The position numbers and the translations under genes were made by a program. Positions 1-64,000 of a stretch of DNA of 64,000 nucleotides are shown piece by piece. The number at the start of each line of letters is the position of its first letter. Within the stretch, counting starts at the first letter, position 1. The stretch is taken from assembly GCA_029259915.1 (NCBI GenBank), contig JAJDED010000031.1, positions 1 to 64,000 of the forward strand, written 5' to 3'. Below the pieces are notes generated by a model. It had not been told where the DNA came from. It searched no databases and saw only the letters and a list, made by a program, of their open reading frames with translations. The DNA is from Planctomycetota bacterium. Its GTDB lineage: Bacteria; Planctomycetota; Planctomycetia; Pirellulales; Lacipirellulaceae.

Positions 1-3000
1 CGAGCCGAGACCGTCGGCCTCGAGTTGGCCCGCTTCGTCGAAAACGAAAAACTCGTTATCAGAAGCCGGAGCCGTGGAGAACGCGGCCAACGACGTGTCG
101 TGCGTGGTGGTTAGCTGCGTGATGCGGTCGGCTTGGTCGTATTGGTAGGCGTAGGAGGTGAAGGGGAGGACAGAAGTCAGAGGTCGGAGGTGAGAAATCT
201 CGGTGACGCGCCCTGCTTGGTCGTAGGTGTTGTGGGTGTTGAACTGGAATGTGCCGGCGGTGCGGCGGGTGGTGGTGAGCTGGTTTGCGTTGTCGTAGAC
301 CAGTTCGATCTGTTTGTCGGCCACGCCGTTGAGGGGGTTGGCGGCATCTTCGATTTTGGCCGTGCGGCCCAAACGATCTGTAAAAAAGGTGGTGTTGCCG
401 ATGAGCGTTTCGCCGCCGAGGCCGTCCAAGAAATGCTGGGAATAAACGGTGCGGACAAATTCGCTGGCGTCTGAAATATGAAGCCCGTCGTACGTAAATC
501 GCTGTTCGACCTGCCAGGGGGTGCCCTGGGTTTCCGCACTTAGCTGTTTGGTGACGCGTCCGAGATGGTCGTATTCAAATGTCTGTGAGAAGGTGTTGCC
601 GAGAGTGAAGTCTCTATTGACAACCACGCGTCCCAAATCGTTGTAGATCGTTGTGATCGCTTCGGCAAAATTATTTGACGCATCGTACCAAACGTCGGAG
701 AGCTGTTGATCGAGGCGATCGTAGAATAACGTGCGGCGTCGCCCGTTACGGTCGATGATTTCCGACAGGTTGCCCCGGTCGTTGTAAGTGAACGTGCGGC
801 TGACGTCGTTGCCGGCGAGGGTGATTGTTTCGCTGATAAGCCGATCGAGCCCGTCGTAGGCGAAGCTGGTGACGTTGAGTCGCGGGTCGGAAGAAGCGAC
901 GAGGTTGCCTTCGCTGTTGTAACGGGAGATCGATTCGTACCCCAAACCATCGAACTGCCGGACGAGCCGACCCTGGGAATCGTAGACAAACCGTTCGGTT
1001 TCGCCTTCGCCGTTGGTCTGGCTCACCAGGTTGCCAAGTGCGTCGTAGACGAATGTGGTGGTGGCAGCGGTCAAGGGGCCCGCGATGCCGTCGGGGTCGG
1101 GCGCGGTGGTGGTGACGAGCCGGTTCAAGCGATCGAACGCGCTGGTCGAAGTGCGGCCGAGCGGATCGGTCGTCCTGGTGAGATTGCCCACAGCATCGTA
1201 CTCTATGCGCGTAATTGATTCGAGTGAACCACCAGGATCGCGCGTGACAGAAGTTTGCCGACCAATCGCGTCGTACTGAAATTCTGTAATACTTTGATTC
1301 GTCAGTGGAATGCCAATGTCGTGAAACACTTCGTCGATCGATTGAATGAGATTACTATTAGCGTCGTACTTGAACCTTGTGTTCAACGGTTCTTCATCGC
1401 CGGCAAAACGGAATTGCTCTTGTTCAACCTGACGATTGAGCTGGTCGTATCGGAACTCCGTCACAACGTCGATCACACCGACGGCATCGGTTTGGCGCGT
1501 GAGATTGCCGACTTTGTCGTACTCGAAAGCGGTCGTGACTTCCTTGCTGCCGCCGGAGTCGAGCGTTTCGGTCAACACGCGGTTGCGGCGATCGTAGGTC
1601 CAGGCGGTGGTCCGTTCATTTCCCGCGCCGCCCCGATGTTCGACCGTGCTGGTGACGTTGCCAAAGCCGTTGTAGTTGGTGGTTGTCTGCGGTTGAAGAA
1701 GTGGGCCAGCCGGGCCGTCGGGATCGGTAAGTTTGACCGAGGTCGTGCGGCCCAATTCGTCGTAAATGAATTCGGTCGAGCGGCCAAGTGTATCGGTCTC
1801 GCTGGTGAGATTGCCGTTGTTGTCGTAAGCGAACTGTCGCGAAACAACGCGTTCAAGCCGTATCGCGTCGGCAACGAGGTTTTCGTTTGCCGCGGAACGA
1901 AGCCAGACCGTGACCGTGTCGCCGGCAGTAACCACAACATCGGACTTAATCTCTGCCCATGGGCGCAATTCACCATCGTCGAAGCGCAGTTCAGCCGTGG
2001 GGTCGATGCGTTGGTCGCGCTCGGCGAGTCCGTTAAGCGTGTATTGGACCATGTCAACCCAAACGACTGCCGACATGTTGGCAGTGGCATCGGGCCGACC
2101 TTCCCAAGTAGCGAGTATTCGGTAAGTACCCGGTTCAAGGTTTTTAATTTTCCATTCGGCAATTGCGTTTTCTAGATTAGCGTTTGTGGAATTGACATCG
2201 TGAGCGATAAACTGCGCGTCGCCATTGAAGCCGGTGGTTAGCCCCTGTTCAGGCGGCGTGCTGCGGATGATGCTGAACTCGGCATCGCCATTGTCGTACA
2301 CTTGGCTATCGACAAATTCTTGCCGCTCAAGCCGACCGAGTTGGTCGTAGAAGAATCGCTTGTCGACACCGTGTGGATCGATTTGCCGCGTGAGGTTACC
2401 GACGGCATCGTATTCAAAACGCGTGGTCGCGGCAGTTTGGCCACCCGTGCCATCCGGATCGGCCGTGTGCACGGCAGAGGCCCTGCCCCGTTTGTCGAGC
2501 ATGGTGTAAACGGCACGCCCTAGCGCGTCGACCGAAGCCACAACTTGTCCCGCGACGTCGTAAACCGCGTGATTCGTGTTGCCCAGTGCGTCGGTCGTCG
2601 CGATTGGACGATTGAAGACGTCGTACGTAAACTCGGTTCGATTTCCCAACGGGTCGATCACAGCGGTTTGATTGCTAGCCGCGTCGTACTCGAAGTGTGT
2701 AATAGGACTCGCTTGCGGAAACAGCGCACCGTCGGGATCGGGAAGAATCGTTTCCGAGAGCCGACCGTAAACGTCGTACTTCAATTCAGTTTTGCGATCG
2801 AGTGCGTCGCGTTGGAATAGGATTCGCCCGGCTTTGTCGAATACTGAATGCGAAGAAGTCCCGTCGGTGTTGACGACCTCGAACGGCCGATTGAGGCTGT
2901 CGTAGCGCGTTTCTATCACCTGCACCAGATTGGTCGCCTGGTTGGCAACCGTCACCAAATCGCGCGGATCGGCAGGAATCGTTTGTCCATCCGCAGCCAA

Positions 3001-6000
3001 GCCATTTGTATCGTAAGCAACGATGCGCACCACGTTACCCGCCGCGTCGTAGTCGGTCGTCTGCAAAGTCACGTCGGGATCGATCGAATTTGTCGGCAAC
3101 GTCCTCGACTCGATCACGCGTCCCAGATCATCATATTTGAATGCCGTGATGTTTCCGTTGAAATCGGTGGTGGAGACAAGTCGTCCCAGTTGATCGTACT
3201 GATTACTATCCGAGATGCCTTCGAGAATTTCCATCGAGAGCAATCGGCCCGCGCCGTCGTAATTGAAAGTCGTCTCGCGGCCTAACGCATCAATCGTCGC
3301 GGCGATTTGGCCTGTGCCCGAGTAGCGAATGCGCTCGGTGGCACCATCGGGATGGATTGTTTCGATTGGCCGATTGCGACCGTCGTAAATAAATCGCGTG
3401 GTGCGACCCAGTGGGTCGGTGGTGCTTGTGCGATTGCCGAGGCCATCGTAGGTAAACGTCGTCTCGCTACCGTCAGCGTGGAGCTGCCGAACGAGATTTC
3501 CCTTGGCGTCGTACTGAAATTCGGTAACGTGGCCCAAGGGATCGGTCGCAAATCGCACGCGTCCACTGGCGTCGAGACGCGATGAACTTGTTAGCGGCTG
3601 ACCATTTAGATCGCTCGGCACTGTTTGCGCCGATATTTGACGACCGAGCGCGTCGTAACCAAAGTTGCTGTCCACGAAAGTCAGATCAGTAGTTCTGAGC
3701 AGATTGCCGTGGTGGTCGAACGAGTTTATCGGACCTTCCAAACTGTCGGTCCTTGTCCAAACTATGTTACCAGCAGCATCGTAGAAAAACTCGGATTCAA
3801 AATCGGGATCGGCCGTGTCTGCGCCAACGTCGCTGGGCACCGTTGCCTGATCTACTGGAATCGGCGCCGTGGAACCGGCGGCAACGCCATCGAAGAGCTC
3901 GTAGGGGACTTGGTCCCATCGGGCTCCGGCGACAAAGTGCCAGGTCGCCAAGACACGGTAGCTACCTGGCTCAAGCCCCGAAAAGGTCCACGTGGCGGTC
4001 TCCCCCGCTTCACTCAGGAGCGCGCGATCGCCACCATAATAAACACCCAGCCCACCTCCTTGTGCTATATTCCCGGTAACACTAAACTCATTGTCAATCC
4101 CATCGTTGTCGTCGTCGATGACCTTCGAAAACGGAAAATCGCCGTTTACGCGCTCAATACGAATCGCATCGGCTACTACAAGAACGTTAGGATCGGTAAT
4201 GGCGGGGTCGAATGAAACGCGAACCGATAGCGTGTCGCCCGTGACCACAAACGAACTGGCTACTTCATCCCAAGCGACAAACTCAGAATTAATCGCTACC
4301 GGCTGAGCAGAATCATTACCACGGGGGCTGATTTCCGATTTCAACAGACCGCCGGTTGCGCTCGTGCTGTCGGCGTTGTAGGTCCGCTTGGTTACGTTAT
4401 CGAGCGCATCGGTCGTAGTTGTTAAGCGACCCACAGCGTCATAGGTAAAACCTGTGGAAATATTTTCGTCACCTGGATCAACTGTGACACTCTTCATGTT
4501 GATCATGTGCTGAAGAGTGGCTGGCCGGGAGTAGTCGAACTGGGTGGTCAACACGTCTGACAAGTTAAGCGGCATTCCGGCAGCATCGACAAAGTGCTTG
4601 GCCGTCGACTGGAAAAGCTCGCGGTCGCGGAAATCGGTTGGATCGTTGTAGTAAGTGAAAGTCTCGACCGCGCCGCGCTCGTCGGTGGACGAGGTCATTA
4701 GAAATTCACGGTCCGTCTCTTCGACACCCCAGGTGAACTCTTGTCGCGAGCGGTCATTGTGAATCTGCCGCTCTAAGAGGCCATTATCTTGATGGATGTA
4801 TGTTTCCGTATTGCCGTTTTCGTCAGTGAATTCCGTAAGGTTACGGAACAGGTTGTAGCGGAAAGTCTGCGTGCCACTGAGGCTGTCGGTCACCTGGAAC
4901 ACCCGACCGTTGGGATAGTAATTGTAAGTGTGCGTCTGGCCGTCGGGCTCGGTGATCGTTTTGATGTTGCCCTTGCTCGCTCCGCTGGTGAAATGATCGT
5001 AGGAGACCGTGGGGCGCATTAACACATCAAGGCCTGCGGCATCGACAGAGGTTACCTCTGGGGCAGCTGCAGAAGTCAATCGTTGACTGGAAGCAACACC
5101 ACTTGCCGTAATACTAAGGTATGTATAGTCCCAGGTGCCAACATTGGTGCTCGCAACTTTGTTGATTTGGCTAATAACACCGTTTGCATCGTAATCAAAA
5201 TCAATCCGACGGGTGGGTGTGTGAACATCTTGAACACTTTGGATATCGCGCATAGTACCGATATCGTAAATGACATCGACGCCATTGCCTATGTTGTCGA
5301 TTTGCTTCTTGAGCCGACCGCGTAATGCGAGGCCGTTTTGCGTGCCAGTGATCTTCTCGAAATAATGCTCGATGCCGTTCTTGTCTTTGAAGTAGAAGAA
5401 GCTGGTGTCTTCGAAGAATTTGCCGTGCAATGCCGCCGGGACGTCATATTGCATGTTGACATTGTCCCACTTGAAGTTGTGTCGCTGCCCATTGGAGGTG
5501 AGCCAAATCAGATCAAGGTTATTCGTATCCTCGGGATCGACAAACAGCACGTCGCCAAAGCTGAAGGTCCAGCCTACGCCCATGCCGATGTCGTCCTTCG
5601 ATTGCGAATCGTAGTGCCGAGTCAAGTTCAGCGGCACGCCCAGATTGGGGAACACAATGTCCACGTCGTCGCGGAACATGTTTCCATTGGCCACGTTGAC
5701 CGGATCGCCGGCGAAGGTCTGGTTTTTGAACGAAGTGTTGGGGAGCAGCGTGTTTTCGAAGCTATACTGGTTGCCGCTGAAGCCGCCGTTGGTGGTCGGG
5801 CCCCCTTCTTTGGCAATCGAATATCGGGCACCGTCTGGAGATTCGATGACATAGACACTGCCTATCCAATTGCCTACCTGACTTTTTCCCTTGGGTACCA
5901 GGACGTTGACCTCACCAGCTACCGGAGGATTGGACAAAGCATCCCAGATAGCCGCAGCGATGTTGTTCGTTCCGCCACCAATTGGAACATGATAAGCGAG

Positions 6001-9000
6001 CTTCGCGTTGATATCCGCCAAGGAAGTCGCAGTAGTCCCGGCAGGCTGTCCGCTGCCAGCGTACCACTCGCCTTTGTAGTGGATCGTGCCAGAAGAAGTC
6101 CGCTGAAATACCAGAATGGCGTCGTTGCTGATTGGATCATGGTTGGCATCGACTCCCAGAGTGCGCTGATAGGCGTTTTGCAACCCCTTCATCGTCGAGA
6201 CGCTCTCGCTATTGATCTGCTCTTCGACAATGTTGTGTTCTTGTGCCGAACTGTTATAGCCCACCAATTGAAAGGCCTCGCTATCTGTCAGGCCGGTCGT
6301 ACGGTTGTGGATACCATGTGTGGCATTGGGCAGATCAACGCCCATGTCAAATGGCGCGATACGGTAGGGCAAGTGCTCGATGAGATGCGCATCGGTCGTC
6401 GCTTCGCTGTCTTGCAAAAGCACGTTCTTGGCGGTTGCCACGCCCGATCCGACGAAGCCTTGTGCGCTGATTGTATGCGTGAGATTGGCAATCAATTCGT
6501 TTTTCTCGTTGAAATCGCTCCAATACTTGGCAACTGTGTAAGACAGCAAATCGTCGATGTCGTCTATGTAGTCCTGCTCCGACGAAGAGTTGCTGTCCAA
6601 AGTGGCAATCAAAGCCGATTGCATCGCGGCAAGGCTCTCGCTTGAATACTGATTGGCGTCGAGGCCGAGGACGATGATTTCGTCAAACTCTTGTTTGTAG
6701 ACGAACGTATCGTTTGTAGGATTGATGCCAAACGTCGCGGGCGCCGAATGTGTCACCGTAATTTGGGCACTATCGCCGAATTCGGCCCAGATGGAGTTGC
6801 TATAGCTCGCAAGTGGGTTCCCTCCAACAGAAAGTTGAGGGCTGAAGTGGTTGATACCACTAGGAATCATCTCCAGTTGAATGGAATCGAGACTGTGCTC
6901 AGGGACAGAGAGCGTTCGGCTCCAAAGTTCGCCCATGGGGCCAACTTCGTCTCGAAGTTTGATGTTCTTAAAGATACTGTTTGCATTTTCCTGGAGCGGG
7001 CTATTCTCATTAAATAGAACTATACGTGTCGCATTTCCGCTGTAGTAGTCTCCAACACGGATAGAATAGGTTCGCTCTGTCCCTTGAAAATTATTTTGGT
7101 TTTGGATGTAGGCCGAATCTGTTCCATAAAGTTGCCATAGGCTCCCGTCGCCATCCAGTGCATCATCCTCACTGTCCAAACCAATCCCGTGTAGCAGTCC
7201 CTCTTGGTCGCTGTCAAACGTGAATTCTAGGCGAGTGTTTGGCGTAATATTGTAACTGCCGATATCGATTGTTTTGAACGAATTGCCTTGGAGTTCGATT
7301 TGTTCACTTCCAGCGCTTCCGCTAACCACTGCACTGCTTGTTGGTCGCCACAGCTCGACGTTGCTGAAGACGCTTTCGGCAGTGCTGCCGACTACGTTTC
7401 CCTCTGTCGTAAACACCAAATGATCGAACAGTTTTCCAACGGGTGGCGCACCGTTGACCAAAATCCGACCGATGGGGATTGCCATTTGCTGGTCGACACC
7501 TGAGCCATTGTATTGCGGGTAGACGCTGTTGCTATTGGCTCCGTTATCGTAGACCGGATAGAGGGCTTCGTTGTTGGCATCGTCTTGGTATGTAGCCGAC
7601 TGAAAATCCCAACCGATGCGATGAGCCTGTCCTGGGCTCGTGCTACGGAATTTAAATTTCAGCCACGAATCAGCTTGGATGCTTGCCTTACCTGCCACGC
7701 CAGCAGCGGTCGCTTTGGCTGCCGTACCGGTGAGCTGGATTTCATTGATTCCAACAGAAAAATTGCCACTGGGGCGATTTTCGAAGAGCTCGATGTCGCT
7801 AAAGATGGAATCTGCACTGGTAATCTGCCCCCCATCGTCCACACCAAAGATCAAGTGTCTGAGCCAAACGCCCACAGGCGGGGTACCACCTTGATGGGCT
7901 AGGCTTCCAATTGGAATAGTGAGCGTTTGCTCGCTGTTCGATGTCGTATAGAAATTGTAATCACCACTGGGCGTCACGGCCGTCCCGTAGATGGGATACA
8001 GAAACTCCTGATTCGTGGTCGGGATCGTATCGGTCTGGTAGCTTGTATTTGTGTCCCAGCCGATCGAGTGCGAGAGGCCTTGTTGCTGGCTCTTAAAAGT
8101 AAACCGCAGTGCAGTGTCGGCAGTGATATGATAATCGGGAATATCGAGCCGCTGAAAGCTTGTACCCGTGACGCGTATTGCGGTGTCGTTGTTGTTGTCG
8201 GTCGCTAATAGAACACTGCCGTACGAGGGCTCTCGAATTCTGACATTTCTATAGCTGCTTGTTTCAGCATCATCGGAAAGATCTGGTCGAGGTAGCCACT
8301 CCCCATTACCAGCATCATTACGTTGTTGAAAGGTATCCCACAATTGTCGAAAATCTAGCTGCGAGAATGTGCCGGTCGCATAGCTTGGTCCTAGCTCATG
8401 CAATGGTATCGTGTAGCGACTAAACCCGTTGCCGATGTCTACAGCATACGCATCCAGAACACTAAAAGGAGAGTTAAGCACAAATGTCTCGCCTGGACCA
8501 AATGATAGTTCATAAGTATTTGTACTTCCAGAAAATGAAACTTCAAACTCTAATATCGTTGATGAAGATAGCTCATAGTTTGGTATTGTTTGGAATATAC
8601 GAGTGTGATTAGTAATGTTTATAGGACCAGCAATTACCTCCATCCATAGTGAAGTAACATTACTTTGGCTAGTCGCATTCACAGGTAAAGTAAAAGACTG
8701 ATTAATAGTAAAATCGAATCTCCCAAAGGATGGATCCAGATCATCGTACGGAACTAGATCAGTGGTTGTTACTCCATTCAACGAAACTGGCGTCCGCGAT
8801 TCAGGTCCTGGATCAAGCCCATTGTAGCTTTTAAAATCAAGCGAATTATTCCAGGTGTAATTTCTTGAGGCAGCCAGCGGATCAGCCACTTGATCCAGCC
8901 CCTGGTAGGAAGCGACTGCTCCTTGCGAAAGTGGAACGGCAAGAAAGTTGTCGTTCAGCGTCGTCACGCGATCCGAGGAAATTGTTACTTGGTGAGCATA

Positions 9001-11688
9001 GGCTGGATTGTTTTTTATCGCGTCAAAATTGCCGAGGACTGTAGTTGCGCCCACCACAGTCACCCCCGTGCCCAAGCCGGCAGGGATGGTTTCGTAGGTT
9101 TTGGTGAGAATTGGGCCGTCGAAGGGGACGTCGGCGAGCGATTTGCCGGGGTGGTTGTCGGCTAGGTAGTCGAGAATCTTGTCTTCGAAAAATTCGACCG
9201 GCAGGCGATGGTCTGTGGTCGGGTCGAGTGAGAGAAACTCAAATTCGTCAAATTCGCCTTGTGGGCTGGTGAGAGTGACGTCGATACCGGCCTGACGGTC
9301 TTTGAATTTCCAAGAAGGGTCCAGGTCGATCCACTCAAGACCATTGTCAGTGGCCACAATCGGGCTATTCGCCGTGGGGACCTTTGCGCGAACCCAGGCG
9401 TGTGTGAACTTTACGCCTGTGGCAGTAGCTGAAGCATTTCCGTCAAGCGAAGTCGTGATGATGTTCAGCGCTGCATCTTGGTTTTCGACCCCGAGCCACT
9501 GCATGAGTTGCGCGGTTGTCACGTCGACCTGCCCGGCCGCAATTTCTGCTTCATAATCGGCCTGCTCCAACTTATAGACTAACAACGCCGCCTGATCCCA
9601 GGGATTTCCCGCTTGGGTTTGATCGGTGGCTTCGATGCCTTTCATCAAGCCGGGGTACAGTTCCAGCTCGATGTTGTTACGGACATCGGAGAAGATGTCA
9701 ATGATTTCTTGGACCGGTCCTTCCGCGTTGAGGGTAGAACTATCAAAGTAATCGTTAAACCAATCTCCCCAATTCGGGGTGCCATTCGGGATAGCAGTAA
9801 ACATCCCCGAGGTCCCAGCGGATGGAAGCGATCGGCTGACAAGCCACGCACCGGGATCACCGGCAATCAGATCATCTCGACCGTCGAGGTTCACGTCGCC
9901 TACATAGATTTTTCCGACAAGGCTCGCACTTCGCATGGAACCACCCCAAGTGGTTTCTAATGCAAGCCCGAATTGCTCGTCGAATTGGACGACCTGCCAA
10001 TTTTCGCCAAAAGTTGCGCGACCCATGAGTTCGTCGGCCCCATCGCCGTCGAAGTCGCCGACAAAAGTTTCCGTCCAGGCTAAGCTGGTAACGCCTGACT
10101 CAACAAAATGAAATTGGGTGCTATCAGAAACTGCCAGTGACCACTTATTTGTGGTGACATCGAATGCAGCTACATCATCTCGTCCGTCGCCGTTGAAATC
10201 GCCCGTTTGGAAGTTGGTCCAGTTGCCTGCGGGATTGAAATTGCCCCAACTGCTGATGCCGATAACGCCCGCGTCATGATTCACGTGTACGTTCACGTTG
10301 CCTGTAAGTGGATCGACGAACGCTTGGTCATTGCGTGAATCGCCATTGAAGTCGGCCATGGCAATGAGTGGAGACGCTTCCGTAGCACCAATGTCGACAA
10401 CGCCTACTATGGCCGGGTCGTCGATGTATCGCTCAAACCCACGCTGATCCGTACCCAATCCCTGTATCAGCGCTTGAGAAATATGGCCTGCATCGATCGC
10501 CTGGCTGCCGGGTAATAGCAAGTGCGTTTGGGTCGGCCCACCATAGTTGCCTAACGGGGTGAGCAGAGGATCGATCGGCGCGGCGGCGGTGCCCACCAGA
10601 TTGTTGTCAACATTGTGGGTAAGCCCCGAGTTGCCGAAGCCGATGCCAACTAGGTTGTGAGAACTCTCGCTGCCGACGTTGCCACTGATGTTGCCCCAAC
10701 CATCATGATAGTTGGCGTTTCCGGCTGTGTTGCCTGCCAAAATCGTGTTGTGTAGCGTTACAACACCCTCGTTGAATATGCCGCCGGCTGATCCTGTAGG
10801 AGCGACGGCATGGTTGTCGGTAATCGTCGTGTTGACAATCGTCATCTCCGCTGCGTCCGAGAGATTGCTCCTCCAGATCGCACCGGCAGTGGTGGCCTTG
10901 TTCCCTGAAAAGGTGCTGTTGGAAATCGAGATCGTGGCACCACTGGCAGCTCTTTTCACATCGAGTCCACCGCCCACAGTTGCAGCGGTGTTATTGGAGA
11001 TGGTGCTGTTGGAAATCGTTAATGAACTGCCCGTACCAAGGTCCGCAGTTATGCCTCCACCACGAGCGAGCGAGTGATTGTCGTCGATCGTGCTATTGGA
11101 AACTATCAGCGAACCGGCGGGCATTACATAAACACCCGCTCCATTCGTGGCATTGTTTCCTTGTAAGGCCACGCCCTCGAGAGTTAGGTTGCCACTATTA
11201 TAGATACCTCCGCCGGAGAATCCTGAACCTCCTGTGATTGTTAAGTCTTCCAGCGTTGCGGTGACGCCGCTGGTGACAATAAACACTTGGTTTTGGCCCT
11301 GAGCATCTATCGTTAATTGATCCTGGCCGGGGCCAAGGATGTCGACATTGCTACTGATCGATAGTTGACCACCGCTGAGTAACAAATCACCAGTCAATCC
11401 CGGTGCAAACGTAATGGTGTCGACTTCGCCCGGTAGGATCCCATCGCTGGCCGAGTGGGCCAGAGCTTCGCGGAGACTCCACTGACTGTCCGTGCTGGTT
11501 CCCGCAACTCCGATATCCTGAAGCGTCGTGATGGCATAAACATCCGCGGCGAGCATCTGCCGTGGTTCGAGGCTCTCGAACAGCGAACGTCGACGCATGA
11601 AGTGCGATCGCTTCGGAGCTTTGCGTCGTTTTCTTTTGAAGCCTAACTGAGCAAGGGTTTTGTTCCAACAAGAGGGAGAGCTGCGCAT
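1..11688 (-). CDS. Giant secreted RHS/YD-repeat protein, 3' end beyond left edge (>=3896 codons in window): planctomycete-type N-terminal export motif, CSLREA-like/parallel beta-helix segment, FG-GAP (DGDGxD) segment, transglutaminase-like segment, DUF6531-like segment, RHS repeats with interspersed golvesin-like domains
   Basis: ATG at 11688 (MRSSPSCWNKTLAQLGFKRKRRKAPKRSHFMRRRSLFESLEPRQMLAADVYAITTLQDIGV...SQWSLREALAHSASDG). The same frame reaches position 1 as ...DNEFFVFDEAGQLEADGLGS. Many lines across the gene, including the AT-rich 8221-8880 stretch, were read in this frame without a stop, but not every codon was checked. YD repeats (e.g. FTYDGLGNRTSTTDPLGRTTRFIYDGRNRPIETIHPDG) and DPVNVANGNMFRDDVDIVFPNLGVPLNLTRHYDSQS are readable. 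Confidence 0.9.
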   Translation of the reverse strand, partial: MRSSPSCWNKTLAQLGFKRKRRKAPKRSHFMRRRSLFESLEPRQMLAADVYAITTLQDIGVAGTSTDSQWSLREALAHSASDGILPGEVDTITFAPGLTGDLLLSGGQLSISSNVDILGPGQDQLTIDAQGQNQVFIVTSGVTATLEDLTITGGSGFSGGGIYNSGNLTLEGVALQGNNATNGAGVYVMPAGSLIVSNSTIDDNHSLARGGGITADLGTGSSLTISNSTISNNTAATVGGGLDVKRAASGATISISNSTFSGNKATTAGAIWRSNLSDAAEMTIVNTTITDNHAVAPTGSAGGIFNEGVVTLHNTILAGNTAGNANYHDGWGNISGNVGSESSHNLVGIGFGNSGLTHNVDNNLVGTAAAPIDPLLTPLGNYGGPTQTHLLLPGSQAIDAGHISQALIQGLGTDQRGFERYIDDPAIVGVVDIGATEASPLIAMADFNGDSRNDQAFVDPLTGNVNVHVNHDAGVIGISSWGNFNPAGNWTNFQTGDFNGDGRDDVAAFDVTTNKWSLAVSDSTQFHFVESGVTSLAWTETFVGDFDGDGADELMGRATFGENWQVVQFDEQFGLALETTWGGSMRSASLVGKIYVGDVNLDGRDDLIAGDPGAWLVSRSLPSAGTSGMFTAIPNGTPNWGDWFNDYFDSSTLNAEGPVQEIIDIFSDVRNNIELELYPGLMKGIEATDQTQAGNPWDQAALLVYKLEQADYEAEIAAGQVDVTTAQLMQWLGVENQDAALNIITTSLDGNASATATGVKFTHAWVRAKVPTANSPIVATDNGLEWIDLDPSWKFKDRQAGIDVTLTSPQGEFDEFEFLSLDPTTDHRLPVEFFEDKILDYLADNHPGKSLADVPFDGPILTKTYETIPAGLGTGVTVVGATTVLGNFDAIKNNPAYAHQVTISSDRVTTLNDNFLAVPLSQGAVASYQGLDQVADPLAASRNYTWNNSLDFKSYNGLDPGPESRTPVSLNGVTTTDLVPYDDLDPSFGRFDFTINQSFTLPVNATSQSNVTSLWMEVIAGPINITNHTRIFQTIPNYELSSSTILEFEVSFSGSTNTYELSFGPGETFVLNSPFSVLDAYAVDIGNGFSRYTIPLHELGPSYATGTFSQLDFRQLWDTFQQRNDAGNGEWLPRPDLSDDAETSSYRNVRIREPSYGSVLLATDNNNDTAIRVTGTSFQRLDIPDYHITADTALRFTFKSQQQGLSHSIGWDTNTSYQTDTIPTTNQEFLYPIYGTAVTPSGDYNFYTTSNSEQTLTIPIGSLAHQGGTPPVGVWLRHLIFGVDDGGQITSADSIFSDIELFENRPSGNFSVGINEIQLTGTAAKATAAGVAGKASIQADSWLKFKFRSTSPGQAHRIGWDFQSATYQDDANNEALYPVYDNGANSNSVYPQYNGSGVDQQMAIPIGRILVNGAPPVGKLFDHLVFTTEGNVVGSTAESVFSNVELWRPTSSAVVSGSAGSEQIELQGNSFKTIDIGSYNITPNTRLEFTFDSDQEGLLHGIGLDSEDDALDGDGSLWQLYGTDSAYIQNQNNFQGTERTYSIRVGDYYSGNATRIVLFNENSPLQENANSIFKNIKLRDEVGPMGELWSRTLSVPEHSLDSIQLEMIPSGINHFSPQLSVGGNPLASYSNSIWAEFGDSAQITVTHSAPATFGINPTNDTFVYKQEFDEIIVLGLDANQYSSESLAAMQSALIATLDSNSSSEQDYIDDIDDLLSYTVAKYWSDFNEKNELIANLTHTISAQGFVGSGVATAKNVLLQDSEATTDAHLIEHLPYRIAPFDMGVDLPNATHGIHNRTTGLTDSEAFQLVGYNSSAQEHNIVEEQINSESVSTMKGLQNAYQRTLGVDANHDPISNDAILVFQRTSSGTIHYKGEWYAGSGQPAGTTATSLADINAKLAYHVPIGGGTNNIAAAIWDALSNPPVAGEVNVLVPKGKSQVGNWIGSVYVIESPDGARYSIAKEGGPTTNGGFSGNQYSFENTLLPNTSFKNQTFAGDPVNVANGNMFRDDVDIVFPNLGVPLNLTRHYDSQSKDDIGMGVGWTFSFGDVLFVDPEDTNNLDLIWLTSNGQRHNFKWDNVNMQYDVPAALHGKFFEDTSFFYFKDKNGIEHYFEKITGTQNGLALRGRLKKQIDNIGNGVDVIYDIGTMRDIQSVQDVHTPTRRIDFDYDANGVISQINKVASTNVGTWDYTYLSITASGVASSQRLTSAAAPEVTSVDAAGLDVLMRPTVSYDHFTSGASKGNIKTITEPDGQTHTYNYYPNGRVFQVTDSLSGTQTFRYNLFRNLTEFTDENGNTETYIHQDNGLLERQIHNDRSRQEFTWGVEETDREFLMTSSTDERGAVETFTYYNDPTDFRDRELFQSTAKHFVDAAGMPLNLSDVLTTQFDYSRPATLQHMINMKSVTVDPGDENISTGFTYDAVGRLTTTTDALDNVTKRTYNADSTSATGGLLKSEISPRGNDSAQPVAINSEFVAWDEVASSFVVTGDTLSVRVSFDPAITDPNVLVVADAIRIERVNGDFPFSKVIDDDNDGIDNEFSVTGNIAQGGGLGVYYGGDRALLSEAGETATWTFSGLEPGSYRVLATWHFVAGARWDQVPYELFDGVAAGSTAPIPVDQATVPSDVGADTADPDFESEFFYDAAGNIVWTRTDSLEGPINSFDHHGNLLRTTDLTFVDSNFGYDALGRQISAQTVPSDLNGQPLTSSSRLDASGRVRFATDPLGHVTEFQYDAKGNLVRQLHADGSETTFTYDGLGNRTSTTDPLGRTTRFIYDGRNRPIETIHPDGATERIRYSGTGQIAATIDALGRETTFNYDGAGRLLSMEILEGISDSNQYDQLGRLVSTTDFNGNITAFKYDDLGRVIESRTLPTNSIDPDVTLQTTDYDAAGNVVRIVAYDTNGLAADGQTIPADPRDLVTVANQATNLVQVIETRYDSLNRPFEVVNTDGTSSHSVFDKAGRILFQRDALDRKTELKYDVYGRLSETILPDPDGALFPQASPITHFEYDAASNQTAVIDPLGNRTEFTYDVFNRPIATTDALGNTNHAVYDVAGQVVASVDALGRAVYTMLDKRGRASAVHTADPDGTGGQTAATTRFEYDAVGNLTRQIDPHGVDKRFFYDQLGRLERQEFVDSQVYDNGDAEFSIIRSTPPEQGLTTGFNGDAQFIAHDVNSTNANLENAIAEWKIKNLEPGTYRILATWEGRPDATANMSAVVWVDMVQYTLNGLAERDQRIDPTAELRFDDGELRPWAEIKSDVVVTAGDTVTVWLRSAANENLVADAIRLERVVSRQFAYDNNGNLTSETDTLGRSTEFIYDELGRTTSVKLTDPDGPAGPLLQPQTTTNYNGFGNVTSTVEHRGGAGNERTTAWTYDRRNRVLTETLDSGGSKEVTTAFEYDKVGNLTRQTDAVGVIDVVTEFRYDQLNRQVEQEQFRFAGDEEPLNTRFKYDANSNLIQSIDEVFHDIGIPLTNQSITEFQYDAIGRQTSVTRDPGGSLESITRIEYDAVGNLTRTTDPLGRTSTSAFDRLNRLVTTTAPDPDGIAGPLTAATTTFVYDALGNLVSQTNGEGETERFVYDSQGRLVRQFDGLGYESISRYNSEGNLVASSDPRLNVTSFAYDGLDRLISETITLAGNDVSRTFTYNDRGNLSEIIDRNGRRRTLFYDRLDQQLSDVWYDASNNFAEAITTIYNDLGRVVVNRDFTLGNTFSQTFEYDHLGRVTKQLSAETQGTPWQVEQRFTYDGLHISDASEFVRTVYSQHFLDGLGGETLIGNTTFFTDRLGRTAKIEDAANPLNGVADKQIELVYDNANQLTTTRRTAGTFQFNTHNTYDQAGRVTEISHLRPLTSVLPFTSYAYQYDQADRITQLTTTHDTSLAAFSTAPASDNEFFVFDEAGQLEADGLGS

Positions 11689-11968
11689 GATGAGTCCCGT
11701 CCTATATCCGTGGAAGACGATGATTCACGGCTTGCTAGCCGCGCGTATCGTTCTCAAATGTCACCCAGCAACAGGACATTCGCTACGGACGATCTCAGGA
11801 AGCAGCGGGAGGGGCGATGTGGTGAATGACTCACCAGATTGCCCCCTCTGCAAAAAAGAATTTTGCAGTAAGAAAACTCCACTCGTCTTTCGAAAGAATA
11901 CGACAGGGCGACCGGATTCCAGAGCAGAAAGGAACCCAGCGCGGCTTTCGACCGCAACCAAACAAATA

Positions 11969-12038
11969 GAACAGGAGGAAACTGAGAGAACAGAGGATTG
12001 AATAAGTATTTCTCTGTTCTCTCAGTTTCCTCCTGTTC
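11969..12038. repeat. Perfect 27-bp inverted repeat with 16-nt loop
   Basis: gaacaggaggaaactgagagaacagag (11969-11995) and its exact reverse complement ctctgttctctcagtttcctcctgttc (12012-12038). Confidence 0.95.
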
Positions 12039-12169
12039 AATAATATATGCACATTACGAAGACTTGAATCGTTAGTAACACGAAAGTTTCAAGCCCCATG
12101 ATGTTCCTGAGATTGCCCCACTGACATACATCAACCGGACGCATTGATAAAGTAATGCCGCAGGCGAGT

Positions 12170-12919
12170 TCAGACGAGTTCCCACACAACGCCTTTGCCG
12201 CTTCCGTCGCTGCGGAAATGAATCCGGCAAATCTGTTGATTACGGTTCAGGCCCTTGATCGTATCGTGAAGCCGACGCGCGGGAACCAACCCTCCCAGTT
12301 GTGGGAGAGGGTCGTCAATTCGTGCAGGCCACTTTTCTTCCTGAAAAACCGAGAGTATGGTCTCTTGGTTAGGAGCGGGCCGGAGATAACGCTTGATGAT
12401 TTCCGACGACAAGCAAAGCTCGCGACGCGGAGCATTCCAGCAAGGAGTTGCTGCTGTATCTTTCTTTACATTGTCGGCCGCGGCGATTTCTGTAGAGTTG
12501 CCATTTACTTTGGATTGCCGAGGGGGCCGATCAGTCAACGACTGATCATCTGGTTGTTTTACCGCTATCAGCTGGGAGCCTGTTTCAGTCAAAACAAAAC
12601 ATGATCGTTGCGGAATGGCAAGATTGGCCAAGTGGCGGAAGCAGCGTCGTGTTTGCACGGGTGATGTTAGTTCCACCGCATGTTGTACATAACCTTGAAC
12701 CAACAACCAGCGCAAATCGCTGGTGGATATGCCCGTTGAATGGAATTCGCTGACTTCGATCGAGAACTCCCAAAGTTCTCTTCCCGATTCAACCGCATAT
12801 CGATACGCGCGGAACAGCATCGCCAATGCGGCGAACACCGAATCGGAACGATTCAGCATTTCAGTCTGATTTGCGGTGGGCCTAATCATGCGAAGATGTG
12901 CTATCCAGGTGCAGCCCAA
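12170..12919 (-). CDS. Planctomycete-type conserved hypothetical protein (start may be internal, e.g. MLNRSDSVFAAL)
   Basis: 249-aa ORF with ordered segments AYRYAVESGRELWEFSIEVSEFHSTGISTSDLRWLLVQGYVQH and NQETILSVFQEEKWPARIDDPLPQ...RLHDTIKGLNRNQQICRIHFRSDGSGKGVVWEL, recalled as a recurrent planctomycete family. Confidence 0.75.
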   Translation of the reverse strand: MGCTWIAHLRMIRPTANQTEMLNRSDSVFAALAMLFRAYRYAVESGRELWEFSIEVSEFHSTGISTSDLRWLLVQGYVQHAVELTSPVQTRRCFRHLANLAIPQRSCFVLTETGSQLIAVKQPDDQSLTDRPPRQSKVNGNSTEIAAADNVKKDTAATPCWNAPRRELCLSSEIIKRYLRPAPNQETILSVFQEEKWPARIDDPLPQLGGLVPARRLHDTIKGLNRNQQICRIHFRSDGSGKGVVWELV

Positions 12920-13411
12920 AGGTTGTGCGACTCACAAACAGCACGCTGAGAATAACATGGCAATGCAATTTGCCAAGACCTTTATTGAAAGCCAACTCGA
13001 ATTACGTGATCAATAACAACTTTGTTGCACATCATATTGACCAACGGTCAAGCTGCATTAGGGTATTTGCACCACTTTTGTTTCGATTCAATTGGCTCAT
13101 GATCGGTTTCTTGAAGGCTTGAACGCACTTAGTACACGTTTGAGCCTTTGAGAAATTTATCGCTGGAGTGTCCGGCTTTGAATGCCTGTCCAAGGAAACG
13201 AGAAAGTGAAAACTAGACCTGTCTTGCTCTGTCGAAAACCTGTAGACGCTAGCTAAACAGTCTTCCTTAGCTTCGCACTTTGGAGAGTGGCCAGGATGAG
13301 TAAATCACCGAAATATATTTTTACAGGTTGCACACCAGCTTGGCAAACAGCGGTTGCAAACCTACTTGCGAAGTGAGGTGATAAGTAGCACGGAGGAGCG
13401 CGGGGGCTTCC

Positions 13412-13432
13412 CCGGACCGCGTGGCGGTCCGG
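13412..13432. repeat. GC-rich mini-hairpin (9-bp stem, 3-nt loop)
   Basis: ccggaccgc-gtg-gcggtccgg is perfectly self-complementary. Confidence 0.85.
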
Positions 13433-13484
13433 CTATTTTGCGAGTTTGAGCTACTTAAACGCTTTGGCGACACGCTCTCATGAC

Positions 13485-13514
13485 TTGTGAGTACACACGG
13501 GAAAGGGCTACAAT
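13485..13514 (+). promoter_or_regulatory. Candidate sigma70-type promoter for ubiB-like gene
   Basis: TTGTGA (13485-13490), 18-nt spacer, TACAAT (13509-13514), 41 nt before the ATG at 13555. It lies inside the 5' extension of the listed ORF, supporting 13555 as the start. Confidence 0.4.
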
Positions 13515-13554
13515 ACGTTCGCCTAGTTGTTTCATTCTTTCGAGTCGTTTCACC

Positions 13555-15213
13555 ATGCGAATTCGCACTATTCCGCAGATCTATCGCAACGCCAATCGCT
13601 GGCGCGAAATTCTTTCTGTGTTGAGCAAATATGGATTGGCCGATTGGCTTAGTCGGTTCGAGTTTGCTTTCGGGAAAAATTGGTTGAAGAATCGCGACGG
13701 TGCGGTCCTGGCGGACCAGAGTCGCGAAAGCCGCATCCGACTCGCTTTAGAAGAACTGGGCCCCGCGTTTATCAAATTGGGCCAAATCATGAGTACCCGC
13801 CCCGACATTGTGGGCGGCGAATTGGCCGACGAACTGGAAAAGCTGCAGACCAGTGTCCCGGCAGACTCGCCCTATCGCGTGACGGAAATCATTCAGGATG
13901 AACTGGGACAGTCGTTCGACGAAATTTTTGAGGAGTTTTCCACGGAGCCGGTTGCCTCGGCATCGATTGGGCAAGTGCATCGTGCGAAACTCAAATCGGG
14001 CGAGGAAGTGGCGGTTAAAGTCCAACACCACGACATCCGCCACCGAGTTCGCGTGGACCTCGATATCCTGACGGGACTGGCCCAATTGGCAGAGCGATTG
14101 CCGGAGCTAAAACCTTACCGACCCTGCGCTACGGCCGCGGAATTTCAGCGGGCGCTGCGCCGCGAACTCGATTTCACGCGCGAACGTCGGCACCTGGAAC
14201 AGTTTGGCAAAGCGTTTGAAGAGAACGAACAGGTGAAAATCCCTCGCGTGTTTTCCGAGGTTTGTTCGGAGCGTGTGCTGGTGATGGAGTGGTTGGAGGG
14301 CACGCCGCTTTCGGCCCCCGAGGAAATCCGCCAGTTGGGTGTGGATCTTGGGGCCATCGCACGTCAGGGCGCTGAACTCTATTTGGAGATGATTTTTCGC
14401 CATGGCGTGTACCACGCTGACCCCCATCCGGGCAATTTGCTGGTCACCGACGAAGGCGCGATCGGCCTGTTGGATTTTGGCATGGTGGTGCGGATCGAAG
14501 AATCGCTGCGCGAAGATATCGAAGATATGCTCTTGGCAATCGTGGAACAGGATGCCGATCAGTTGGCGGCCGTCGTGATGCGAGTCGGATTGGTCCCCCC
14601 CGGCTTGGACGAAACGAATTTGAGCCTCGACCTGACCGACTTTGTCGCCCATTATGCCTACCAATCGGTCGAACAATTCGAACTGGCTGCGGCACTCAAC
14701 GAAATGTTCGACTTGATGCGCCGCTACGAGATCGTGCTGCCATCGTCGATGGCCCTGCTGCTAAAAGTTCTGGTGATGTTGGAAGGAACTGCACAGAAAC
14801 TGCTGCCCGATTTCAGTTTGATGGAAGTGATCGGCCCCTACCAGCGGAAGATTGTTGCCCGCCGGATGTCGCCCACGCGGCAACTCCGCAAGGCAAAGCG
14901 GTTTGCTTACGAAATACAACAACTTGCAGAAGTCGTGCCACGACGGCTTCGCGACATCTTGCAGCAAGTACAAACGGGGCGGTTCGACGTGCATCTCGAT
15001 CACCGAGGCCTGGAACCCTCGGTCAATCGGCTGGTGCTAGGATTGCTCACTAGCTCGCTATTTATTGGTTCGGTTTCGTTGGTGTCGAATCACGTTTGGC
15101 CCGTGAAGGATGTTTCGGTCCCCGGTACATTGGGAATCGCGCTGAGCGCTGCGATGGGCCTGCGCCTCTTACGGGCGATCAGCAAGTCGGGGAATTTAGA
15201 TCGCCACAAGTAG
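13555..15213 (+). CDS. ubiB: ABC1/UbiB (AarF) family atypical kinase with C-terminal transmembrane helices
   Basis: RALEELGPAFIKLGQIMSTRPDIVGGELADELEKLQ, ...EPVASASIGQVHRAKLKSGEEVAVKVQ, HADPHPGNLLVTDEGAIGLLDFGMV. Confidence 0.93.
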   Translation: MRIRTIPQIYRNANRWREILSVLSKYGLADWLSRFEFAFGKNWLKNRDGAVLADQSRESRIRLALEELGPAFIKLGQIMSTRPDIVGGELADELEKLQTSVPADSPYRVTEIIQDELGQSFDEIFEEFSTEPVASASIGQVHRAKLKSGEEVAVKVQHHDIRHRVRVDLDILTGLAQLAERLPELKPYRPCATAAEFQRALRRELDFTRERRHLEQFGKAFEENEQVKIPRVFSEVCSERVLVMEWLEGTPLSAPEEIRQLGVDLGAIARQGAELYLEMIFRHGVYHADPHPGNLLVTDEGAIGLLDFGMVVRIEESLREDIEDMLLAIVEQDADQLAAVVMRVGLVPPGLDETNLSLDLTDFVAHYAYQSVEQFELAAALNEMFDLMRRYEIVLPSSMALLLKVLVMLEGTAQKLLPDFSLMEVIGPYQRKIVARRMSPTRQLRKAKRFAYEIQQLAEVVPRRLRDILQQVQTGRFDVHLDHRGLEPSVNRLVLGLLTSSLFIGSVSLVSNHVWPVKDVSVPGTLGIALSAAMGLRLLRAISKSGNLDRHK

Positions 15214-15230
15214 GCTGTGTTTCTTAAGAT

Positions 15231-15360
15231 TGAACCACAGAGGCACGGAGGACACAGAGACAAGGAATTGGGGAATGAAGGGATAGTGAAATTCCTTCCA
15301 CTCCTTAATTCCTTCTATTTCCCAATTGCAATCAGTCTCTCAGGAGTTTTAGTGGTTGAA
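15231..15360. repeat. Intergenic nested word repeat (CACAGAG words outside, GGAATNN words inside)
   Basis: gaaccacagaggcacggaggacacagagac ... gtctctcaggagttttagtggttgaa; inner ggaattggggaatgaagggatagtgaaattcc / ttccactccttaattccttctatttcccaatt. Confidence 0.7.
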
Positions 15361-15374
15361 TATCAAAACAAAGT

Positions 15375-15720
15375 TGGCACAAAGTGCATTAGTCCCAAAG
15401 GGACGAGATATGACAGCCCAGGGCAAGGCAGGGCGAGCGTAGCGAGACAGGCCGCAGCCCTGGGTTTGATGCACAGACACTCGTTTGGCCGAGTGGTAAG
15501 CTTTGCCATCCTTCGGTGCGCTGCCGAGGCCAAAACAAGACCGCGGCTTGATTTCGTCCTCGGCCACACTCCGTCATATGGCAACACCAATCGCTCGGAC
15601 GATGGTGCTGCTGCTCTTCCAACCCAGGGCTCGCGCCCTGGGCTGTCATATTTTTCCCCTTCAGGGCAACCTCTTGGCACCCGTTGCTTTTTTTGACCGA
15701 CTGAAATTCCTGAAGAACCT
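15375..15720. repeat. ~345-bp dispersed intergenic element, copy 1
   Basis: Internal 17-bp inverted repeat atatgacagcccagggc (15408-15424) / gccctgggctgtcatat (15635-15651); high identity to 16178-16522. Confidence 0.9.
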
Positions 15721-15726
15721 GCAATC

Positions 15727-16137
15727 ATGGAACAACCCACGCAAGCGAGTTGGATGCGGATTTTGTGGCGTGGGCTGCGGTTGCGTTGTCCCGCCTGTGG
15801 GCGTGAGAAGATGTTCCGGAGCTGGTTTGCGATGCAAGACCCTTGCGGAAATTGCGGTCGAAAGTTTGATCGTTCGCCGGGATATTTGTTGGGATCGATC
15901 TACTTCAACTATGGCGTGACCGCGCTGTTGGTTGTGGTGATTTATTTCAGCCTGTATTTCGGAAAAGTGCTGGCAGGTAGGCAGCTACTGGCCGTGACGG
16001 CCGGCTTCAGTTTGCTGTTTCCTGTTTGTTTTTTTCGGCACGCGCGTGGATTGTGGATTGCATTTGACGAAGTGTTCGACCCCTGGCCCAATGAGGAAGA
16101 AGCCCGCGCGCTGGCGAAGGATAAGCCCTTACCCTAA
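15727..16137 (+). CDS. DUF983 family zinc-ribbon membrane protein
   Basis: LRCPACGREKMFRSWFAMQDPCGNCGRKFDRSPGYLLGSIYFNYGVTAL, followed by two hydrophobic helices. Confidence 0.88.
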   Translation: MEQPTQASWMRILWRGLRLRCPACGREKMFRSWFAMQDPCGNCGRKFDRSPGYLLGSIYFNYGVTALLVVVIYFSLYFGKVLAGRQLLAVTAGFSLLFPVCFFRHARGLWIAFDEVFDPWPNEEEARALAKDKPLP

Positions 16138-16177
16138 GGGTTTTTAAGAATTTAACGAGGGAACTTCAAGACAGAGA

Positions 16178-16522
16178 TGGCACTAAATCGCTTTAGTCCC
16201 AAAGGGACGAGATATGTTAGCCCAGGGCAAGGCCGGGCGAGCGTAGCGAGACAGGCCGCCGCCCTGGGTCTTATGTGCAAGTTCTTTATCGGCCGAGGAA
16301 GAACTTTGCCATCAATCGGCATGCAACCGAGGCCGACACAAGACCGCGGATTGGTTTCGTCCTCGGACGCGCTCCGCCAAGTGGCAACGCCAACCGCTCG
16401 GACGATGGCGTGCTCGCTCTTTTAACCCAGGGCTGGCGCCCTGGGCTGTCATATGTTGCCCCTTCAGGGCAATCTCTTAGCACCCGTTGATTTTTTTGAA
16501 CCACTGAAATTCTTGAAGAACC
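16178..16522. repeat. ~345-bp dispersed intergenic element, copy 2 (direct orientation to copy 1)
   Basis: Shares tagtcccaaagggacgagatatg, ggcgagcgtagcgagacaggccgc, acaagaccgcgg, cgctcggacgatgg and cccagggct..cgccctgggctgtcatat with copy 1. Confidence 0.9.
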
Positions 16523-16544
16523 ATCAAAAGAGGGGCCAGAACGG

Positions 16545-16829
16545 CTACCCTTCGGCTCTCTCTGCAGAAAGATTTTGTGTTTCGCGGGCGCGGCGAATCG
16601 AGATATAGGCAAAGCTGCCAAAGGTGCCGATGATGACAAACGGCATCGCCATCATAAATAGAATACTATAAAAATAGCCGGCAGCCATCGCTTGCGAAGT
16701 AGGATCGTTTTCTGCGATGCCGTCCTTGCATGTGGGGCACGCCCAGGCGGCGCTTGACGCGACGATCAGACAAAACAGCACCAGTAGGCGGAAACATCTC
16801 TGAAGTGATTTGCGGCGTAGAAATTTCAT
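16545..16829 (-). CDS. Small exported/membrane protein with CPTCK motif at end of oxidase cluster
   Basis: MKFLRRKSLQRCFRLLVLFCLIVASSAAWACPTCKDGIAEND... plus one TM helix; co-directional with the cluster. Confidence 0.75.
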   Translation of the reverse strand: MKFLRRKSLQRCFRLLVLFCLIVASSAAWACPTCKDGIAENDPTSQAMAAGYFYSILFMMAMPFVIIGTFGSFAYISIRRARETQNLSAERAEG

Positions 16830-16859
16830 GACGATTGTTCCAGTTCCCGAGATTGTAGA

Positions 16860-17366
16860 TTATCCCGTCGCCGGCGGCCAGAGGTGATAGAGCATCGCGT
16901 AGACAATCACGCCGGTGACCGAGACATAAAGCCAAATCGGCAACGTCCAGCGGGCCAGTTGACGATGCCGGGCGAGAAATCGCAAATGCGTCTCGGCAGA
17001 AAGCCGCCCTGCCCCGCGCCAGCCGGTTCCCACCAGTGCAAATGCAATCGTCAGCAACGCCAGAAAGGGAACAACCGCTGCCAGCACAACGTGCGATGCC
17101 AAAATTGTAAGGTAGATAGTCCGTACGGCACCCGGGTGCGTGAATGTCACACTGCCCGCGTTCCAGTGATAGACCAGGTAACTCACCAAGAACAAACACG
17201 AGACGGCAAACGCGGCGATCATCACTCGACCGTGAGCCAGGCGTTGCCTGCGGCGAATCAGCATCCAGCCAATCACTAAAAGCACTGCCGCCAGCAAGTT
17301 GAGCGCCGCATTGAGGTGCACTAGCGGATGAGCACCGAGCAACACAACCGAAAAAAGTGCGTTCAC
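16860..17366 (-). CDS. DUF420 (CtaM-like) membrane protein, GTG start
   Basis: VNALFSVVLLGAHPLVHLNAALNLLAAVLLVIGWMLIRRR...HRQLARWTLPIWLYVSVTGVIVYAMLYHLWPP. GTG at 17366 overlaps the upstream TGA (GTGA). Confidence 0.85.
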   Translation of the reverse strand: MNALFSVVLLGAHPLVHLNAALNLLAAVLLVIGWMLIRRRQRLAHGRVMIAAFAVSCLFLVSYLVYHWNAGSVTFTHPGAVRTIYLTILASHVVLAAVVPFLALLTIAFALVGTGWRGAGRLSAETHLRFLARHRQLARWTLPIWLYVSVTGVIVYAMLYHLWPPATG

Positions 17367-18016
17367 GCGGCAGCTGACTCCCGAACTGGCGATTCGCTTT
17401 CCGGAGAAGTCTCCGGGCCTTCTTCTTCCAGACATTCCAGCAGCAACGTGCGGAGTTTTGCCAATTGGCTGGTGCGAATCGCGTCGTACATTCCACGGAT
17501 TTTTCCCGACTTGTCGATCACTACGGCATAGTCTTTATGTCCCCGCCAACTGACTTCGACCTTTAGGAAATCCTCGCCCACCCGTTTCACGTAACCGAAT
17601 TCGCCGCGGCAGAACAACCAGCGCTCGGGATCGGCGGAGTAGTGTTCGGCGTAGTCGCGTAGCATGGGCAGGGTGTCGGTCTCCGGGTCGACGGAAATGC
17701 TGACCCACGTGACGTCATGCAATTCTTCCAAAGTGTTAAGTTGCTTGATATTCGCATTGAGCCGCGGGCAGGCTCCTGGGCACGTTGTAAAAAACAACGT
17801 GGCAACCCAGACTTTGCCCAGCATGTCGCGCGAGCGAAACGGCTGTCCACTGCGTTCAGTGAGAGTAAACTCTTCCAGCGGCGGGCCCGACATTGTGATG
17901 CCGCCGACGGAACGATTCGCCTCGAACTGCTGGACTTGCCACCATTTCCAGCCGCCATAGCCAGCAACGAACAGCACCATGAGAGCCAACCAATAGGGCA
18001 ATGCCGTATTATTCAT
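17363..18016 (-). CDS. SCO1/SenC copper chaperone for cytochrome oxidase
   Basis: MNNTALPYWLALMVLFVAGYGGWKWW...PFRSRDMLGKVWVATLFFTTCPGACPRLNANIKQLNTL...VSISVDPETDTLPMLRDYAEHY. ATG at 18016 overlaps the upstream stop. Confidence 0.92.
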   Translation of the reverse strand: MNNTALPYWLALMVLFVAGYGGWKWWQVQQFEANRSVGGITMSGPPLEEFTLTERSGQPFRSRDMLGKVWVATLFFTTCPGACPRLNANIKQLNTLEELHDVTWVSISVDPETDTLPMLRDYAEHYSADPERWLFCRGEFGYVKRVGEDFLKVEVSWRGHKDYAVVIDKSGKIRGMYDAIRTSQLAKLRTLLLECLEEEGPETSPESESPVRESAAA

Positions 18017-18798
18017 AGTAGGTCCCCCGTCGTGCGTGTTGAGGAAATTCGCCAGGCCAGCGCGAACATGATCGCAGCGAAGCCAATCGTTACCAGCCAG
18101 CATACCAAAGGGTTTGGCAATGCACTGCGGTCGACGACCGAATTTTCAAATTGCAGATAGTGTCGCAAACCTGCCACCCCATAGGTCAGGGGGTTGAATC
18201 GCGATAGCCAGGTGAGCCAACTGCCCGGATCGTCGGGAAACAACGACCCAGAGAGCAGCCACATCGGAAACAAAAATACGCTCATAATAGCGTGGAATCC
18301 CTGGGTCGAATCCATCCGCCAGGCGATAAAAAATCCAAGAGCCGTCAATGCAATGGCGATCACCGCCATCAACCCAATCGCCGCTAGCAACTCGACTGCC
18401 GAGCTGGAAAGCCCCAACGTCAGCCAACCCAGGACCAGAAACAACAGCCCTTGCAGCATAGCAATCGCGGCGCCGCCCAGAATTTTCCCAAAGACCATCG
18501 CCCAGCGCGGCGCGGGCGCGACCAATACCGACTGCAAAAATCCTTCGCTGCGATCCTCGATAATCGAGATCGTGGCAAAAATGGCCGTGAAGAGCAAAAT
18601 CATTGCCAACGTGCCGGGAAAGAAAAATGCGAAGCCGAGATCGTTGCTTTGCAAACCTGCGCTGAACAGCACCCAAAACATGATCGGCTGAACCAGCGCA
18701 CCGATCACCCGATTGCGCTGGCGAAAAAAACGGACCAACTCGCGCTTTGCAAGCGTGAGCACTACGGGCCCGGCAGGAACGTCAGGGTTGTTTATCAT
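18013..18798 (-). CDS. ABC-2 type transporter permease
   Basis: RELVRFFRQRNRVIGALVQPIMFWVLFSAGLQ...EDRSEGFLQSVLVAPAPRWAMVFGKILGGAAIAMLQGLLFL. Confidence 0.9.
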   Translation of the reverse strand: MINNPDVPAGPVVLTLAKRELVRFFRQRNRVIGALVQPIMFWVLFSAGLQSNDLGFAFFFPGTLAMILLFTAIFATISIIEDRSEGFLQSVLVAPAPRWAMVFGKILGGAAIAMLQGLLFLVLGWLTLGLSSSAVELLAAIGLMAVIAIALTALGFFIAWRMDSTQGFHAIMSVFLFPMWLLSGSLFPDDPGSWLTWLSRFNPLTYGVAGLRHYLQFENSVVDRSALPNPLVCWLVTIGFAAIMFALAWRISSTRTTGDLL

Positions 18799-18896
18799 TA
18801 TTAGCCGTTAGCAGTTAGCAATTAGCGGTTAGCTACTTTAGGCTGGGTTTTAACGAAGAAAACTAATCGCTAACAGCTAATGGCTAATCGCTAAAT
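18799..18896. repeat. Heptad-word intercistronic cassette (TTAGCNN)
   Basis: ttagccg ttagcag ttagcaa ttagcgg ttagct (exact 7-nt period), inverted partner ctaatcgctaacagctaatggctaatcgcta. Contains the stop codon of the upstream ABC ATPase gene. Confidence 0.92.
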
Positions 18897-19810
18897 TTAT
18901 GTCCGGTGCGATCGATAAATACGTCTTCGAGTGTTGGTTTGCCCAGGGTGATTGATTTGATCTCGTCTGGAAATGCTTCGACCAATCGGGAAATCCATTG
19001 GTGACCGTCGGGTTGCTCAAGCCGCACGGCGCCGTCGACAACAATCGCAACGCAAGCAAGTTTTTCGCGAATTCTCAGTGCCAATTCCGTGGGAGAATCT
19101 GCTTGGATCGTGATCGCATCGCCACCGACTGACGCCTGCAAGGCAGCGGGGGTGTCGAGCGCTGCTAATTTCCCTTCGTGCATAATGGCAATGCGGTCGG
19201 CCCGTTCGGCTTCTTCCAACAAATGGGTTGTCAACACGATGGTCACACCCTGTTGTTCGCGGACTTGCCGCAGGTAGTGCCAAAGATCGGCTCGGGCGCC
19301 GGGGTCGAGGCCTGTGCTTGGTTCGTCGAGTAGAAGAATCCGCGGTTCGTGCATCATGCCTTTTGCCAATTCGACGCGTCGGCGCATTCCTCCTGAGAGG
19401 GTTTCAACGCGATCGTTCGCCCGATCGTCAATCGCCAATGCCTTGAGCATCGTTTGTTTACGCTGACGCAGCGTGCTGCCCGACAAACCGTAGAGTCGTC
19501 CCTGATGCTGGAGGTTTTCATCGACCGAAAGTTTTTTGTCGAGGCTAGGTGCTTGAAAAACGACGCCCATTTCGGCGCGAACCGCAGCGATTCGACCGGA
19601 GAGGTTGTGCCCGAGGATTGTGACACTGCCGCTTTGCAAGGGAATCAGTGTCGAAAGCAAACGAAACAACGTCGTCTTCCCACTTCCGTTAGGCCCCAGG
19701 AAGGTGAAGATTTCGCCTTCGTTTACCTGCAAAGACAAATCGTCCACTGCAACGCGCGAACCGTAGTTGTGCGAGACGTGTGTAACTTCGATCGCCGGTT
19801 GAACAGGCAT
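18884..19810 (-). CDS. ABC transporter ATP-binding protein
   Basis: Walker A GPNGSGKTT, signature LSGGMRRRVELAKGMMHEPRILLLDEPSTGLDP. Confidence 0.95.
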   Translation of the reverse strand: MPVQPAIEVTHVSHNYGSRVAVDDLSLQVNEGEIFTFLGPNGSGKTTLFRLLSTLIPLQSGSVTILGHNLSGRIAAVRAEMGVVFQAPSLDKKLSVDENLQHQGRLYGLSGSTLRQRKQTMLKALAIDDRANDRVETLSGGMRRRVELAKGMMHEPRILLLDEPSTGLDPGARADLWHYLRQVREQQGVTIVLTTHLLEEAERADRIAIMHEGKLAALDTPAALQASVGGDAITIQADSPTELALRIREKLACVAIVVDGAVRLEQPDGHQWISRLVEAFPDEIKSITLGKPTLEDVFIDRTGHKFSD

Positions 19811-19854
19811 GATGGGATCAAGAAGGCGGGAGGGCGGGCCTAATGCGAATCCTT

Positions 19855-20173
19855 AAATTATTTAGCCACGGAGAACACCGAGAAAAATACAATTATCAGC
19901 ATTTTCTCTATGATCTCTGTGTTCGACTTTTGCACTTTTCAGCAAGCAGAATAGAACGCAGATGCACACGGATTATGCAGATTTCCGCAGATTTTTTCAG
20001 AGTAAGGGTAACTACGTCCATGAAAACGAACTTCCCTAACTATTTCATAATCAGCGCCAATCACTTTCATCCGTGTATATCCGTGGTCTATTCTTTTTTT
20101 GATCGAAATTGTGTGGTTCCTGAACTCTCAAAAGTGCAAAAGTCGAACTGTGTACTCTGTGGCTAAATTTTTT
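19855..20173. repeat. Complex nested inverted-repeat region (three word families)
   Basis: Outer ttatttagccacggagaacaccgag / gtactctgtggctaaatttttt. Middle perfect 19-bp IR gttcgacttttgcactttt (19921-19939) / aaaagtgcaaaagtcgaac (20130-20148). Inner cacggattatgcagatttccgcagatt / ccgtgtatatccgtggtct words. Confidence 0.9.
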
Positions 20174-20184
20174 GGAGAAACACT

Positions 20185-20628
20185 CTAATGCTCTGCCCCG
20201 TGGGAATCGTCTGGATGGTCGGTGTGCTTTTGTGAATCATGTTCTTCGTCTTGGGCGGGTACTTCGGCCGCATGGATCATTCGCTCGTTCGATGCGTGAC
20301 GCATTCGCAATCCGATATCGGGAATGAGCATCAGGATTAAAAATGCTGACATCACACTCGCCGGCACCGTGAGTACCCACTTCCAGTTGGCTTCCCACTT
20401 CAAGTGCATAAAAAACATGATCACCAGCATGGCTTTCGTGCAGGAGACGAACATCATGAATGCCCGGCTGGCCTCCATCGGCACGCGATCCCGCCAGAAA
20501 TCGAAGTACGTGAGAAACGACAACGACGTGAGCACACACAGGCTCACAAAGACAGCAATATAGATTCCCACACCGCCATGATGTTCATGGTCGTCGTGAG
20601 AATTGGCGTCGTTCGTTGGATTGGACAT
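20185..20628 (-). CDS. Cytochrome c oxidase subunit IV (bacterial COX4-like)
   Basis: MSNPTNDANSHDDHEHHGGVGIYIAVFVSLCVLTSLSFLTYFDFWRDRVPMEASRAFMMFVSCTKAMLVIMFFMHLKWEANWKW. Confidence 0.87.
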   Translation of the reverse strand: MSNPTNDANSHDDHEHHGGVGIYIAVFVSLCVLTSLSFLTYFDFWRDRVPMEASRAFMMFVSCTKAMLVIMFFMHLKWEANWKWVLTVPASVMSAFLILMLIPDIGLRMRHASNERMIHAAEVPAQDEEHDSQKHTDHPDDSHGAEH

Positions 20629-20698
20629 ACTACGTCGCTCGAAAGTGAGAGCGCCTCGATTGGGTTTTAAGCTCAAACTAAAAACAAGTAAGGGAATT

Positions 20699-20826
20699 CA
20701 CCACAGAGAACACGAGAGGGATTTTTAAACGCTTATCTGCACTGATCTTCGCTAATAAATTCAGATTAGCACTGATAAGCGAAGATAAGTGTATTCTTCT
20801 CAGTGTTCTCTGTGTCTCTGTGGTTA
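20699..20826. repeat. Nested inverted repeat (CACAGAG words outside, GATNAGC-like words inside)
   Basis: accacagagaacacgagaggg / ctcagtgttctctgtgtctctgtggtt flank gcttatctgcactgatcttcgctaat / attagcactgataagcgaagataagtg. Confidence 0.88.
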
Positions 20827-20877
20827 GTCTTCATTCCAGTTCGAGTTGTTACAAAGTAAATAAAAGTGCAATTCTAA

Positions 20878-21873
20878 TTAAAACAAATACAAAAGCGGGA
20901 ACAGGAAGATCCATACGAGATCGACAAAGTGCCAATACAGGCCAACGTTTTCGATCACTCCAGCACTGGTCCGATTGAGGGTCATCCCCAGCAAAACGAC
21001 AAAAGCAATCAAACCGATTATCACATGCAAGGCGTGGAAGCCAGTCAGCAGAAAGTAAGTGCTGGCCCACATATTGCCGCCGGGAATCATAATCGGCAAC
21101 TTCAGCCAAGGATGTTTATCGTTGAATCCGGCAAGATGTCCCGTGTCGCCCTCTGCAGAAGTCGAAACCAGCGTGAAGCGAGAATCGGGGGTTGCCGCGT
21201 GGCCTGCATTGGCATGATTTTCATGAATGCTCGCGCGGGGATAGATCTCGTCGGCCAGTTTTAGCAGCAACACCCGTCCGGCGGGCGAATCGGGATTCTC
21301 GCGCATCGCTTTCTCGGCAGGATCGACCAATCGGAGAGCGATGTCGTCGATTACTTCTATCTGCTCGTTCTGGTCTTCCGTGCGATCGGTGGTGCTTTCC
21401 AATTCGGTTTTCAAGGTACTCAGACGCATCCGTACCGCTTGAGCGTAGTAGATGTCGGCTTTTTCATAAATCTGGCTGTGCGGTTGTTGCGGATAAATGC
21501 CGTGCGAGAATTTTGCTTGATATTCGTAGGCTTTGATCCCCAAGAACACACTGCCCAACAGGAAGGTGAGCAACATCCACCCCTTTGCCGAGGAGGCGTT
21601 GTCTTTTTTGGCTGCTTCGAGCGCCAATACAATCGTTACGCTAGAGCAGATAAGTATGAAGGTATTGGTGGCTCCCCAAATCTCGGCCAGATGCACATCA
21701 TGCGTACTAGGCCAGGCAACTGCACCGAACCGCAGGACGATGAATGTGCCGATCAGCGCGGCAAAAAACATAATCTCGGTCGAGAGAAACAGCCACATAA
21801 AGGTCTTGCCGTTCGAAATGGGCAAGGCGGGCTGATAATCGAACATGGGGGAGTGACTGTGGGAATCGCTCAT
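20878..21873 (-). CDS. ctaE: Cytochrome c oxidase subunit III with large internal insertion
   Basis: [27 protein letters not shown]... and [29 protein letters not shown]...[25 protein letters not shown]. Confidence 0.93.
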
Positions 21874-21966
21874 GGCATTTCTTTTTGTGGATGTCTTATT
21901 TGGAGCAAATAACGTTCGTTTGATTTTTTACGGTTCAATCACAAGGTTTCAATTACAAGGTTTCGA

Positions 21967-22905
21967 TCACATCGTGACAATCAATAACATCGCCAACCAG
22001 GCGGGGAGATATAATAGCGATGCGCGCAACAATCGGCGGGCCGAATCGTCGTCCCGCAACAAGGCAAACTGGATGGCACATGCCAACTGGGCAATCCCCA
22101 AGGAAACGGCCCAGGCAAAATAAACGAGTGGGCTGCCGGTCGGTGGCAAAATGGCCAGGATCAAGCTGACCGGAATCAACGCCAACGCCCCAACCACCGC
22201 TTGGGCCCCGGCTCGCACCCCGGTGGGGTCGGCCACGGTGAGCATGCGTTGCCCTGCCGCCGAGTATTCGCGACGGTATAACCAAGCAATCGCCATGAAA
22301 TGGGGAAACTGCCACAGGAACAAAACGCCGACCAGCGAAACGGCTCTCAAGGTTATCGGTGCGCCGGTGGCCGTCCATCCCATCAAGATGGGAATCGCTC
22401 CGGCTACCGCGCCCACCGCGGTGTTGTAGGTCGTGCGTGTTTTCAGCGGCGTGTAAACCACCGCGTAAAGAATCCAACTTGCCAAACCAAGTGCCGCCGT
22501 GAGCCAATTCACGTTGATGGCCAGCCAAGCCAATCCGGCGATCAGTGCAATCGTCGCCAGGCCGATCGCTTCGAAACTCGAAACGCGTCCTGCGGGAAGT
22601 GGGCGCTCAGCCGTGCGTGGCATCCGTCGATCGATGTCTCGCTCGATCCACTGGTTGGCAATACTTGCGCTGGCGGCAATCAGAGCAGTCCCCCACAGGG
22701 CGTGCAGGACAACTGCCGGTTCAATTCCCCTGGGCATTGCCAAACATGCAGCCGCAGCGGCAACAATCAATTCCAAAATCACAATCCGTGGCTTGGTCAG
22801 CTCCAAGTAATCCGCCAAGCGGGTCAGGAAGCGTGACTGACGCCTTTCAAGCGAGACAACGGAAGCATTATTAAGAATGCCATCATTCAGCATGCCATTG
22901 TTCAT
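21967..22905 (-). CDS. ctaB: Protoheme IX farnesyltransferase (heme O synthase)
   Basis: YLELTKPRIVILELIVAAAAACL, ASASIANQWIERDIDRRMPRTAERPLPAGRVSS, YTPLKTRTTYNTAVGAVAGAIPILMGW. Confidence 0.96.
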   Translation of the reverse strand: MNNGMLNDGILNNASVVSLERRQSRFLTRLADYLELTKPRIVILELIVAAAAACLAMPRGIEPAVVLHALWGTALIAASASIANQWIERDIDRRMPRTAERPLPAGRVSSFEAIGLATIALIAGLAWLAINVNWLTAALGLASWILYAVVYTPLKTRTTYNTAVGAVAGAIPILMGWTATGAPITLRAVSLVGVLFLWQFPHFMAIAWLYRREYSAAGQRMLTVADPTGVRAGAQAVVGALALIPVSLILAILPPTGSPLVYFAWAVSLGIAQLACAIQFALLRDDDSARRLLRASLLYLPAWLAMLLIVTM

Positions 22906-23915
22906 AGGGCCACCTCCGCCAATCTCGATGTATCAAACGAAATGCGCGGAACGCTTATCCCGAATTGTCGTGCCAAACGTAACGAAATGGCCAGGGCCGT
23001 TGCTAAAACCAGCGAACCAACTGCGACGTGGCTGGTGATGATCGAAGATTGCAGGAAGTTGGCCTGGGTGTTGACGAATTCCATTTCCCACCAGGTGGTT
23101 GCCCACAGGGGGACACCGTATTTAACCACCCAAGTGCCAGCACCCAAGATCACCTGCACAGCTATTAAACCCACGAGGCACATGCCGCTACGCACTTGCA
23201 TACCGTTTTGAAAACACCGCCAAGCGAGTAGTAACCCGTTCACGACAACCAGCAAAGCCAATAACAGGTGGAAATAAACTGCCGTTTGAAATAGCGAGGG
23301 CGCGAGCGACCCGGTCATGCGGGGACTATGCCGCAAAATTGCACCGATCACCACCTGAGCGAAAGCCAGACAGGTACAAACAATCGCCAACCGCAGTAGA
23401 CGTGTCTGCTTCCGATTTTGAGTATTCTGATTTTGAGTTTGCGATCCGGCATCCCTCCACCACTGCGAAGTAAACACGACCATCGCCACGCAGAGCGAAA
23501 AAAACATGGGGCCTGTGCAACCGTGGACCAAGGCAAGCGTTCGCTCGTCGAGCACCACGCGCAGGCCTCCTAAAACGCCTTGCAAGATGACACCCGCCAA
23601 AATCGCCAAGCTCATCCAACGAACCCAACGTCGCGGTTCGCAGCGCCAAGTGACAACCACGAGAACAATACTGAGAAATCCGACCGCAGCCCCAAGCAAA
23701 CGATGGCCATGCTCGACAAATTTGTCGCCTACCGCACTGAGCCAGGGATACGACAACATGAAATGCCCGTCCGAAGTCAACCAGTCGCGAAAGGCCATTC
23801 CGGCATCGGTCGTGGTCACCAATCCGCCCACCCAAACCAGCGGGAAAGTCGCGCAGGCAAGCACACAGGCCCAGGTGTGGACGAAACGGGTTCGGTTTGT
23901 GTTAGTTGAAGGCAT
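22902..23915 (-). CDS. ctaA: Heme A synthase
   Basis: MPSTNTNRTRFVHTWACVLACATFPLVWVGGLVTTTDAGMAFRDWLTSDGHFMLSYPW...EHGHRLLGAAVGFLSI. Start chosen at 23915 because the upstream extension is repeat sequence. Confidence 0.92.
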   Translation of the reverse strand: MPSTNTNRTRFVHTWACVLACATFPLVWVGGLVTTTDAGMAFRDWLTSDGHFMLSYPWLSAVGDKFVEHGHRLLGAAVGFLSIVLVVVTWRCEPRRWVRWMSLAILAGVILQGVLGGLRVVLDERTLALVHGCTGPMFFSLCVAMVVFTSQWWRDAGSQTQNQNTQNRKQTRLLRLAIVCTCLAFAQVVIGAILRHSPRMTGSLAPSLFQTAVYFHLLLALLVVVNGLLLAWRCFQNGMQVRSGMCLVGLIAVQVILGAGTWVVKYGVPLWATTWWEMEFVNTQANFLQSSIITSHVAVGSLVLATALAISLRLARQFGISVPRISFDTSRLAEVAL

Positions 23916-24001
23916 GGCTAATAATTTTCTAATGACGAAATACCCAATGACGAAAGACGACAGCACCACTTATTCGTCATTAGGTCTTTCGGCATTAGTC
24001 A
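23916..24001. repeat. Heptad-word intercistronic cassette (CATTNGT/ATGACGAA family)
   Basis: attcgtc attaggt ctttcgg cattagt catt (period 7) with inverted arm ctaatgacgaaatacccaatgacgaaag. Contains the ctaD stop codon. Confidence 0.87.
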
Positions 24002-25771
24002 TTCCGCCGGCGGCGGCTGGGTTTGGGGGTAGTAGTCTTCTTCCACTTCCGGCGAACCGTATTCGTACGGGCCCCGGTAAATCTGCGGTTGGAAATCGAA
24101 GTTGCCGTGTCCCGGCGGGCTGGGGGCTTGCCATTCCAAGCCGTTGGAGTGCCAAGGATTCCTTCCTGCTTTGGGACCGAAAAACATGCTCCAGAAAAAG
24201 TTGATCACGAAGATCACCTGCACACCCACCATGATGAATGCGCACCAACTTATGAACTGGTTCAGCGGCAAGAGATTGCGGAACGTCTCGTAGTGGTAAG
24301 GATCGGCCAAGCGTCGGGGAAATCCGGTCCACCCCAAGATGTGCATTGGGAAAAAGACGCAGTTTAACAGCACGAACGTCAGTGCGAAATGCACTTTGCC
24401 CCAGGCGTCGTTCATCATCCGCCCGAACATTTTAGGGAACCAATAGTAAATGGCACCGAACACGGCCATCGCGGTCCCCGCAAACAGGACGTAATGGAAG
24501 TGGGCAACAATGTAGTAAGTATCGTGAATGAAGATGTCGACCGGCGTGGCCGCCATGAAAATGCCACTCAAGCCGCCGATGATAAACATCGAAACAAACG
24601 AAATGGCAAAGAGCATCGGCGTGGTGTATTGAATTTTTCCACCCCACAGGGTACCGAGCCAGTTGAATGTTTTGATGGCACTCGGCAGGGCGATCATCAT
24701 TGTCGCGACCATAAATGTCATGCCCAACATCGGGTTCATGCCCGAGACGAACATGTGATGTCCCCACACGATGAAGCCCAAGCCAGCGATGCCGCCGATT
24801 GAATAAACCATCGGCTTGTAGCCAAACAACGGTTTACGGGCGAAGGTGCTAAGAATGTCGGAGACCATGCCCATCGCGGGAAGGATCATGATGTACACGG
24901 CCGGATGGCTGTAGAACCAAAACAAATGCTGCCATAGCAGCGGTTGTCCACCGCCGGAGGCCATCAAGGCGTTGTTGGCGGTTGCTCCGTCAGCCAGGAA
25001 AAATCCTGTCCCTGCCACGCGATCCAAAAGCTGCATGAAACCTGCCGCGGTAAGCACGGGCAATGCGAACGCCTGAAGAATCGCGGTGATGAACATTCCC
25101 CAAATGGTCATCGGCAGACGGAACATCGTCATCCCTGGGGCGCGCATTTGGATAATGGTGGTCATGTAGTTGACCGATCCCATCATCGAGGAAATGCCAA
25201 CCATCGTGAGGGCGATCAACCAAAGCGTTTGGCCGTTGAGGCTTCCCGGCGCTGCTTCCAAGATTACTGAAAGAGGCGGATACGAAGTCCAGCCCCCCTG
25301 GGCCGCACCTCCCTCCACAAAAAAGCTTGCGCCCATCACAATAAATGCAGGCCACATGAACCAGTAGCTCAGCATATTCAAAACCGGCACGGCCATGTCT
25401 TCGGCACCGATCATCAACGGGATAAGAAAGTTTCCGAACGCACCGGCAAGCACTGGGATGATCACAAAAAAGATCATCACCGTCGCGTGCATGGTCACGA
25501 GCATGGTGTAATTTTCAGGGGCGATCTGTCCCCCTTCCGCACCGGCGAGCATATTGCCCAGAATCGGCATCGGCGCCCAGGGATAGGCCAACTGCCAGCG
25601 GATCCCCAGCGCTAACAGCCCGCCGACGAAAAACCAAATCAGCGAGCTAAACAAAAATTGCAGGCCGATGATTTTGTGGTCGAGCGAGAACACATAGGTT
25701 CGCAAAAACCCGCCGGCGTGGGCATGGTCGGCGTGGTCGCCAGAATGGACATCCGCAGTTACGGTACTCAT
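23999..25771 (-). CDS. ctaD: Cytochrome c oxidase subunit I
   Basis: LFWFYSHPAVYIMILPAMGMVSDILSTFARKPLFGYKPMVYS...WGHHMFVSGMNP...DTYYIVAHFHYVLFAGTAMAVFGAIYYWFPKMFGRMM. Confidence 0.98.
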   Translation of the reverse strand: MSTVTADVHSGDHADHAHAGGFLRTYVFSLDHKIIGLQFLFSSLIWFFVGGLLALGIRWQLAYPWAPMPILGNMLAGAEGGQIAPENYTMLVTMHATVMIFFVIIPVLAGAFGNFLIPLMIGAEDMAVPVLNMLSYWFMWPAFIVMGASFFVEGGAAQGGWTSYPPLSVILEAAPGSLNGQTLWLIALTMVGISSMMGSVNYMTTIIQMRAPGMTMFRLPMTIWGMFITAILQAFALPVLTAAGFMQLLDRVAGTGFFLADGATANNALMASGGGQPLLWQHLFWFYSHPAVYIMILPAMGMVSDILSTFARKPLFGYKPMVYSIGGIAGLGFIVWGHHMFVSGMNPMLGMTFMVATMMIALPSAIKTFNWLGTLWGGKIQYTTPMLFAISFVSMFIIGGLSGIFMAATPVDIFIHDTYYIVAHFHYVLFAGTAMAVFGAIYYWFPKMFGRMMNDAWGKVHFALTFVLLNCVFFPMHILGWTGFPRRLADPYHYETFRNLLPLNQFISWCAFIMVGVQVIFVINFFWSMFFGPKAGRNPWHSNGLEWQAPSPPGHGNFDFQPQIYRGPYEYGSPEVEEDYYPQTQPPPAE

Positions 25772-25781
25772 GTGAAAATCT

Positions 25782-25899
25782 CTTTTAGCTATTAGCTGTT
25801 AGCTATTAGCTGTTAGCTTTTAGCAGTTAGCTATTAGAAGGACAGTTTTTCAGGACAAAAGCAAATAGCTAATCGCTAAAAGCTAACCGCTAATAGTTA
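25782..25899. repeat. Heptad-word intercistronic cassette (TTAGCNN, 8 words + inverted arm)
   Basis: ttagcta ttagctg ttagcta ttagctg ttagctt ttagcag ttagcta ttag; inverted arm aatagctaatcgctaaaagctaaccgctaatagtta reaches the ctaC stop. Confidence 0.96.
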
Positions 25900-26688
25900 C
25901 TCATCTTCATCGGGCAAGTCGACGCGCATCGTGTTTTGCTCGGCGGCCATTTCTAAAATCTTTTGGTCGTATTCTTCACGCGGTAAGAAGAACACTCGGC
26001 CCTTCATTTTGTAATGGCCCCAGCCACACAGTTCGGCGCAAACGATGTCGTAGCCACCCGTCTTTTTCGCTTTGAACCACATGCTCTGCGTCATGCCGGG
26101 CACCACGTCTTGCTTGAGACGTAAATTGGGCAAAAAGAAACTGTGCAGCACATCGGCGCTGGTAATCTTCAACAATATATCCTCATCGACAGGCAGATAG
26201 AGTTTGCCGTCGGTGCGGACGATATCGTCTTCCGTGTAAAGTTCGTCATCACCCCCCGGGTAGCGGAAATCCCAATTGAATTGACGACCGGTCACCTCGG
26301 CATGCGGCTTGATATTTGGCGGATTCATCTTGGCTGTGGCCCAGGCATCCATTTGGTAAATCGCAATAAACAGCAAGGTGACCGCTGGGAGAATCGTCCA
26401 GACAATCTCTAGCGAATGGCTGCCATGCGAGTATTTCACTGGTTTTGAGTTCGACTTGGCATCGTACTTCCACATGAAATAAAAGAGCACCAACTCGGTA
26501 ACGATGAAGACCGCGCCGGTTAGGTACAAAATAAACATGAACAGGTTGTCGATCACCCGTCCATGCACCGAAACATCACGCGGCAGCACGATATTGAAAT
26601 ACGGCGCGACCAGAAAAGTAGCCACACCGCCAATCGGCACCAACAAAAACAGTAAACTCCAAAATCGTTTCACGTTATTCCTCCCCAC
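25897..26688 (-). CDS. ctaC: Cytochrome c oxidase subunit II (CuA)
   Basis: Two N-terminal TM helices, TGRQFNWDFRYPG, VLHSFFLPNLRLKQDVVPGMTQSMWFKAKKTGGYDIVCAELCGWGHYKMKGRV. Confidence 0.96.
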   Translation of the reverse strand: MGRNNVKRFWSLLFLLVPIGGVATFLVAPYFNIVLPRDVSVHGRVIDNLFMFILYLTGAVFIVTELVLFYFMWKYDAKSNSKPVKYSHGSHSLEIVWTILPAVTLLFIAIYQMDAWATAKMNPPNIKPHAEVTGRQFNWDFRYPGGDDELYTEDDIVRTDGKLYLPVDEDILLKITSADVLHSFFLPNLRLKQDVVPGMTQSMWFKAKKTGGYDIVCAELCGWGHYKMKGRVFFLPREEYDQKILEMAAEQNTMRVDLPDEDE

Positions 26689-26760
26689 ACGGGTATGCAG
26701 GAATCAAATTTCTAGTTTTGTTTTTCAGATTCACGTTGATTTCAAAAGTGAAAAGAAGAT

Positions 26761-26880
26761 TTACCACAGAGACACTGAGAACACGGAGAAAAGAACCATT
26801 AGTATCAATCTTAGGACGGATTGGATTCATCGTTTTCTTGTTTGAAATTACTCTGTGCACTCCGTGACTCCGTGGTGAAA
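26761..26880. repeat. CACAGAG/CACGGAG word inverted repeat
   Basis: ttaccacagagacactgagaacacggagaaaaga ... attactctgtgcactccgtgactccgtggtgaaa. Confidence 0.88.
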
Positions 26881-26911
26881 TTCCTTGTTTTTTTCAGCTT
26901 GATTTGATTAC

Positions 26912-28267
26912 TTAACCGGCGGAAGTCACCGCATTGGGATTCTCCGGCAAAGCCTGTTGCGGTTGGCTGGGCGCTTCGTACGGAAGCGAGAGAACATAAT
27001 CGACGATACTCCACATTTCTGTGTCGGTAAGCGTTCCTTGGGCGCCTGCGCTGGCGGGCCCGCTACCGGGCATTGGCGTACCGGCGATTCCCGCGTAAAC
27101 GCGCCAGAAAATATCGATTCGCCGACGACCGCCGCGGTAAACGCCCTTGCGCAAGTTGCGTGGGATCGCGTTGCGCACCGGGTACAGCGAGTCGGCAACC
27201 ACCGACTTCGCCGCCACCAATTCAGGTTCGGTTTCCCCGGCAAGTGTTTCTAAAAACACTTTGTGGGCCTTGTTCCAATTGTCTTGGTCATCCTGCTGAC
27301 CGTCGCCCAAGCCTGTGGGGCCGTGACACTTCACACAGTTGGCTCGCGGTCCGTAAAAAAGATCGCGTCCCGCGGCAACCGAGGCGGCAATCTCTTCGGG
27401 CGCGCGGTTGTCTTCGGGAATCTCTGCTTCCTCGGGGGCGATCACCGCTTCCGAAGAGGCATTCCAACCGTCAACAATCTCCGCAAGTATTTCGAGAATG
27501 GCCTCGCGCTGATCCGCGTCAGTTTCTGGATCGAGCGGATAACGTTTCATGACCAGATTCCCGTTTTCGTCTTCTTCCTCTTCTTCGCCAAGCTCGTCGA
27601 ATACGTAACGGATAAGCTCGGTTTCCATCTGGCCGCGAATGCTCAGATATTTCACATATTCCACCAACGCTTCGACTTCGGAACTTGGCAACAAAGAGAA
27701 CGAAGGCATGGCCGTGCCGGGTACGCCCTGAATCAGCACCCGGTGTAAATCTTCGTCGGTCGGTTTGGCCGGATTGTAGGTCGATTTGAATTTGTAGACC
27801 GCTTGACGATAGTCGCGCGGATAGGGATTAAGAAACCGTGCCGTGGGCCCACGGCCATCGCCGGTGATTCCATGGCAATGGACGCAATGTTTGCGATACA
27901 AACCTAGATGTTTCCCGGCGGAATCACTCCAAACCGGTCCAGCTGCGATGCGCAGTTTCCCGAGGTCAAGCCCTGTCGACGGCAGAGCGAAAGGCTCGTC
28001 GGGGGTACCGAACAGCCCACCCAGTACGTCGGCAATCTCCTGCTGATACTCGGTCGAGGTTTCGTTAGAAACGGCTTCGACCATGTTCAGCCGAAAAGCG
28101 GGCGGATCCAACTGATCGCAACCGCCAATGAAAGCGACAGCCGTCAGGAGTCCGAGTAGACGAGTTTTATTTGCGAATGAACAAAAATGGATTGGTGTTG
28201 CAAAACCTCGCGCCTTAGGCTGGCTTTGTCTGATTCTGTTAAACGCAATAAAAAAACCGTGGTTCAT
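26912..28267 (-). CDS. Diheme c-type cytochrome (lipoprotein-like N-terminus; start uncertain)
   Basis: HCVHCHGITGDGRGPTARFLNPYPRDYR and NCVKCHGPTGLGDG; GGC near the N-terminus; embedded in the oxidase cluster. Confidence 0.9.
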   Translation of the reverse strand: MNHGFFIAFNRIRQSQPKARGFATPIHFCSFANKTRLLGLLTAVAFIGGCDQLDPPAFRLNMVEAVSNETSTEYQQEIADVLGGLFGTPDEPFALPSTGLDLGKLRIAAGPVWSDSAGKHLGLYRKHCVHCHGITGDGRGPTARFLNPYPRDYRQAVYKFKSTYNPAKPTDEDLHRVLIQGVPGTAMPSFSLLPSSEVEALVEYVKYLSIRGQMETELIRYVFDELGEEEEEDENGNLVMKRYPLDPETDADQREAILEILAEIVDGWNASSEAVIAPEEAEIPEDNRAPEEIAASVAAGRDLFYGPRANCVKCHGPTGLGDGQQDDQDNWNKAHKVFLETLAGETEPELVAAKSVVADSLYPVRNAIPRNLRKGVYRGGRRRIDIFWRVYAGIAGTPMPGSGPASAGAQGTLTDTEMWSIVDYVLSLPYEAPSQPQQALPENPNAVTSAG

Positions 28268-28339
28268 CTCTAGACCATTTAACCGTTGTATTGTTTGACC
28301 AATGAGTTGTGTTTGAAAACAATGTGTGTTTGCCTGCGA

Positions 28340-29269
28340 TTATCCGCCCAGGGACGCGGCGGGGACCGTGACTTTGATCTCTCGGGTTTCGTCTTCCGCA
28401 AGCTTGATTTTGAATCGGCCCTTCTTCGACCACTTGAGGTCTTTTGCCTTGGGAGTATTCAACACCAAAGCGTGTCCGGGCCCGGTGGCGCTTTCGTGCC
28501 AGACCTGAAATTCCAAATCTTCCCCGGCTGGGACGTTTGCGATTTCAAACGTGCCATCGGGATTCGACACCGCGAAGTAGCCGTTTTCGCGCGGGAGAAA
28601 ATAGGCCAACATCCAAGGGTGGATGCTACAGCGGATCGCCACGGGAACCGCCTCTTCCTTTTGTGGAGTGAAGTCGATCGATTGCCCCGCGGGAATCGTT
28701 TGGTTGAACCCGTTTTTGCCTTCGATATTGGTGTTATGCCCGACAGGATCGCTGTTTTTGATTTCGATTGTTTGCCCAAGAGTCAGTGGAAACACGTGGC
28801 TAAGGAAAACACATTTCTCTTGATCGAACAATGTCCGAGCAGCCGGTGGCGAGGCGGCCGAATCGTGCACGCGCGAAGCATTGCGGACATAAATCGCGAC
28901 ATTGGCGATGCCTTTGGTCGCTTCGTCGACGAGCAATGTTTCTTGCAGAGGGGCCCGCCCACTAACGGAACAAGTCGCTTTATCTTTGTTCACGTTGTAA
29001 GGGGGCATTGTGGGTACATCGCCGTCGAACTCGAATTTGCCTTTCAACGACGCCCAACCGGTGCCCGAGGAAACCGCGGCGGTCGCCACGCCGCCTCCGC
29101 CGGCACCCTGCGAGAATGCGGTGCGGATTTTCGACGCTTCCGAAGCTTTTGCCACAGGCCCCAGTTCATCGCCACTCTGGCACCCACCGGCCACCAAGAT
29201 GGCCGCAACCATCAGAGGCGCTAGAAAGGTAAAGCCGATTTTATTTTTTCTTGTCATCAATTTATCCAA
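28340..29269 (-). CDS. Cupredoxin-like / carboxypeptidase-regulatory-like lipoprotein
   Basis: LVAGGCQSGDELG lipobox; IEIKNSDPVGHNTNIEGKNGFNQTIPAGQSIDFTPQKEEAVPVAIRCSIHPWMLAYFLPRENGYFAVSNPDGTFEIANVPAGEDLEFQVWHE. Confidence 0.8.
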   Translation of the reverse strand: MDKLMTRKNKIGFTFLAPLMVAAILVAGGCQSGDELGPVAKASEASKIRTAFSQGAGGGGVATAAVSSGTGWASLKGKFEFDGDVPTMPPYNVNKDKATCSVSGRAPLQETLLVDEATKGIANVAIYVRNASRVHDSAASPPAARTLFDQEKCVFLSHVFPLTLGQTIEIKNSDPVGHNTNIEGKNGFNQTIPAGQSIDFTPQKEEAVPVAIRCSIHPWMLAYFLPRENGYFAVSNPDGTFEIANVPAGEDLEFQVWHESATGPGHALVLNTPKAKDLKWSKKGRFKIKLAEDETREIKVTVPAASLGG

Positions 29270-29287
29270 TACACGCTACTGATCGAA

Positions 29288-30079
29288 TCACAGTCCCAAT
29301 GCAGTGGGTGCGATTTTTATGTCGCCCAAATCGAGCGTACCGCCTGCGGGGATCTCTAGCTTGGCCCGACCTTTGCGGTCGGTCTTGCCGGCTTCGCCGA
29401 GTGCGACATCTTTCAGGTTGCCCTTGGATTCGTGCCAGAAAACAAATTCAAGCTCTCCCGCCGGCATATTACTGATTTCAAAGCTGCCATCTGCGCCGGA
29501 GATGGTCATGTACGGGTTGTCGCGTACCAGGACAAACGACTTCATCCATGGGTGGATGTTGCAAACGACGTTCGATGGGTAAGACTCCTGCTTCTCGAAC
29601 ATTTTTGTTATCGAGCCACTGGCAGGAATCGTTTCGTTGAAGGCTGGGTTCGACAAGGTTTGGAAATTCGTGTTGTGACCCACAGAATCGGAATTGCGGA
29701 TTTCTAACGTTTGCTGAGTTCGCAACAGCAGCACATGCGGCTCGAACCGACAGCCTTTGTTGTCGACCACGGCGGGCTCGGAACCGGAGGATGCCAGGTC
29801 GGGATGCACGTCGACCGACTTTCCCCGTTTGAGGTACAGAAAAACGAAAGCGTTGGCCAAGCCGCCCCCTTCGCCTACTTCGATCGTTTCATCCAAGAGC
29901 TTGTTCTGACCGCAGAACTCAGTGTCTTTATTGACATTCAGCGCCGCGGGGGCAGCCACGCTGCCATCGACAATCAGCCGACCCTTGAGCGAACCCCAAT
30001 CCGCACCGGTTGCCGGAGCAACCGTCGCCAAGACCAAAGAAATCGTCAACATTCCCAGCGAGTTTTTTCTAATGTTCAT
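29288..30079 (-). CDS. Cupredoxin-like secreted protein, tandem paralogue of the preceding gene
   Basis: LEIRNSDSVGHNTNFQTLSNPAFNETIPASGSITKMFEKQESYPSNVVCNIHPWMKSFVLVRDNPYMTISGADGSFEISNMPAGELEFVFWHE. Confidence 0.8.
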   Translation of the reverse strand: MNIRKNSLGMLTISLVLATVAPATGADWGSLKGRLIVDGSVAAPAALNVNKDTEFCGQNKLLDETIEVGEGGGLANAFVFLYLKRGKSVDVHPDLASSGSEPAVVDNKGCRFEPHVLLLRTQQTLEIRNSDSVGHNTNFQTLSNPAFNETIPASGSITKMFEKQESYPSNVVCNIHPWMKSFVLVRDNPYMTISGADGSFEISNMPAGELEFVFWHESKGNLKDVALGEAGKTDRKGRAKLEIPAGGTLDLGDIKIAPTALGL

Positions 30080-30107
30080 AATTTTGTCCCTCTCCTGTTA
30101 AGCACTC

Positions 30108-33100
30108 TTATCTACGTGGTGCAGATTCACTATCTGTATTGGAAGCTCGCGAGCCTCCTTCTGCGGTCGACTTGACCAACGGAGCAATCGAAGTTTGACG
30201 TCTGGCATAAACGTCGAAATTCATCAGCAGATCAATCAATCCTTGCAGTTGCTGGAGACTGCTTCCGGGGAACAGCGTTTGGGCAACTCCGCCAAGGTGT
30301 TCAGCCCCCGCTTTGTAAGGAATGTTCACCGGCATGCCGGTATAGGGCAAAATGCGTTTGGGATTAGCAACCCAATCGCGGACATATTCCGGACGCAGTC
30401 GCCGAGTGACATCCGCCAAGTTGGGACCAAACGTTGTGGGGTCGCCCTGTGGCTGGAAGTCGGCCACCGCGTGGCACTTCACGCAGTAGTTGCCGTCGAC
30501 GACGATGTTCATCGCCTGTTGCAGCCGCTCCGGTTGATCGACTTCCGCATGCGCTAGGTAACTGCTGCGCTGTTCTTGTTTGAATTCGTAGGGGAAATCT
30601 GCCTTGGAAACGGCGGCAAAGTAGTTGACTAGCTTGGCCGATTCGTCGGAGGACATGTGGAAATTGGGCATCCGCATCACGACCGCGGGTCGCAACGGAG
30701 TGGGATCCATCAGAAAACCATGCAACCAATCCGACTGTACTTTTTTGCCTTCCATCATCAACGGCGGCGGCAGCCAGCCCCAGGCTTCGCTCCCCTTGAC
30801 CTGCGGGTTAGTCTGCTTTGCTTTTTCAATCACGCGCGGATAAAGATAGCTGGCCAAATCACCGCCCCATGCAGGCCACGCCTTGCCCCCCGCCGGGCCA
30901 TATCCTTCGCGATCGGCTGGGACCATCAAATCTTGAATCCCGACCAACCACGGTTCGCCCTGAATCACCGAGTCTTTCCATAAGATAAATCGATAATAAG
31001 GATCCGACTCGTCATCGTCCGGCTCCATCGGCAAGCCATCTTCGTCGAAGCGTTCAGCCTTTCCGGTTTGCTCGCTGAACACAGGCAAGCCGTGAATCGT
31101 TGCGTGCAACAAACCGCGATTGTCTTTGACGAGCGAATTGGCGATTTCCAGACGAGAGAATTGTTTGGCCAGGAATGGGTAGTCTTCAAGCTGCGACGGG
31201 CTCTCGAACCAATCTTCCTCGAATGCCAACTGCCACTGCTCCATTTGCAGCGTATGGCAGCCGGCACAATTGAATCGTTCCAGAACTTGTCGGCCTTCGA
31301 CAATTGCCTGCTGCTCGGGAGACGGATCATAGACGAACTTTTCGGCCGGCGGTTCGTTCACCAGTCCCAAAACAAATGCGATCACCGCTTCGCGCTCTTC
31401 GGGCGTGAACGGGAACTTCGGCATCCGTAGCCGCTCGTTGTAGCGTTTGTTCTTGGTGGTCTTGTAATCGAAACTTCGCGGCATCCGCAGCTTTTGCCAG
31501 ATGAAACCGTCGCGACTATGACTATTCAGAGCTTGGATAAAATAGCTTGTGTCGTCGTCAAAATCGGCCGGGTCGAGCCCATGACCGGCATGATCGTCGT
31601 GACCGGCATGTTCGCCGTGCGCGGCTTGCTCGCCCTGAGGATGGCCGGGGCCTTCCAGGAATTTGTGGATGTTTTCGAAGGCGAGCTTCGAGGTTTCCTT
31701 GCGTCCCCATTCGGCTAAAGACGTTCCAATCGTTTTTTCGCCTTCGAAGCCGGGGATGTCGTGACAGCCGAAACAGCCGTGCTTGCTGATCGTGCGGCGT
31801 GCGATATATTCTTTGAGCCGACCGAGCCGATTGCCCGCGTTGATGCCCACCAGTAGTTTTTCGTCTGCTTTGAGCTTCGGCTCCAGATGCGAGGGGATTC
31901 CTTCACGAACAAATTGTTTGGCGCGCGATTCGGGAATCAAATCGCTTGCCAACCATTCGACCGCCAAATCGGCGAGCGCCTGTTGATCCTCGACCAACCA
32001 CTCGCTGGACGGAACTCCCTCCGCCTGCCAATCGCTGGGAGTGCCAAGCAAGAAGACGGCAATGTCGGCAGCCGGATCGGTAACTTTACCCGTTGGTTGG
32101 CCAGCGGCATCTGTTTCGGCAATTGGGTCAAGATACAAATTGGGCATCACGGTCCGCACATGATATCGGTGCGGCTGCTTGATCCAGGAGTAGAGCCAAA
32201 GTGCGCCTTTCTCCGAATCGAACTTCACGCTCACACGCGACAGGTCAGGCCCCTGATCGGCTGTGAAATCGGTGTCGGGGAAGCCGTCGTGCGAATGGCA
32301 CGCCAAACAACCGCGCGATTCAAACAACCACTTGCCACGCTCAGCCAATGGGGGTTCGGTCACCTCGGTGGGCGGCTTGAGATATTCGAACGTATTGCTG
32401 TTGGTCAGCAAGAACTCGGTGAGTGCGCGAATCTCGACCGGTTCGAACCGCTCGCCCTCGGCCAGTTCCTCGGCGTCTTCTGGATCTTGCAAATGTTCGT
32501 GCAAACCAAAGAACTGTGGCATCCGCGTCGTCGGACGGAAGTCGGACGGCTTACGGATCCAGCTGTAAAGCCAGGCGTAATCAACTTTCGCTCCCAGGTA
32601 TCGCAAACTGGGGCCCACTTTGCGGTAGCTGCCGGGGACTTCGACGTCCTTCAAGCTATCCGAAAGTTTGTGCGTAGCAGGGAGAAGCTTCGCTTCGGCG
32701 GCCGTGTCGGACTGCGCGGCCAGCCGGGCATCTTGTTTTACCGCGACCATCAATTGATTTCTGACGCCTGCGTTATCAGCAACCGTTGCCAGTGTTTCCG
32801 CCAGCTTTCGTTCATCTTCCGAAAGCCCGGGGTCCTGCAAAATCTGCAATGCAACGGAGCTATAGTTGGGCTCTTGCCGAATATCGGGGCCAAAGCGCCG
32901 GTTGGGGCCGTCGAAACCTCCGATTTCGTGGCAGCCAAAGCAGCCGTACTCCTCCACAAGCGTCCATCCTTCGACAAGTTTTTCCGCAGGCGGCTCGGGG
33001 AAACGCTCGCTTGGCTCGAGCGAGGCTTTGTCGTAATGGCACTTCGTGCAATTACTCTCGGCAAAGCGAGCCGGCTTCATCGGGAAAATCCAATGGTGAT

Positions 33101-34592
33101 TGTCGAACCAACCGTGCTCGCGTGTCCAAGATACCTGCTGTTCAGCGTTGTTTGGCGTGTGCGAAGTCCAAGGAAATTCGGTGCCGCTGCCCTGCCCGTC
33201 GTGGCAGATCGTGCAGCCGACTACTTTTTCTGGATGCGGGCTTGAATCGCCCAAGTACAAGTCAAGCCGCGGATGGGTGGTGAAAGGATGATCCAGGCCG
33301 CGGCGAACCTTTATCGGAGTTGTTTCTCCCCACGCGGCTTGCTTTAACAAAAAGTTGTCCACCGCTTCGGGTTCGTAAACGGGCACATCCCCTTGCGGAC
33401 CCACCATCAGGATCACGTCGCCCGACTGTAGTCCCGCAAGCGCCGCCAAACTTCCTGGCAAAACATAGTGGACCGTAACTTCTTCGACATAGCCAACCAG
33501 GCTGTCGCCGGTGAGCACCATTCCGTAAACGTCACGCAAATCGCTGTCCGCCTCGGGAGCCGAATTCGGCGTTTGAAGATCAATCGTCAGGTCGCGCTGC
33601 TCTTCAGGCAAAGTAGGATATGCAGGCTCGGAGGGCGCGCCGGGAGCGGATTGCGAAATTGCCCGATGGCATGTTTTGCAACGGTCGAACCGGGCTACTT
33701 GCGAGAAGTTGAAATTGATCGTCAGGTCGGGGAGCCAGATCTGATCGATCCGCACGTTGCCGTCGTACAAAGCGTTGAGCACCGGCCAGCGAGTGATCCA
33801 TTCCAACACATTGGAGGTGTTTAAGTAAACTTGATCGTCGAGCCGGGCCAATTCGGTTTGGAGCGCGTCGCGCTGCTTGGTGATCTCGGTGATGGCGACA
33901 TTCACCTCGTTGCGAACCGCCTCCAAGTTACCACGGTAAGATTTTGCCAAGGCAATCGCAGCAGTGAGTTCGGTAATTTCGTCGGCGAAACCCTGAACTT
34001 TGTCCTGAGCAGCCTGCAACTCCTTTTCACTGGCGCCGCCGCCGACTTTCAAACTCAATGCGCTTAGCGACGCGGTACGATCGGCCGCCACGAATTTACG
34101 CTTGCCGACCAATTGTTTTTCGCGACGTTTGGCTTCCTTGATATAAGGAGCGAATTCGGAAAACAGGTTTTCTCGTTTTTTAACGACACCCTGCTTTTCA
34201 GCCTCGCTGTCCTGAACCGCTTGATCGAAAGCGGCGAATGCCGAATCGAGTGACGCGAAACCCTTGCTTTCGAGGTTCAGCCGTTTGTCTTCTTCCGTGA
34301 CTATGGCCTTGAATTTGTCGACGCACGAGGGATCGATCGCTTGGCATTGAAGTTCTAGCAAGTCGCTTGTGTAGCTCGCCTGCTGCACGTCATATTGATC
34401 GGCCAACTGGTCGCGGCGGGCTTGGATCATCTGCGCTTCTTTATTGCGGTCGGCCATTTGCCAACGCTTCCACTCCCGGTTGTGGTCCTTTGCCAGAAGC
34501 CAGAGCGTGGCAATCGTCATTACGAGCGCAGAAGCACCAAAGACGATGTGCAATGTCTTTTGATCGCGCCAAGTTTGTTCGTTTGCAGGCAT
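30108..34592 (-). CDS. Giant octaheme c-type cytochrome with coiled-coil N-terminus and PDZ-like domain
   Basis: Eight CXXCH motifs read: CKTCH, CTICH, CTKCH, CFGCH, CLACH, CFGCH, CAGCH, CVKCH. N-terminal TM helix; PDZ-like VTVHYVLPGSLAALAGLQSGDVILMVGPQGD. Confidence 0.93.
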   Translation of the reverse strand: MPANEQTWRDQKTLHIVFGASALVMTIATLWLLAKDHNREWKRWQMADRNKEAQMIQARRDQLADQYDVQQASYTSDLLELQCQAIDPSCVDKFKAIVTEEDKRLNLESKGFASLDSAFAAFDQAVQDSEAEKQGVVKKRENLFSEFAPYIKEAKRREKQLVGKRKFVAADRTASLSALSLKVGGGASEKELQAAQDKVQGFADEITELTAAIALAKSYRGNLEAVRNEVNVAITEITKQRDALQTELARLDDQVYLNTSNVLEWITRWPVLNALYDGNVRIDQIWLPDLTINFNFSQVARFDRCKTCHRAISQSAPGAPSEPAYPTLPEEQRDLTIDLQTPNSAPEADSDLRDVYGMVLTGDSLVGYVEEVTVHYVLPGSLAALAGLQSGDVILMVGPQGDVPVYEPEAVDNFLLKQAAWGETTPIKVRRGLDHPFTTHPRLDLYLGDSSPHPEKVVGCTICHDGQGSGTEFPWTSHTPNNAEQQVSWTREHGWFDNHHWIFPMKPARFAESNCTKCHYDKASLEPSERFPEPPAEKLVEGWTLVEEYGCFGCHEIGGFDGPNRRFGPDIRQEPNYSSVALQILQDPGLSEDERKLAETLATVADNAGVRNQLMVAVKQDARLAAQSDTAAEAKLLPATHKLSDSLKDVEVPGSYRKVGPSLRYLGAKVDYAWLYSWIRKPSDFRPTTRMPQFFGLHEHLQDPEDAEELAEGERFEPVEIRALTEFLLTNSNTFEYLKPPTEVTEPPLAERGKWLFESRGCLACHSHDGFPDTDFTADQGPDLSRVSVKFDSEKGALWLYSWIKQPHRYHVRTVMPNLYLDPIAETDAAGQPTGKVTDPAADIAVFLLGTPSDWQAEGVPSSEWLVEDQQALADLAVEWLASDLIPESRAKQFVREGIPSHLEPKLKADEKLLVGINAGNRLGRLKEYIARRTISKHGCFGCHDIPGFEGEKTIGTSLAEWGRKETSKLAFENIHKFLEGPGHPQGEQAAHGEHAGHDDHAGHGLDPADFDDDTSYFIQALNSHSRDGFIWQKLRMPRSFDYKTTKNKRYNERLRMPKFPFTPEEREAVIAFVLGLVNEPPAEKFVYDPSPEQQAIVEGRQVLERFNCAGCHTLQMEQWQLAFEEDWFESPSQLEDYPFLAKQFSRLEIANSLVKDNRGLLHATIHGLPVFSEQTGKAERFDEDGLPMEPDDDESDPYYRFILWKDSVIQGEPWLVGIQDLMVPADREGYGPAGGKAWPAWGGDLASYLYPRVIEKAKQTNPQVKGSEAWGWLPPPLMMEGKKVQSDWLHGFLMDPTPLRPAVVMRMPNFHMSSDESAKLVNYFAAVSKADFPYEFKQEQRSSYLAHAEVDQPERLQQAMNIVVDGNYCVKCHAVADFQPQGDPTTFGPNLADVTRRLRPEYVRDWVANPKRILPYTGMPVNIPYKAGAEHLGGVAQTLFPGSSLQQLQGLIDLLMNFDVYARRQTSIAPLVKSTAEGGSRASNTDSESAPRR

Positions 34593-34694
34593 TTGTTAGT
34601 TATTAGGTGTTAGTTGCTAGGCGCTAGTTGTTAGGCGCTTGGCTCGAAACTTTCCTCGACAACTAGTCGCTAGTAACTAGCAACTAGCGCCTAT
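34593..34694. repeat. Heptad-word intercistronic cassette (TTAGNNN/CTAGNNN)
   Basis: ttagtta ttaggtg ttagttg ctaggcg ctagttg ttaggcg; inverted arm gacaactagtcgctagtaactagcaactagcgcctat. Fills the gap between two genes. Confidence 0.94.
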
Positions 34695-36095
34695 TCAAAA
34701 ATTGAAGAAGAACTCCGGAATCGAAATTAGGTACTTCAGGTTAAACACCCAGCGCAGCACCATCTTGATTGGCAACGATGCCATAAACAGCATTAAATTG
34801 GCCAGGACCATGAAGCGGAGGAAACCCATCCGTTTGTAAAAACCGGGCATGACAAACACGGCCAATATCGGCGGCAAGGCGACGAAATAGCCCAACACCA
34901 ACAAGGTCCCCGGCAACTCGCGACCGAAGAGAATACTGAAAAACTGACCAAATGGACGCAACAAGTCCGATAGCCAAAGCAATTCTGGCGTGGCGGGCAA
35001 ACTCATTCCCAATCCGCGCTCCCAAAAGTACTCGGCCAGGTTCACGTTGTTCAGCGCTTCGACCTTGTGCGCATCCCAATGCTCGTAGGGCCCAAAGAAA
35101 TTCCAGTTCGGCCCTCGCAGTAGAGTTCCGAGAACGATCAGCGTGACCCACATTTCCAGAAAACCGAATTGGAAAACCGCGTAGCTAAACCTACGTTCCT
35201 TGATGGTGTAATAGCCGTTGCCCTTTTTATTGAAGTCGATATAGGGAATCGCCATCAGCCCGGCCACGATCAAGCTGGGCAACACCACGCCCGCCATCCA
35301 GGGATCGTAGTACACCAACATTTCTTGCAAGCCCAGGAAGTACCACGGCGCTTTGGAGGGATTCGGGGTTTTGACACTGCTGGCCGCCTCTTCCAAAGGA
35401 GCCGGCAGCGCGATCGCCCAAAATATTAAAAACGCGGTGAGCGCGATCATGCAGATCAGCTCGATGTAAACCAGGTCGGGCCACACGAGTACTTTTTCGT
35501 TGTCGAGTTTCTCGAGCGGCGGTTCGCCGTTTTCGATGCGCTTGTCGTTTTCTACGGCACGAGAGGTTGCCAGCCACGTGAAAAAGGCGAGCAAAAACAC
35601 CAGCATCACAATCGGCACATTGTCTGGCTTGGCGACGATTTCGTAGAAATCGCGGTCGGTCATCGAAAGGCCCAAAAACAACCACATCAGATTCCAGATC
35701 GACCAGGCAACAGCCGGCCTAACGAAGAACCCGCGGCAGAAATAAAGCACCACCAGCCCGACTGAGGTACCTACGCTGTAAATCACCGGGCCGGTGCCTT
35801 TGTTGATCGCTTCTCGCCACGATTCGGGCAGCGAAGCCCAGCTGGCCAATCCGCTGCCGGCAACGGCAGCCAAGATGGCAAACACAATCCCCACCGCCAG
35901 CCAGACCAGCGCGTTGGTCACGTTCACCGATTTTCCGACGAAAGGGATCGGCAGTTTGAACCAGGTTTTCATCTGGTTGGTGCGCCAAAGATAAAACGCC
36001 GCCAAGCCATTCATTGCCGCCAGCGCAATATAGAAGGGCCCCAAAAACGAGGCGGCCATTTCCAAAAATTGTGCTTCGGTCAGTCCGTGAGTCAT
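34695..36095 (-). CDS. Cytochrome b C-terminal/subunit IV-like membrane protein of a quinol:cytochrome c oxidoreductase
   Basis: TPNPSKAPWYFLGLQEMLVYYDPWMAGVVLPSLIVAGLMAIPYID plus many TM helices; next to cytochrome b N-terminal and Rieske genes. Confidence 0.87.
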   Translation of the reverse strand: MTHGLTEAQFLEMAASFLGPFYIALAAMNGLAAFYLWRTNQMKTWFKLPIPFVGKSVNVTNALVWLAVGIVFAILAAVAGSGLASWASLPESWREAINKGTGPVIYSVGTSVGLVVLYFCRGFFVRPAVAWSIWNLMWLFLGLSMTDRDFYEIVAKPDNVPIVMLVFLLAFFTWLATSRAVENDKRIENGEPPLEKLDNEKVLVWPDLVYIELICMIALTAFLIFWAIALPAPLEEAASSVKTPNPSKAPWYFLGLQEMLVYYDPWMAGVVLPSLIVAGLMAIPYIDFNKKGNGYYTIKERRFSYAVFQFGFLEMWVTLIVLGTLLRGPNWNFFGPYEHWDAHKVEALNNVNLAEYFWERGLGMSLPATPELLWLSDLLRPFGQFFSILFGRELPGTLLVLGYFVALPPILAVFVMPGFYKRMGFLRFMVLANLMLFMASLPIKMVLRWVFNLKYLISIPEFFFNF

Positions 36096-36194
36096 TGGGC
36101 GAGGGGCGAGGAGTGAGGGGCGAGGAGCGAGGGGTTAGGAGCGAAGAGCGAAGGAAATTTCTCGCTCCTCGATCCTCGCCCCTAGCGCCTTTTC
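36096..36194. repeat. Heptad-word intercistronic cassette (GCGAGGN)
   Basis: gcgaggg gcgagga gtgaggg gcgagga gcgaggg gttagga gcgaaga gcgaagg; inverted arm ctcgctcctcgatcctcgcccctagcgcc. Confidence 0.94.
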
Positions 36195-36971
36195 CTACAA
36201 TGGTCCGCTGATGCCGCCGTCCTTTCTTACTCGCCAGAAATGGATCGCTAGTAATAGCGCCACCGCCAGCGGGATTGCGATACAGTGCAGAATATAAAAT
36301 CGGTTGAGCGTCTCTTCACCTACCTCGCGCGCACCAAGTAGCGCAAAGCGGGCATCCGAGGCGTTGGTAATCATGTCGACACCACCCAGGGTCAACAATT
36401 GCTGTCCGGGACCTTCGTGTCCCAGGATGGGCGTCGCCCGTGCCATGTTCGAGCCGACGGTAATCGCCCAGACGGCCAATTGATCCCAAGGTAGGAGATA
36501 TCCAGTAAACGAGAGTAGTAACGTCAACAACAACAAAAAGACGCCGATCACCCAGTTGAATTCCCGCGGCGGTTTGTAACTACCGGTAAGAAACACACGA
36601 TACATGTGCAGCCAGACGGTAATCACCATCGCATGGGCACCCCAGCGATGGATTTCGCGCAAGATGCCCAGCGAATGGACATCGCGCAGCATTTGGATAT
36701 CGGTATAAGCCCACTCGACCGTGGGACGATAGTAGAACATCAGCAGGACGCCGGTCACTGTTTCGACCAAGAACAGAAAGAAGGTCACCCCTCCCATACA
36801 CCATGTATAGGAAAGCGCGATTCCCTGTTTTTTGATCGATACAGGATGCAGATGCAAAAAGAAATTGGTAAGCATCACCACAATCCGATTGCGCCGATCA
36901 AGAGGCATCGGATGGCGGAAAATACTTTTCCAAATTTGCGATTCGCGAATAATCTCGCCTAAACCGGGCAT
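36195..36971 (-). CDS. Cytochrome b N-terminal domain (b6-like, four-helix heme-binding)
   Basis: [117 protein letters not shown]. Confidence 0.95.
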
Positions 36972-37006
36972 AATTTTAACTTGGCTTATCTAAAGTTCTA
37001 AAAAGT

Positions 37007-37100
37007 GAAAACCGCCAAGGACGCCAAGAGCGCCAAGGGGGTTTTTGATTTCTTACAATTGTGCTTTCGTCATTGGGGTTTTCGTCATTCGTCATTTAAA
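37007..37100. repeat. Composite word repeat: CGCCAAG (9-nt spacing) then TCGTCATT (7-nt spacing)
   Basis: aaccgccaaggacgccaagagcgccaagggg followed by tttcgtcattggggttttcgtcattcgtcattt. Confidence 0.8.
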
Positions 37101-37112
37101 CAGGGTTTTCAT

Positions 37113-38135
37113 TTACACAGGAATAAAACAGGACGGGTCGCTCCACTGTCCCATTTCTTCCTGGAATGTCTTGCTCTTGTCGATTTCGATTTGCCCATCG
37201 TCGGCGATACGGATGGCGTATCGCTCCAAGGGGCGTGGCGCGGGGCCCTCGAAGTTGACGCCGTCGGCGTAAAAACCGCTTCCATGGCAGGGACATTTGA
37301 ATTTCTGCTCCGCCTCGAGCCAGTTGGGCGTGCATCCCAAATGGGTGCAAACCGACTTGAGGGCATAAATCTGCTGCTCGCCGTTGACTTCGGCATTGGC
37401 AATCCAAACACCGAACTGCGCTTTGTATTTGGTTTGGACCTGGCCGGCAGGAAAGGCATCGGGGAAGCCGACTTTGAATTTACTCGGTGGTTCCCGACGC
37501 ACGTTGGGAAACATGAATTTCACGGAAGCCACCGTCCATAGGAACGTGACAATTCCCAGATTCCAAAAACCGATGCTCATGAACTCACGGCGACTATCGT
37601 CCGCGGGCTCTGACTTTTCCTCCGCTGGCGCCGTGGCCATGGCGTAGGCCGGCTTCTCCGGCATCGGGGGGACGACGATCTTTGGCTTGGCTTTGGCTTT
37701 TGTGGGATCGGCCTTCGCCTTGGCGGCAGCCTCGGCTTTGGACATCGGGCCGGGCTTGGTTGATTTGCGTGCCGCGGCAAGGATGCTTGCTGTGTCGCGT
37801 TCTGCCGGCTTGCTGGGCTCCGCTTTCTTTGCCGCGGCAGGCTTTGCGGCTGGGGCAGCTTTCTTTGGCGCGGCCGGTTTTGCAGCAGCCGATTTTTCGC
37901 CGCGCGCCATCGCCATCATTTCGGCAACACTTGGCCGATCGGACGAACCGGGCTTGGCGATCTTTTTGGGAGGGCCTGATGAAGCAACCGGCGCGGCGGC
38001 AGCCGATTCGGCAGGCGCGCTGGCGGGCACTTCTTCGACTTCAGCGCTGTCGCCTCCATCGGTCTTGCGAGCCGCTGCCAAGATATCGGCGACAGACATC
38101 TTCTTCTTATCAGCCATATCGACTTTCATCCGCAA
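37113..38135 (-). CDS. Rieske 2Fe-2S protein with long Ala/Lys/Pro-rich N-terminal extension (start may be the downstream MADKKKMSVADIL)
   Basis: CTHLGCTPNW...KCPCHGSGFYADGVNFEGPAPRPLERYAI; TM helix FMSIGFWNLGIVTFLWTVASVKFMFP. Confidence 0.95.
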   Translation of the reverse strand: MRMKVDMADKKKMSVADILAAARKTDGGDSAEVEEVPASAPAESAAAAPVASSGPPKKIAKPGSSDRPSVAEMMAMARGEKSAAAKPAAPKKAAPAAKPAAAKKAEPSKPAERDTASILAAARKSTKPGPMSKAEAAAKAKADPTKAKAKPKIVVPPMPEKPAYAMATAPAEEKSEPADDSRREFMSIGFWNLGIVTFLWTVASVKFMFPNVRREPPSKFKVGFPDAFPAGQVQTKYKAQFGVWIANAEVNGEQQIYALKSVCTHLGCTPNWLEAEQKFKCPCHGSGFYADGVNFEGPAPRPLERYAIRIADDGQIEIDKSKTFQEEMGQWSDPSCFIPV

Positions 38136-38486
38136 AAAAAAGCGGTCGTGTACTTATCCATTTGGAGCGCCGGCAACTTGCCCTGCCACGAACCGAATTT
38201 CGCGATTAAATCACCCTACAACGCCCCCCCAAAGACCCATCCATTCACTTGCTGCAAGGCCATTGGCAGCCGCAACTTGGGTCGACAAAAGGGGTTTGTG
38301 ACTTTTTTCACGAACCGATAGGTTTAAGAGCAAATCTCCAAATTGTCAACCGCCCTTTCTATCAGATACCTAGCGAACGCTTACTCGACTTCCGGCATAG
38401 ACAATCAACTTGTGGTCCAAGGCGATTGATGGAAGGGCAGCACGATTGAACCCCTAGGCCCATGGCTTTTTGAAGCTGAGCAGATT

Positions 38487-38580
38487 GGGTGGCATGCCCT
38501 CGTCTGCGTGGGCATGGGCCAAGCAGGCTAAAATACCGAAATCATGGCCACGTCGGCGGACCTCCGAGGCCATGCCACCC
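38487..38580. repeat. ~94-bp element with 10-bp terminal inverted repeats
   Basis: gggtggcatg (38487-38496) and catgccaccc (38571-38580); nested catggcc (38543-38549) / ggccatg (38568-38574). Confidence 0.75.
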
Positions 38581-38709
38581 GATTGGCTTTCCTCCAAATT
38601 GAAAAAGTGAAAAGCCCTGTGATCAAATCTCCGAGCCTTCCTCAACCGAGGTAATCCCCCTAAAATCACTCGGGAGGAAATCTGTTTTTGCAGTAGCGGA
38701 GTCTTTCTG

Positions 38710-39984
38710 ATGAAAGTTTTGGTGGTTGGCGGAGGGGGGCGTGAACACGCCTTGGCCTGGAAAATCGGGCAAAGCGCACGCGTCGAACGTGTTTTTGTTG
38801 CCCCAGGAAACGCGGGAACCGCGGTCGATGCCGAAAATGTCGATATCGCCCATGGCGATATTCCTGCGCTGCTGGAATTTGCCAAGCAAAATCAAATTGA
38901 TCTGGCAGTCATCGGTCCCGAGGCACCGTTGGCTGCCGGGGCGGTCGAAGCTTTTTCATCGGCGGGAATTCGGGCGTTCGGCCCCAGCGCTCAAGCCGCC
39001 GAGCTCGAAGCGAGCAAAGTTTTTTGCAAAAATCTGCTCCGCCATGCCGATGTGCCGTCGGCCGATTTTCGCACGTTTAGCAATTGCGAAAGCGCGATAG
39101 CTTATCTGATCGAACGCGAGGATGTACCGGTCGTGGTAAAAGCGGACGGACTTGCCGCGGGCAAGGGAGTGATTGTTTGCGACGATCGCGAAGAGGCGCT
39201 CGTGGCAGTTGAGAGAATTGCTGGTGCCAAAGATTTTGGCGAGGCGGGAAATCAACTGGTGATTGAAGAGCGTTTGGTGGGCCAAGAGGTTAGTGTGCTG
39301 GCGATCACCGATGGCCGCACGATTCTTACGATGCCTGCCGCTCAAGATCACAAACCGGCGCACGACGGCGACCGGGGTCCGAACACCGGAGGCATGGGCG
39401 CCTACAGCCCCACACCATTGGCAACCGACACACTGATTCGCGAGGTCGAAGAAAAAGTGTTGGTTCCCACCGTCCATCAAATGAAGCGCTCGCGGCGTCC
39501 GTTCCGCGGCGTGTTGTATGCGGGACTGATGCTCACCAAACAAGGGATCAAGGTGCTGGAATACAACGTGCGCTTCGGCGATCCCGAGTGCCAACCGTTG
39601 ATGATGCGGCTCGAAAGCGATTTGGTCGACGTGTTGGAAGCAACGATTGACACCCGCCTGGACGAAGTGTCGCCCATGCGTTGGGATCCACGGTCGGCCG
39701 TGTGTGTGGTGATGGCCAGCGAAGGTTATCCCGGCAATTACGAAAAGGGCCACGCCATTCGCGGGCTCGACGAGGCATCGCAAGTTACAGACGTGAAAGT
39801 CTTTCATGCGGGCACCGCGATCCGCGACGGACAGACGGTCACTAACGGCGGCCGGGTGTTGGGCGTGACGGCGTTAGGCAATACAATTTCCACTGCGAAG
39901 CTGCAGGCATACACCGCCGTAAAATGCATCCGCTGGGATGGGGCGTGGTGCCGCAAGGACATCTCCGACAAAGCGCTACAGTGA
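38710..39984 (+). CDS. purD: Phosphoribosylamine--glycine ligase
   Basis: MKVLVVGGGGREHALAWKIGQS, GPEAPLAAG, KADGLAAGKGV, GDRGPNTGGMGAYSP, VRFGDPECQPLM. Confidence 0.97.
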   Translation: MKVLVVGGGGREHALAWKIGQSARVERVFVAPGNAGTAVDAENVDIAHGDIPALLEFAKQNQIDLAVIGPEAPLAAGAVEAFSSAGIRAFGPSAQAAELEASKVFCKNLLRHADVPSADFRTFSNCESAIAYLIEREDVPVVVKADGLAAGKGVIVCDDREEALVAVERIAGAKDFGEAGNQLVIEERLVGQEVSVLAITDGRTILTMPAAQDHKPAHDGDRGPNTGGMGAYSPTPLATDTLIREVEEKVLVPTVHQMKRSRRPFRGVLYAGLMLTKQGIKVLEYNVRFGDPECQPLMMRLESDLVDVLEATIDTRLDEVSPMRWDPRSAVCVVMASEGYPGNYEKGHAIRGLDEASQVTDVKVFHAGTAIRDGQTVTNGGRVLGVTALGNTISTAKLQAYTAVKCIRWDGAWCRKDISDKALQ

Positions 39985-40067
39985 AAGGGCTGAGAGCTAA
40001 GAGCAGAGTGCAGAGAGCCAGAGGTAGATTTCTGGCTCTCTGCTCTTAGCTCTCTGCTGTCTCTCAA
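39985..40067. repeat. Heptad-word inverted repeat (GAGAGCN / GCNNAGA)
   Basis: ggctgagagctaagagcagagtgcagagagccagag ... tctggctctctgctcttagctctctgctgtc, directly after the purD stop. Confidence 0.88.
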
Positions 40068-40091
40068 GCTGTTGTGTCGTATACTTGCGGT

Positions 40092-40883
40092 ATGGCAAGC
40101 AAGTTCAAAAAAACCGACGCGGCGACACCTTCGTCAGAAAAGCATGCACTGCCGATGCGGCTTTGGTTGGCGGCGCCCGAGTGGTCGTTTCGCGCGTTGG
40201 GTGCCGCGATTTGCATTGTGTATGTTTCGTACCGAGCGCAAAAATATTGGCAAAACGATTTCTGGCAGCTCGGACCTTTTTATAATTTTGCAGACGGCCG
40301 ATCGATCCACATGCCGTGGGTGCCGGTGCTGGTGGATCTGACGTTTGTTTGGATCGCACTGAGCTTTTGCTTCCGCATCCCGGCGCGACATCGGGCGGCC
40401 AATGGTTGGATTGTGGCGTTCACGTTGTTTACCGCGTTTACCCCGCTGATCCCGATTTCTTTACAGCCACTGTTGGGCATGGTCAACACAAGTTGGCAAA
40501 CGGCTTACGTCGATTTTCTGTGGCGCAGTCCACTTACGTTGCCAGATATGCTTGTCGGCGGGTTGTTGATTAGCTTCGGCAACCTGCTCGACTTGTGGGG
40601 CTACGCGGTGCTGACCCGCAGCTTCAGTATCGTTCCTGAATCGCGCGAGTTGAAAACCTCGGGGCCTTACCGGTTTGTCCGGCACCCCGTTTATCTGGGG
40701 CAGTTCATCGCTCAGGGGGGCGTGTGGTTGTTTTTTGCCAGTTTGCACTGGGTGTGGTTCGCGTTTTATTTTGTCTTTGTCGTGATGCAACTTTACCGCT
40801 CGAAGCTGGAAGATCGCGTCCTCGCGGCAGAGTTCGGCGAGTCTTATCGCCAGTGGCAACAGCGAACCTTTTGGTTTGTTTAA
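40092..40883 (+). CDS. Isoprenylcysteine carboxylmethyltransferase-like membrane methyltransferase
   Basis: SRELKTSGPYRFVRHPVYLGQFIAQGGVWL...YRSKLEDRVLAAEFGESYRQWQQRT. Confidence 0.87.
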   Translation: MASKFKKTDAATPSSEKHALPMRLWLAAPEWSFRALGAAICIVYVSYRAQKYWQNDFWQLGPFYNFADGRSIHMPWVPVLVDLTFVWIALSFCFRIPARHRAANGWIVAFTLFTAFTPLIPISLQPLLGMVNTSWQTAYVDFLWRSPLTLPDMLVGGLLISFGNLLDLWGYAVLTRSFSIVPESRELKTSGPYRFVRHPVYLGQFIAQGGVWLFFASLHWVWFAFYFVFVVMQLYRSKLEDRVLAAEFGESYRQWQQRTFWFV

Positions 40884-40982
40884 CGACGCGAGGAGCGAGG
40901 AGTAAGGAGCGAGGGGCTAGGGGATAAAGGTAGCCGCGACTCTGTCGAGTCGCCGGATATCTCTAGCTCCTAGCTTCTCCGC
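40884..40982. repeat. Heptad-word cassette (GCGAGGN) plus mini-hairpin
   Basis: gcgagga gcgagga gtaagga gcgaggg gctaggg, then gcgactc-tgtc-gagtcgc, then agctcctagcttctcc. Confidence 0.82.
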
Positions 40983-41003
40983 AGGCGGTCGCGTGGTCAT
41001 AAT

Positions 41004-44000
41004 GTGGGCATGAGTGGTTTGCGTTATATCTTGGCCAGCCTGTGGCATTATCGGCGGATTCAATTGGCCGTGGCGGCGGGGGCTGCTGTGGCGACGGCGG
41101 TGATCACCGGTGCATTGCTTGTGGGCGATTCGGTTCGCGGCAGCTTGCGCGAGTTGGCACTGGAACGGCTTGGACGTGTCGAAACGCTGCTCGTCGGTGC
41201 CAATCCTTTTCGCGAAGCGTTGGCACAAGAGTTTTCCGCCGCGCACGCGGCAAGCGACCCTCCGATCGACATCGCCCCGTTGGTCATTACTCGGGGAACG
41301 CTCAAAGCCAGCAACGGGAATACATCGCGACTGGCGACGAATCTTTCGGTCTTCGGTTGCACCGCAGATTTCTGGCGACTTGGCACCGGCGCACCTGAAA
41401 AGCCGCTCATCGGTACCCAATGCGCGATCACGGAACAGTTGGCCAAAGAACTCGGTGCAGAAGTTGGCGACGAGTTGCTGCTGCGCATTCCTTCGGCCAG
41501 CCGAATGCCGGGCGACAGCCCGCTGGGCGAGCAGGACGAATCGTCGGTAGCCCGGCGCTTAAGGCTTGCTGCAATATTTTCCCCTGCGGGGCTCGCGCGT
41601 TTTTCGCTGCGCCCCAGCCAGCGCAATCCGCGGAATGTGTTTCTGTCGCTTGCGGAGATTCAAGACCTGCTTGACTGGCAAGATGAAGTAAACGCGATTG
41701 CAGTGTCGCCAACCGCAGGGAGTTCAATCCAGTATGAAAAACTACAACCGACGACAACTGACTTAGGCCTCTCGGTCGAGGAAATTACCCTCGACTGCAC
41801 GCCGCCCGCGACTTTTTTGCAAATCACCGCACGGGGTTTGGTGCTTGCCGACCATGTGGTCAGCGTCGTAGTGGAACAATTCGCTGCGAGCAAACCGCAA
41901 CCAGTGATCACGTATCTGGCCAACACGCTTGCCGTGGGTGAGCGCCAGATTCCCTATTCGACAATCACCGGCGTCGAATCGACCGCAGCCTTGGGCCCGC
42001 TGGTTGACGAAAGCAATCAACCGATCGCGCTTGCAGAAAACGAAATCGTGCTCAACACGTGGGCAGCAACCAATTTGCATGCAAAAGTTGGCGACGAGGT
42101 GCGAATCACTTATTACGAACCAGAAACCACACACGGCCAACTGCGCGAGGGGCAGCCGTTGCGGCTAACGTTGAAAGCCATCGTGCCGCTCGCCGATACT
42201 ACTGGAAAACCAACTCGGGCGGCTGATCCGATGCTTACGCCGGAACTCCCGGGTGTGACCGATAGTCGTTCGATCAACGATTGGGATTTGCCATTCGAAT
42301 TGGTTGAAACGATTCGCAATGAAGACGAACAGTATTGGGATGACTACCGCACCACGCCAAAAGCTTTTATATCCAAGACTTTGGCGGAGAGGATTTGGAA
42401 AACACGTTGGGGGACCGTCAGCGCGCTGAGATTACCAGGCTCGAATGAAGGAGCCAGAAAGTATGTCGAAGCACAACTTGCGGCCCACATTGATCCTGCC
42501 CAACTGGGAATGCAATGGTTGCCGCTCCGGCGGCAAGCGCTGCGGGCCGCGCGGGGGACGACTTCGTTTGAAGGGCTGTTTTTGGGTTTCAGTTTTTTCT
42601 TGATGGCCTCGGCCGTGTTGTTGATTTTGCTGCTGTTTCGCCTGGGTGTCGAAGGCCGCGTGGCGGAAAATGGCGTTTTGCGGGCAGCAGGGTTTACCCC
42701 TGAGCGATTGCGCCGGTTGTTGCTCGGCGAAGCGGCGATTGTATCTGTTGTGGGGGCAGCGACTGGCGTTTTGGTGGGGCTCGCTTACGCACAGTTGATG
42801 ATCCACGGCTTGACGACTTGGTGGGTCGACGCGGTGGGGACTCCTTTTTTGACGTTGCATGTCACGCCGACAAGTCTGCTGGGAGGACTGGTGATTGGAA
42901 TCGTTGCCGCCGTTTGCGCGACGGCATGGTCACTGCGGCGCACCGTCAGTTTGCCCGTTTGGCAACTGCTTGCCGGCGACTGTTCGATTCCAATTGAAAA
43001 TTCCACTAAACGCGGCGGACGTTGGCGCTGGCTGCCTGGGGTGTTTTTGGCGTGCGCGGTAATGGTTGCGTGGTTCGCGAGAAATCTTCAAGGCGAAGCC
43101 CAAGCGGGGGCGTTTTTTAGTAGTGGGGCGCTCGTACTCACCGCCCTGCTCCGCTGGTTGCGGACGTGGCTGCACAATGTGCGCGCAACAACCCCACGAC
43201 AATTCACGCTTGCCGGATTGGCAAGTCGCACTTCCCGACGCAATCCGGTGCGGACGATTCTCTCGGTCGGCCTGGCCTCGGCAGCCAGTTTTTTGATTGT
43301 CGCGCTCAGTACGTTTCGCCTCGCTCCCACGGAGCATGGCACCGGTGGTTTCGATTGGATAGCCACGGCAGATCATCCCATGCATTTTGATTTGAACAAC
43401 CCAGCAGGGCGCGGACAATTAGGCTTCAGCGATGAAGAGAACCAACGATTGAAAAATTTCGAGGTGCAATCGTTTCGAGTGCGCGCGGGGGAAGATGCCA
43501 GTTGTCTGAATCTTTACCAAACCACGCGGCCCAGGGTTTTGGGTGTGCCCCGTTCGTTCTTTGGGCAAAATCGATTTACCTGGTCGGCTCGCGTTGAGTC
43601 TGAGGAGTTCCAGGACCAACCGTGGCGGGTGCTTACCGCCAAGCAGGGGAACGACGACCACGGGCGTCCCATTGTGCCAATTGTGCTCGACAGAAACACG
43701 GCCACCTATAGTTTGCATTTGGCGGGCGTCGGTGCGCAGATGACAATCCGCGATGCCGACGATCAACCGGTAACGCTGGAAGTGGTCGGGCTTTTGGCCG
43801 GGTGTATTTTGCAGGGCGACGTGTTGATGAGCGAAGAGAATTTCCTGCGGCTGTATCCCGCTGCGGCTGGGTACCAAATGTTTTTGATCCGGAAAAACTC
43901 TCAACAAGAAACCGATGGCACGTCTGTATCCGGTCTGTTGGAATCGCGATTGGAAGATTTTGGTTTTGACGTTGCCAACGCGCGAACGCGACTGGCCGAA

Positions 44001-44399
44001 TTCCAAGCTGTGCAGAACACTTATCTTTCGACGTTCCAATCGCTCGGGGCGTTGGGGCTGTTGCTGGGAACTTTTGGCCTGGCCGTGGCGCAGTTGCGTA
44101 GCGTGGTCGAACGTCGCGCAGAACTCGCGTTGTTGCGCGGTGTTGGTTGGTCTCGTGGGCGTTTGTCGATGCTGGTTCTGGGGGAAAACATGGTGCTGCT
44201 CGCCGCCGGATTGGGCTTCGGCTGCTTGGCGGCGGCGGCGGCAGTGCTGCCCCACTGGTGGCTCGGCCACGCCGAGATGCCATGGGTAACGCTCGGCGCG
44301 ATGCTGTTGACGGTGGCCTTGGCCGGAATATTTGCCGGGGGATTTGCCATGCGCGCCGCGGTGCGTGCGCCGTTGCTACCGGCGCTGCGTGGGGAGTAG
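41004..44399 (+). CDS. Large FtsX-like ABC transporter permease (start may be 41010)
   Basis: MSGLRYILASLWHYRRIQLAVAAGAAVATAVITGALLVGDSVRGSLRELALERLG...FFLMASAVLLILLLFRLGVEGRVAENGVLRAAGFTPERLRRLLLGEA...ERRAELALLRGVGWSRGRLSMLVLGENMVLL. Confidence 0.92.
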   Translation: MGMSGLRYILASLWHYRRIQLAVAAGAAVATAVITGALLVGDSVRGSLRELALERLGRVETLLVGANPFREALAQEFSAAHAASDPPIDIAPLVITRGTLKASNGNTSRLATNLSVFGCTADFWRLGTGAPEKPLIGTQCAITEQLAKELGAEVGDELLLRIPSASRMPGDSPLGEQDESSVARRLRLAAIFSPAGLARFSLRPSQRNPRNVFLSLAEIQDLLDWQDEVNAIAVSPTAGSSIQYEKLQPTTTDLGLSVEEITLDCTPPATFLQITARGLVLADHVVSVVVEQFAASKPQPVITYLANTLAVGERQIPYSTITGVESTAALGPLVDESNQPIALAENEIVLNTWAATNLHAKVGDEVRITYYEPETTHGQLREGQPLRLTLKAIVPLADTTGKPTRAADPMLTPELPGVTDSRSINDWDLPFELVETIRNEDEQYWDDYRTTPKAFISKTLAERIWKTRWGTVSALRLPGSNEGARKYVEAQLAAHIDPAQLGMQWLPLRRQALRAARGTTSFEGLFLGFSFFLMASAVLLILLLFRLGVEGRVAENGVLRAAGFTPERLRRLLLGEAAIVSVVGAATGVLVGLAYAQLMIHGLTTWWVDAVGTPFLTLHVTPTSLLGGLVIGIVAAVCATAWSLRRTVSLPVWQLLAGDCSIPIENSTKRGGRWRWLPGVFLACAVMVAWFARNLQGEAQAGAFFSSGALVLTALLRWLRTWLHNVRATTPRQFTLAGLASRTSRRNPVRTILSVGLASAASFLIVALSTFRLAPTEHGTGGFDWIATADHPMHFDLNNPAGRGQLGFSDEENQRLKNFEVQSFRVRAGEDASCLNLYQTTRPRVLGVPRSFFGQNRFTWSARVESEEFQDQPWRVLTAKQGNDDHGRPIVPIVLDRNTATYSLHLAGVGAQMTIRDADDQPVTLEVVGLLAGCILQGDVLMSEENFLRLYPAAAGYQMFLIRKNSQQETDGTSVSGLLESRLEDFGFDVANARTRLAEFQAVQNTYLSTFQSLGALGLLLGTFGLAVAQLRSVVERRAELALLRGVGWSRGRLSMLVLGENMVLLAAGLGFGCLAAAAAVLPHWWLGHAEMPWVTLGAMLLTVALAGIFAGGFAMRAAVRAPLLPALRGE

Positions 44400-44453
44400 A
44401 GCGGATTTTTACCACGGAGGCACGGAGGACACGGAGAGTGATAGAATAAAGTT

Positions 44454-44999
44454 ATGAAAGAAGCTAAGGTCAAAAGGATGGAGCGCATTGCGGTCATTGG
44501 AACCACAGGTTCTGGGAAAACTCAGTTTGCTAAGCGATTGGCCGAGCGGCTTGGGTTTCCGCATGTCGAGCTTGATAGGCTCCATTGGGATCCCGACTGG
44601 ACTCCGAAACCGATCGAGGAATTACGTGCACTCGTGGACCAAGCCACGCAAGGATCGCAGTGGATTTGCGATGGGAATTATTCCATCGTCCGCGATCTTG
44701 TTTGGACACGCGCAGATACGATCGTCTGGCTCAACTATTCGTTCCCCGTTGTTTTTTCTCGCGCAGTGCGGCGAACGCTCGTTCGTTGTCTGACGGGGAA
44801 GAAACTGTATGCCGACAACCAGGAAACGCTGGGCAAAGCGTTTGCTAGCCGCGATTCGATACTGCTTTGGGTCTTGCAAACGCATTGGAAACATCGGAAG
44901 AATTATCCGGAATTGTTTCAAGAGCCTAAGTGGTCGCACCTCAAGGTTATCCAACTGAAGAATGCAAAAGATACCAAACGATTCTTGGCCAGATTGTAG
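44454..44999 (+). CDS. P-loop topology-modulation/adenylate-kinase-like protein
   Basis: RIAVIGTTGSGKTQFAKRLAERLGFPHVELDRLHWDPDWTPKPIEELRALVDQATQGSQWICDGNYSIVRDLVWTRADTIVWLNYSFPVVFSR. Confidence 0.9.
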   Translation: MKEAKVKRMERIAVIGTTGSGKTQFAKRLAERLGFPHVELDRLHWDPDWTPKPIEELRALVDQATQGSQWICDGNYSIVRDLVWTRADTIVWLNYSFPVVFSRAVRRTLVRCLTGKKLYADNQETLGKAFASRDSILLWVLQTHWKHRKNYPELFQEPKWSHLKVIQLKNAKDTKRFLARL

Positions 45000-45029
45000 G
45001 GTGCGATGCGTCCTACCTCTTTGCCTCTT

Positions 45030-45150
45030 GCCGCTGCGCGGCCCCGGTTGAAGACAACCGGGGCTACCCACTGTTCTTTGCGCCTTCGCGCCTTTGCGAG
45101 AGGCTTCGTAGATTCCTCGGCAGACCTCGGAATGACATGGTTCTTAGGTG
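45030..45150. repeat. Mosaic of intergenic repeat modules
   Basis: gccccggttg-aaga-caaccggggc hairpin (45041-45064), then ttctttgcgccttcgcgcctttgcgagagg, then attcctcggcagacctcggaatgaca. Confidence 0.75.
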
Positions 45151-45199
45151 GCCAAAAATAGTTGTTGCGCAGCGCTTTGTGGTTCACTACAATAACCCA

Positions 45200-45386
45200 C
45201 GACTGAGGGCGGACAGGCTGCACGGCGGCGGACCAGGTTGCCTTGTCGGATCGATGTTGGCCAACGTGTCGCTCGTGAGGTGCGAGCGAATTACTCTCTG
45301 GAGGTCGATCTGGCTTGGTAACGGGTGATCGCGTGGATGCCGCAGCTAAGAAACCCTCACGCCCGCGATGGGATCCCATCCTTTTT
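45200..45386 (+). ncRNA. Candidate ~187-nt rod-shaped noncoding RNA, 6S-like in length and shape only; family unassigned
   Basis: Promoter-like TTGCGC-17-TACAAT (45165-45193). Nested pairings: tgaggg/ccctca, ctgc..ggc/gcc..gcag, accagg/cttggt, ggatcgat/gtcgatct and tcgctcg/cgagcga. 3' end gatgggatcccatcctttttt. Read by eye; no covariance test. Confidence 0.35.
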
Positions 45387-45388
45387 TG

Positions 45389-45510
45389 AATGTAAGAAGT
45401 TTGATGTGAGAAGGAAGAAGTGAGGATTGAGGAGCGAGGAACTAGGAGTGAGGGATTAGGGGATCAAGCAACTCCTAGCTCCTAAATCCTCGCTCCTCAC
45501 ATCCAACATT
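45389..45510. repeat. Heptad-word inverted repeat (GAGGANN)
   Basis: gtgagga ttgagga gcgagga actagga gtgaggg attaggg; inverted arm aactcctagctcctaaatcctcgctcctcacatcc. Confidence 0.9.
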
Positions 45511-45559
45511 TCCCGCCATCCGTGTTGCTTTCTTTCACTTTAGCCGCCACACTTTCTCT

Positions 45560-46624
45560 ATGCGCAGTTTGCTGTTTGTTGTTAGTTCGTTCGCGGTCAC
45601 CATTCTCGCTTGGGGAATGTATGGTCCCGTGCTGCATTGGGGACAGCACGGCATGTCGACCACCGGGGACCTGGCCCGCTGGCGGCCGTTCGTTTGTGTG
45701 GGGTTGGCCTATTTTGCAATCGGAGTGATTGTTCCCGCGGTGCTTTTGAAACTCCGCGGCGAACAGGGCGAATGGACTGTGCGCGGAATCGTCTTTAGCT
45801 TAGCTGGCGGCGCGTTGGGAGCGTTGGGGGCGCTGGGGATTATCCTCGCCTTCCAATTCGGCGGCAGGCCGGTGTATGTCATGCCATTGGTGTTCGGCGG
45901 TGCGCCGGTCGTCAATTCGTTTCTTACGATCACGCTGACCCGACGCATGAAGGAAATTGGGCCGGTGTTTATTGCCGGTTTGATGATTGTGTTGATCGGG
46001 GCAGTCACTGTGCTGTTGAATCAACCGCATGCCCCAAAACCAGACGCAGACAAGGCGGAAGCGCAAACCGAGCAAGTCGAAGAGGAAAAGCCAGTCGAGT
46101 CGACGCCGGTGCTCGATTTTTTCATGCGGATTGCATCCATACTCATGGCGGTCGTCTGTTGGGGCGCTTATGGCCCGGTGTTGCACAAAGGGCAGGCGGC
46201 GATGAACCAGAGTCGTTTGCGGCCGCTGTTGTGCGTCGGGTTGGCATATTTTGTGATTGCAGTCGTCGCGCCCAATCTGTGGCTGGCGGGAAATCCCGAA
46301 GCGAGCGCCTACAATTTTGGTGGATCGCTGTGGAGTTTGGCAGCCGGTGCCGCGGGCGCGATCGGTGCGTTGGGAATCATTATGGCGTTCAACTTTGGGG
46401 GCAAACCGGTTTACGTCATGCCGCTAGTGTTCGGCGGTGCACCGGTGGTCAACACGCTGTTTACGGCACTCCTCGGTGGTTTATGGAACGAAGTGAGTGC
46501 GCTATTTTTAGCCGGACTCATCTTGGTAATCGCCGGGGCGGCAATGGTGTTGGTCTTCGCGCCGCGCGACACTCAACCACCGCCTGTTGAAACGCCCCGT
46601 GAAACTCCGTCCGACGAATCGTAA
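45560..46624 (+). CDS. Polytopic membrane protein with internal tandem duplication
   Basis: Half 1 LAWGMYGPVLHWGQ...RPFVCVGLAYFAIGVIVP...ALGIILAFQFGGRPVYVMPLVFGGAPVVNS. Half 2 CWGAYGPVLHKGQ...RPLLCVGLAYFVIAVVAP...ALGIIMAFNFGGKPVYVMPLVFGGAPVVNT. Confidence 0.85.
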   Translation: MRSLLFVVSSFAVTILAWGMYGPVLHWGQHGMSTTGDLARWRPFVCVGLAYFAIGVIVPAVLLKLRGEQGEWTVRGIVFSLAGGALGALGALGIILAFQFGGRPVYVMPLVFGGAPVVNSFLTITLTRRMKEIGPVFIAGLMIVLIGAVTVLLNQPHAPKPDADKAEAQTEQVEEEKPVESTPVLDFFMRIASILMAVVCWGAYGPVLHKGQAAMNQSRLRPLLCVGLAYFVIAVVAPNLWLAGNPEASAYNFGGSLWSLAAGAAGAIGALGIIMAFNFGGKPVYVMPLVFGGAPVVNTLFTALLGGLWNEVSALFLAGLILVIAGAAMVLVFAPRDTQPPPVETPRETPSDES

Positions 46625-46667
46625 CGGTTAGCCGTCAGCTATCAGCGGTCAGCAATCAGAAATCAAT
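46624..46667. repeat. Heptad-word run (NNTCAGN), no clear inverted arm
   Basis: aacggttagccgtcagctatcagcggtcagcaatcagaaatc directly after the TAA stop. Confidence 0.75.
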
Positions 46668-46669
46668 CC

Positions 46670-47023
46670 ATGTCTCACGACGATGCGATGCACCAAATCG
46701 ACGCCCTGTTTAGCCACGTCTGGATGGTGCGCACATTCATCAAGCACAGCGAAGAAGCCCAGGACGATCCGCAACTGCTCGAAGTGCAACGATCGCTGTA
46801 CGATGCCATGCTCGCCCTCGGCCCCGCCTGGAAAGCGCAGGATTCAGAGACATACATTAAACAAGCGCGAAAGAAATTATCGAAACTGCGCGCAGCAACC
46901 GAACTCTTCGCCGAAGTACAACCTGAAGTGTCGACTCACACCAATTTCCAGATGGCAGTTGGTTCGCTTAAGCACGCAGTGGGAGAAATTGAAACTGTTC
47001 TTAAAGATTGTTTGCCGAACTAA
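46670..47023 (+). CDS. Small helical hypothetical protein
   Basis: 117-aa ORF, coding-like composition, downstream of the duplicated membrane protein gene. Confidence 0.7.
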   Translation: MSHDDAMHQIDALFSHVWMVRTFIKHSEEAQDDPQLLEVQRSLYDAMLALGPAWKAQDSETYIKQARKKLSKLRAATELFAEVQPEVSTHTNFQMAVGSLKHAVGEIETVLKDCLPN

Positions 47024-47029
47024 CAAGGT

Positions 47030-47100
47030 CTTCGGCACTCAGCGTTCAGCATTCAGAAATCCACACTCCGTTCCTCGGTGACTCCGTGGTAAATCCTGCC
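47030..47100. repeat. Composite word repeat (heptad NNTTCAG + CCGTGAC words)
   Basis: cactcag cgttcag cattcag aaatc followed by actccgttcctcggtgactccgtggtaaa. Confidence 0.75.
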
Positions 47101-47102
47101 GT

Positions 47103-47789
47103 CTAAGTTCCCCGCACGGTGCCGAACCATTCGATTTGTTTCCGTGGACAAAAAATCCAGCCTCGCTGTTGGCAGGCGGGCTCGATCCATTCGGAACGCT
47201 CCACGAGTTCCTGCTGCGTGACTCCTTGGGGCATCAGCATGACGCGATCTTTGCGCACGGCGGGAAACGCTTCCAAGAAATTTTCGACCTCGGCGATTTC
47301 CGATTTTCTGTCGATGACGAATTTCAGTTGGTAATCGTAGTTCGACATCAACGATTGCAGCACTTCCGGCTGAAACCGTTGTCGCTGGTGACGTCGGCTC
47401 CAGTGGGGATGTTGCTGCGGGTCGGGAGCGCTGCTGGAAAGTTTTGGGCTGATCGACATCAGATCGCATGCCACGGGCAGCGTAAGCGTGCCTGCGGTTT
47501 CCACGGTGATGTGCCAATTCCGTTCGCGCAGTTGTTCCGCTAACGGCAACAGTTCGGCAAACAGCATCGGCTCGCCGCCGGTGAGCACCACGTGTCGGCA
47601 ATCCCACTCTTCGATTTCTGCAATGATTTCGTCGACCGAATAATCGTTGCCCTCCGGCACCCACGAGCTGAAAGGCGTATCGCAAAACCAGCAACGCAGA
47701 TTGCAACCGCTCGCGCGCACAAACACGCTCGGCGTGCCGGTGAGCAAGCCTTCGCCCTGAACCGATTTGTAAATTTCTGAAATTTTCAT
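47103..47789 (-). CDS. queE: 7-carboxy-7-deazaguanine synthase (radical SAM)
   Basis: [59 protein letters not shown]...[12 protein letters not shown]. Confidence 0.95.
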
Positions 47790-48496
47790 CGTTGGTATTT
47801 GATCGGATCGACCAAACCGGCCTCGGCAAAACCTTTCAGCCGAAGTTGGCAAGCATCGCATCGCCCACAAGAAATTCCCTGCGAATCGGGTGCATAGCAA
47901 GTGTGCGTCAATCCGTAGTCGACGCCCAATTCTGTTCCTTGCTGAATAATTTGTGCTTTGGTCAATGTAATCAAAGGCGTGTGGATTCGGAAAGTCGACG
48001 TGCCTTCGACGCCCGCCTTGGTCGCCAGATTGGCAAGCTGCTCGAAGGCGGAAATAAACTCGGGGCGACAGTCGGGATAGCCGCTGTAGTCGACGGCATT
48101 GACGCCGAGAAAAATATCCGCCGCCCCCAGCACTTCCGCGTAACCGAGCGCCAACGAAAGCATTACGGTATTGCGTGCCGGGACATAGGTAATTGGAATT
48201 CCCTCGGCCATTTGGTCTTCGCTGCGTCCCTGCGGCACGGCAATATCGGCCGTCAATGCGCTTCCACCGAGTGTCGCCAGGTCGAGGGTGAGCATTTTAT
48301 GTTCTTTCACATCTAATGAACGGGCAACTTGCTCAGCGGCTTGCAACTCGAACCGATGCCGCTGGCCATAGTCGATGCTTAACGCATATACATAAAAATC
48401 CTCGCGGCGAGCGATTGCCGCGGTCGTAGCGGAATCGAGCCCTCCGGAGAGCAAAACAACCGCCTGTTTTTCAGAAGTTGAATTTTCGTCGTTCAT
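47786..48496 (-). CDS. queC: 7-cyano-7-deazaguanine synthase
   Basis: [40 protein letters not shown]...[45 protein letters not shown]...[14 protein letters not shown]. Confidence 0.97.
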
Positions 48497-48536
48497 TGAA
48501 AAATGAGAAAATCAAAGTTTGGCATTTTGCTCAGAA

Positions 48537-48640
48537 GTGGTTAGCTATTAGCATTTAGCTGTTAGCCTGAAGAGACTAGATTTAATCGGAAAAAAGCTAA
48601 TCGCTAATCGCTAAGAGCTAACTGCTCCCCTCTGCCTCTT
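48537..48640. repeat. Heptad-word inverted repeat (TTAGCNN)
   Basis: gttagctattagcatttagctgttagcctgaag ... aaaaagctaatcgctaatcgctaagagctaactgctc. Confidence 0.9.
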
Positions 48641-48697
48641 TCCGCATCCCTCATATCATGCCACAATCGTAGGTTCGCCGAAAGGAGATACTTTGCT

Positions 48698-49054
48698 ATG
48701 AGCGAATCTAAAGACCAACTTGAAACCTTTGCCAACCAGTTTACCGATCGCGATTATCAGATCGAGATCGTTTGCCCCGAGTTCACTTCGGTTTGTCCGC
48801 GCACGGGTCAGCCCGACTTTGGTACGTTGACGATTACCTATACGCCAGGCGAACTTTGCGTTGAACTTAAGAGCTTGAAATTTTATTTACAAAGTTTCCG
48901 CAACGAAGGAATTTTTTACGAGCATATTACCAACGTGATTCTCGACGATTTGGTCGGCGCGCTCTCCCCGCGTTGGATGAAGATCGAAGCCGCCTTCAAT
49001 GCACGTGGGGGAATGACAGAAACCGTCTCGGTCCAACACACTGCCTCGACTTGA
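48698..49054 (+). CDS. queF: NADPH-dependent 7-cyano-7-deazaguanine reductase (short form)
   Basis: [58 protein letters not shown]. Confidence 0.96.
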
Positions 49055-49123
49055 AACTGTTGTCGATATTTTTGAGCCACTACTATTGTTGCACCCTTAC
49101 TCCGATTTAGGACCCAGCACACT

Positions 49124-50137
49124 ATGCCATCACAGCCCCAAGTTATTCTTTCCGGGTTTGCCGACGAAGCGGCCATTCACAAGACGGCGATCGAACAGTT
49201 TGCCGCCTTTGCCGCGCTAGGGTTGCAGTACTACAGCCTTCGCTACGTGGATGTAGGCGGTGGCGTAAAAAATGTGATGAAGCTTACCAAGAGCGAAATC
49301 ACGAAGCTCCGTCATATGGAAGACGAGTTTGGAATGAACGTCGCGTCGATCGGTTCGCCGATTGGCAAGGTCAAGCTCCGCAAGGTCGACGACGGTACCG
49401 ACAATCACCATGTGCCGTTCAAAAAATATCTCGACACCGAGGTTCGTCGCGCATGCGAATTGGCCCATGCTTTCGAAACGAAGCTGATTCGCGGCTTTTC
49501 GTTTTATCATCCTCGTGGTACCGACCCTTGGGATCATGTATCACAAGCGGTCGACCAGCTTGGAGAGATTGCCGAAATGTGCCATCGCAGCGACCTCACG
49601 TTTGGCTTGGAAGTGGAGGCCAACCTCGTTGGCCAAACCGGGCAGCTGATTGCCGAATTGCATCGACGGGTGAATCATCCTGCGCTGATGACGATCTTCG
49701 ACGGCGGGAACATTGTCAGCCAGGGATTCAGCACGCATCATTGCTTCGAACAATACCAGGCCATGAAACCGAGCATCGGTTGGATGCACATTAAAGACTA
49801 TCACGATCTGAATTCGAGCGGCCGAAAAAAGCATGTCAAGCAAGACAAGCTAAAACACTTTGTCCCCGCCGACGAAGGCGAGTGCGGGCATCTGCAGATT
49901 TTAGAAGATTTTGCCGAGCAATTGCCCAAGCTGGAACGACGACTGCGGCGCCGCGGAATCCCCGGTGTGTTTCTCGATTTAGAACCGCATCTGAAAGGTG
50001 GCGGTCAGTTTGGGGGATTCAGCGGGCCCGACGGAATGGCCGTCGCTTTGAAAGGCCTATGCCGAGTACTCGACTATGTCGGCATCGACTACCACCTCCG
50101 CGACATGGAAGACATCTGCGCCGACCGAGGATTTTAA
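49124..50137 (+). CDS. Sugar phosphate isomerase/epimerase (xylose isomerase-like TIM barrel)
   Basis: GFADEAAIHKTAIEQFAAFAALGLQYYSLRYVDVGGGVKNVMKL...FGLEVEANLVGQTGQLIAELHRRVNHPALMTIFDGGNIV...IGWMHIKDYHD. Confidence 0.87.
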   Translation: MPSQPQVILSGFADEAAIHKTAIEQFAAFAALGLQYYSLRYVDVGGGVKNVMKLTKSEITKLRHMEDEFGMNVASIGSPIGKVKLRKVDDGTDNHHVPFKKYLDTEVRRACELAHAFETKLIRGFSFYHPRGTDPWDHVSQAVDQLGEIAEMCHRSDLTFGLEVEANLVGQTGQLIAELHRRVNHPALMTIFDGGNIVSQGFSTHHCFEQYQAMKPSIGWMHIKDYHDLNSSGRKKHVKQDKLKHFVPADEGECGHLQILEDFAEQLPKLERRLRRRGIPGVFLDLEPHLKGGGQFGGFSGPDGMAVALKGLCRVLDYVGIDYHLRDMEDICADRGF

Positions 50138-50148
50138 TGGCAGCAGTC

Positions 50149-53100
50149 TTATTTCACTTCGTCGTTACCGGCGATGGGTAGCGCGTCGTCGTCGAGTTCA
50201 ATTTCTGCCGGTGCGGCATGGCGCCAAGAGCCTGCGCGAATTGCCGAAAAAAGATTGCCCAATAGCTTGGCTCCCCAAACAAGCCCGATCCCGGCAAAGC
50301 AAGCGCCAACGATAAAGCTCGTACTCTGGTAACTTTCAGCAGCAAGCAATAATGTGAGTGCAACTCCCGTCGATACGCCACTGATCAGCAAATGGGTAAA
50401 TGCCGATTCCTTATGGAGGCGTGCGCTATGCTTGGCAATGGCTCCCCGCGCGCTGCTGTTTGCAAGATCACGCATGGCCAACAGGTCGGTAGGCAGGGGC
50501 GGCTTGCTGGAACTCTTTTTCAAATCCTCTAATCCGAGCGGCTCCTGATACTCTTCGCCGCTCTCGACCGGTTCGTCTGCTTGTATAGATGAACTCTCTT
50601 CAACCGATGCGGCGGGTTCACTGTCTGACTTAACAGGTTCCTCGATTTGCGTCCGGATTTCCGTCGAAGCCGATGTTTCGCCACCGCGAACTCGCTGCAT
50701 GAGATTACTCATGTACGCTTCGAGCGCGGCATCGTCCGTATCCTCCGGCAGAGGCTCGGGATTTGTTACATGGGCCGTTGGTTCATGCGTATCGGTGGAT
50801 TCGAGGTTTGATGAATCCTCGTCGAGCATGTGGCTATATTGTTCGATAAACGAAGTCGGCTCGAAATCGTTGGAAGCGGTGTTCTCATCATTCGCAACCG
50901 AATCGTCCTCGGCAACAGGTTGACTTCCCTCTTCCGACCATACCGACATCTCGCGCAAGTGTTCGATCGCTTCCTCTGCAGTATGTTCACTTTCCGACGA
51001 ATGCGAATTTTGGTCGTCGGAGGCAGTTTGCGGAGAATTTTTCTGCTCGGTCTTTTGCAATGCCTGCTCTGCTGAGACGAGGCATTCTCGCGCCGCTGCC
51101 AGATCACGTTGGGACTCGTAATACAACGACTCAAACTTTTCTCGTTGTGTCCGGCTCTCCGCGAATTGCTCGCGTGCTGTTTCAAGTTCCTCGGTAAGCT
51201 GATCAGCTAACGTGCTCTCTTCTTCAGGCTGTGCGTTGAGTGCTTCCAGATCGCGTTGCGAGTTGTTGTACAACGCTTCAAACTCGTCGCGTTGTGTCTG
51301 GCTTTCTTCAAATCGCTTACGTGCGGTTTCAAGTTCCTCGGTAAGCTGGCCAGTCAATGCTGTCTTTTCTTCGGACTGCGCGTTGAGTCTTGCGAGCTCG
51401 CTTAGAGACTCTTCGGCCAACGCTTCAAATTCTTTCTGCCGCGTCAGGCACTCCTCGAACTGATTTCGAGCGGCTTCAAGTTCTTCGGTAAGCTGATTCA
51501 CTAATTCGGATTTTTCATCCGCTTGTGCATTGAACAAAACTTTGTCCTGCTCAAAAACGGCTAAAAGTTCCTGAGCTTCCCGCAAGTCGTGTGCGACTTG
51601 TTCCGAATGCTGACGCTGTTGTACGATTTCCTGCTCGGTCGCCTGCAGTTTTTCTGTCAGCAGATCGCGTTCTTCCCGCAACTGTGCTTCATCTTGGAAC
51701 CCCTTGTCCCATTCGTGTGCTCGGGTAGTCAGCTCGTCTTGCAATGCGGCAATCTGATGGTCGGCCTCGGAGCGTTCCTTCTCCAGACGGGCAACCGCTT
51801 GGGCTGCCTGCTTCAGCTCCGACTGCGTACTGTTTAAGTCGACTTCTAACAGTTCGACGCGCTGCTGCTTTTCTGCGATGCACTGATCATTGTGCTGCCG
51901 GCGCTCAAACTCGGCGGCATGCTGCTCACTAAGATCTTGCTTCTCCGCGCGGAGTTGATCCAACTCGGCTTCGCGTCGACGGAGCAATTCGTCCTTGTCA
52001 TCAAACGTGCCTTGCAGTTGGCGACTTTCTTCCTGAGCCAATTCAAGCTGGGCAGTGAGTTCGTCAACCTGTTGTTGTTGTTCGGCTGCCAATTGCTGTG
52101 ATGCGCTCTGTTCTTCTTCTTTGCAAGAAAGACGCTCCGCCATCTGTTCGCATCGGCTATTGAGTTCTTCAATTTCTTCCTGCAAAGTTTGGCGCGTTGC
52201 GAGATACTGGGCGGCCTCTTGTTCCAATTCCTCGCGTATGTGCAAAGTGGAAGACAACTTGCCACGCATCTGCTCGATCTGTTGATCGCGTTCGGCAAGA
52301 TCCTGCTCCAATTGATGACTGCGCTGACCGTGCTCGGCTTGGCTTGCTGCCAATTCGTCCCGTGACGAACACACTTCGGCAAGCTCTTCCTCAAGACGCT
52401 TGTACGCGTCGACTTGCTCGAATGCGCCTTCTTCAAACGTGTGAAGTGCCTGACACACTCTTTCATGCTCTCCACGCAACTCCTCGAGCTGACGCTTATG
52501 GTCGCCAAGTGCACTTTCCAGTTGTCCAACTTTTTCGGACTGTTGCGTTTCAACCGAAGCGAGGCGATCTCTTTCTTCCCGCAGTTGGTTCAAGTCATGC
52601 TCAAGTTGATCGGCAACCTCCGAACGAGCTTCTAAATGACCAATTTTTTCGGCATGCTGCGACTCGACCGAAGCGAGGTGATCCCGCTCTTCCTGAAGTT
52701 GGGTCAGCTCACACTCCAGTCGATTGACGGCTTCCCAACCCGCTTCCTGTTCTGCTTGGAGATTTTGTGCCGCGAACTGCTGCACCTCTGTGAGTTGCTG
52801 CTGAAGTTGCTCGATCCCCTGATCTCGCTCTGCGAGTTGCTCGGAGAATTCGCTCAGCCTGTGCATCGCTTCGGCGTGAGCGCCGCTGGCTAGTTCAAAA
52901 TCTTGTGAGAGCCTGATGATTTCACTATTGAAACGCTCGCTTTGAGCGGCATGTTCTGCAGCAACCGATTCGGTAACACTAATTTTTTCATAAGCAGAAT
53001 TCAGCTCATCAATCAAGCGATCCAGCTCCGCAGCAGACTCTCCGTCTCGTGTCGAAGCAGCCGTTTGCAGTTCGCTCAATTCGCTGGCAATACGATCTCG

Positions 53101-53787
53101 ATGATCGGTGCCACTGCGCAATTCGTCCTGAAGCGTTTCAATGGTTCGCTGAAGATCCGCTTCAATGGTTTGTTCGCTACGCAACGATTCGAGTAGTTTT
53201 CGGCATCGGGTTCGAGCGGAAAAGTTTGCCGACCACAAATGGCTAACCAGTCGGTCCGCTTCCCAATGCGAGCTAATGTCGCACGGTCCGTTCGTGCTTT
53301 TTCCTGCAGGCTGTTGCTGCGCCTCTTTGCTCAGAGAAAACTCTTCGCGATCTCCTTGCTGGCGATCTCCTTGCTGGTTTGTCTTTCGATCTTGATTGGG
53401 TAATGTGGCATCGCCTGTCAGCAGTTCGAGTTCAATCTCTCCAATCGTTAGACGGTCGCCCGGACGAAGCGGTGCCGTCGTAAAATCTTGACCATTGAGA
53501 AGTGCGCCCGCCGCCCAACGGGTAATGTTGGTTCCCTGTTCGTTATGAACGATCAAACAGTGGAGCGGGCGGACTTGTTCGCCCGGCAGGTGAATTTGAC
53601 AGCGGGAACTGGAACCCAGCGTACAACGCCCCGGCAACAACTCCCATTGCTGCTGTTTGTCTTCAGGGCGAACTAGATGCAATCGTAGCGACGTCGACAA
53701 ATCGCCATGCGCTGTCGAGCTAGATTCCGGTGGCGTTGATTCGGTGGAAATCAGAGAGGTCATCGATCGGGTAAATCCATATTCCAT
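50149..53787 (-). CDS. FHA domain + long coiled-coil protein with C-terminal TM helices (start may be internal, e.g. MTSLISTESTPP)
   Basis: FHA-like WELLPGRCTLGSSSRCQIHLPGEQVRPLHCLIVHNEQGTNITRWAAGALLNGQDFTTAPLRPGDRLTIGEIELELL; about 700 aa of Glu/Gln-rich coiled coil; C-terminal VALTLLLAAESYQSTSFIVGACFAGIGLVWG. Confidence 0.9.
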   Translation of the reverse strand: MEYGFTRSMTSLISTESTPPESSSTAHGDLSTSLRLHLVRPEDKQQQWELLPGRCTLGSSSRCQIHLPGEQVRPLHCLIVHNEQGTNITRWAAGALLNGQDFTTAPLRPGDRLTIGEIELELLTGDATLPNQDRKTNQQGDRQQGDREEFSLSKEAQQQPAGKSTNGPCDISSHWEADRLVSHLWSANFSARTRCRKLLESLRSEQTIEADLQRTIETLQDELRSGTDHRDRIASELSELQTAASTRDGESAAELDRLIDELNSAYEKISVTESVAAEHAAQSERFNSEIIRLSQDFELASGAHAEAMHRLSEFSEQLAERDQGIEQLQQQLTEVQQFAAQNLQAEQEAGWEAVNRLECELTQLQEERDHLASVESQHAEKIGHLEARSEVADQLEHDLNQLREERDRLASVETQQSEKVGQLESALGDHKRQLEELRGEHERVCQALHTFEEGAFEQVDAYKRLEEELAEVCSSRDELAASQAEHGQRSHQLEQDLAERDQQIEQMRGKLSSTLHIREELEQEAAQYLATRQTLQEEIEELNSRCEQMAERLSCKEEEQSASQQLAAEQQQQVDELTAQLELAQEESRQLQGTFDDKDELLRRREAELDQLRAEKQDLSEQHAAEFERRQHNDQCIAEKQQRVELLEVDLNSTQSELKQAAQAVARLEKERSEADHQIAALQDELTTRAHEWDKGFQDEAQLREERDLLTEKLQATEQEIVQQRQHSEQVAHDLREAQELLAVFEQDKVLFNAQADEKSELVNQLTEELEAARNQFEECLTRQKEFEALAEESLSELARLNAQSEEKTALTGQLTEELETARKRFEESQTQRDEFEALYNNSQRDLEALNAQPEEESTLADQLTEELETAREQFAESRTQREKFESLYYESQRDLAAARECLVSAEQALQKTEQKNSPQTASDDQNSHSSESEHTAEEAIEHLREMSVWSEEGSQPVAEDDSVANDENTASNDFEPTSFIEQYSHMLDEDSSNLESTDTHEPTAHVTNPEPLPEDTDDAALEAYMSNLMQRVRGGETSASTEIRTQIEEPVKSDSEPAASVEESSSIQADEPVESGEEYQEPLGLEDLKKSSSKPPLPTDLLAMRDLANSSARGAIAKHSARLHKESAFTHLLISGVSTGVALTLLLAAESYQSTSFIVGACFAGIGLVWGAKLLGNLFSAIRAGSWRHAAPAEIELDDDALPIAGNDEVK

Positions 53788-54449
53788 CGTTGGGATTGTT
53801 CAGCGGAATCATGCAGATTCCGCGCGTAGCGCTGCATTGCGCCTTATCTAAACCTAGGTCACTCCTAAGCAAGTGCTGCAATCTATAGGTTCTAGGTGCC
53901 ATATCGCTAAAACAGCCTTGGAATAGGGGAACAACCCAGTCTGCACGATAAGCAATTCGGAAAATTCGGCTTGTGACGGTCGTAGGCCAAAGAACTAGAC
54001 GCTGATGGCCTAAAGCGCCGATATCGACAGCGTGGTAACCCCTAACGACCCATGAGATTAAGCCAAATTCCCGTCGGATGGCCTGTTGTCCACTTCCTAG
54101 GGCTAGTGAAAAAAGTCACAGATTCACCGATTCCAACGGCTTTAAGCTACGGAACTTATTGAACTAAAACGAGTTATAAGAATTCTCGACCCGCAAACCA
54201 GAAAAAAATCTGCCTTATTCTATTGCCCGACCTTTTTTAGGAGTGTTGCGTACTATAGTTACGGTGCATCCCACTTCGGAGGGGCGCAACGGAAGCAGGC
54301 ACCGAACACAACTCGCAACGGAAACGCGGTGTGTTCGTAATTGAAAACAAACAGAGAATATGAGGCCTTCGCGACGACCAATCAGAATCGCATCAATTGG
54401 TATTCTAAGGAAACCGGGCGTCGCGGCCCATTAGGTAAGGTTTATTCAC

Positions 54450-54869
54450 ATGGCTCGTAAAGATTCAATCTTGAAGCTACACGCACTACTGGTCAACCGG
54501 CGCGACGCGTTGCGCAAAGCTTTGGCTGGCGACTTAAGCATGCTTAAATCGCTTCCCGAACAAACGGGAGGCGATGTAGTCGATGCGGCACTCGACGCGG
54601 CGCAAGACGAAATCAGTTCGAAACTGGCGGAAGTCGAAAGCCGCGAGTTGGTGCAAATCGACAACGCCATAGAGCGTCTTCGGGAAGGGACTTACGGCCA
54701 GTGTGATATCTGTAATGGTAAAATCCCTCTGGCTCGCCTTAATGCACTTCCCTATGCCTTGACCTGTATCGATTGCCAACGAGCAGCCGAGTCGGGCATA
54801 GGAAACGGCGCCGTTGGAGGCGACTGGGGCCAAGCGCTTGCCGACAGCGAGGTTTCCTCCGAGATTTAG
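54450..54869 (+). CDS. DksA/TraR C4-type zinc finger protein
   Basis: IDNAIERLREGTYGQCDICNGKIPLARLNALPYALTCIDCQRAAE. Confidence 0.94.
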   Translation: MARKDSILKLHALLVNRRDALRKALAGDLSMLKSLPEQTGGDVVDAALDAAQDEISSKLAEVESRELVQIDNAIERLREGTYGQCDICNGKIPLARLNALPYALTCIDCQRAAESGIGNGAVGGDWGQALADSEVSSEI

Positions 54870-55085
54870 AAACCTCTTGATAAGGACATCCCTGAATCTA
54901 GTGCTTTGAAAATAATGATATAACAAAGCATTCGTTTTTTTTTGCGAAGGATTGCAGACGAGGTTACAATCGAGGTTTGGCCCGTACGATCGTGAATCCA
55001 AGCTCTCAAAACTGGCGCAATGTGTGGCTGCATGCGCGATTGTCACGGAATTGAACTCTTTCCAATTTAAGCTACGGATCCAAGT

Positions 55086-56231
55086 ATGGTCGGCAAAAGA
55101 CAAACGCAATTCCGCAGGTGCCTGATGTGGTTGGTAGCCCTAACGCTTGGAACCGCGAGTTTCAATTCGTCTTTGGCTCAACAGTTTGAATTTGCGTCGG
55201 AGTCTCAAATCGATCGCGAGCAATTGTATGCCGATTTGGCACAAGATGTCGACGCTTTGCAGCGCGAGTTGGGCATTTACAAACGGGTCGCAAAATTGGT
55301 TTCGCCAGCCGTGGTTCATGTCGAATCAACTCCCCTCCCTAAATTCCGCTTCCACCAAGACGTGGAAGAGGCTGGCTCTGGGGTAATCGTTCAATATCGG
55401 GGTAACAATTATGTGCTGACCAATCGGCACGTGATCAAACACTCGCAAGAAGATCTCATCCGTCTCGAATTGGCCGATGGTCGAGAACTTCATCCCACAC
55501 AAATCTGGAGTGATGCCGACACCGACGTCGCCGTGCTTGCGGTTGCTGCCGACCATTTAATTCCCGCGCGCCTCGGAAATAGCGACTCGGCGGAGATCGG
55601 CGAAATTGTTTTGGCCTTTGGCAGCCCTTTCAATTTACAGCAAAGCGTGACCCGCGGAATCATCAGCGCCAAAAGCCGATCGAATCTCGATTTGGGCGAA
55701 GGCGAAGTCGTATACCAAAAGTTTCTGCAGACCGACGCCGCCATCAACCCTGGCAACAGCGGCGGACCGTTAGTGAATCTGCGCGGCGAGGTGATTGGCA
55801 TCAACACGGCCATCGCCAGCAACTCGGGCGGTAACGAAGGCATCGGGTTTTCGATTCCTGTCAACGTTGTGGTGCGAATCATGCGTCAGTTGATCGAAAA
55901 CGGCCAAGTCGAACGCGGCTTTCTCGGTGTGAAACTCGACGCCAGTTTCGATGCCACATCGGCCCGCTATTTAGGCTTGCCGCGATTGATGGGCACACGC
56001 ATTTCGGAAATCAACGAAACATCGCCCGCCGCCGACGCCAAGATGCGTATCGACGACGTGATACTCCGCTTCGACGGCATGCAAGTCGAAGACATGGAGC
56101 ACCTGATCAATCTCGTGAAGCGCACCGAAATCGGCCGCAAGGTCGAACTCGTAATCTTCCGCGATCGCCGCGTAGAAAAAAGCCACGTGAGCATCGGACG
56201 GCTGGAAGATTATATCTCGCCTCAGCCGTAA
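55086..56231 (+). CDS. HtrA/DegP-like trypsin-like serine protease with PDZ domain
   Basis: GSGVIVQYRGNNYVLTNRHVIKHS...DADTDVAVLAV...TDAAINPGNSGGPLVNLRGEVIGINTAI...ERGFLGVKLD. Confidence 0.95.
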   Translation: MVGKRQTQFRRCLMWLVALTLGTASFNSSLAQQFEFASESQIDREQLYADLAQDVDALQRELGIYKRVAKLVSPAVVHVESTPLPKFRFHQDVEEAGSGVIVQYRGNNYVLTNRHVIKHSQEDLIRLELADGRELHPTQIWSDADTDVAVLAVAADHLIPARLGNSDSAEIGEIVLAFGSPFNLQQSVTRGIISAKSRSNLDLGEGEVVYQKFLQTDAAINPGNSGGPLVNLRGEVIGINTAIASNSGGNEGIGFSIPVNVVVRIMRQLIENGQVERGFLGVKLDASFDATSARYLGLPRLMGTRISEINETSPAADAKMRIDDVILRFDGMQVEDMEHLINLVKRTEIGRKVELVIFRDRRVEKSHVSIGRLEDYISPQP

Positions 56232-56253
56232 GCTCTCTGCAACCCACGGCTAT

Positions 56254-57012
56254 TCATTCCTCGCCATGGTCGCCATGACCGTGATCGCCATGACCATGGT
56301 GGTCGTGTTCAGGACCAGAAAAATTCGGGCCGAAGAAGCGGCGGTCGGGCGTACGGCGACGGTGATCGTAAAATCCGTCCGCACCGTCGGGATCAAGCCT
56401 TCGCGGATCGGGCGTGCCGGGTTGGTAGTACCCGGGATGATTAAAACCATGGCCGGGACCATAACCTGCGCCCGGCGGAAAGCCGCCGCCATAGCCTCCA
56501 CCACCGTAACCGTATCCGGGAACACCTGTTCCTGGAAAACCAGGACCGGGATAACCGCCGTAGCCATAGGGTGGATAGCCGCCGGAAAAATTGCCGCCGG
56601 CGATTGTTGAACCGCGCCACGCATCATGAAAACGTTCCCACTCGGCATCGATGCCGCCGCGGCCATTGCCGTAATTCTGCGTGCGGTAGTACGTGCTCGT
56701 GCTCCCATCGGGACCACGCAACACGGTGCGCGAACGGGCGTACCCGCTGGAAACGGCGCGCTGATCGGGCAACGGTTCCACGGCTGGTTTCTGTGTGTAC
56801 TGAGCAACGCGTACACCGGTTTCTGGATCGTGACTGTAACGACTGCGCGCGAATATCCAACTATCGCCTTGCGGCGCGGACATCGGCGCCGCGTAAGCCA
56901 GCACGTATTCGCAATTGCATTCATTCGCACGCGCTTCGGTCAACAACGCCACGGCCAACAACGACGCAGCAAACAACAATCGCCAGAACAGCGGAGGAAA
57001 AGTGTTTTTCAT
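56254..57012 (-). CDS. Secreted Gly/Pro/Tyr-rich protein with His/Asp/Gly C-terminal tail
   Basis: Signal peptide FWRLLFAASLLAVALLTEARA; GGYPPYGYGGYPGPGFPGTGVPGYGYGGGGYGGGF; tail HDHHGHGDHGHGDHGEE. Preferred over the overlapping 56250..56930 ORF because of the signal peptide. Confidence 0.75.
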   Translation of the reverse strand: MKNTFPPLFWRLLFAASLLAVALLTEARANECNCEYVLAYAAPMSAPQGDSWIFARSRYSHDPETGVRVAQYTQKPAVEPLPDQRAVSSGYARSRTVLRGPDGSTSTYYRTQNYGNGRGGIDAEWERFHDAWRGSTIAGGNFSGGYPPYGYGGYPGPGFPGTGVPGYGYGGGGYGGGFPPGAGYGPGHGFNHPGYYQPGTPDPRRLDPDGADGFYDHRRRTPDRRFFGPNFSGPEHDHHGHGDHGHGDHGEE

Positions 57013-57013
57013 G

Positions 57014-57110
57014 ATGAGGATCTTGGAGGGATGAGGGTCGAGGAGGGAGGATCGAGGGAAGAGGAGTTAGGGGCGAGGAAAAATAGCCGCGAGCCTATGG
57101 CTCGCTGGGA
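57014..57110. repeat. Heptad-word array plus 7-bp mini-hairpin
   Basis: gatgagggtcgaggagggaggatcgagggaagaggagttaggggcgagg, then gcgagcc-tat-ggctcgc. Confidence 0.8.
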
Positions 57111-57661
57111 CGGTAAATTTTTAGTGTGCGGTCTTCGGGATCGTAAATATACTCAACGCCCGGGTCAAGCTCGGGAAGTTGCAATTGGTTGTACTTAACG
57201 ACCTTCTCCATAAATTCGTCGTGCGTCTGCGGATACTCGCCATGCTCGGCCCAGTGGAGGATCAACGCATGTTTTATCATGTCGAAAATCACCCTATCCT
57301 CGGCGTAGGCATGTCCCTGAAGTGCCGCACCCTGGTAGCCACTTACTTCGCGCGACTTCTTTCCTTTAAGAGTGTCGTATGCTGTCACCTCGCGCGGCGT
57401 CGAAGTGACTTGTGGAGGTTCTGTGTAACCGTTGTTTGACTCGGATGTTTTATCAGTTTTCTTGGTATGAATTTCGTCCAATCGGCTTCGTGAAAGAGAG
57501 TTAACACATTGCAGTTTAGGACAGGAGGTTTGGCAAACATTTTTACGATGCCAGCAGCAGTTTCTCTTGTTCCAGCACCGAAAACCAAACGCTTGACTTC
57601 CGGAACACAGAAGTGACAAAGTTAGCGTGGCTGCAATCAAGTTGTAACGGCAAGCAAGCAT
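57095..57661 (-). CDS. Secreted hypothetical protein, paralogue of 57700..58242
   Basis: Signal peptide; ends QLPELDPGVEYIYDPEDRTLKIYRPSEP, matching the neighbour's ELEPGDEYIYDPEDHTLKIYRPEGGAQ. Confidence 0.8.
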   Translation of the reverse strand: MLACRYNLIAATLTLSLLCSGSQAFGFRCWNKRNCCWHRKNVCQTSCPKLQCVNSLSRSRLDEIHTKKTDKTSESNNGYTEPPQVTSTPREVTAYDTLKGKKSREVSGYQGAALQGHAYAEDRVIFDMIKHALILHWAEHGEYPQTHDEFMEKVVKYNQLQLPELDPGVEYIYDPEDRTLKIYRPSEP

Positions 57662-57699
57662 CTTGGACCCTTAGCTCTCCATACAAAAATAACAATTCG

Positions 57700-58242
57700 C
57701 TACTGCGCTCCACCTTCGGGGCGGTAAATCTTCAGTGTGTGATCTTCGGGGTCGTAAATGTACTCGTCTCCTGGCTCCAGTTCAGGGAGCGGTAATGCAG
57801 CAGGATAATACTGGGGTAAGTATTCTTTCATAAAATCTTCATGGGATCTGGGATAATGACTTTTCTCAGCTTCGTAAATTCTGAGGTTGTAATCGATCAT
57901 ATCGAAAATTGTTTTATTCTTAACCCAGGGAATCGCTTGCATGTGAGTCCCTAAAGCCCCTCCATCGCGACGCGTGAGTTTGCCCTGTTTCGGGTCCTTC
58001 GCCACTACCTTCCTAGGTATCGAAGTGGTCGGTGGAGGCTCGCCTGGAACGCCTGACATGTCGAGGCGACCATCAGGCAAGTATCCTTCTTTCACTGTCG
58101 GTTCTTCAACTACTTGTTTCGTAACCGTCGGGGCTGGGGCCACAGCAGGCGATTCGATCTCGGGCACATCGCAGCCAGCGCTCAAAAACAAAAGTGCGGC
58201 AATCGGCAAAGCAATCATCGATAGTGTGAGTTGCGTTTTCAT
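57700..58242 (-). CDS. Lipoprotein, paralogue of 57095..57661
   Basis: LPIAALLFLSAGCDVPE lipobox; shared C-terminal domain; ATG overlaps the surE stop. Confidence 0.85.
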   Translation of the reverse strand: MKTQLTLSMIALPIAALLFLSAGCDVPEIESPAVAPAPTVTKQVVEEPTVKEGYLPDGRLDMSGVPGEPPPTTSIPRKVVAKDPKQGKLTRRDGGALGTHMQAIPWVKNKTIFDMIDYNLRIYEAEKSHYPRSHEDFMKEYLPQYYPAALPLPELEPGDEYIYDPEDHTLKIYRPEGGAQ

Positions 58243-59015
58243 CGTGTTTGCTCCAATTGACCGAACTGCCAGGCTTGCATCTCGCGTAGTTTATCGCGGC
58301 GGTTCATGTCGAACTTGAGGGGAGTGAGTGTAATGTGCCCGGCACGCAAAGCGTTCAGGTCGGTTTCTTCGTCGCTGGGCGGGTCGGGTGCCATGCCTGT
58401 CGCCCAGTAGTAAGGCCGACCGCGCGGGTCGAGTCGTTGCTCAAAATCTTCGCCCCACGGTGCGGTCGCCGCAGGCACGATTCGCACTTCGGTCGGGCCA
58501 TCCAGCGCGGCCGTGGGGATGTTCAGGTTGTATAGTTGCGACTCAGGATCTTTCTGAGCCAATATCTGTTCGATGATTGCCACGGCATGTTGGGCCGCCA
58601 AGTCGAATCGCGCATCGTCGTGAAACTCCAACGACACCGCGATACTGGTAATACCAAAAAAAGCTCCTTCAATCGCCGCCGCCACCGTGCCGGAATACAG
58701 CACGTTGATGCCGGCGTTCAAACCGCCGTTGATGCCACTGACAACCAACGTCGGTCGTTTGGGACACAGCTCGGCAATCGCCAATTTCACACAGTCGGCG
58801 GGGCTTCCTTCCACCGCCCAGCCGCGGTGACCACGCTCCTCGTCAAACACTTCGCGAGCCATCAGCGGAGTGAGATACGTAATCGCGTGGCCGACGCCGC
58901 TCTGCTCGGTAAGCGGGGCAGCAACCGTGACGTCTCCCAGTTGCCGCAACTGGCGTTCCAGAGCCGCAAGGCCCGGTGCATAGATGCCATCGTCGTTGGT
59001 GAGCAGGATTTGCAA
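58239..59015 (-). CDS. surE: 5'/3'-nucleotidase SurE
   Basis: MQILLTNDDGIYAPGLAALERQL...SGVGHAITY...GWAVEGSPADCVKLAI...VVSGINGGLNAGINVLYSGTVAAAIEGAFFG. Confidence 0.97.
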   Translation of the reverse strand: MQILLTNDDGIYAPGLAALERQLRQLGDVTVAAPLTEQSGVGHAITYLTPLMAREVFDEERGHRGWAVEGSPADCVKLAIAELCPKRPTLVVSGINGGLNAGINVLYSGTVAAAIEGAFFGITSIAVSLEFHDDARFDLAAQHAVAIIEQILAQKDPESQLYNLNIPTAALDGPTEVRIVPAATAPWGEDFEQRLDPRGRPYYWATGMAPDPPSDEETDLNALRAGHITLTPLKFDMNRRDKLREMQAWQFGQLEQTR

Positions 59016-59159
59016 GTCGTAAATCTCCTTGTATCAGGGGTTTCCGTCACGTCGCCGCCATCATCATTATAATCGGCCCCGATGCAAATCGGCAACGCAC
59101 CGTGGCAAAATCGCAACGCGCCAACAGCCAAAGCACGCTATAAAATGCCGCTAATCCAC

Positions 59160-59270
59160 CCCTTTCCAATTTCCCATTTCTCATTTCGATTCCCCCGCCT
59201 TCCCCTTTCGCATTTCGACATTCGCATTTCCTCTCCCCCCTGCCCCTCGCTCCTCGCCCCTCGTATAATC
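59160..59270. repeat. Degenerate 7-nt word tract (TTTCNNN / CCCCTCG) upstream of guaA
   Basis: cccatttctcatttcgattcccccgccttcccctttcgcatttcgacattcgcatttcctc then cccctcgctcctcgcccctcg. Confidence 0.55.
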
Positions 59271-59305
59271 CCTGGTTTCCGCTATTCCCTGCCAGGAGGG
59301 TGTGA

Positions 59306-60889
59306 ATGACCATGACGGCATCTGAAATACCTGCTGTCGCCCGCCGTACTGCGGCCGAACGTGTGTTGGTACTCGACTTCGGTTCGCAATACGCGCAGTT
59401 GATCGCGCGCCGCGTGCGCGAGCAAAACGTCTATTGCGAAATCGTGCGGCACAACATCTCGGCCGATCGCCTGCGCGAACTTGCGCCGTTAGGAATTATT
59501 CTCTCCGGCGGACCGGCGAGCGTTTACGAAGAAGGCGCTCCGCAGTGCGATGCAGAATTGTTTCAACTCGGCATTCCCGTTCTGGGTATCTGCTACGGCA
59601 TGCAACTGGCTTGCCAGGCGTTTGGCGGACAAGTTGATAACACGCCTTCGCGGGAGTACGGGCGTGCCGAATGTAACATCACGGGCACCGACGACCTGTT
59701 CGCCGACGTCAACAGCGCGACCCAGGTGTGGATGAGCCACGGCGATCAAGTCGCGGGGTTTGCCGACGAGTTTATCCCACTTGCAAGTACGGGAACTTGC
59801 CCCTTCGCCGCGATTCGGCATCGCGATTTGCCGATCTACGGTTTGCAATTTCATCCCGAGGTAACCCACACGCCCGAAGGCGGAAAGGTGTTGGGTAATT
59901 TTCTTAAGATAATCTGCGGAGCGCACGGCACGTGGAAGCTGGGCGACTTTGCCGCGGAAACCATCGCACAAATCCGCGAGCAAGTGGGAGACAATCGCGT
60001 CATCTGCGGCCTGTCGGGCGGTGTCGATTCGTCGGTGGTTGCGGCACTGTTGGCCGAGGCAATCGGCCCGCAACTTTCGTGTATTTTGGTCGACAACGGC
60101 TTGTTGCGGCAGGACGAAGAGGCGTCGGTCATTCGCGAATTTAGCGATCACTTCAAAACCGACCTGCACGTAGTGAAAGCCGAGGAAAAATTCCTCGATG
60201 CACTTGCCGGCATCACCGACCCGCAGGAAAAGCGCCGCCGGATTGGGCACACGTTTATCGAATGCTTTGCCGACGAGGCACAAAAAATCGAGGGCGCGAA
60301 ATATCTGGCGCAAGGAACATTGTATCCCGACGTCATCGAAAGTGGCGCCGCCCCCGACGGACCGGCCGACACGATCAAACTGCACCACAACGTCGGCGGT
60401 CTGCCCGAAGAGTTGGGTTTCGAGTTGATCGAGCCACTGCGCGATTTATTCAAAGACGAAGTGCGACGACTCGGTTTGCAGTTGGGCTTGCCAGAAGAAA
60501 TTGTGTGGCGCCATCCGTTCCCGGGGCCAGGATTGGCGGTTCGTTGTTTAGGCGAAGTGACCGAGTCGCGGCTGGAAACGTTGCGCGCTGCCGACGCGAT
60601 TGTAGTGGGTGAAATCAAAGCCGCGGGACTGTACCGCGAAACCTCGCAGGCCTTCGCCGTGCTGCTTCCCGTGCAAAGCGTCGGCGTGATGGGCGACAGC
60701 CGCACGTACGACGACGCCCTGGCAGTACGCTGCGTAAACACCGACGACTTCATGACCGCCGACTGGAGCCATTTGCCGTATGAGTTGCTCGCCAAGATTT
60801 CCACGCGGATCATCAACGAAGTGAAAGGGGTAAATCGCGTGGTGTACGACATCAGTTCAAAACCGCCTGCAACAATCGAATGGGAGTAG
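59306..60889 (+). CDS. guaA: GMP synthase (glutamine-hydrolysing)
   Basis: [66 protein letters not shown]-terminal PPATIEWE. Confidence 0.98.
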
Positions 60890-60895
60890 CGGGGA

Positions 60896-60930
60896 ATAAT
60901 CTCGCAGAGGCGCAGAGACGCGGAGGAAAG
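60896..60930. repeat. CGCAGAG-word repeat, left arm
   Basis: aatctcgcagaggcgcagagacgcggaggaaagag; inverted partner at 61190-61227. Confidence 0.88.
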
Positions 60931-60975
60931 AGTGGACGAACTTGCGATCACCAGATGCCTTTTGAGAACCCAATC

Positions 60976-61176
60976 ATGCTTAAAGCTATGATACTCGGTT
61001 TCATTCTTGGAGGTTTTCTAGGATTTGTTATTCCCTATGCTTGGTGGTTCTTTTATGAAATGGCCAATCCTGCTCAGGGCGTTGGAACAGTGTTCGCAAT
61101 GATAATGTTTTTCTCAATACCGGTTGGAATGGGATTGGGCACAATCATCGGAGCGATAATTGGCGCTAATCAGTAA
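60976..61176 (+). CDS. Small two-TM membrane protein between inverted repeats (start 60955 or 60976)
   Basis: MLKAMILGFILGGFLGFVIPYAWWFFYEMANPAQGVGTVFAMIMFFSIPVGMGLGTIIGAIIGANQ. Confidence 0.65.
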   Translation: MLKAMILGFILGGFLGFVIPYAWWFFYEMANPAQGVGTVFAMIMFFSIPVGMGLGTIIGAIIGANQ

Positions 61177-61189
61177 TGACACATTGAAT

Positions 61190-61227
61190 TTTGATTTCTC
61201 CGCGACTCCGCGTCTCTGCGAGAAACA
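61190..61227. repeat. CGCAGAG-word repeat, right arm (inverted)
   Basis: ttttgatttctccgcgactccgcgtctctgcgagaaac. Confidence 0.88.
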
Positions 61228-61245
61228 TAAAAACGAAAGTAAATA

Positions 61246-62925
61246 ATGGCACAGAAGTACATATATCAAATGGGCGGCTTGACCAAGAAGATCGGTCAGC
61301 GCGAAGTGCTTAAAGACATTTGGTTGTCGTTTTATCCTGGCGCGAAGATTGGCGTGCTTGGGCGCAATGGTTCCGGCAAAAGTACGTTGCTGAAAATCAT
61401 GGCCGGCAAGGACAAAGAGTTTGAAGGCGAAGCCCGGCTGACCGACGGTTTTACTGTTGGTTTGTTGGAACAAGAGCCACAATTGAATCCCGACAAAGAC
61501 GTACAGGGGAATGTCGAAGAAGCCATCGCACCAACGCGAGCGCTGTTGAAAGAGTTTGAGGAAATCGGCGACAAGTATGCCGACGTGGCTGACAATCCCG
61601 ACGCGATGGAAAAGCTGATGAATCGGCAAGCCGCGCTGCAGGATAAAATTGACGCCTCTGGGGCTTGGGAAATCGATCGCCAAGTGGAAATCGCAATGAG
61701 CGCGATGAATCTTCCGGCAGGTGATGCCGACGTCACCAAGCTTTCCGGGGGCGAACGGCGGCGGGTGGCACTTTGCAAAATTTTGCTCGAACGTCCCGAC
61801 CTGTTGTTGTTGGACGAACCAACCAACCATCTCGATGCCGAAAGTGTCGCCTGGCTTGAACGCCATCTGGCCGAGTACGCCGGCACGATCGTGGCGGTGA
61901 CGCATGATCGTTATTTTTTGGACAACGTCGCCGGCTGGATTTTGGAACTCGATCGGGGCGAGGGCATTCCTTGGGAGGGAAATTATTCGTCGTGGCTGGA
62001 GCAAAAGCGCAAACGGCTTGAAGTCGAAGAGAAAAAACAAACCGCCCGACAGCGTTCGTTGCAGCGCGAGTTGGAATGGGTTCGCATGGCTCCCAAGGCG
62101 CGTCAGGCCAAGAACAAAGCACGCGTAAAAGCGTATGAACAAATGGCGTCGCAACAATTTGAAGATCGCTCCGATGAGCTGGAAATTCAAATCCCGCCGG
62201 GGCCCCGACTGGGCGACATGGTTGTTGAATCTGACAACCTCACCAAAAGTTACGGCGACAACCTAATCTTCGAAAACGTAAACTTCCGACTCCCGCCCGG
62301 GGGAATCGTCGGCATTATCGGGCCCAACGGCGCCGGCAAAACTACCCTATTGCGAATGCTGATGGGACAGGAAGAACCAGATAGCGGAACATTGAAGATT
62401 GGTCCCACCGTCGAGTTGGGCTACGTCGATCAATCGCGGGACGCGTTGGTCGCGGAGAACACAGTACATGACGAAATCTCCGGCGGGCATGAAACCCTGG
62501 AAATGGGTGGCCGCAAAATGAACTCGCGGGCCTATGTTTCCCGTTTCAATTTCACAGGTCCCGACCAACAGAAAAAAGTGGGCGTACTCTCCGGCGGCGA
62601 ACGGAACCGCGTGCATTTGGCCAAGCTATTGCGTCGCGGCTCGAACGTCCTGCTGTTGGACGAACCGACCAACGACTTGGACGTCGACACGCTGCGTGCG
62701 CTGGAAGAAGCGGTCGCCAACTTCGCCGGCTGCGCCGTGGTGGTGAGCCACGACCGCTGGTTCCTCGATCGGCTGGCAACGCATATACTGGCGTTCGAGG
62801 GCGACGGGGTGGCCACCTGGTGCGACGGAAATTTTGAAACCTACGAACGCGAACGCCGCCAACGCCTCGGCGAAGACGCCGACCAACCCAAACGATTTCG
62901 ATACAAGAAGTTACAGAAGAGTTGA
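61246..62925 (+). CDS. ettA: Energy-dependent translational throttle protein EttA (ABC-F)
   Basis: [59 protein letters not shown]...[40 protein letters not shown]...[20 protein letters not shown]...[15 protein letters not shown]. Confidence 0.97.
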
Positions 62926-62932
62926 TTGAGAA

Positions 62933-63030
62933 GAGGTGAGAGGTCGGAGGTCAGAGGTCAGGGATTCTTCGGAATACGACACTCTGGCCTCTGGCCTCTG
63001 GCCTCTGACCTCTGACCTCTGACCTCAAAC
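62933..63030. repeat. Heptad-word inverted repeat (AGGTCNG / CCTCTGN)
   Basis: gaggtgagaggtcggaggtcagaggtcagg ... cctctgg cctctgg cctctgg cctctga cctctga cctctga cctc, exact 7-nt period. Confidence 0.96.
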
Positions 63031-63050
63031 TCCGAAGGAGAGTTTTTCCC

Positions 63051-63374
63051 ATGAGCGTAATACGAACCGGTTCAACACAAACATTTTCCGACAATTGGGA
63101 CGTGGCGTTTGGCAAAGCCAAAAAGAAAACCACGAAGAAAAAGTCTGCTAAGCAAAAATCGCCGAAGAAGAAGACTTCCGCAAAGAAAAAATCAACCGCC
63201 AAGGTCGCCAAGAGCGCCAAGAAAAAGTCCGCTTCCAAAAAGAAGGCGGTGAAGAAATCGCCGAAGAAAAAAGCCGCTGCAAAAAAGAAGGTGAAGAAAT
63301 CGGCAAAGAAAAAGACTGCTGCGAAGAAGAAAGGTCGAAAGAAATCTAAGGTAACGCAACGATCACTCTTTTAA
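63051..63374 (+). CDS. Histone-H1-like Lys/Ala/Ser-rich basic protein
   Basis: MSVIRTGSTQTFSDNWDVAFGKAKKKTTKKKSAKQKSPKKKTSAKKKSTAKVAKSAKKKSASKKK...; purine-rich RBS-like gaaggagag upstream. Confidence 0.85.
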   Translation: MSVIRTGSTQTFSDNWDVAFGKAKKKTTKKKSAKQKSPKKKTSAKKKSTAKVAKSAKKKSASKKKAVKKSPKKKAAAKKKVKKSAKKKTAAKKKGRKKSKVTQRSLF

Positions 63375-63394
63375 CGCGGTTGTCTGATACAGAT

Positions 63395-63739
63395 GAACCA
63401 CTAAGCCACGGAGACACAATGAAAATGATGGAAGAAGTTAGGGAACTAGAAAATTCTTTTATTCCTATTACACCATCGCTCTATTGAACCACGACGACAC
63501 GACGAGCACTACGAGGAAGCTGTAAAACACAGGTTGAAATGACGATACACAATCCAGTCAATTCATTGGAGCGACCTGTCAGTCGACTAAACAGCCTCTA
63601 AACCGCTGAAGAACCTTTGGCAGGAATTTTGCTTCGTTGTACTCGTGGTGCCGTCGTGGTTCAAAGAACATAGCGAGGTTGTACCATATTCTTAAAATTT
63701 CCTTCTCTTTCTTCGTGTCTTCGTGCCTTTGTGGTTAAT
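63395..63739. repeat. Nested inverted word repeats between two gene 3' ends
   Basis: Outer gaaccactaagccacggagacacaa / ttcttcgtgtcttcgtgcctttgtggttaat. Inner ttgaaccacgacgacacgacgagcactacgag (63484-63515) / cgttgtactcgtggtgccgtcgtggttcaa (63635-63664). Confidence 0.87.
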
Positions 63740-63747
63740 AGAATTTA

Positions 63748-64000
63748 TTACGCTCGACCTAAGAAATCACCCGAGCGGGTGTCGACTTTGACTGTTTCGC
63801 CCTGCTTTAAGTATTCAGGCACTTGAATGATGAGGCCAGTTTCTAGCGTGGCGGGCTTGTTGCGCGAGGTGGCGGAGTTGCCCTTCACGCCGGGATCGCA
63901 TTCGGTGATTTGCAATTCGACCGACGGCGGCACCTGGATGCCAACGCATTCTTCGTTGTAAATCAGCGCCAACATTCCGCCGAGACTCTCGGTGACGTAT
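63748..64000 (-). CDS. efp: Elongation factor P, 3' part (5' end beyond right edge)
   Basis: YVTESLGGMLALIYNEECVGIQVPPSVELQITECDPGVKGNSATSRNKPATLETGLIIQVPEYLKQGETVKVDTRSGDFLGRA; the frame stays open past the listed Met to the window edge. Confidence 0.93.
   Translation of the reverse strand, partial: YVTESLGGMLALIYNEECVGIQVPPSVELQITECDPGVKGNSATSRNKPATLETGLIIQVPEYLKQGETVKVDTRSGDFLGRA

Follow-up and report, generated by a model that had tools for sequence, protein, structure and literature searches.

The window, the 64,000-nt stretch of contig JAJDED010000031.1 (GCA_029259915.1) analysed here, comes from a Planctomycetota bacterium of the Lacipirellulaceae; its genome is referred to below as G000, and the relatives compared with it carry other G0xx codes. 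Intergenic regions of the window, including the COX1 junction and the two junctions of a cytochrome b gene, are occupied by arrays of 7-nt units (Table 1). These usually consist of two convergent arms placed around a short core, with the GT-rich strand pointing inward.

Table 1. Heptad arrays and inverted arms in the window, with strand and the test value obtained for each.
Position	Strand	Feature	Result
18801..18833	+	TTAGCNN array, 5 units, left arm	p=0.002
18862..18894	-	GCTAANN array, right arm, 5 units, 28-nt spacer	hairpin z=-4.8
23935..23998	.	Weak heptad pair AATGACGAAAGACGA ... TTCGTCATTAGG	14/21, p=0.002
25782..25838	+	TTAGCNN array, 8 units, between COX1 start and upstream gene	
25857..25894	-	Inverted arm of COX1-junction cassette	hairpin z=-5.1
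34593..34634	+	TTAGNNN/CTAGNNN array, fills junction downstream of cytochrome b gene	
34661..34693	-	Inverted arm CTAGNNN, downstream cytochrome b junction	hairpin z=-4.9
36097..36153	+	GCGAGGN/GTGAGGN array, fills junction upstream of cytochrome b gene	
36161..36190	-	Inverted arm CTCGCTC, upstream cytochrome b junction	hairpin z=-5.9
39986..40018	+	AGAGCNN array, left arm	
40034..40065	-	Inverted arm of 39986 array; left-arm unit order, one unit missing	hairpin z=-3.8
40888..40926	+	GCGAGGN array; REP-like hairpin GCCGCGACTC..GAGTCGCCGG in spacer	
40961..40980	-	Short inverted arm CTCTAGCTCCTAGCTTCTCC of 40888 array	hairpin z=-3.2
45409..45461	+	AGGAGTG/GAGGANN array	16/21
45472..45497	-	Inverted arm CTCCTAG of 45409 array	
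46622..46665	+	TCAGCNN single array, without inverted arm	no hairpin
47032..47061	+	TCAGCNN single array	no hairpin
48541..48566	+	TTAGCNN array, divergent junction	
48596..48626	-	Inverted arm of 48541 array	hairpin z=-4.2
59163..59187	-	TTTCCCA array, missed in the earlier note	
59230..59263	-	CCTCGCC array; second word, same intergenic region and sense as 59163	
62932..62961	+	AGGTCNG array	
62982..63026	-	Inverted arm CTCTG[GA]C x6 of 62932 array	hairpin z=-8.3

Periodicity of the arrays

An earlier note on this DNA had cited 14 loci as arrays with a period of 7. For each locus the highest-scoring 21-position lag-7 window was compared with those of 500 dinucleotide-shuffled versions of that sequence, and 12 of the 14 passed with p<=0.006 (18799, 23916, 25782, 34593, 36096, 39985, 40884, 45389, 46624, 47030, 48537 and 62933). 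Locus 37060 was marginal (13/21, p=0.10) and locus 15268 failed (10/21, p=0.17); loci 59159, which had not been cited, and 164 likewise passed. Across the whole window, a cut-off of 21/28 returned 11 loci at lag 7 and 0 at lags 5, 6 and 8-13, and at 23/28 there were 3 lag-7 loci against 0 in the shuffles. At 18/28, 1.23 Mb of G000 contained 138 lag-7 arrays, mostly intergenic, against 1-35 at other lags (1 at lag 4, 1 at lag 5, 5 at lag 6, 19 at lag 8, 35 at lag 9, 14 at lag 10, and 4 at each of lags 11, 12 and 13), with lags 14 and 21 showing up as multiples of lag 7. The period of 7 is borne out by these counts, loci 15268 and 37060 excepted.

Pairing, polarity and gene context

In their best rotation, adjacent arrays matched each other's reverse complement at 5.35 of 7 positions, compared to 3.62 for random array pairs and 3.7 for adjacent arrays compared directly, which upholds the claim that the arms of one locus share a word. 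Hairpin z-scores ranged from -3.2 to -8.3 for eight dyads of the window. Arrays 46624 and 47030 folded no better than shuffles and have no inverted arm; the statement that most loci are inverted pairs holds in that paired arms are frequent, and does not extend to these two single arrays.

The left arm was the more GT-rich in 13/13 dyads of G000 and in 26/29 dyads at loci from other phyla, and in a search with three GT-rich seed words the GT-rich strand pointed inward by 60:10. Inverted repeats of G000 that are not built of heptads had the opposite polarity (13:35). Single arms adjoining start codons were AC-rich on the sense strand in 17 of 19 cases, and those adjoining stop codons had no strand preference (14:13). 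Arrays sit directly before starts and after stops, and they occupy 18 of 79 convergent, 60 of 398 co-directional and 13 of 144 divergent junctions.

Word families and unit structure

The commonest word in G000 is TTAGCNN, with TTAGC present in 33-40 arms. Over 158 units, five of its positions are 96-100% conserved and two are free. Adjacent TTAGCNN units were not more alike at the two variable positions (13.2% identical, 14.5% when shuffled), and complementarity of the variable dinucleotides was 0.66 within a locus vs 0.80 between loci, with no excess in any register near 0. Neither unit-by-unit slippage nor hairpin-templated copying has left a trace in the TTAGCNN arms, and the latter, raised earlier as a possible generating mechanism, is unsupported for this main family. 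One locus, 39985, does have order-preserved arms.

A unit of five fixed plus two free positions was detected in G000 (17/28 adjacent, p=0.004), but is not claimed as a general rule because the signal is driven by TTAGC/GCTAA and the IMG/VR loci gave only 42% vs 33%. The words are enriched 3.4-fold in TAG/CTA and 2.7-fold in TAA/TTA; all-frame stop codons were rejected as the purpose of the arrays, since TGA/TCA is enriched only 1.2-fold and the signal is largely that of the TTAGC family. In a generic YTNANNN search the reversed controls were uninformative, because the reversed pattern itself matches other heptad words. CGATT, a control word in a viral-contig search, proved to be a heptad word too.

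Word turnover in related genomes

The two junctions beside the cytochrome b gene carry heptad arrays in 12/25 and 11/25 family members, with about ten different words between them. At slot 34593, G006 and G004 (77% DNA identity) have different dyads in which both arms are changed, and at the junction of the weak pair at 23935..23998 G006 carries a heptad pair with the word TGGTCAT. Congeners conserve the slots and change the word, and word similarity at orthologous junctions is in only slight excess of that at non-orthologous ones (4.47 vs 4.18, from pair counts that are not mutually independent). Related species keep the gap and the layout but have another word in it.

G000 has eight or more word families, and within a genome unlinked loci share one word. 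CTGACC[AC] occurs on at least seven G025 contigs and CTCACCA on at least four G034 contigs, and with the arrays masked, blastn detected no flanking sequence common to the same-word loci of G025, G034, G028 and G039. Genome G034 has about 100-200 copies of a palindromic core, with an arm pool of about five words. Its arms are independent of each other (8 same-word loci vs 8.0 expected, n=34), and arms of one class have a common unit order and phase relative to the core. The earlier description of a common format with unrelated words is in agreement with these results, as the 7-nt step, the inverted pair and the intercistronic slot recur across loci; word change at orthologous junctions is likewise real, and is found also around the constant core in G034.

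Origin of the arrays

We put at roughly 50% the probability that these are dispersed intergenic heptamer cassettes, similar in kind to those of other bacteria, in fixed slots, with arms replaced by DNA-templated copying between loci. Arms would be copied from cassette to cassette by ectopic gene conversion or template switching, by which a word could spread within a genome and the word of a slot could be replaced with synteny intact; some arrays would then lengthen or shorten via slippage, and the sites of persistence may be selected by intergenic tolerance and by transcription as strong intercistronic hairpins. Copying between loci appears to be needed to explain how one word came to stand at dozens of unlinked loci and how G034 acquired ordered, homologous arms. 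No donor-recipient event was seen, because the closest pair compared is only ~77% identical. Inter-locus copying predicts neither the exact step of 7 nor the conservation of five of the seven TTAGCNN positions.

An origin by local replication slippage that prefers steps of 7 nt, with later point mutation and with quasi-palindrome template switching producing the inverted arm, is unlikely. It is favoured by the long near-perfect arrays of G025 and G029 and by the fact that many genomes have heptamers as the dominant 5-11 nt repeat (PMC4679880, PMC4692102). Adjacent units are also more alike than permuted units over all G000 arrays (z=8.3), and because of this similarity and the block-wise spread of units in G025 we consider that slippage acts as well. 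Slippage does not fit the TTAGCNN arrays, where at the variable positions adjacent units resemble each other no more than shuffled ones do and the arms are not complementary, nor the loci from other phyla, where neighbouring units match less frequently than units separated by at least one other, and it does not supply the copying between unlinked loci.

Selection of the arrays by a protein or RNA reading in 7-nt steps was also suggested in the earlier note. On plasmid pSM19035, RHH omega repressors recognize heptads of 7 bp that lie contiguously. Translation regulators have been proposed as readers of the TAACTGA repeats of Beggiatoaceae (PMC4679880), and both the conserved positions of TTAGCNN and the location of arrays at starts and stops would suit such a reader. 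A single reader is nonetheless quite improbable because there are many words per genome and the word is swapped at one slot; in addition, unrelated words serve as arms of one G034 element, and words outside the TTAGC family show the five-plus-two pattern only weakly. We are similarly doubtful of a dedicated trans-acting process, other than RAYT, an RVT_1-type reverse transcriptase or Ku, that would write GT-rich 7-nt-step arms flanking intergenic cores, each from a genome-specific word pool, and would be the source of the Xanthomonas, Nostoc, Beggiatoaceae and planctomycete heptamers too.

Telomere-like writing, in which GT-rich 7-nt repeats would be added to both 3' ends of a break and these ends joined head to head via a palindromic core, is consistent with the inward GT-rich strands, with the independence of arms around a palindromic core and with the TTTAGGG-like units present in some arms. 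We consider it very unlikely, given that RVT_1 and Ku matches are both absent from G000 and G034 (genomes 93-95% complete), that single arms beside stop codons have no strand preference, and that the AC-richness ahead of start codons is more simply explained by translation.

It is highly improbable that the arrays stem from REP/BIME elements mobilized by RAYT (Y1) transposases. RAYT genes are common in the family, with 10 in G000, across 40 genomes RAYT number and heptad count are correlated (rho 0.47, p=0.002), and a few cassettes have a REP-like spacer hairpin (e.g., 40884). However, the 69.5 kb around RAYT genes contains 6 arrays, about the genome average, the G034 core is absent beside the three RAYT genes inspected, heptad arrays occur in G029, a complete genome in which Y1 had no match, and G036, with its 10 Y1 matches, gave no heptad hit. 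A RAYT origin is largely refuted by this distribution, and the loci, as had been supposed, are not reducible to one REP/RAYT family. Genome comparison shows that none of RAYT, an RVT_1-type reverse transcriptase and Ku is required. G-quadruplex elements, as proposed for the GGGNATC and GGGGAYT heptamers, are suggested by a positional grammar like that of the Xanthomonas and Nostoc repeats (PMC4692102) but are almost certainly not the general cause, because TTAGCNN has no G-tracts and keeps the same dyads, polarity and slots.

Relation to known heptamer repeats

The arrays had been put forward as undescribed, but Xanthomonas, Nostoc and Beggiatoa are already known to have heptamer repeats between genes. 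Of the repeats with units of 5-11 nt, heptamers form the most frequent class in the majority of surveyed genomes (Mrazek 2007, summarized in PMC4679880), and a polymerase-footprint idea attributed to the same study has been offered for their dominance (PMC4679880, PMC4692102). The heptamer class is also over-represented among long simple sequence repeats and bacterial satellites, for which slippage has been proposed (Mrazek 2007 in PMC4679880; PMC6749651); in their passages on such repeats these surveys treat single arrays, and not paired, slot-conserved cassettes as found here (PMC4679880, PMC6749651).

The Xanthomonas GGGNATC repeat forms 70-75 convergent inverted pairs per genome (Rehm 2015, PMC4692102), with few between divergent ORFs and the same gene context in related species, and it is found on the coding strand immediately downstream of stop codons and on the non-coding strand immediately upstream of start codons (PMC4692102), a polarity rule that the arrays studied here share; the Nostoc heptamer is GGGGA(C/T)T (Rehm 2015, PMC4692102). 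The G000 arrays resemble the GGGNATC type in being intergenic lag-7 arrays with polar convergent pairs and in their scarcity at divergent gene pairs. In Xanthomonas and Nostoc each genome has a single dominant, G-rich word that is retained from species to species (PMC4692102), whereas the planctomycete has many words, mostly without G-tracts, that are replaced at a conserved slot. G000 has no single dominant, retained word, its TTAGCNN word lacks the G-tracts that G-quadruplex potential would call for, and its arrays are set apart from the GGGNATC family because of the many words per genome and the different words at the same junction. In marine Beggiatoaceae, TAACTGA also forms heptamer arrays between genes, in most cases immediately before a start codon, and is scattered across distant phyla (MacGregor 2015, PMC4679880), but as a single word that is almost never inverted, with related heptamers rarely or never repeated (PMC4679880).

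Like REP/BIME elements, the cassettes are short dispersed intergenic hairpins, with a constant palindromic core in G034; unlike them, they have arms of 7-nt units with exchangeable words and no link to a RAYT gene. The STRR heptanucleotide repeats of heterocystous cyanobacteria, reportedly described by Mazel in 1990, are said to be likewise degenerate, tandem and intergenic with several words; CCCCART-type STRR words had 0 matches in the G000 genome. Word turnover at a conserved slot appears to be the new part. Conserved slots with changing words, together with the ~100-200 cores and mixed arms of G034, provide a comparative test system for heptamer dominance. The positional grammar of G-rich heptamers extends to words without G-tracts, and word turnover at operon junctions would bear on intercistronic mRNA structure in the respiratory operon.

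Period and intergenic setting of the heptad arrays

The genome that holds the window (G000; 4.2 Mb in 64 contigs, 93% complete, with the window as contig C25) carries degenerate 7-nt words in tandem. Judged by the genes present and by the character of the sequence, it is probably a Pirellulales-like planctomycete. In a window-wide scan requiring at least 21 matches per 28 nt, lag 7 returned 11 loci and lags 5, 6 and 8–13 returned none; the shuffle control was made only at a 23/28 threshold, where shuffled sequence gave 0 loci against 3 observed. The enrichment at lag 7 that was to be checked in this genome is present: 1.23 Mb of G000 at 18/28 contained 138 intergenic arrays at lag 7, compared with 1–35 at each other lag from 4 to 13, "intergenic" being defined by a purpose-made codon-usage gene caller rather than by curated annotation. 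Lags 14 and 21, as multiples of 7, were enriched too. The smaller excess at lags 8 and 9 is probably accounted for by GCCAAGAGCGCCAA, a repeat of an 8–9 nt step class found in 14 intergenic regions of the same 1.23 Mb. Among the 14 heptad loci listed in the earlier note, 12 pass a local shuffle test, 15268 fails and 37060 is marginal; with these two excepted, the observation stands.

Features located in the window and on contig C58
Feature	Position	Strand
Heptad array (GAGGACAGAAGTCAGAGGTCGGAGGTGAG) within an apparent RHS/YD-repeat coding region	window 164–195	minus
Second intergenic repeat class, 8–9 nt steps (CACGGAGGCACGGAGA, CGCCAAGAGCGCCAAGGAC)	window 15236, 20797, 26772, 26850, 37013, 44413, 60903, 61198, 63197, 63490, 63710	
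Rfam RF01687 (Acido-Lenti-1 "sRNA") match	window 16426–16471	
Respiratory operon (COX3, COX1, c-type cytochromes, a cytochrome b)	window 18.8–37 kb	
1212-aa ORF with internal repeats of 114 and 147 nt, probably a coiled-coil repeat protein	window 50149–53787	minus
Rfam RF01687 match, 76 bp away from a RAYT (Y1 transposase) gene	L350 2447–2491 (contig C58)	

The arrays of G000 sit between genes, often spanning the whole gap from stop to start, and among gaps of at least 60 nt are most frequent in convergent ones (18/79), followed by co-directional (60/398) and divergent (13/144) gaps. An array and its neighbour carry inverted versions of one word, matching at 5.35 of 7 positions compared to 3.62 for random pairs. 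Eight such inverted pairs (dyads) of the window fold as hairpins much better than shuffled sequence does (z between −3.2 and −8.3), while its two single arrays fold no better. In 13/13 dyads of G000 and in 26/29 dyads at loci from other phyla it is the left arm that is richer in GT, and three GT-rich seed words taken together point inward 60 times and outward 10 times. This polarity is not general to hairpins, because the non-heptad inverted repeats of G000 are biased oppositely (13:35). Of 19 single arms just upstream of start codons, 17 have an AC-rich sense strand; single arms following stop codons show no strand bias (14:13).

Word replacement at kept slots

At the junction upstream of COX1, G000 carries a TTAGCNN dyad, its relative G006 has CACTGAC units and G010 has CCCTGAC/CCCTAAC, with no heptad array in G005 or G009. 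The slot at 34593 holds a TTAGCNN dyad in G006 and a TAGGCGC dyad in G004, both arms having changed between genomes of 77% DNA identity. Across the orthologous junctions compared, arrays in G000 and arrays in relatives tend to coincide (odds ratio 5.9, p=7e-4, from pairs that are not independent). At the two junctions that adjoin the cytochrome b gene, 12/25 and 11/25 family members carry arrays, of about 10 words. Each genome has its own heptad vocabulary: word likeness is 4.52 between junctions within one genome, about equal to the 4.47 between orthologous junctions of different genomes, and both exceed the 4.18 of non-orthologous junctions. CTGACC[AC] occurs on at least 7 contigs of G025 and CTCACCA on at least 4 of G034, with no flanks common to the loci of either word. 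The earlier proposal that the loci have a format rather than a sequence in common was right.

The strongest support for interchangeable words comes from G034, a relative in the same order, where the core ACGCGYTNRCGCGT matches 95 times on one strand and 102 times on the other (a palindromic core being counted on each) and the reversed pattern not at all. Read from outside towards the core, arms on either side draw on one small pool (GTGGTGA, GATTTNN, GTTNTTN, AGGGTNN and GGGTCNA), with a TTGGATA-type sequence in addition. The word of the left arm is independent of that of the right, the same word occurring on both sides at 8/34 loci with both arms classified (8.0 expected), in classes set by the analyst from the sequences and with at least one arm unclassified at 30/64 loci. 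Arms of one class repeat their variant units in a common order and keep a constant phase relative to the core, and so look copied as modules. The cores also often lie in opposed pairs 113–128 bp apart around a TTGGATATTGGACATT-type repeat (L394, L398 and L415, on contigs C15, C33 and C92), which indicates that a larger composite element exists.

Slippage, copying and candidate machinery

TTAGCNN is the commonest heptad word, and its units (n=158) are constant at positions 1–5 (96–100%) and free at positions 6 and 7. At the free positions adjacent units are no more alike than shuffled ones, so that unit-by-unit slippage does not account for TTAGCNN in its present form. Slippage does act on other arrays, since over all G000 arrays pooled adjacent units exceed permuted ones in likeness (z=8.3) and unit variants in G025 spread block-wise. 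In non-perfect arrays (L190–L269, L450–L529, L570–L649) adjacent units match less than units two or more apart (0.20–0.28 vs 0.31–0.51), suggesting a 14-nt superperiod. Hairpin-templated copying, as proposed earlier, does not account for TTAGCNN either, the two arms of a locus lacking complementarity at the free positions; locus 39985 is one exception in the window, both arms having the same unit order with one unit missing. RAYT gene number correlates with heptad count (rho 0.47, 40 relatives), but RAYT is rejected as the mover by heptads without RAYT in G029 (a complete genome), RAYT without heptads in G036, and arrays not clustered around RAYT genes; the G034 core was likewise absent from the flanks of the three RAYT genes inspected. 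Neither RVT_1 (reverse transcriptase) nor Ku had a match in G000 or G034. The remaining candidates are DNA-templated copying of a general kind and some undescribed machinery. We favour a mechanism in which copying from one locus to another would drive the turnover of arms and slippage would play a secondary part. As one RF01687 match adjoins a RAYT gene, that RNA family may in fact represent a REP element associated with RAYT.

Occurrence beyond the phylum and relation to known heptamer repeats

Arrays of four TTAGCNN units extend to Bacteroidetes, Cyanobacteria, Acidobacteria, Clostridiales, Proteobacteria, Chloroflexi, Spirochaetes and an ANME-1 archaeon, with at least 115 stretches in all. 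Because these loci were retrieved by a pattern with five positions fixed and two free, the format of their units cannot count as evidence in its own right; outside the seed, the matches listed hold 48 other lag-7 arrays, compared with 4–10 at lags 6, 8 and 9. IMG/VR contigs carry heptad arrays too, though such contigs may include host DNA. Only 10/392 sampled genomes of the phylum have the four-unit TTAGCNN array, so the format is wide and each word patchy.

The earlier note proposed the system as a candidate undescribed one, wrongly, as heptanucleotide repeats with the same grammar were already known from Xanthomonas and Nostoc (PMC4692102). Mrazek (2007), as reported in PMC4679880 and PMC4692102, found heptanucleotides to be the commonest class of 5–11 nt repeats in most genomes surveyed and suggested a polymerase footprint. 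Unlike the repeats of Xanthomonas and Nostoc, those of G000 and its relatives use many words, mostly without G-tracts, and the word is replaced while the slot is kept.
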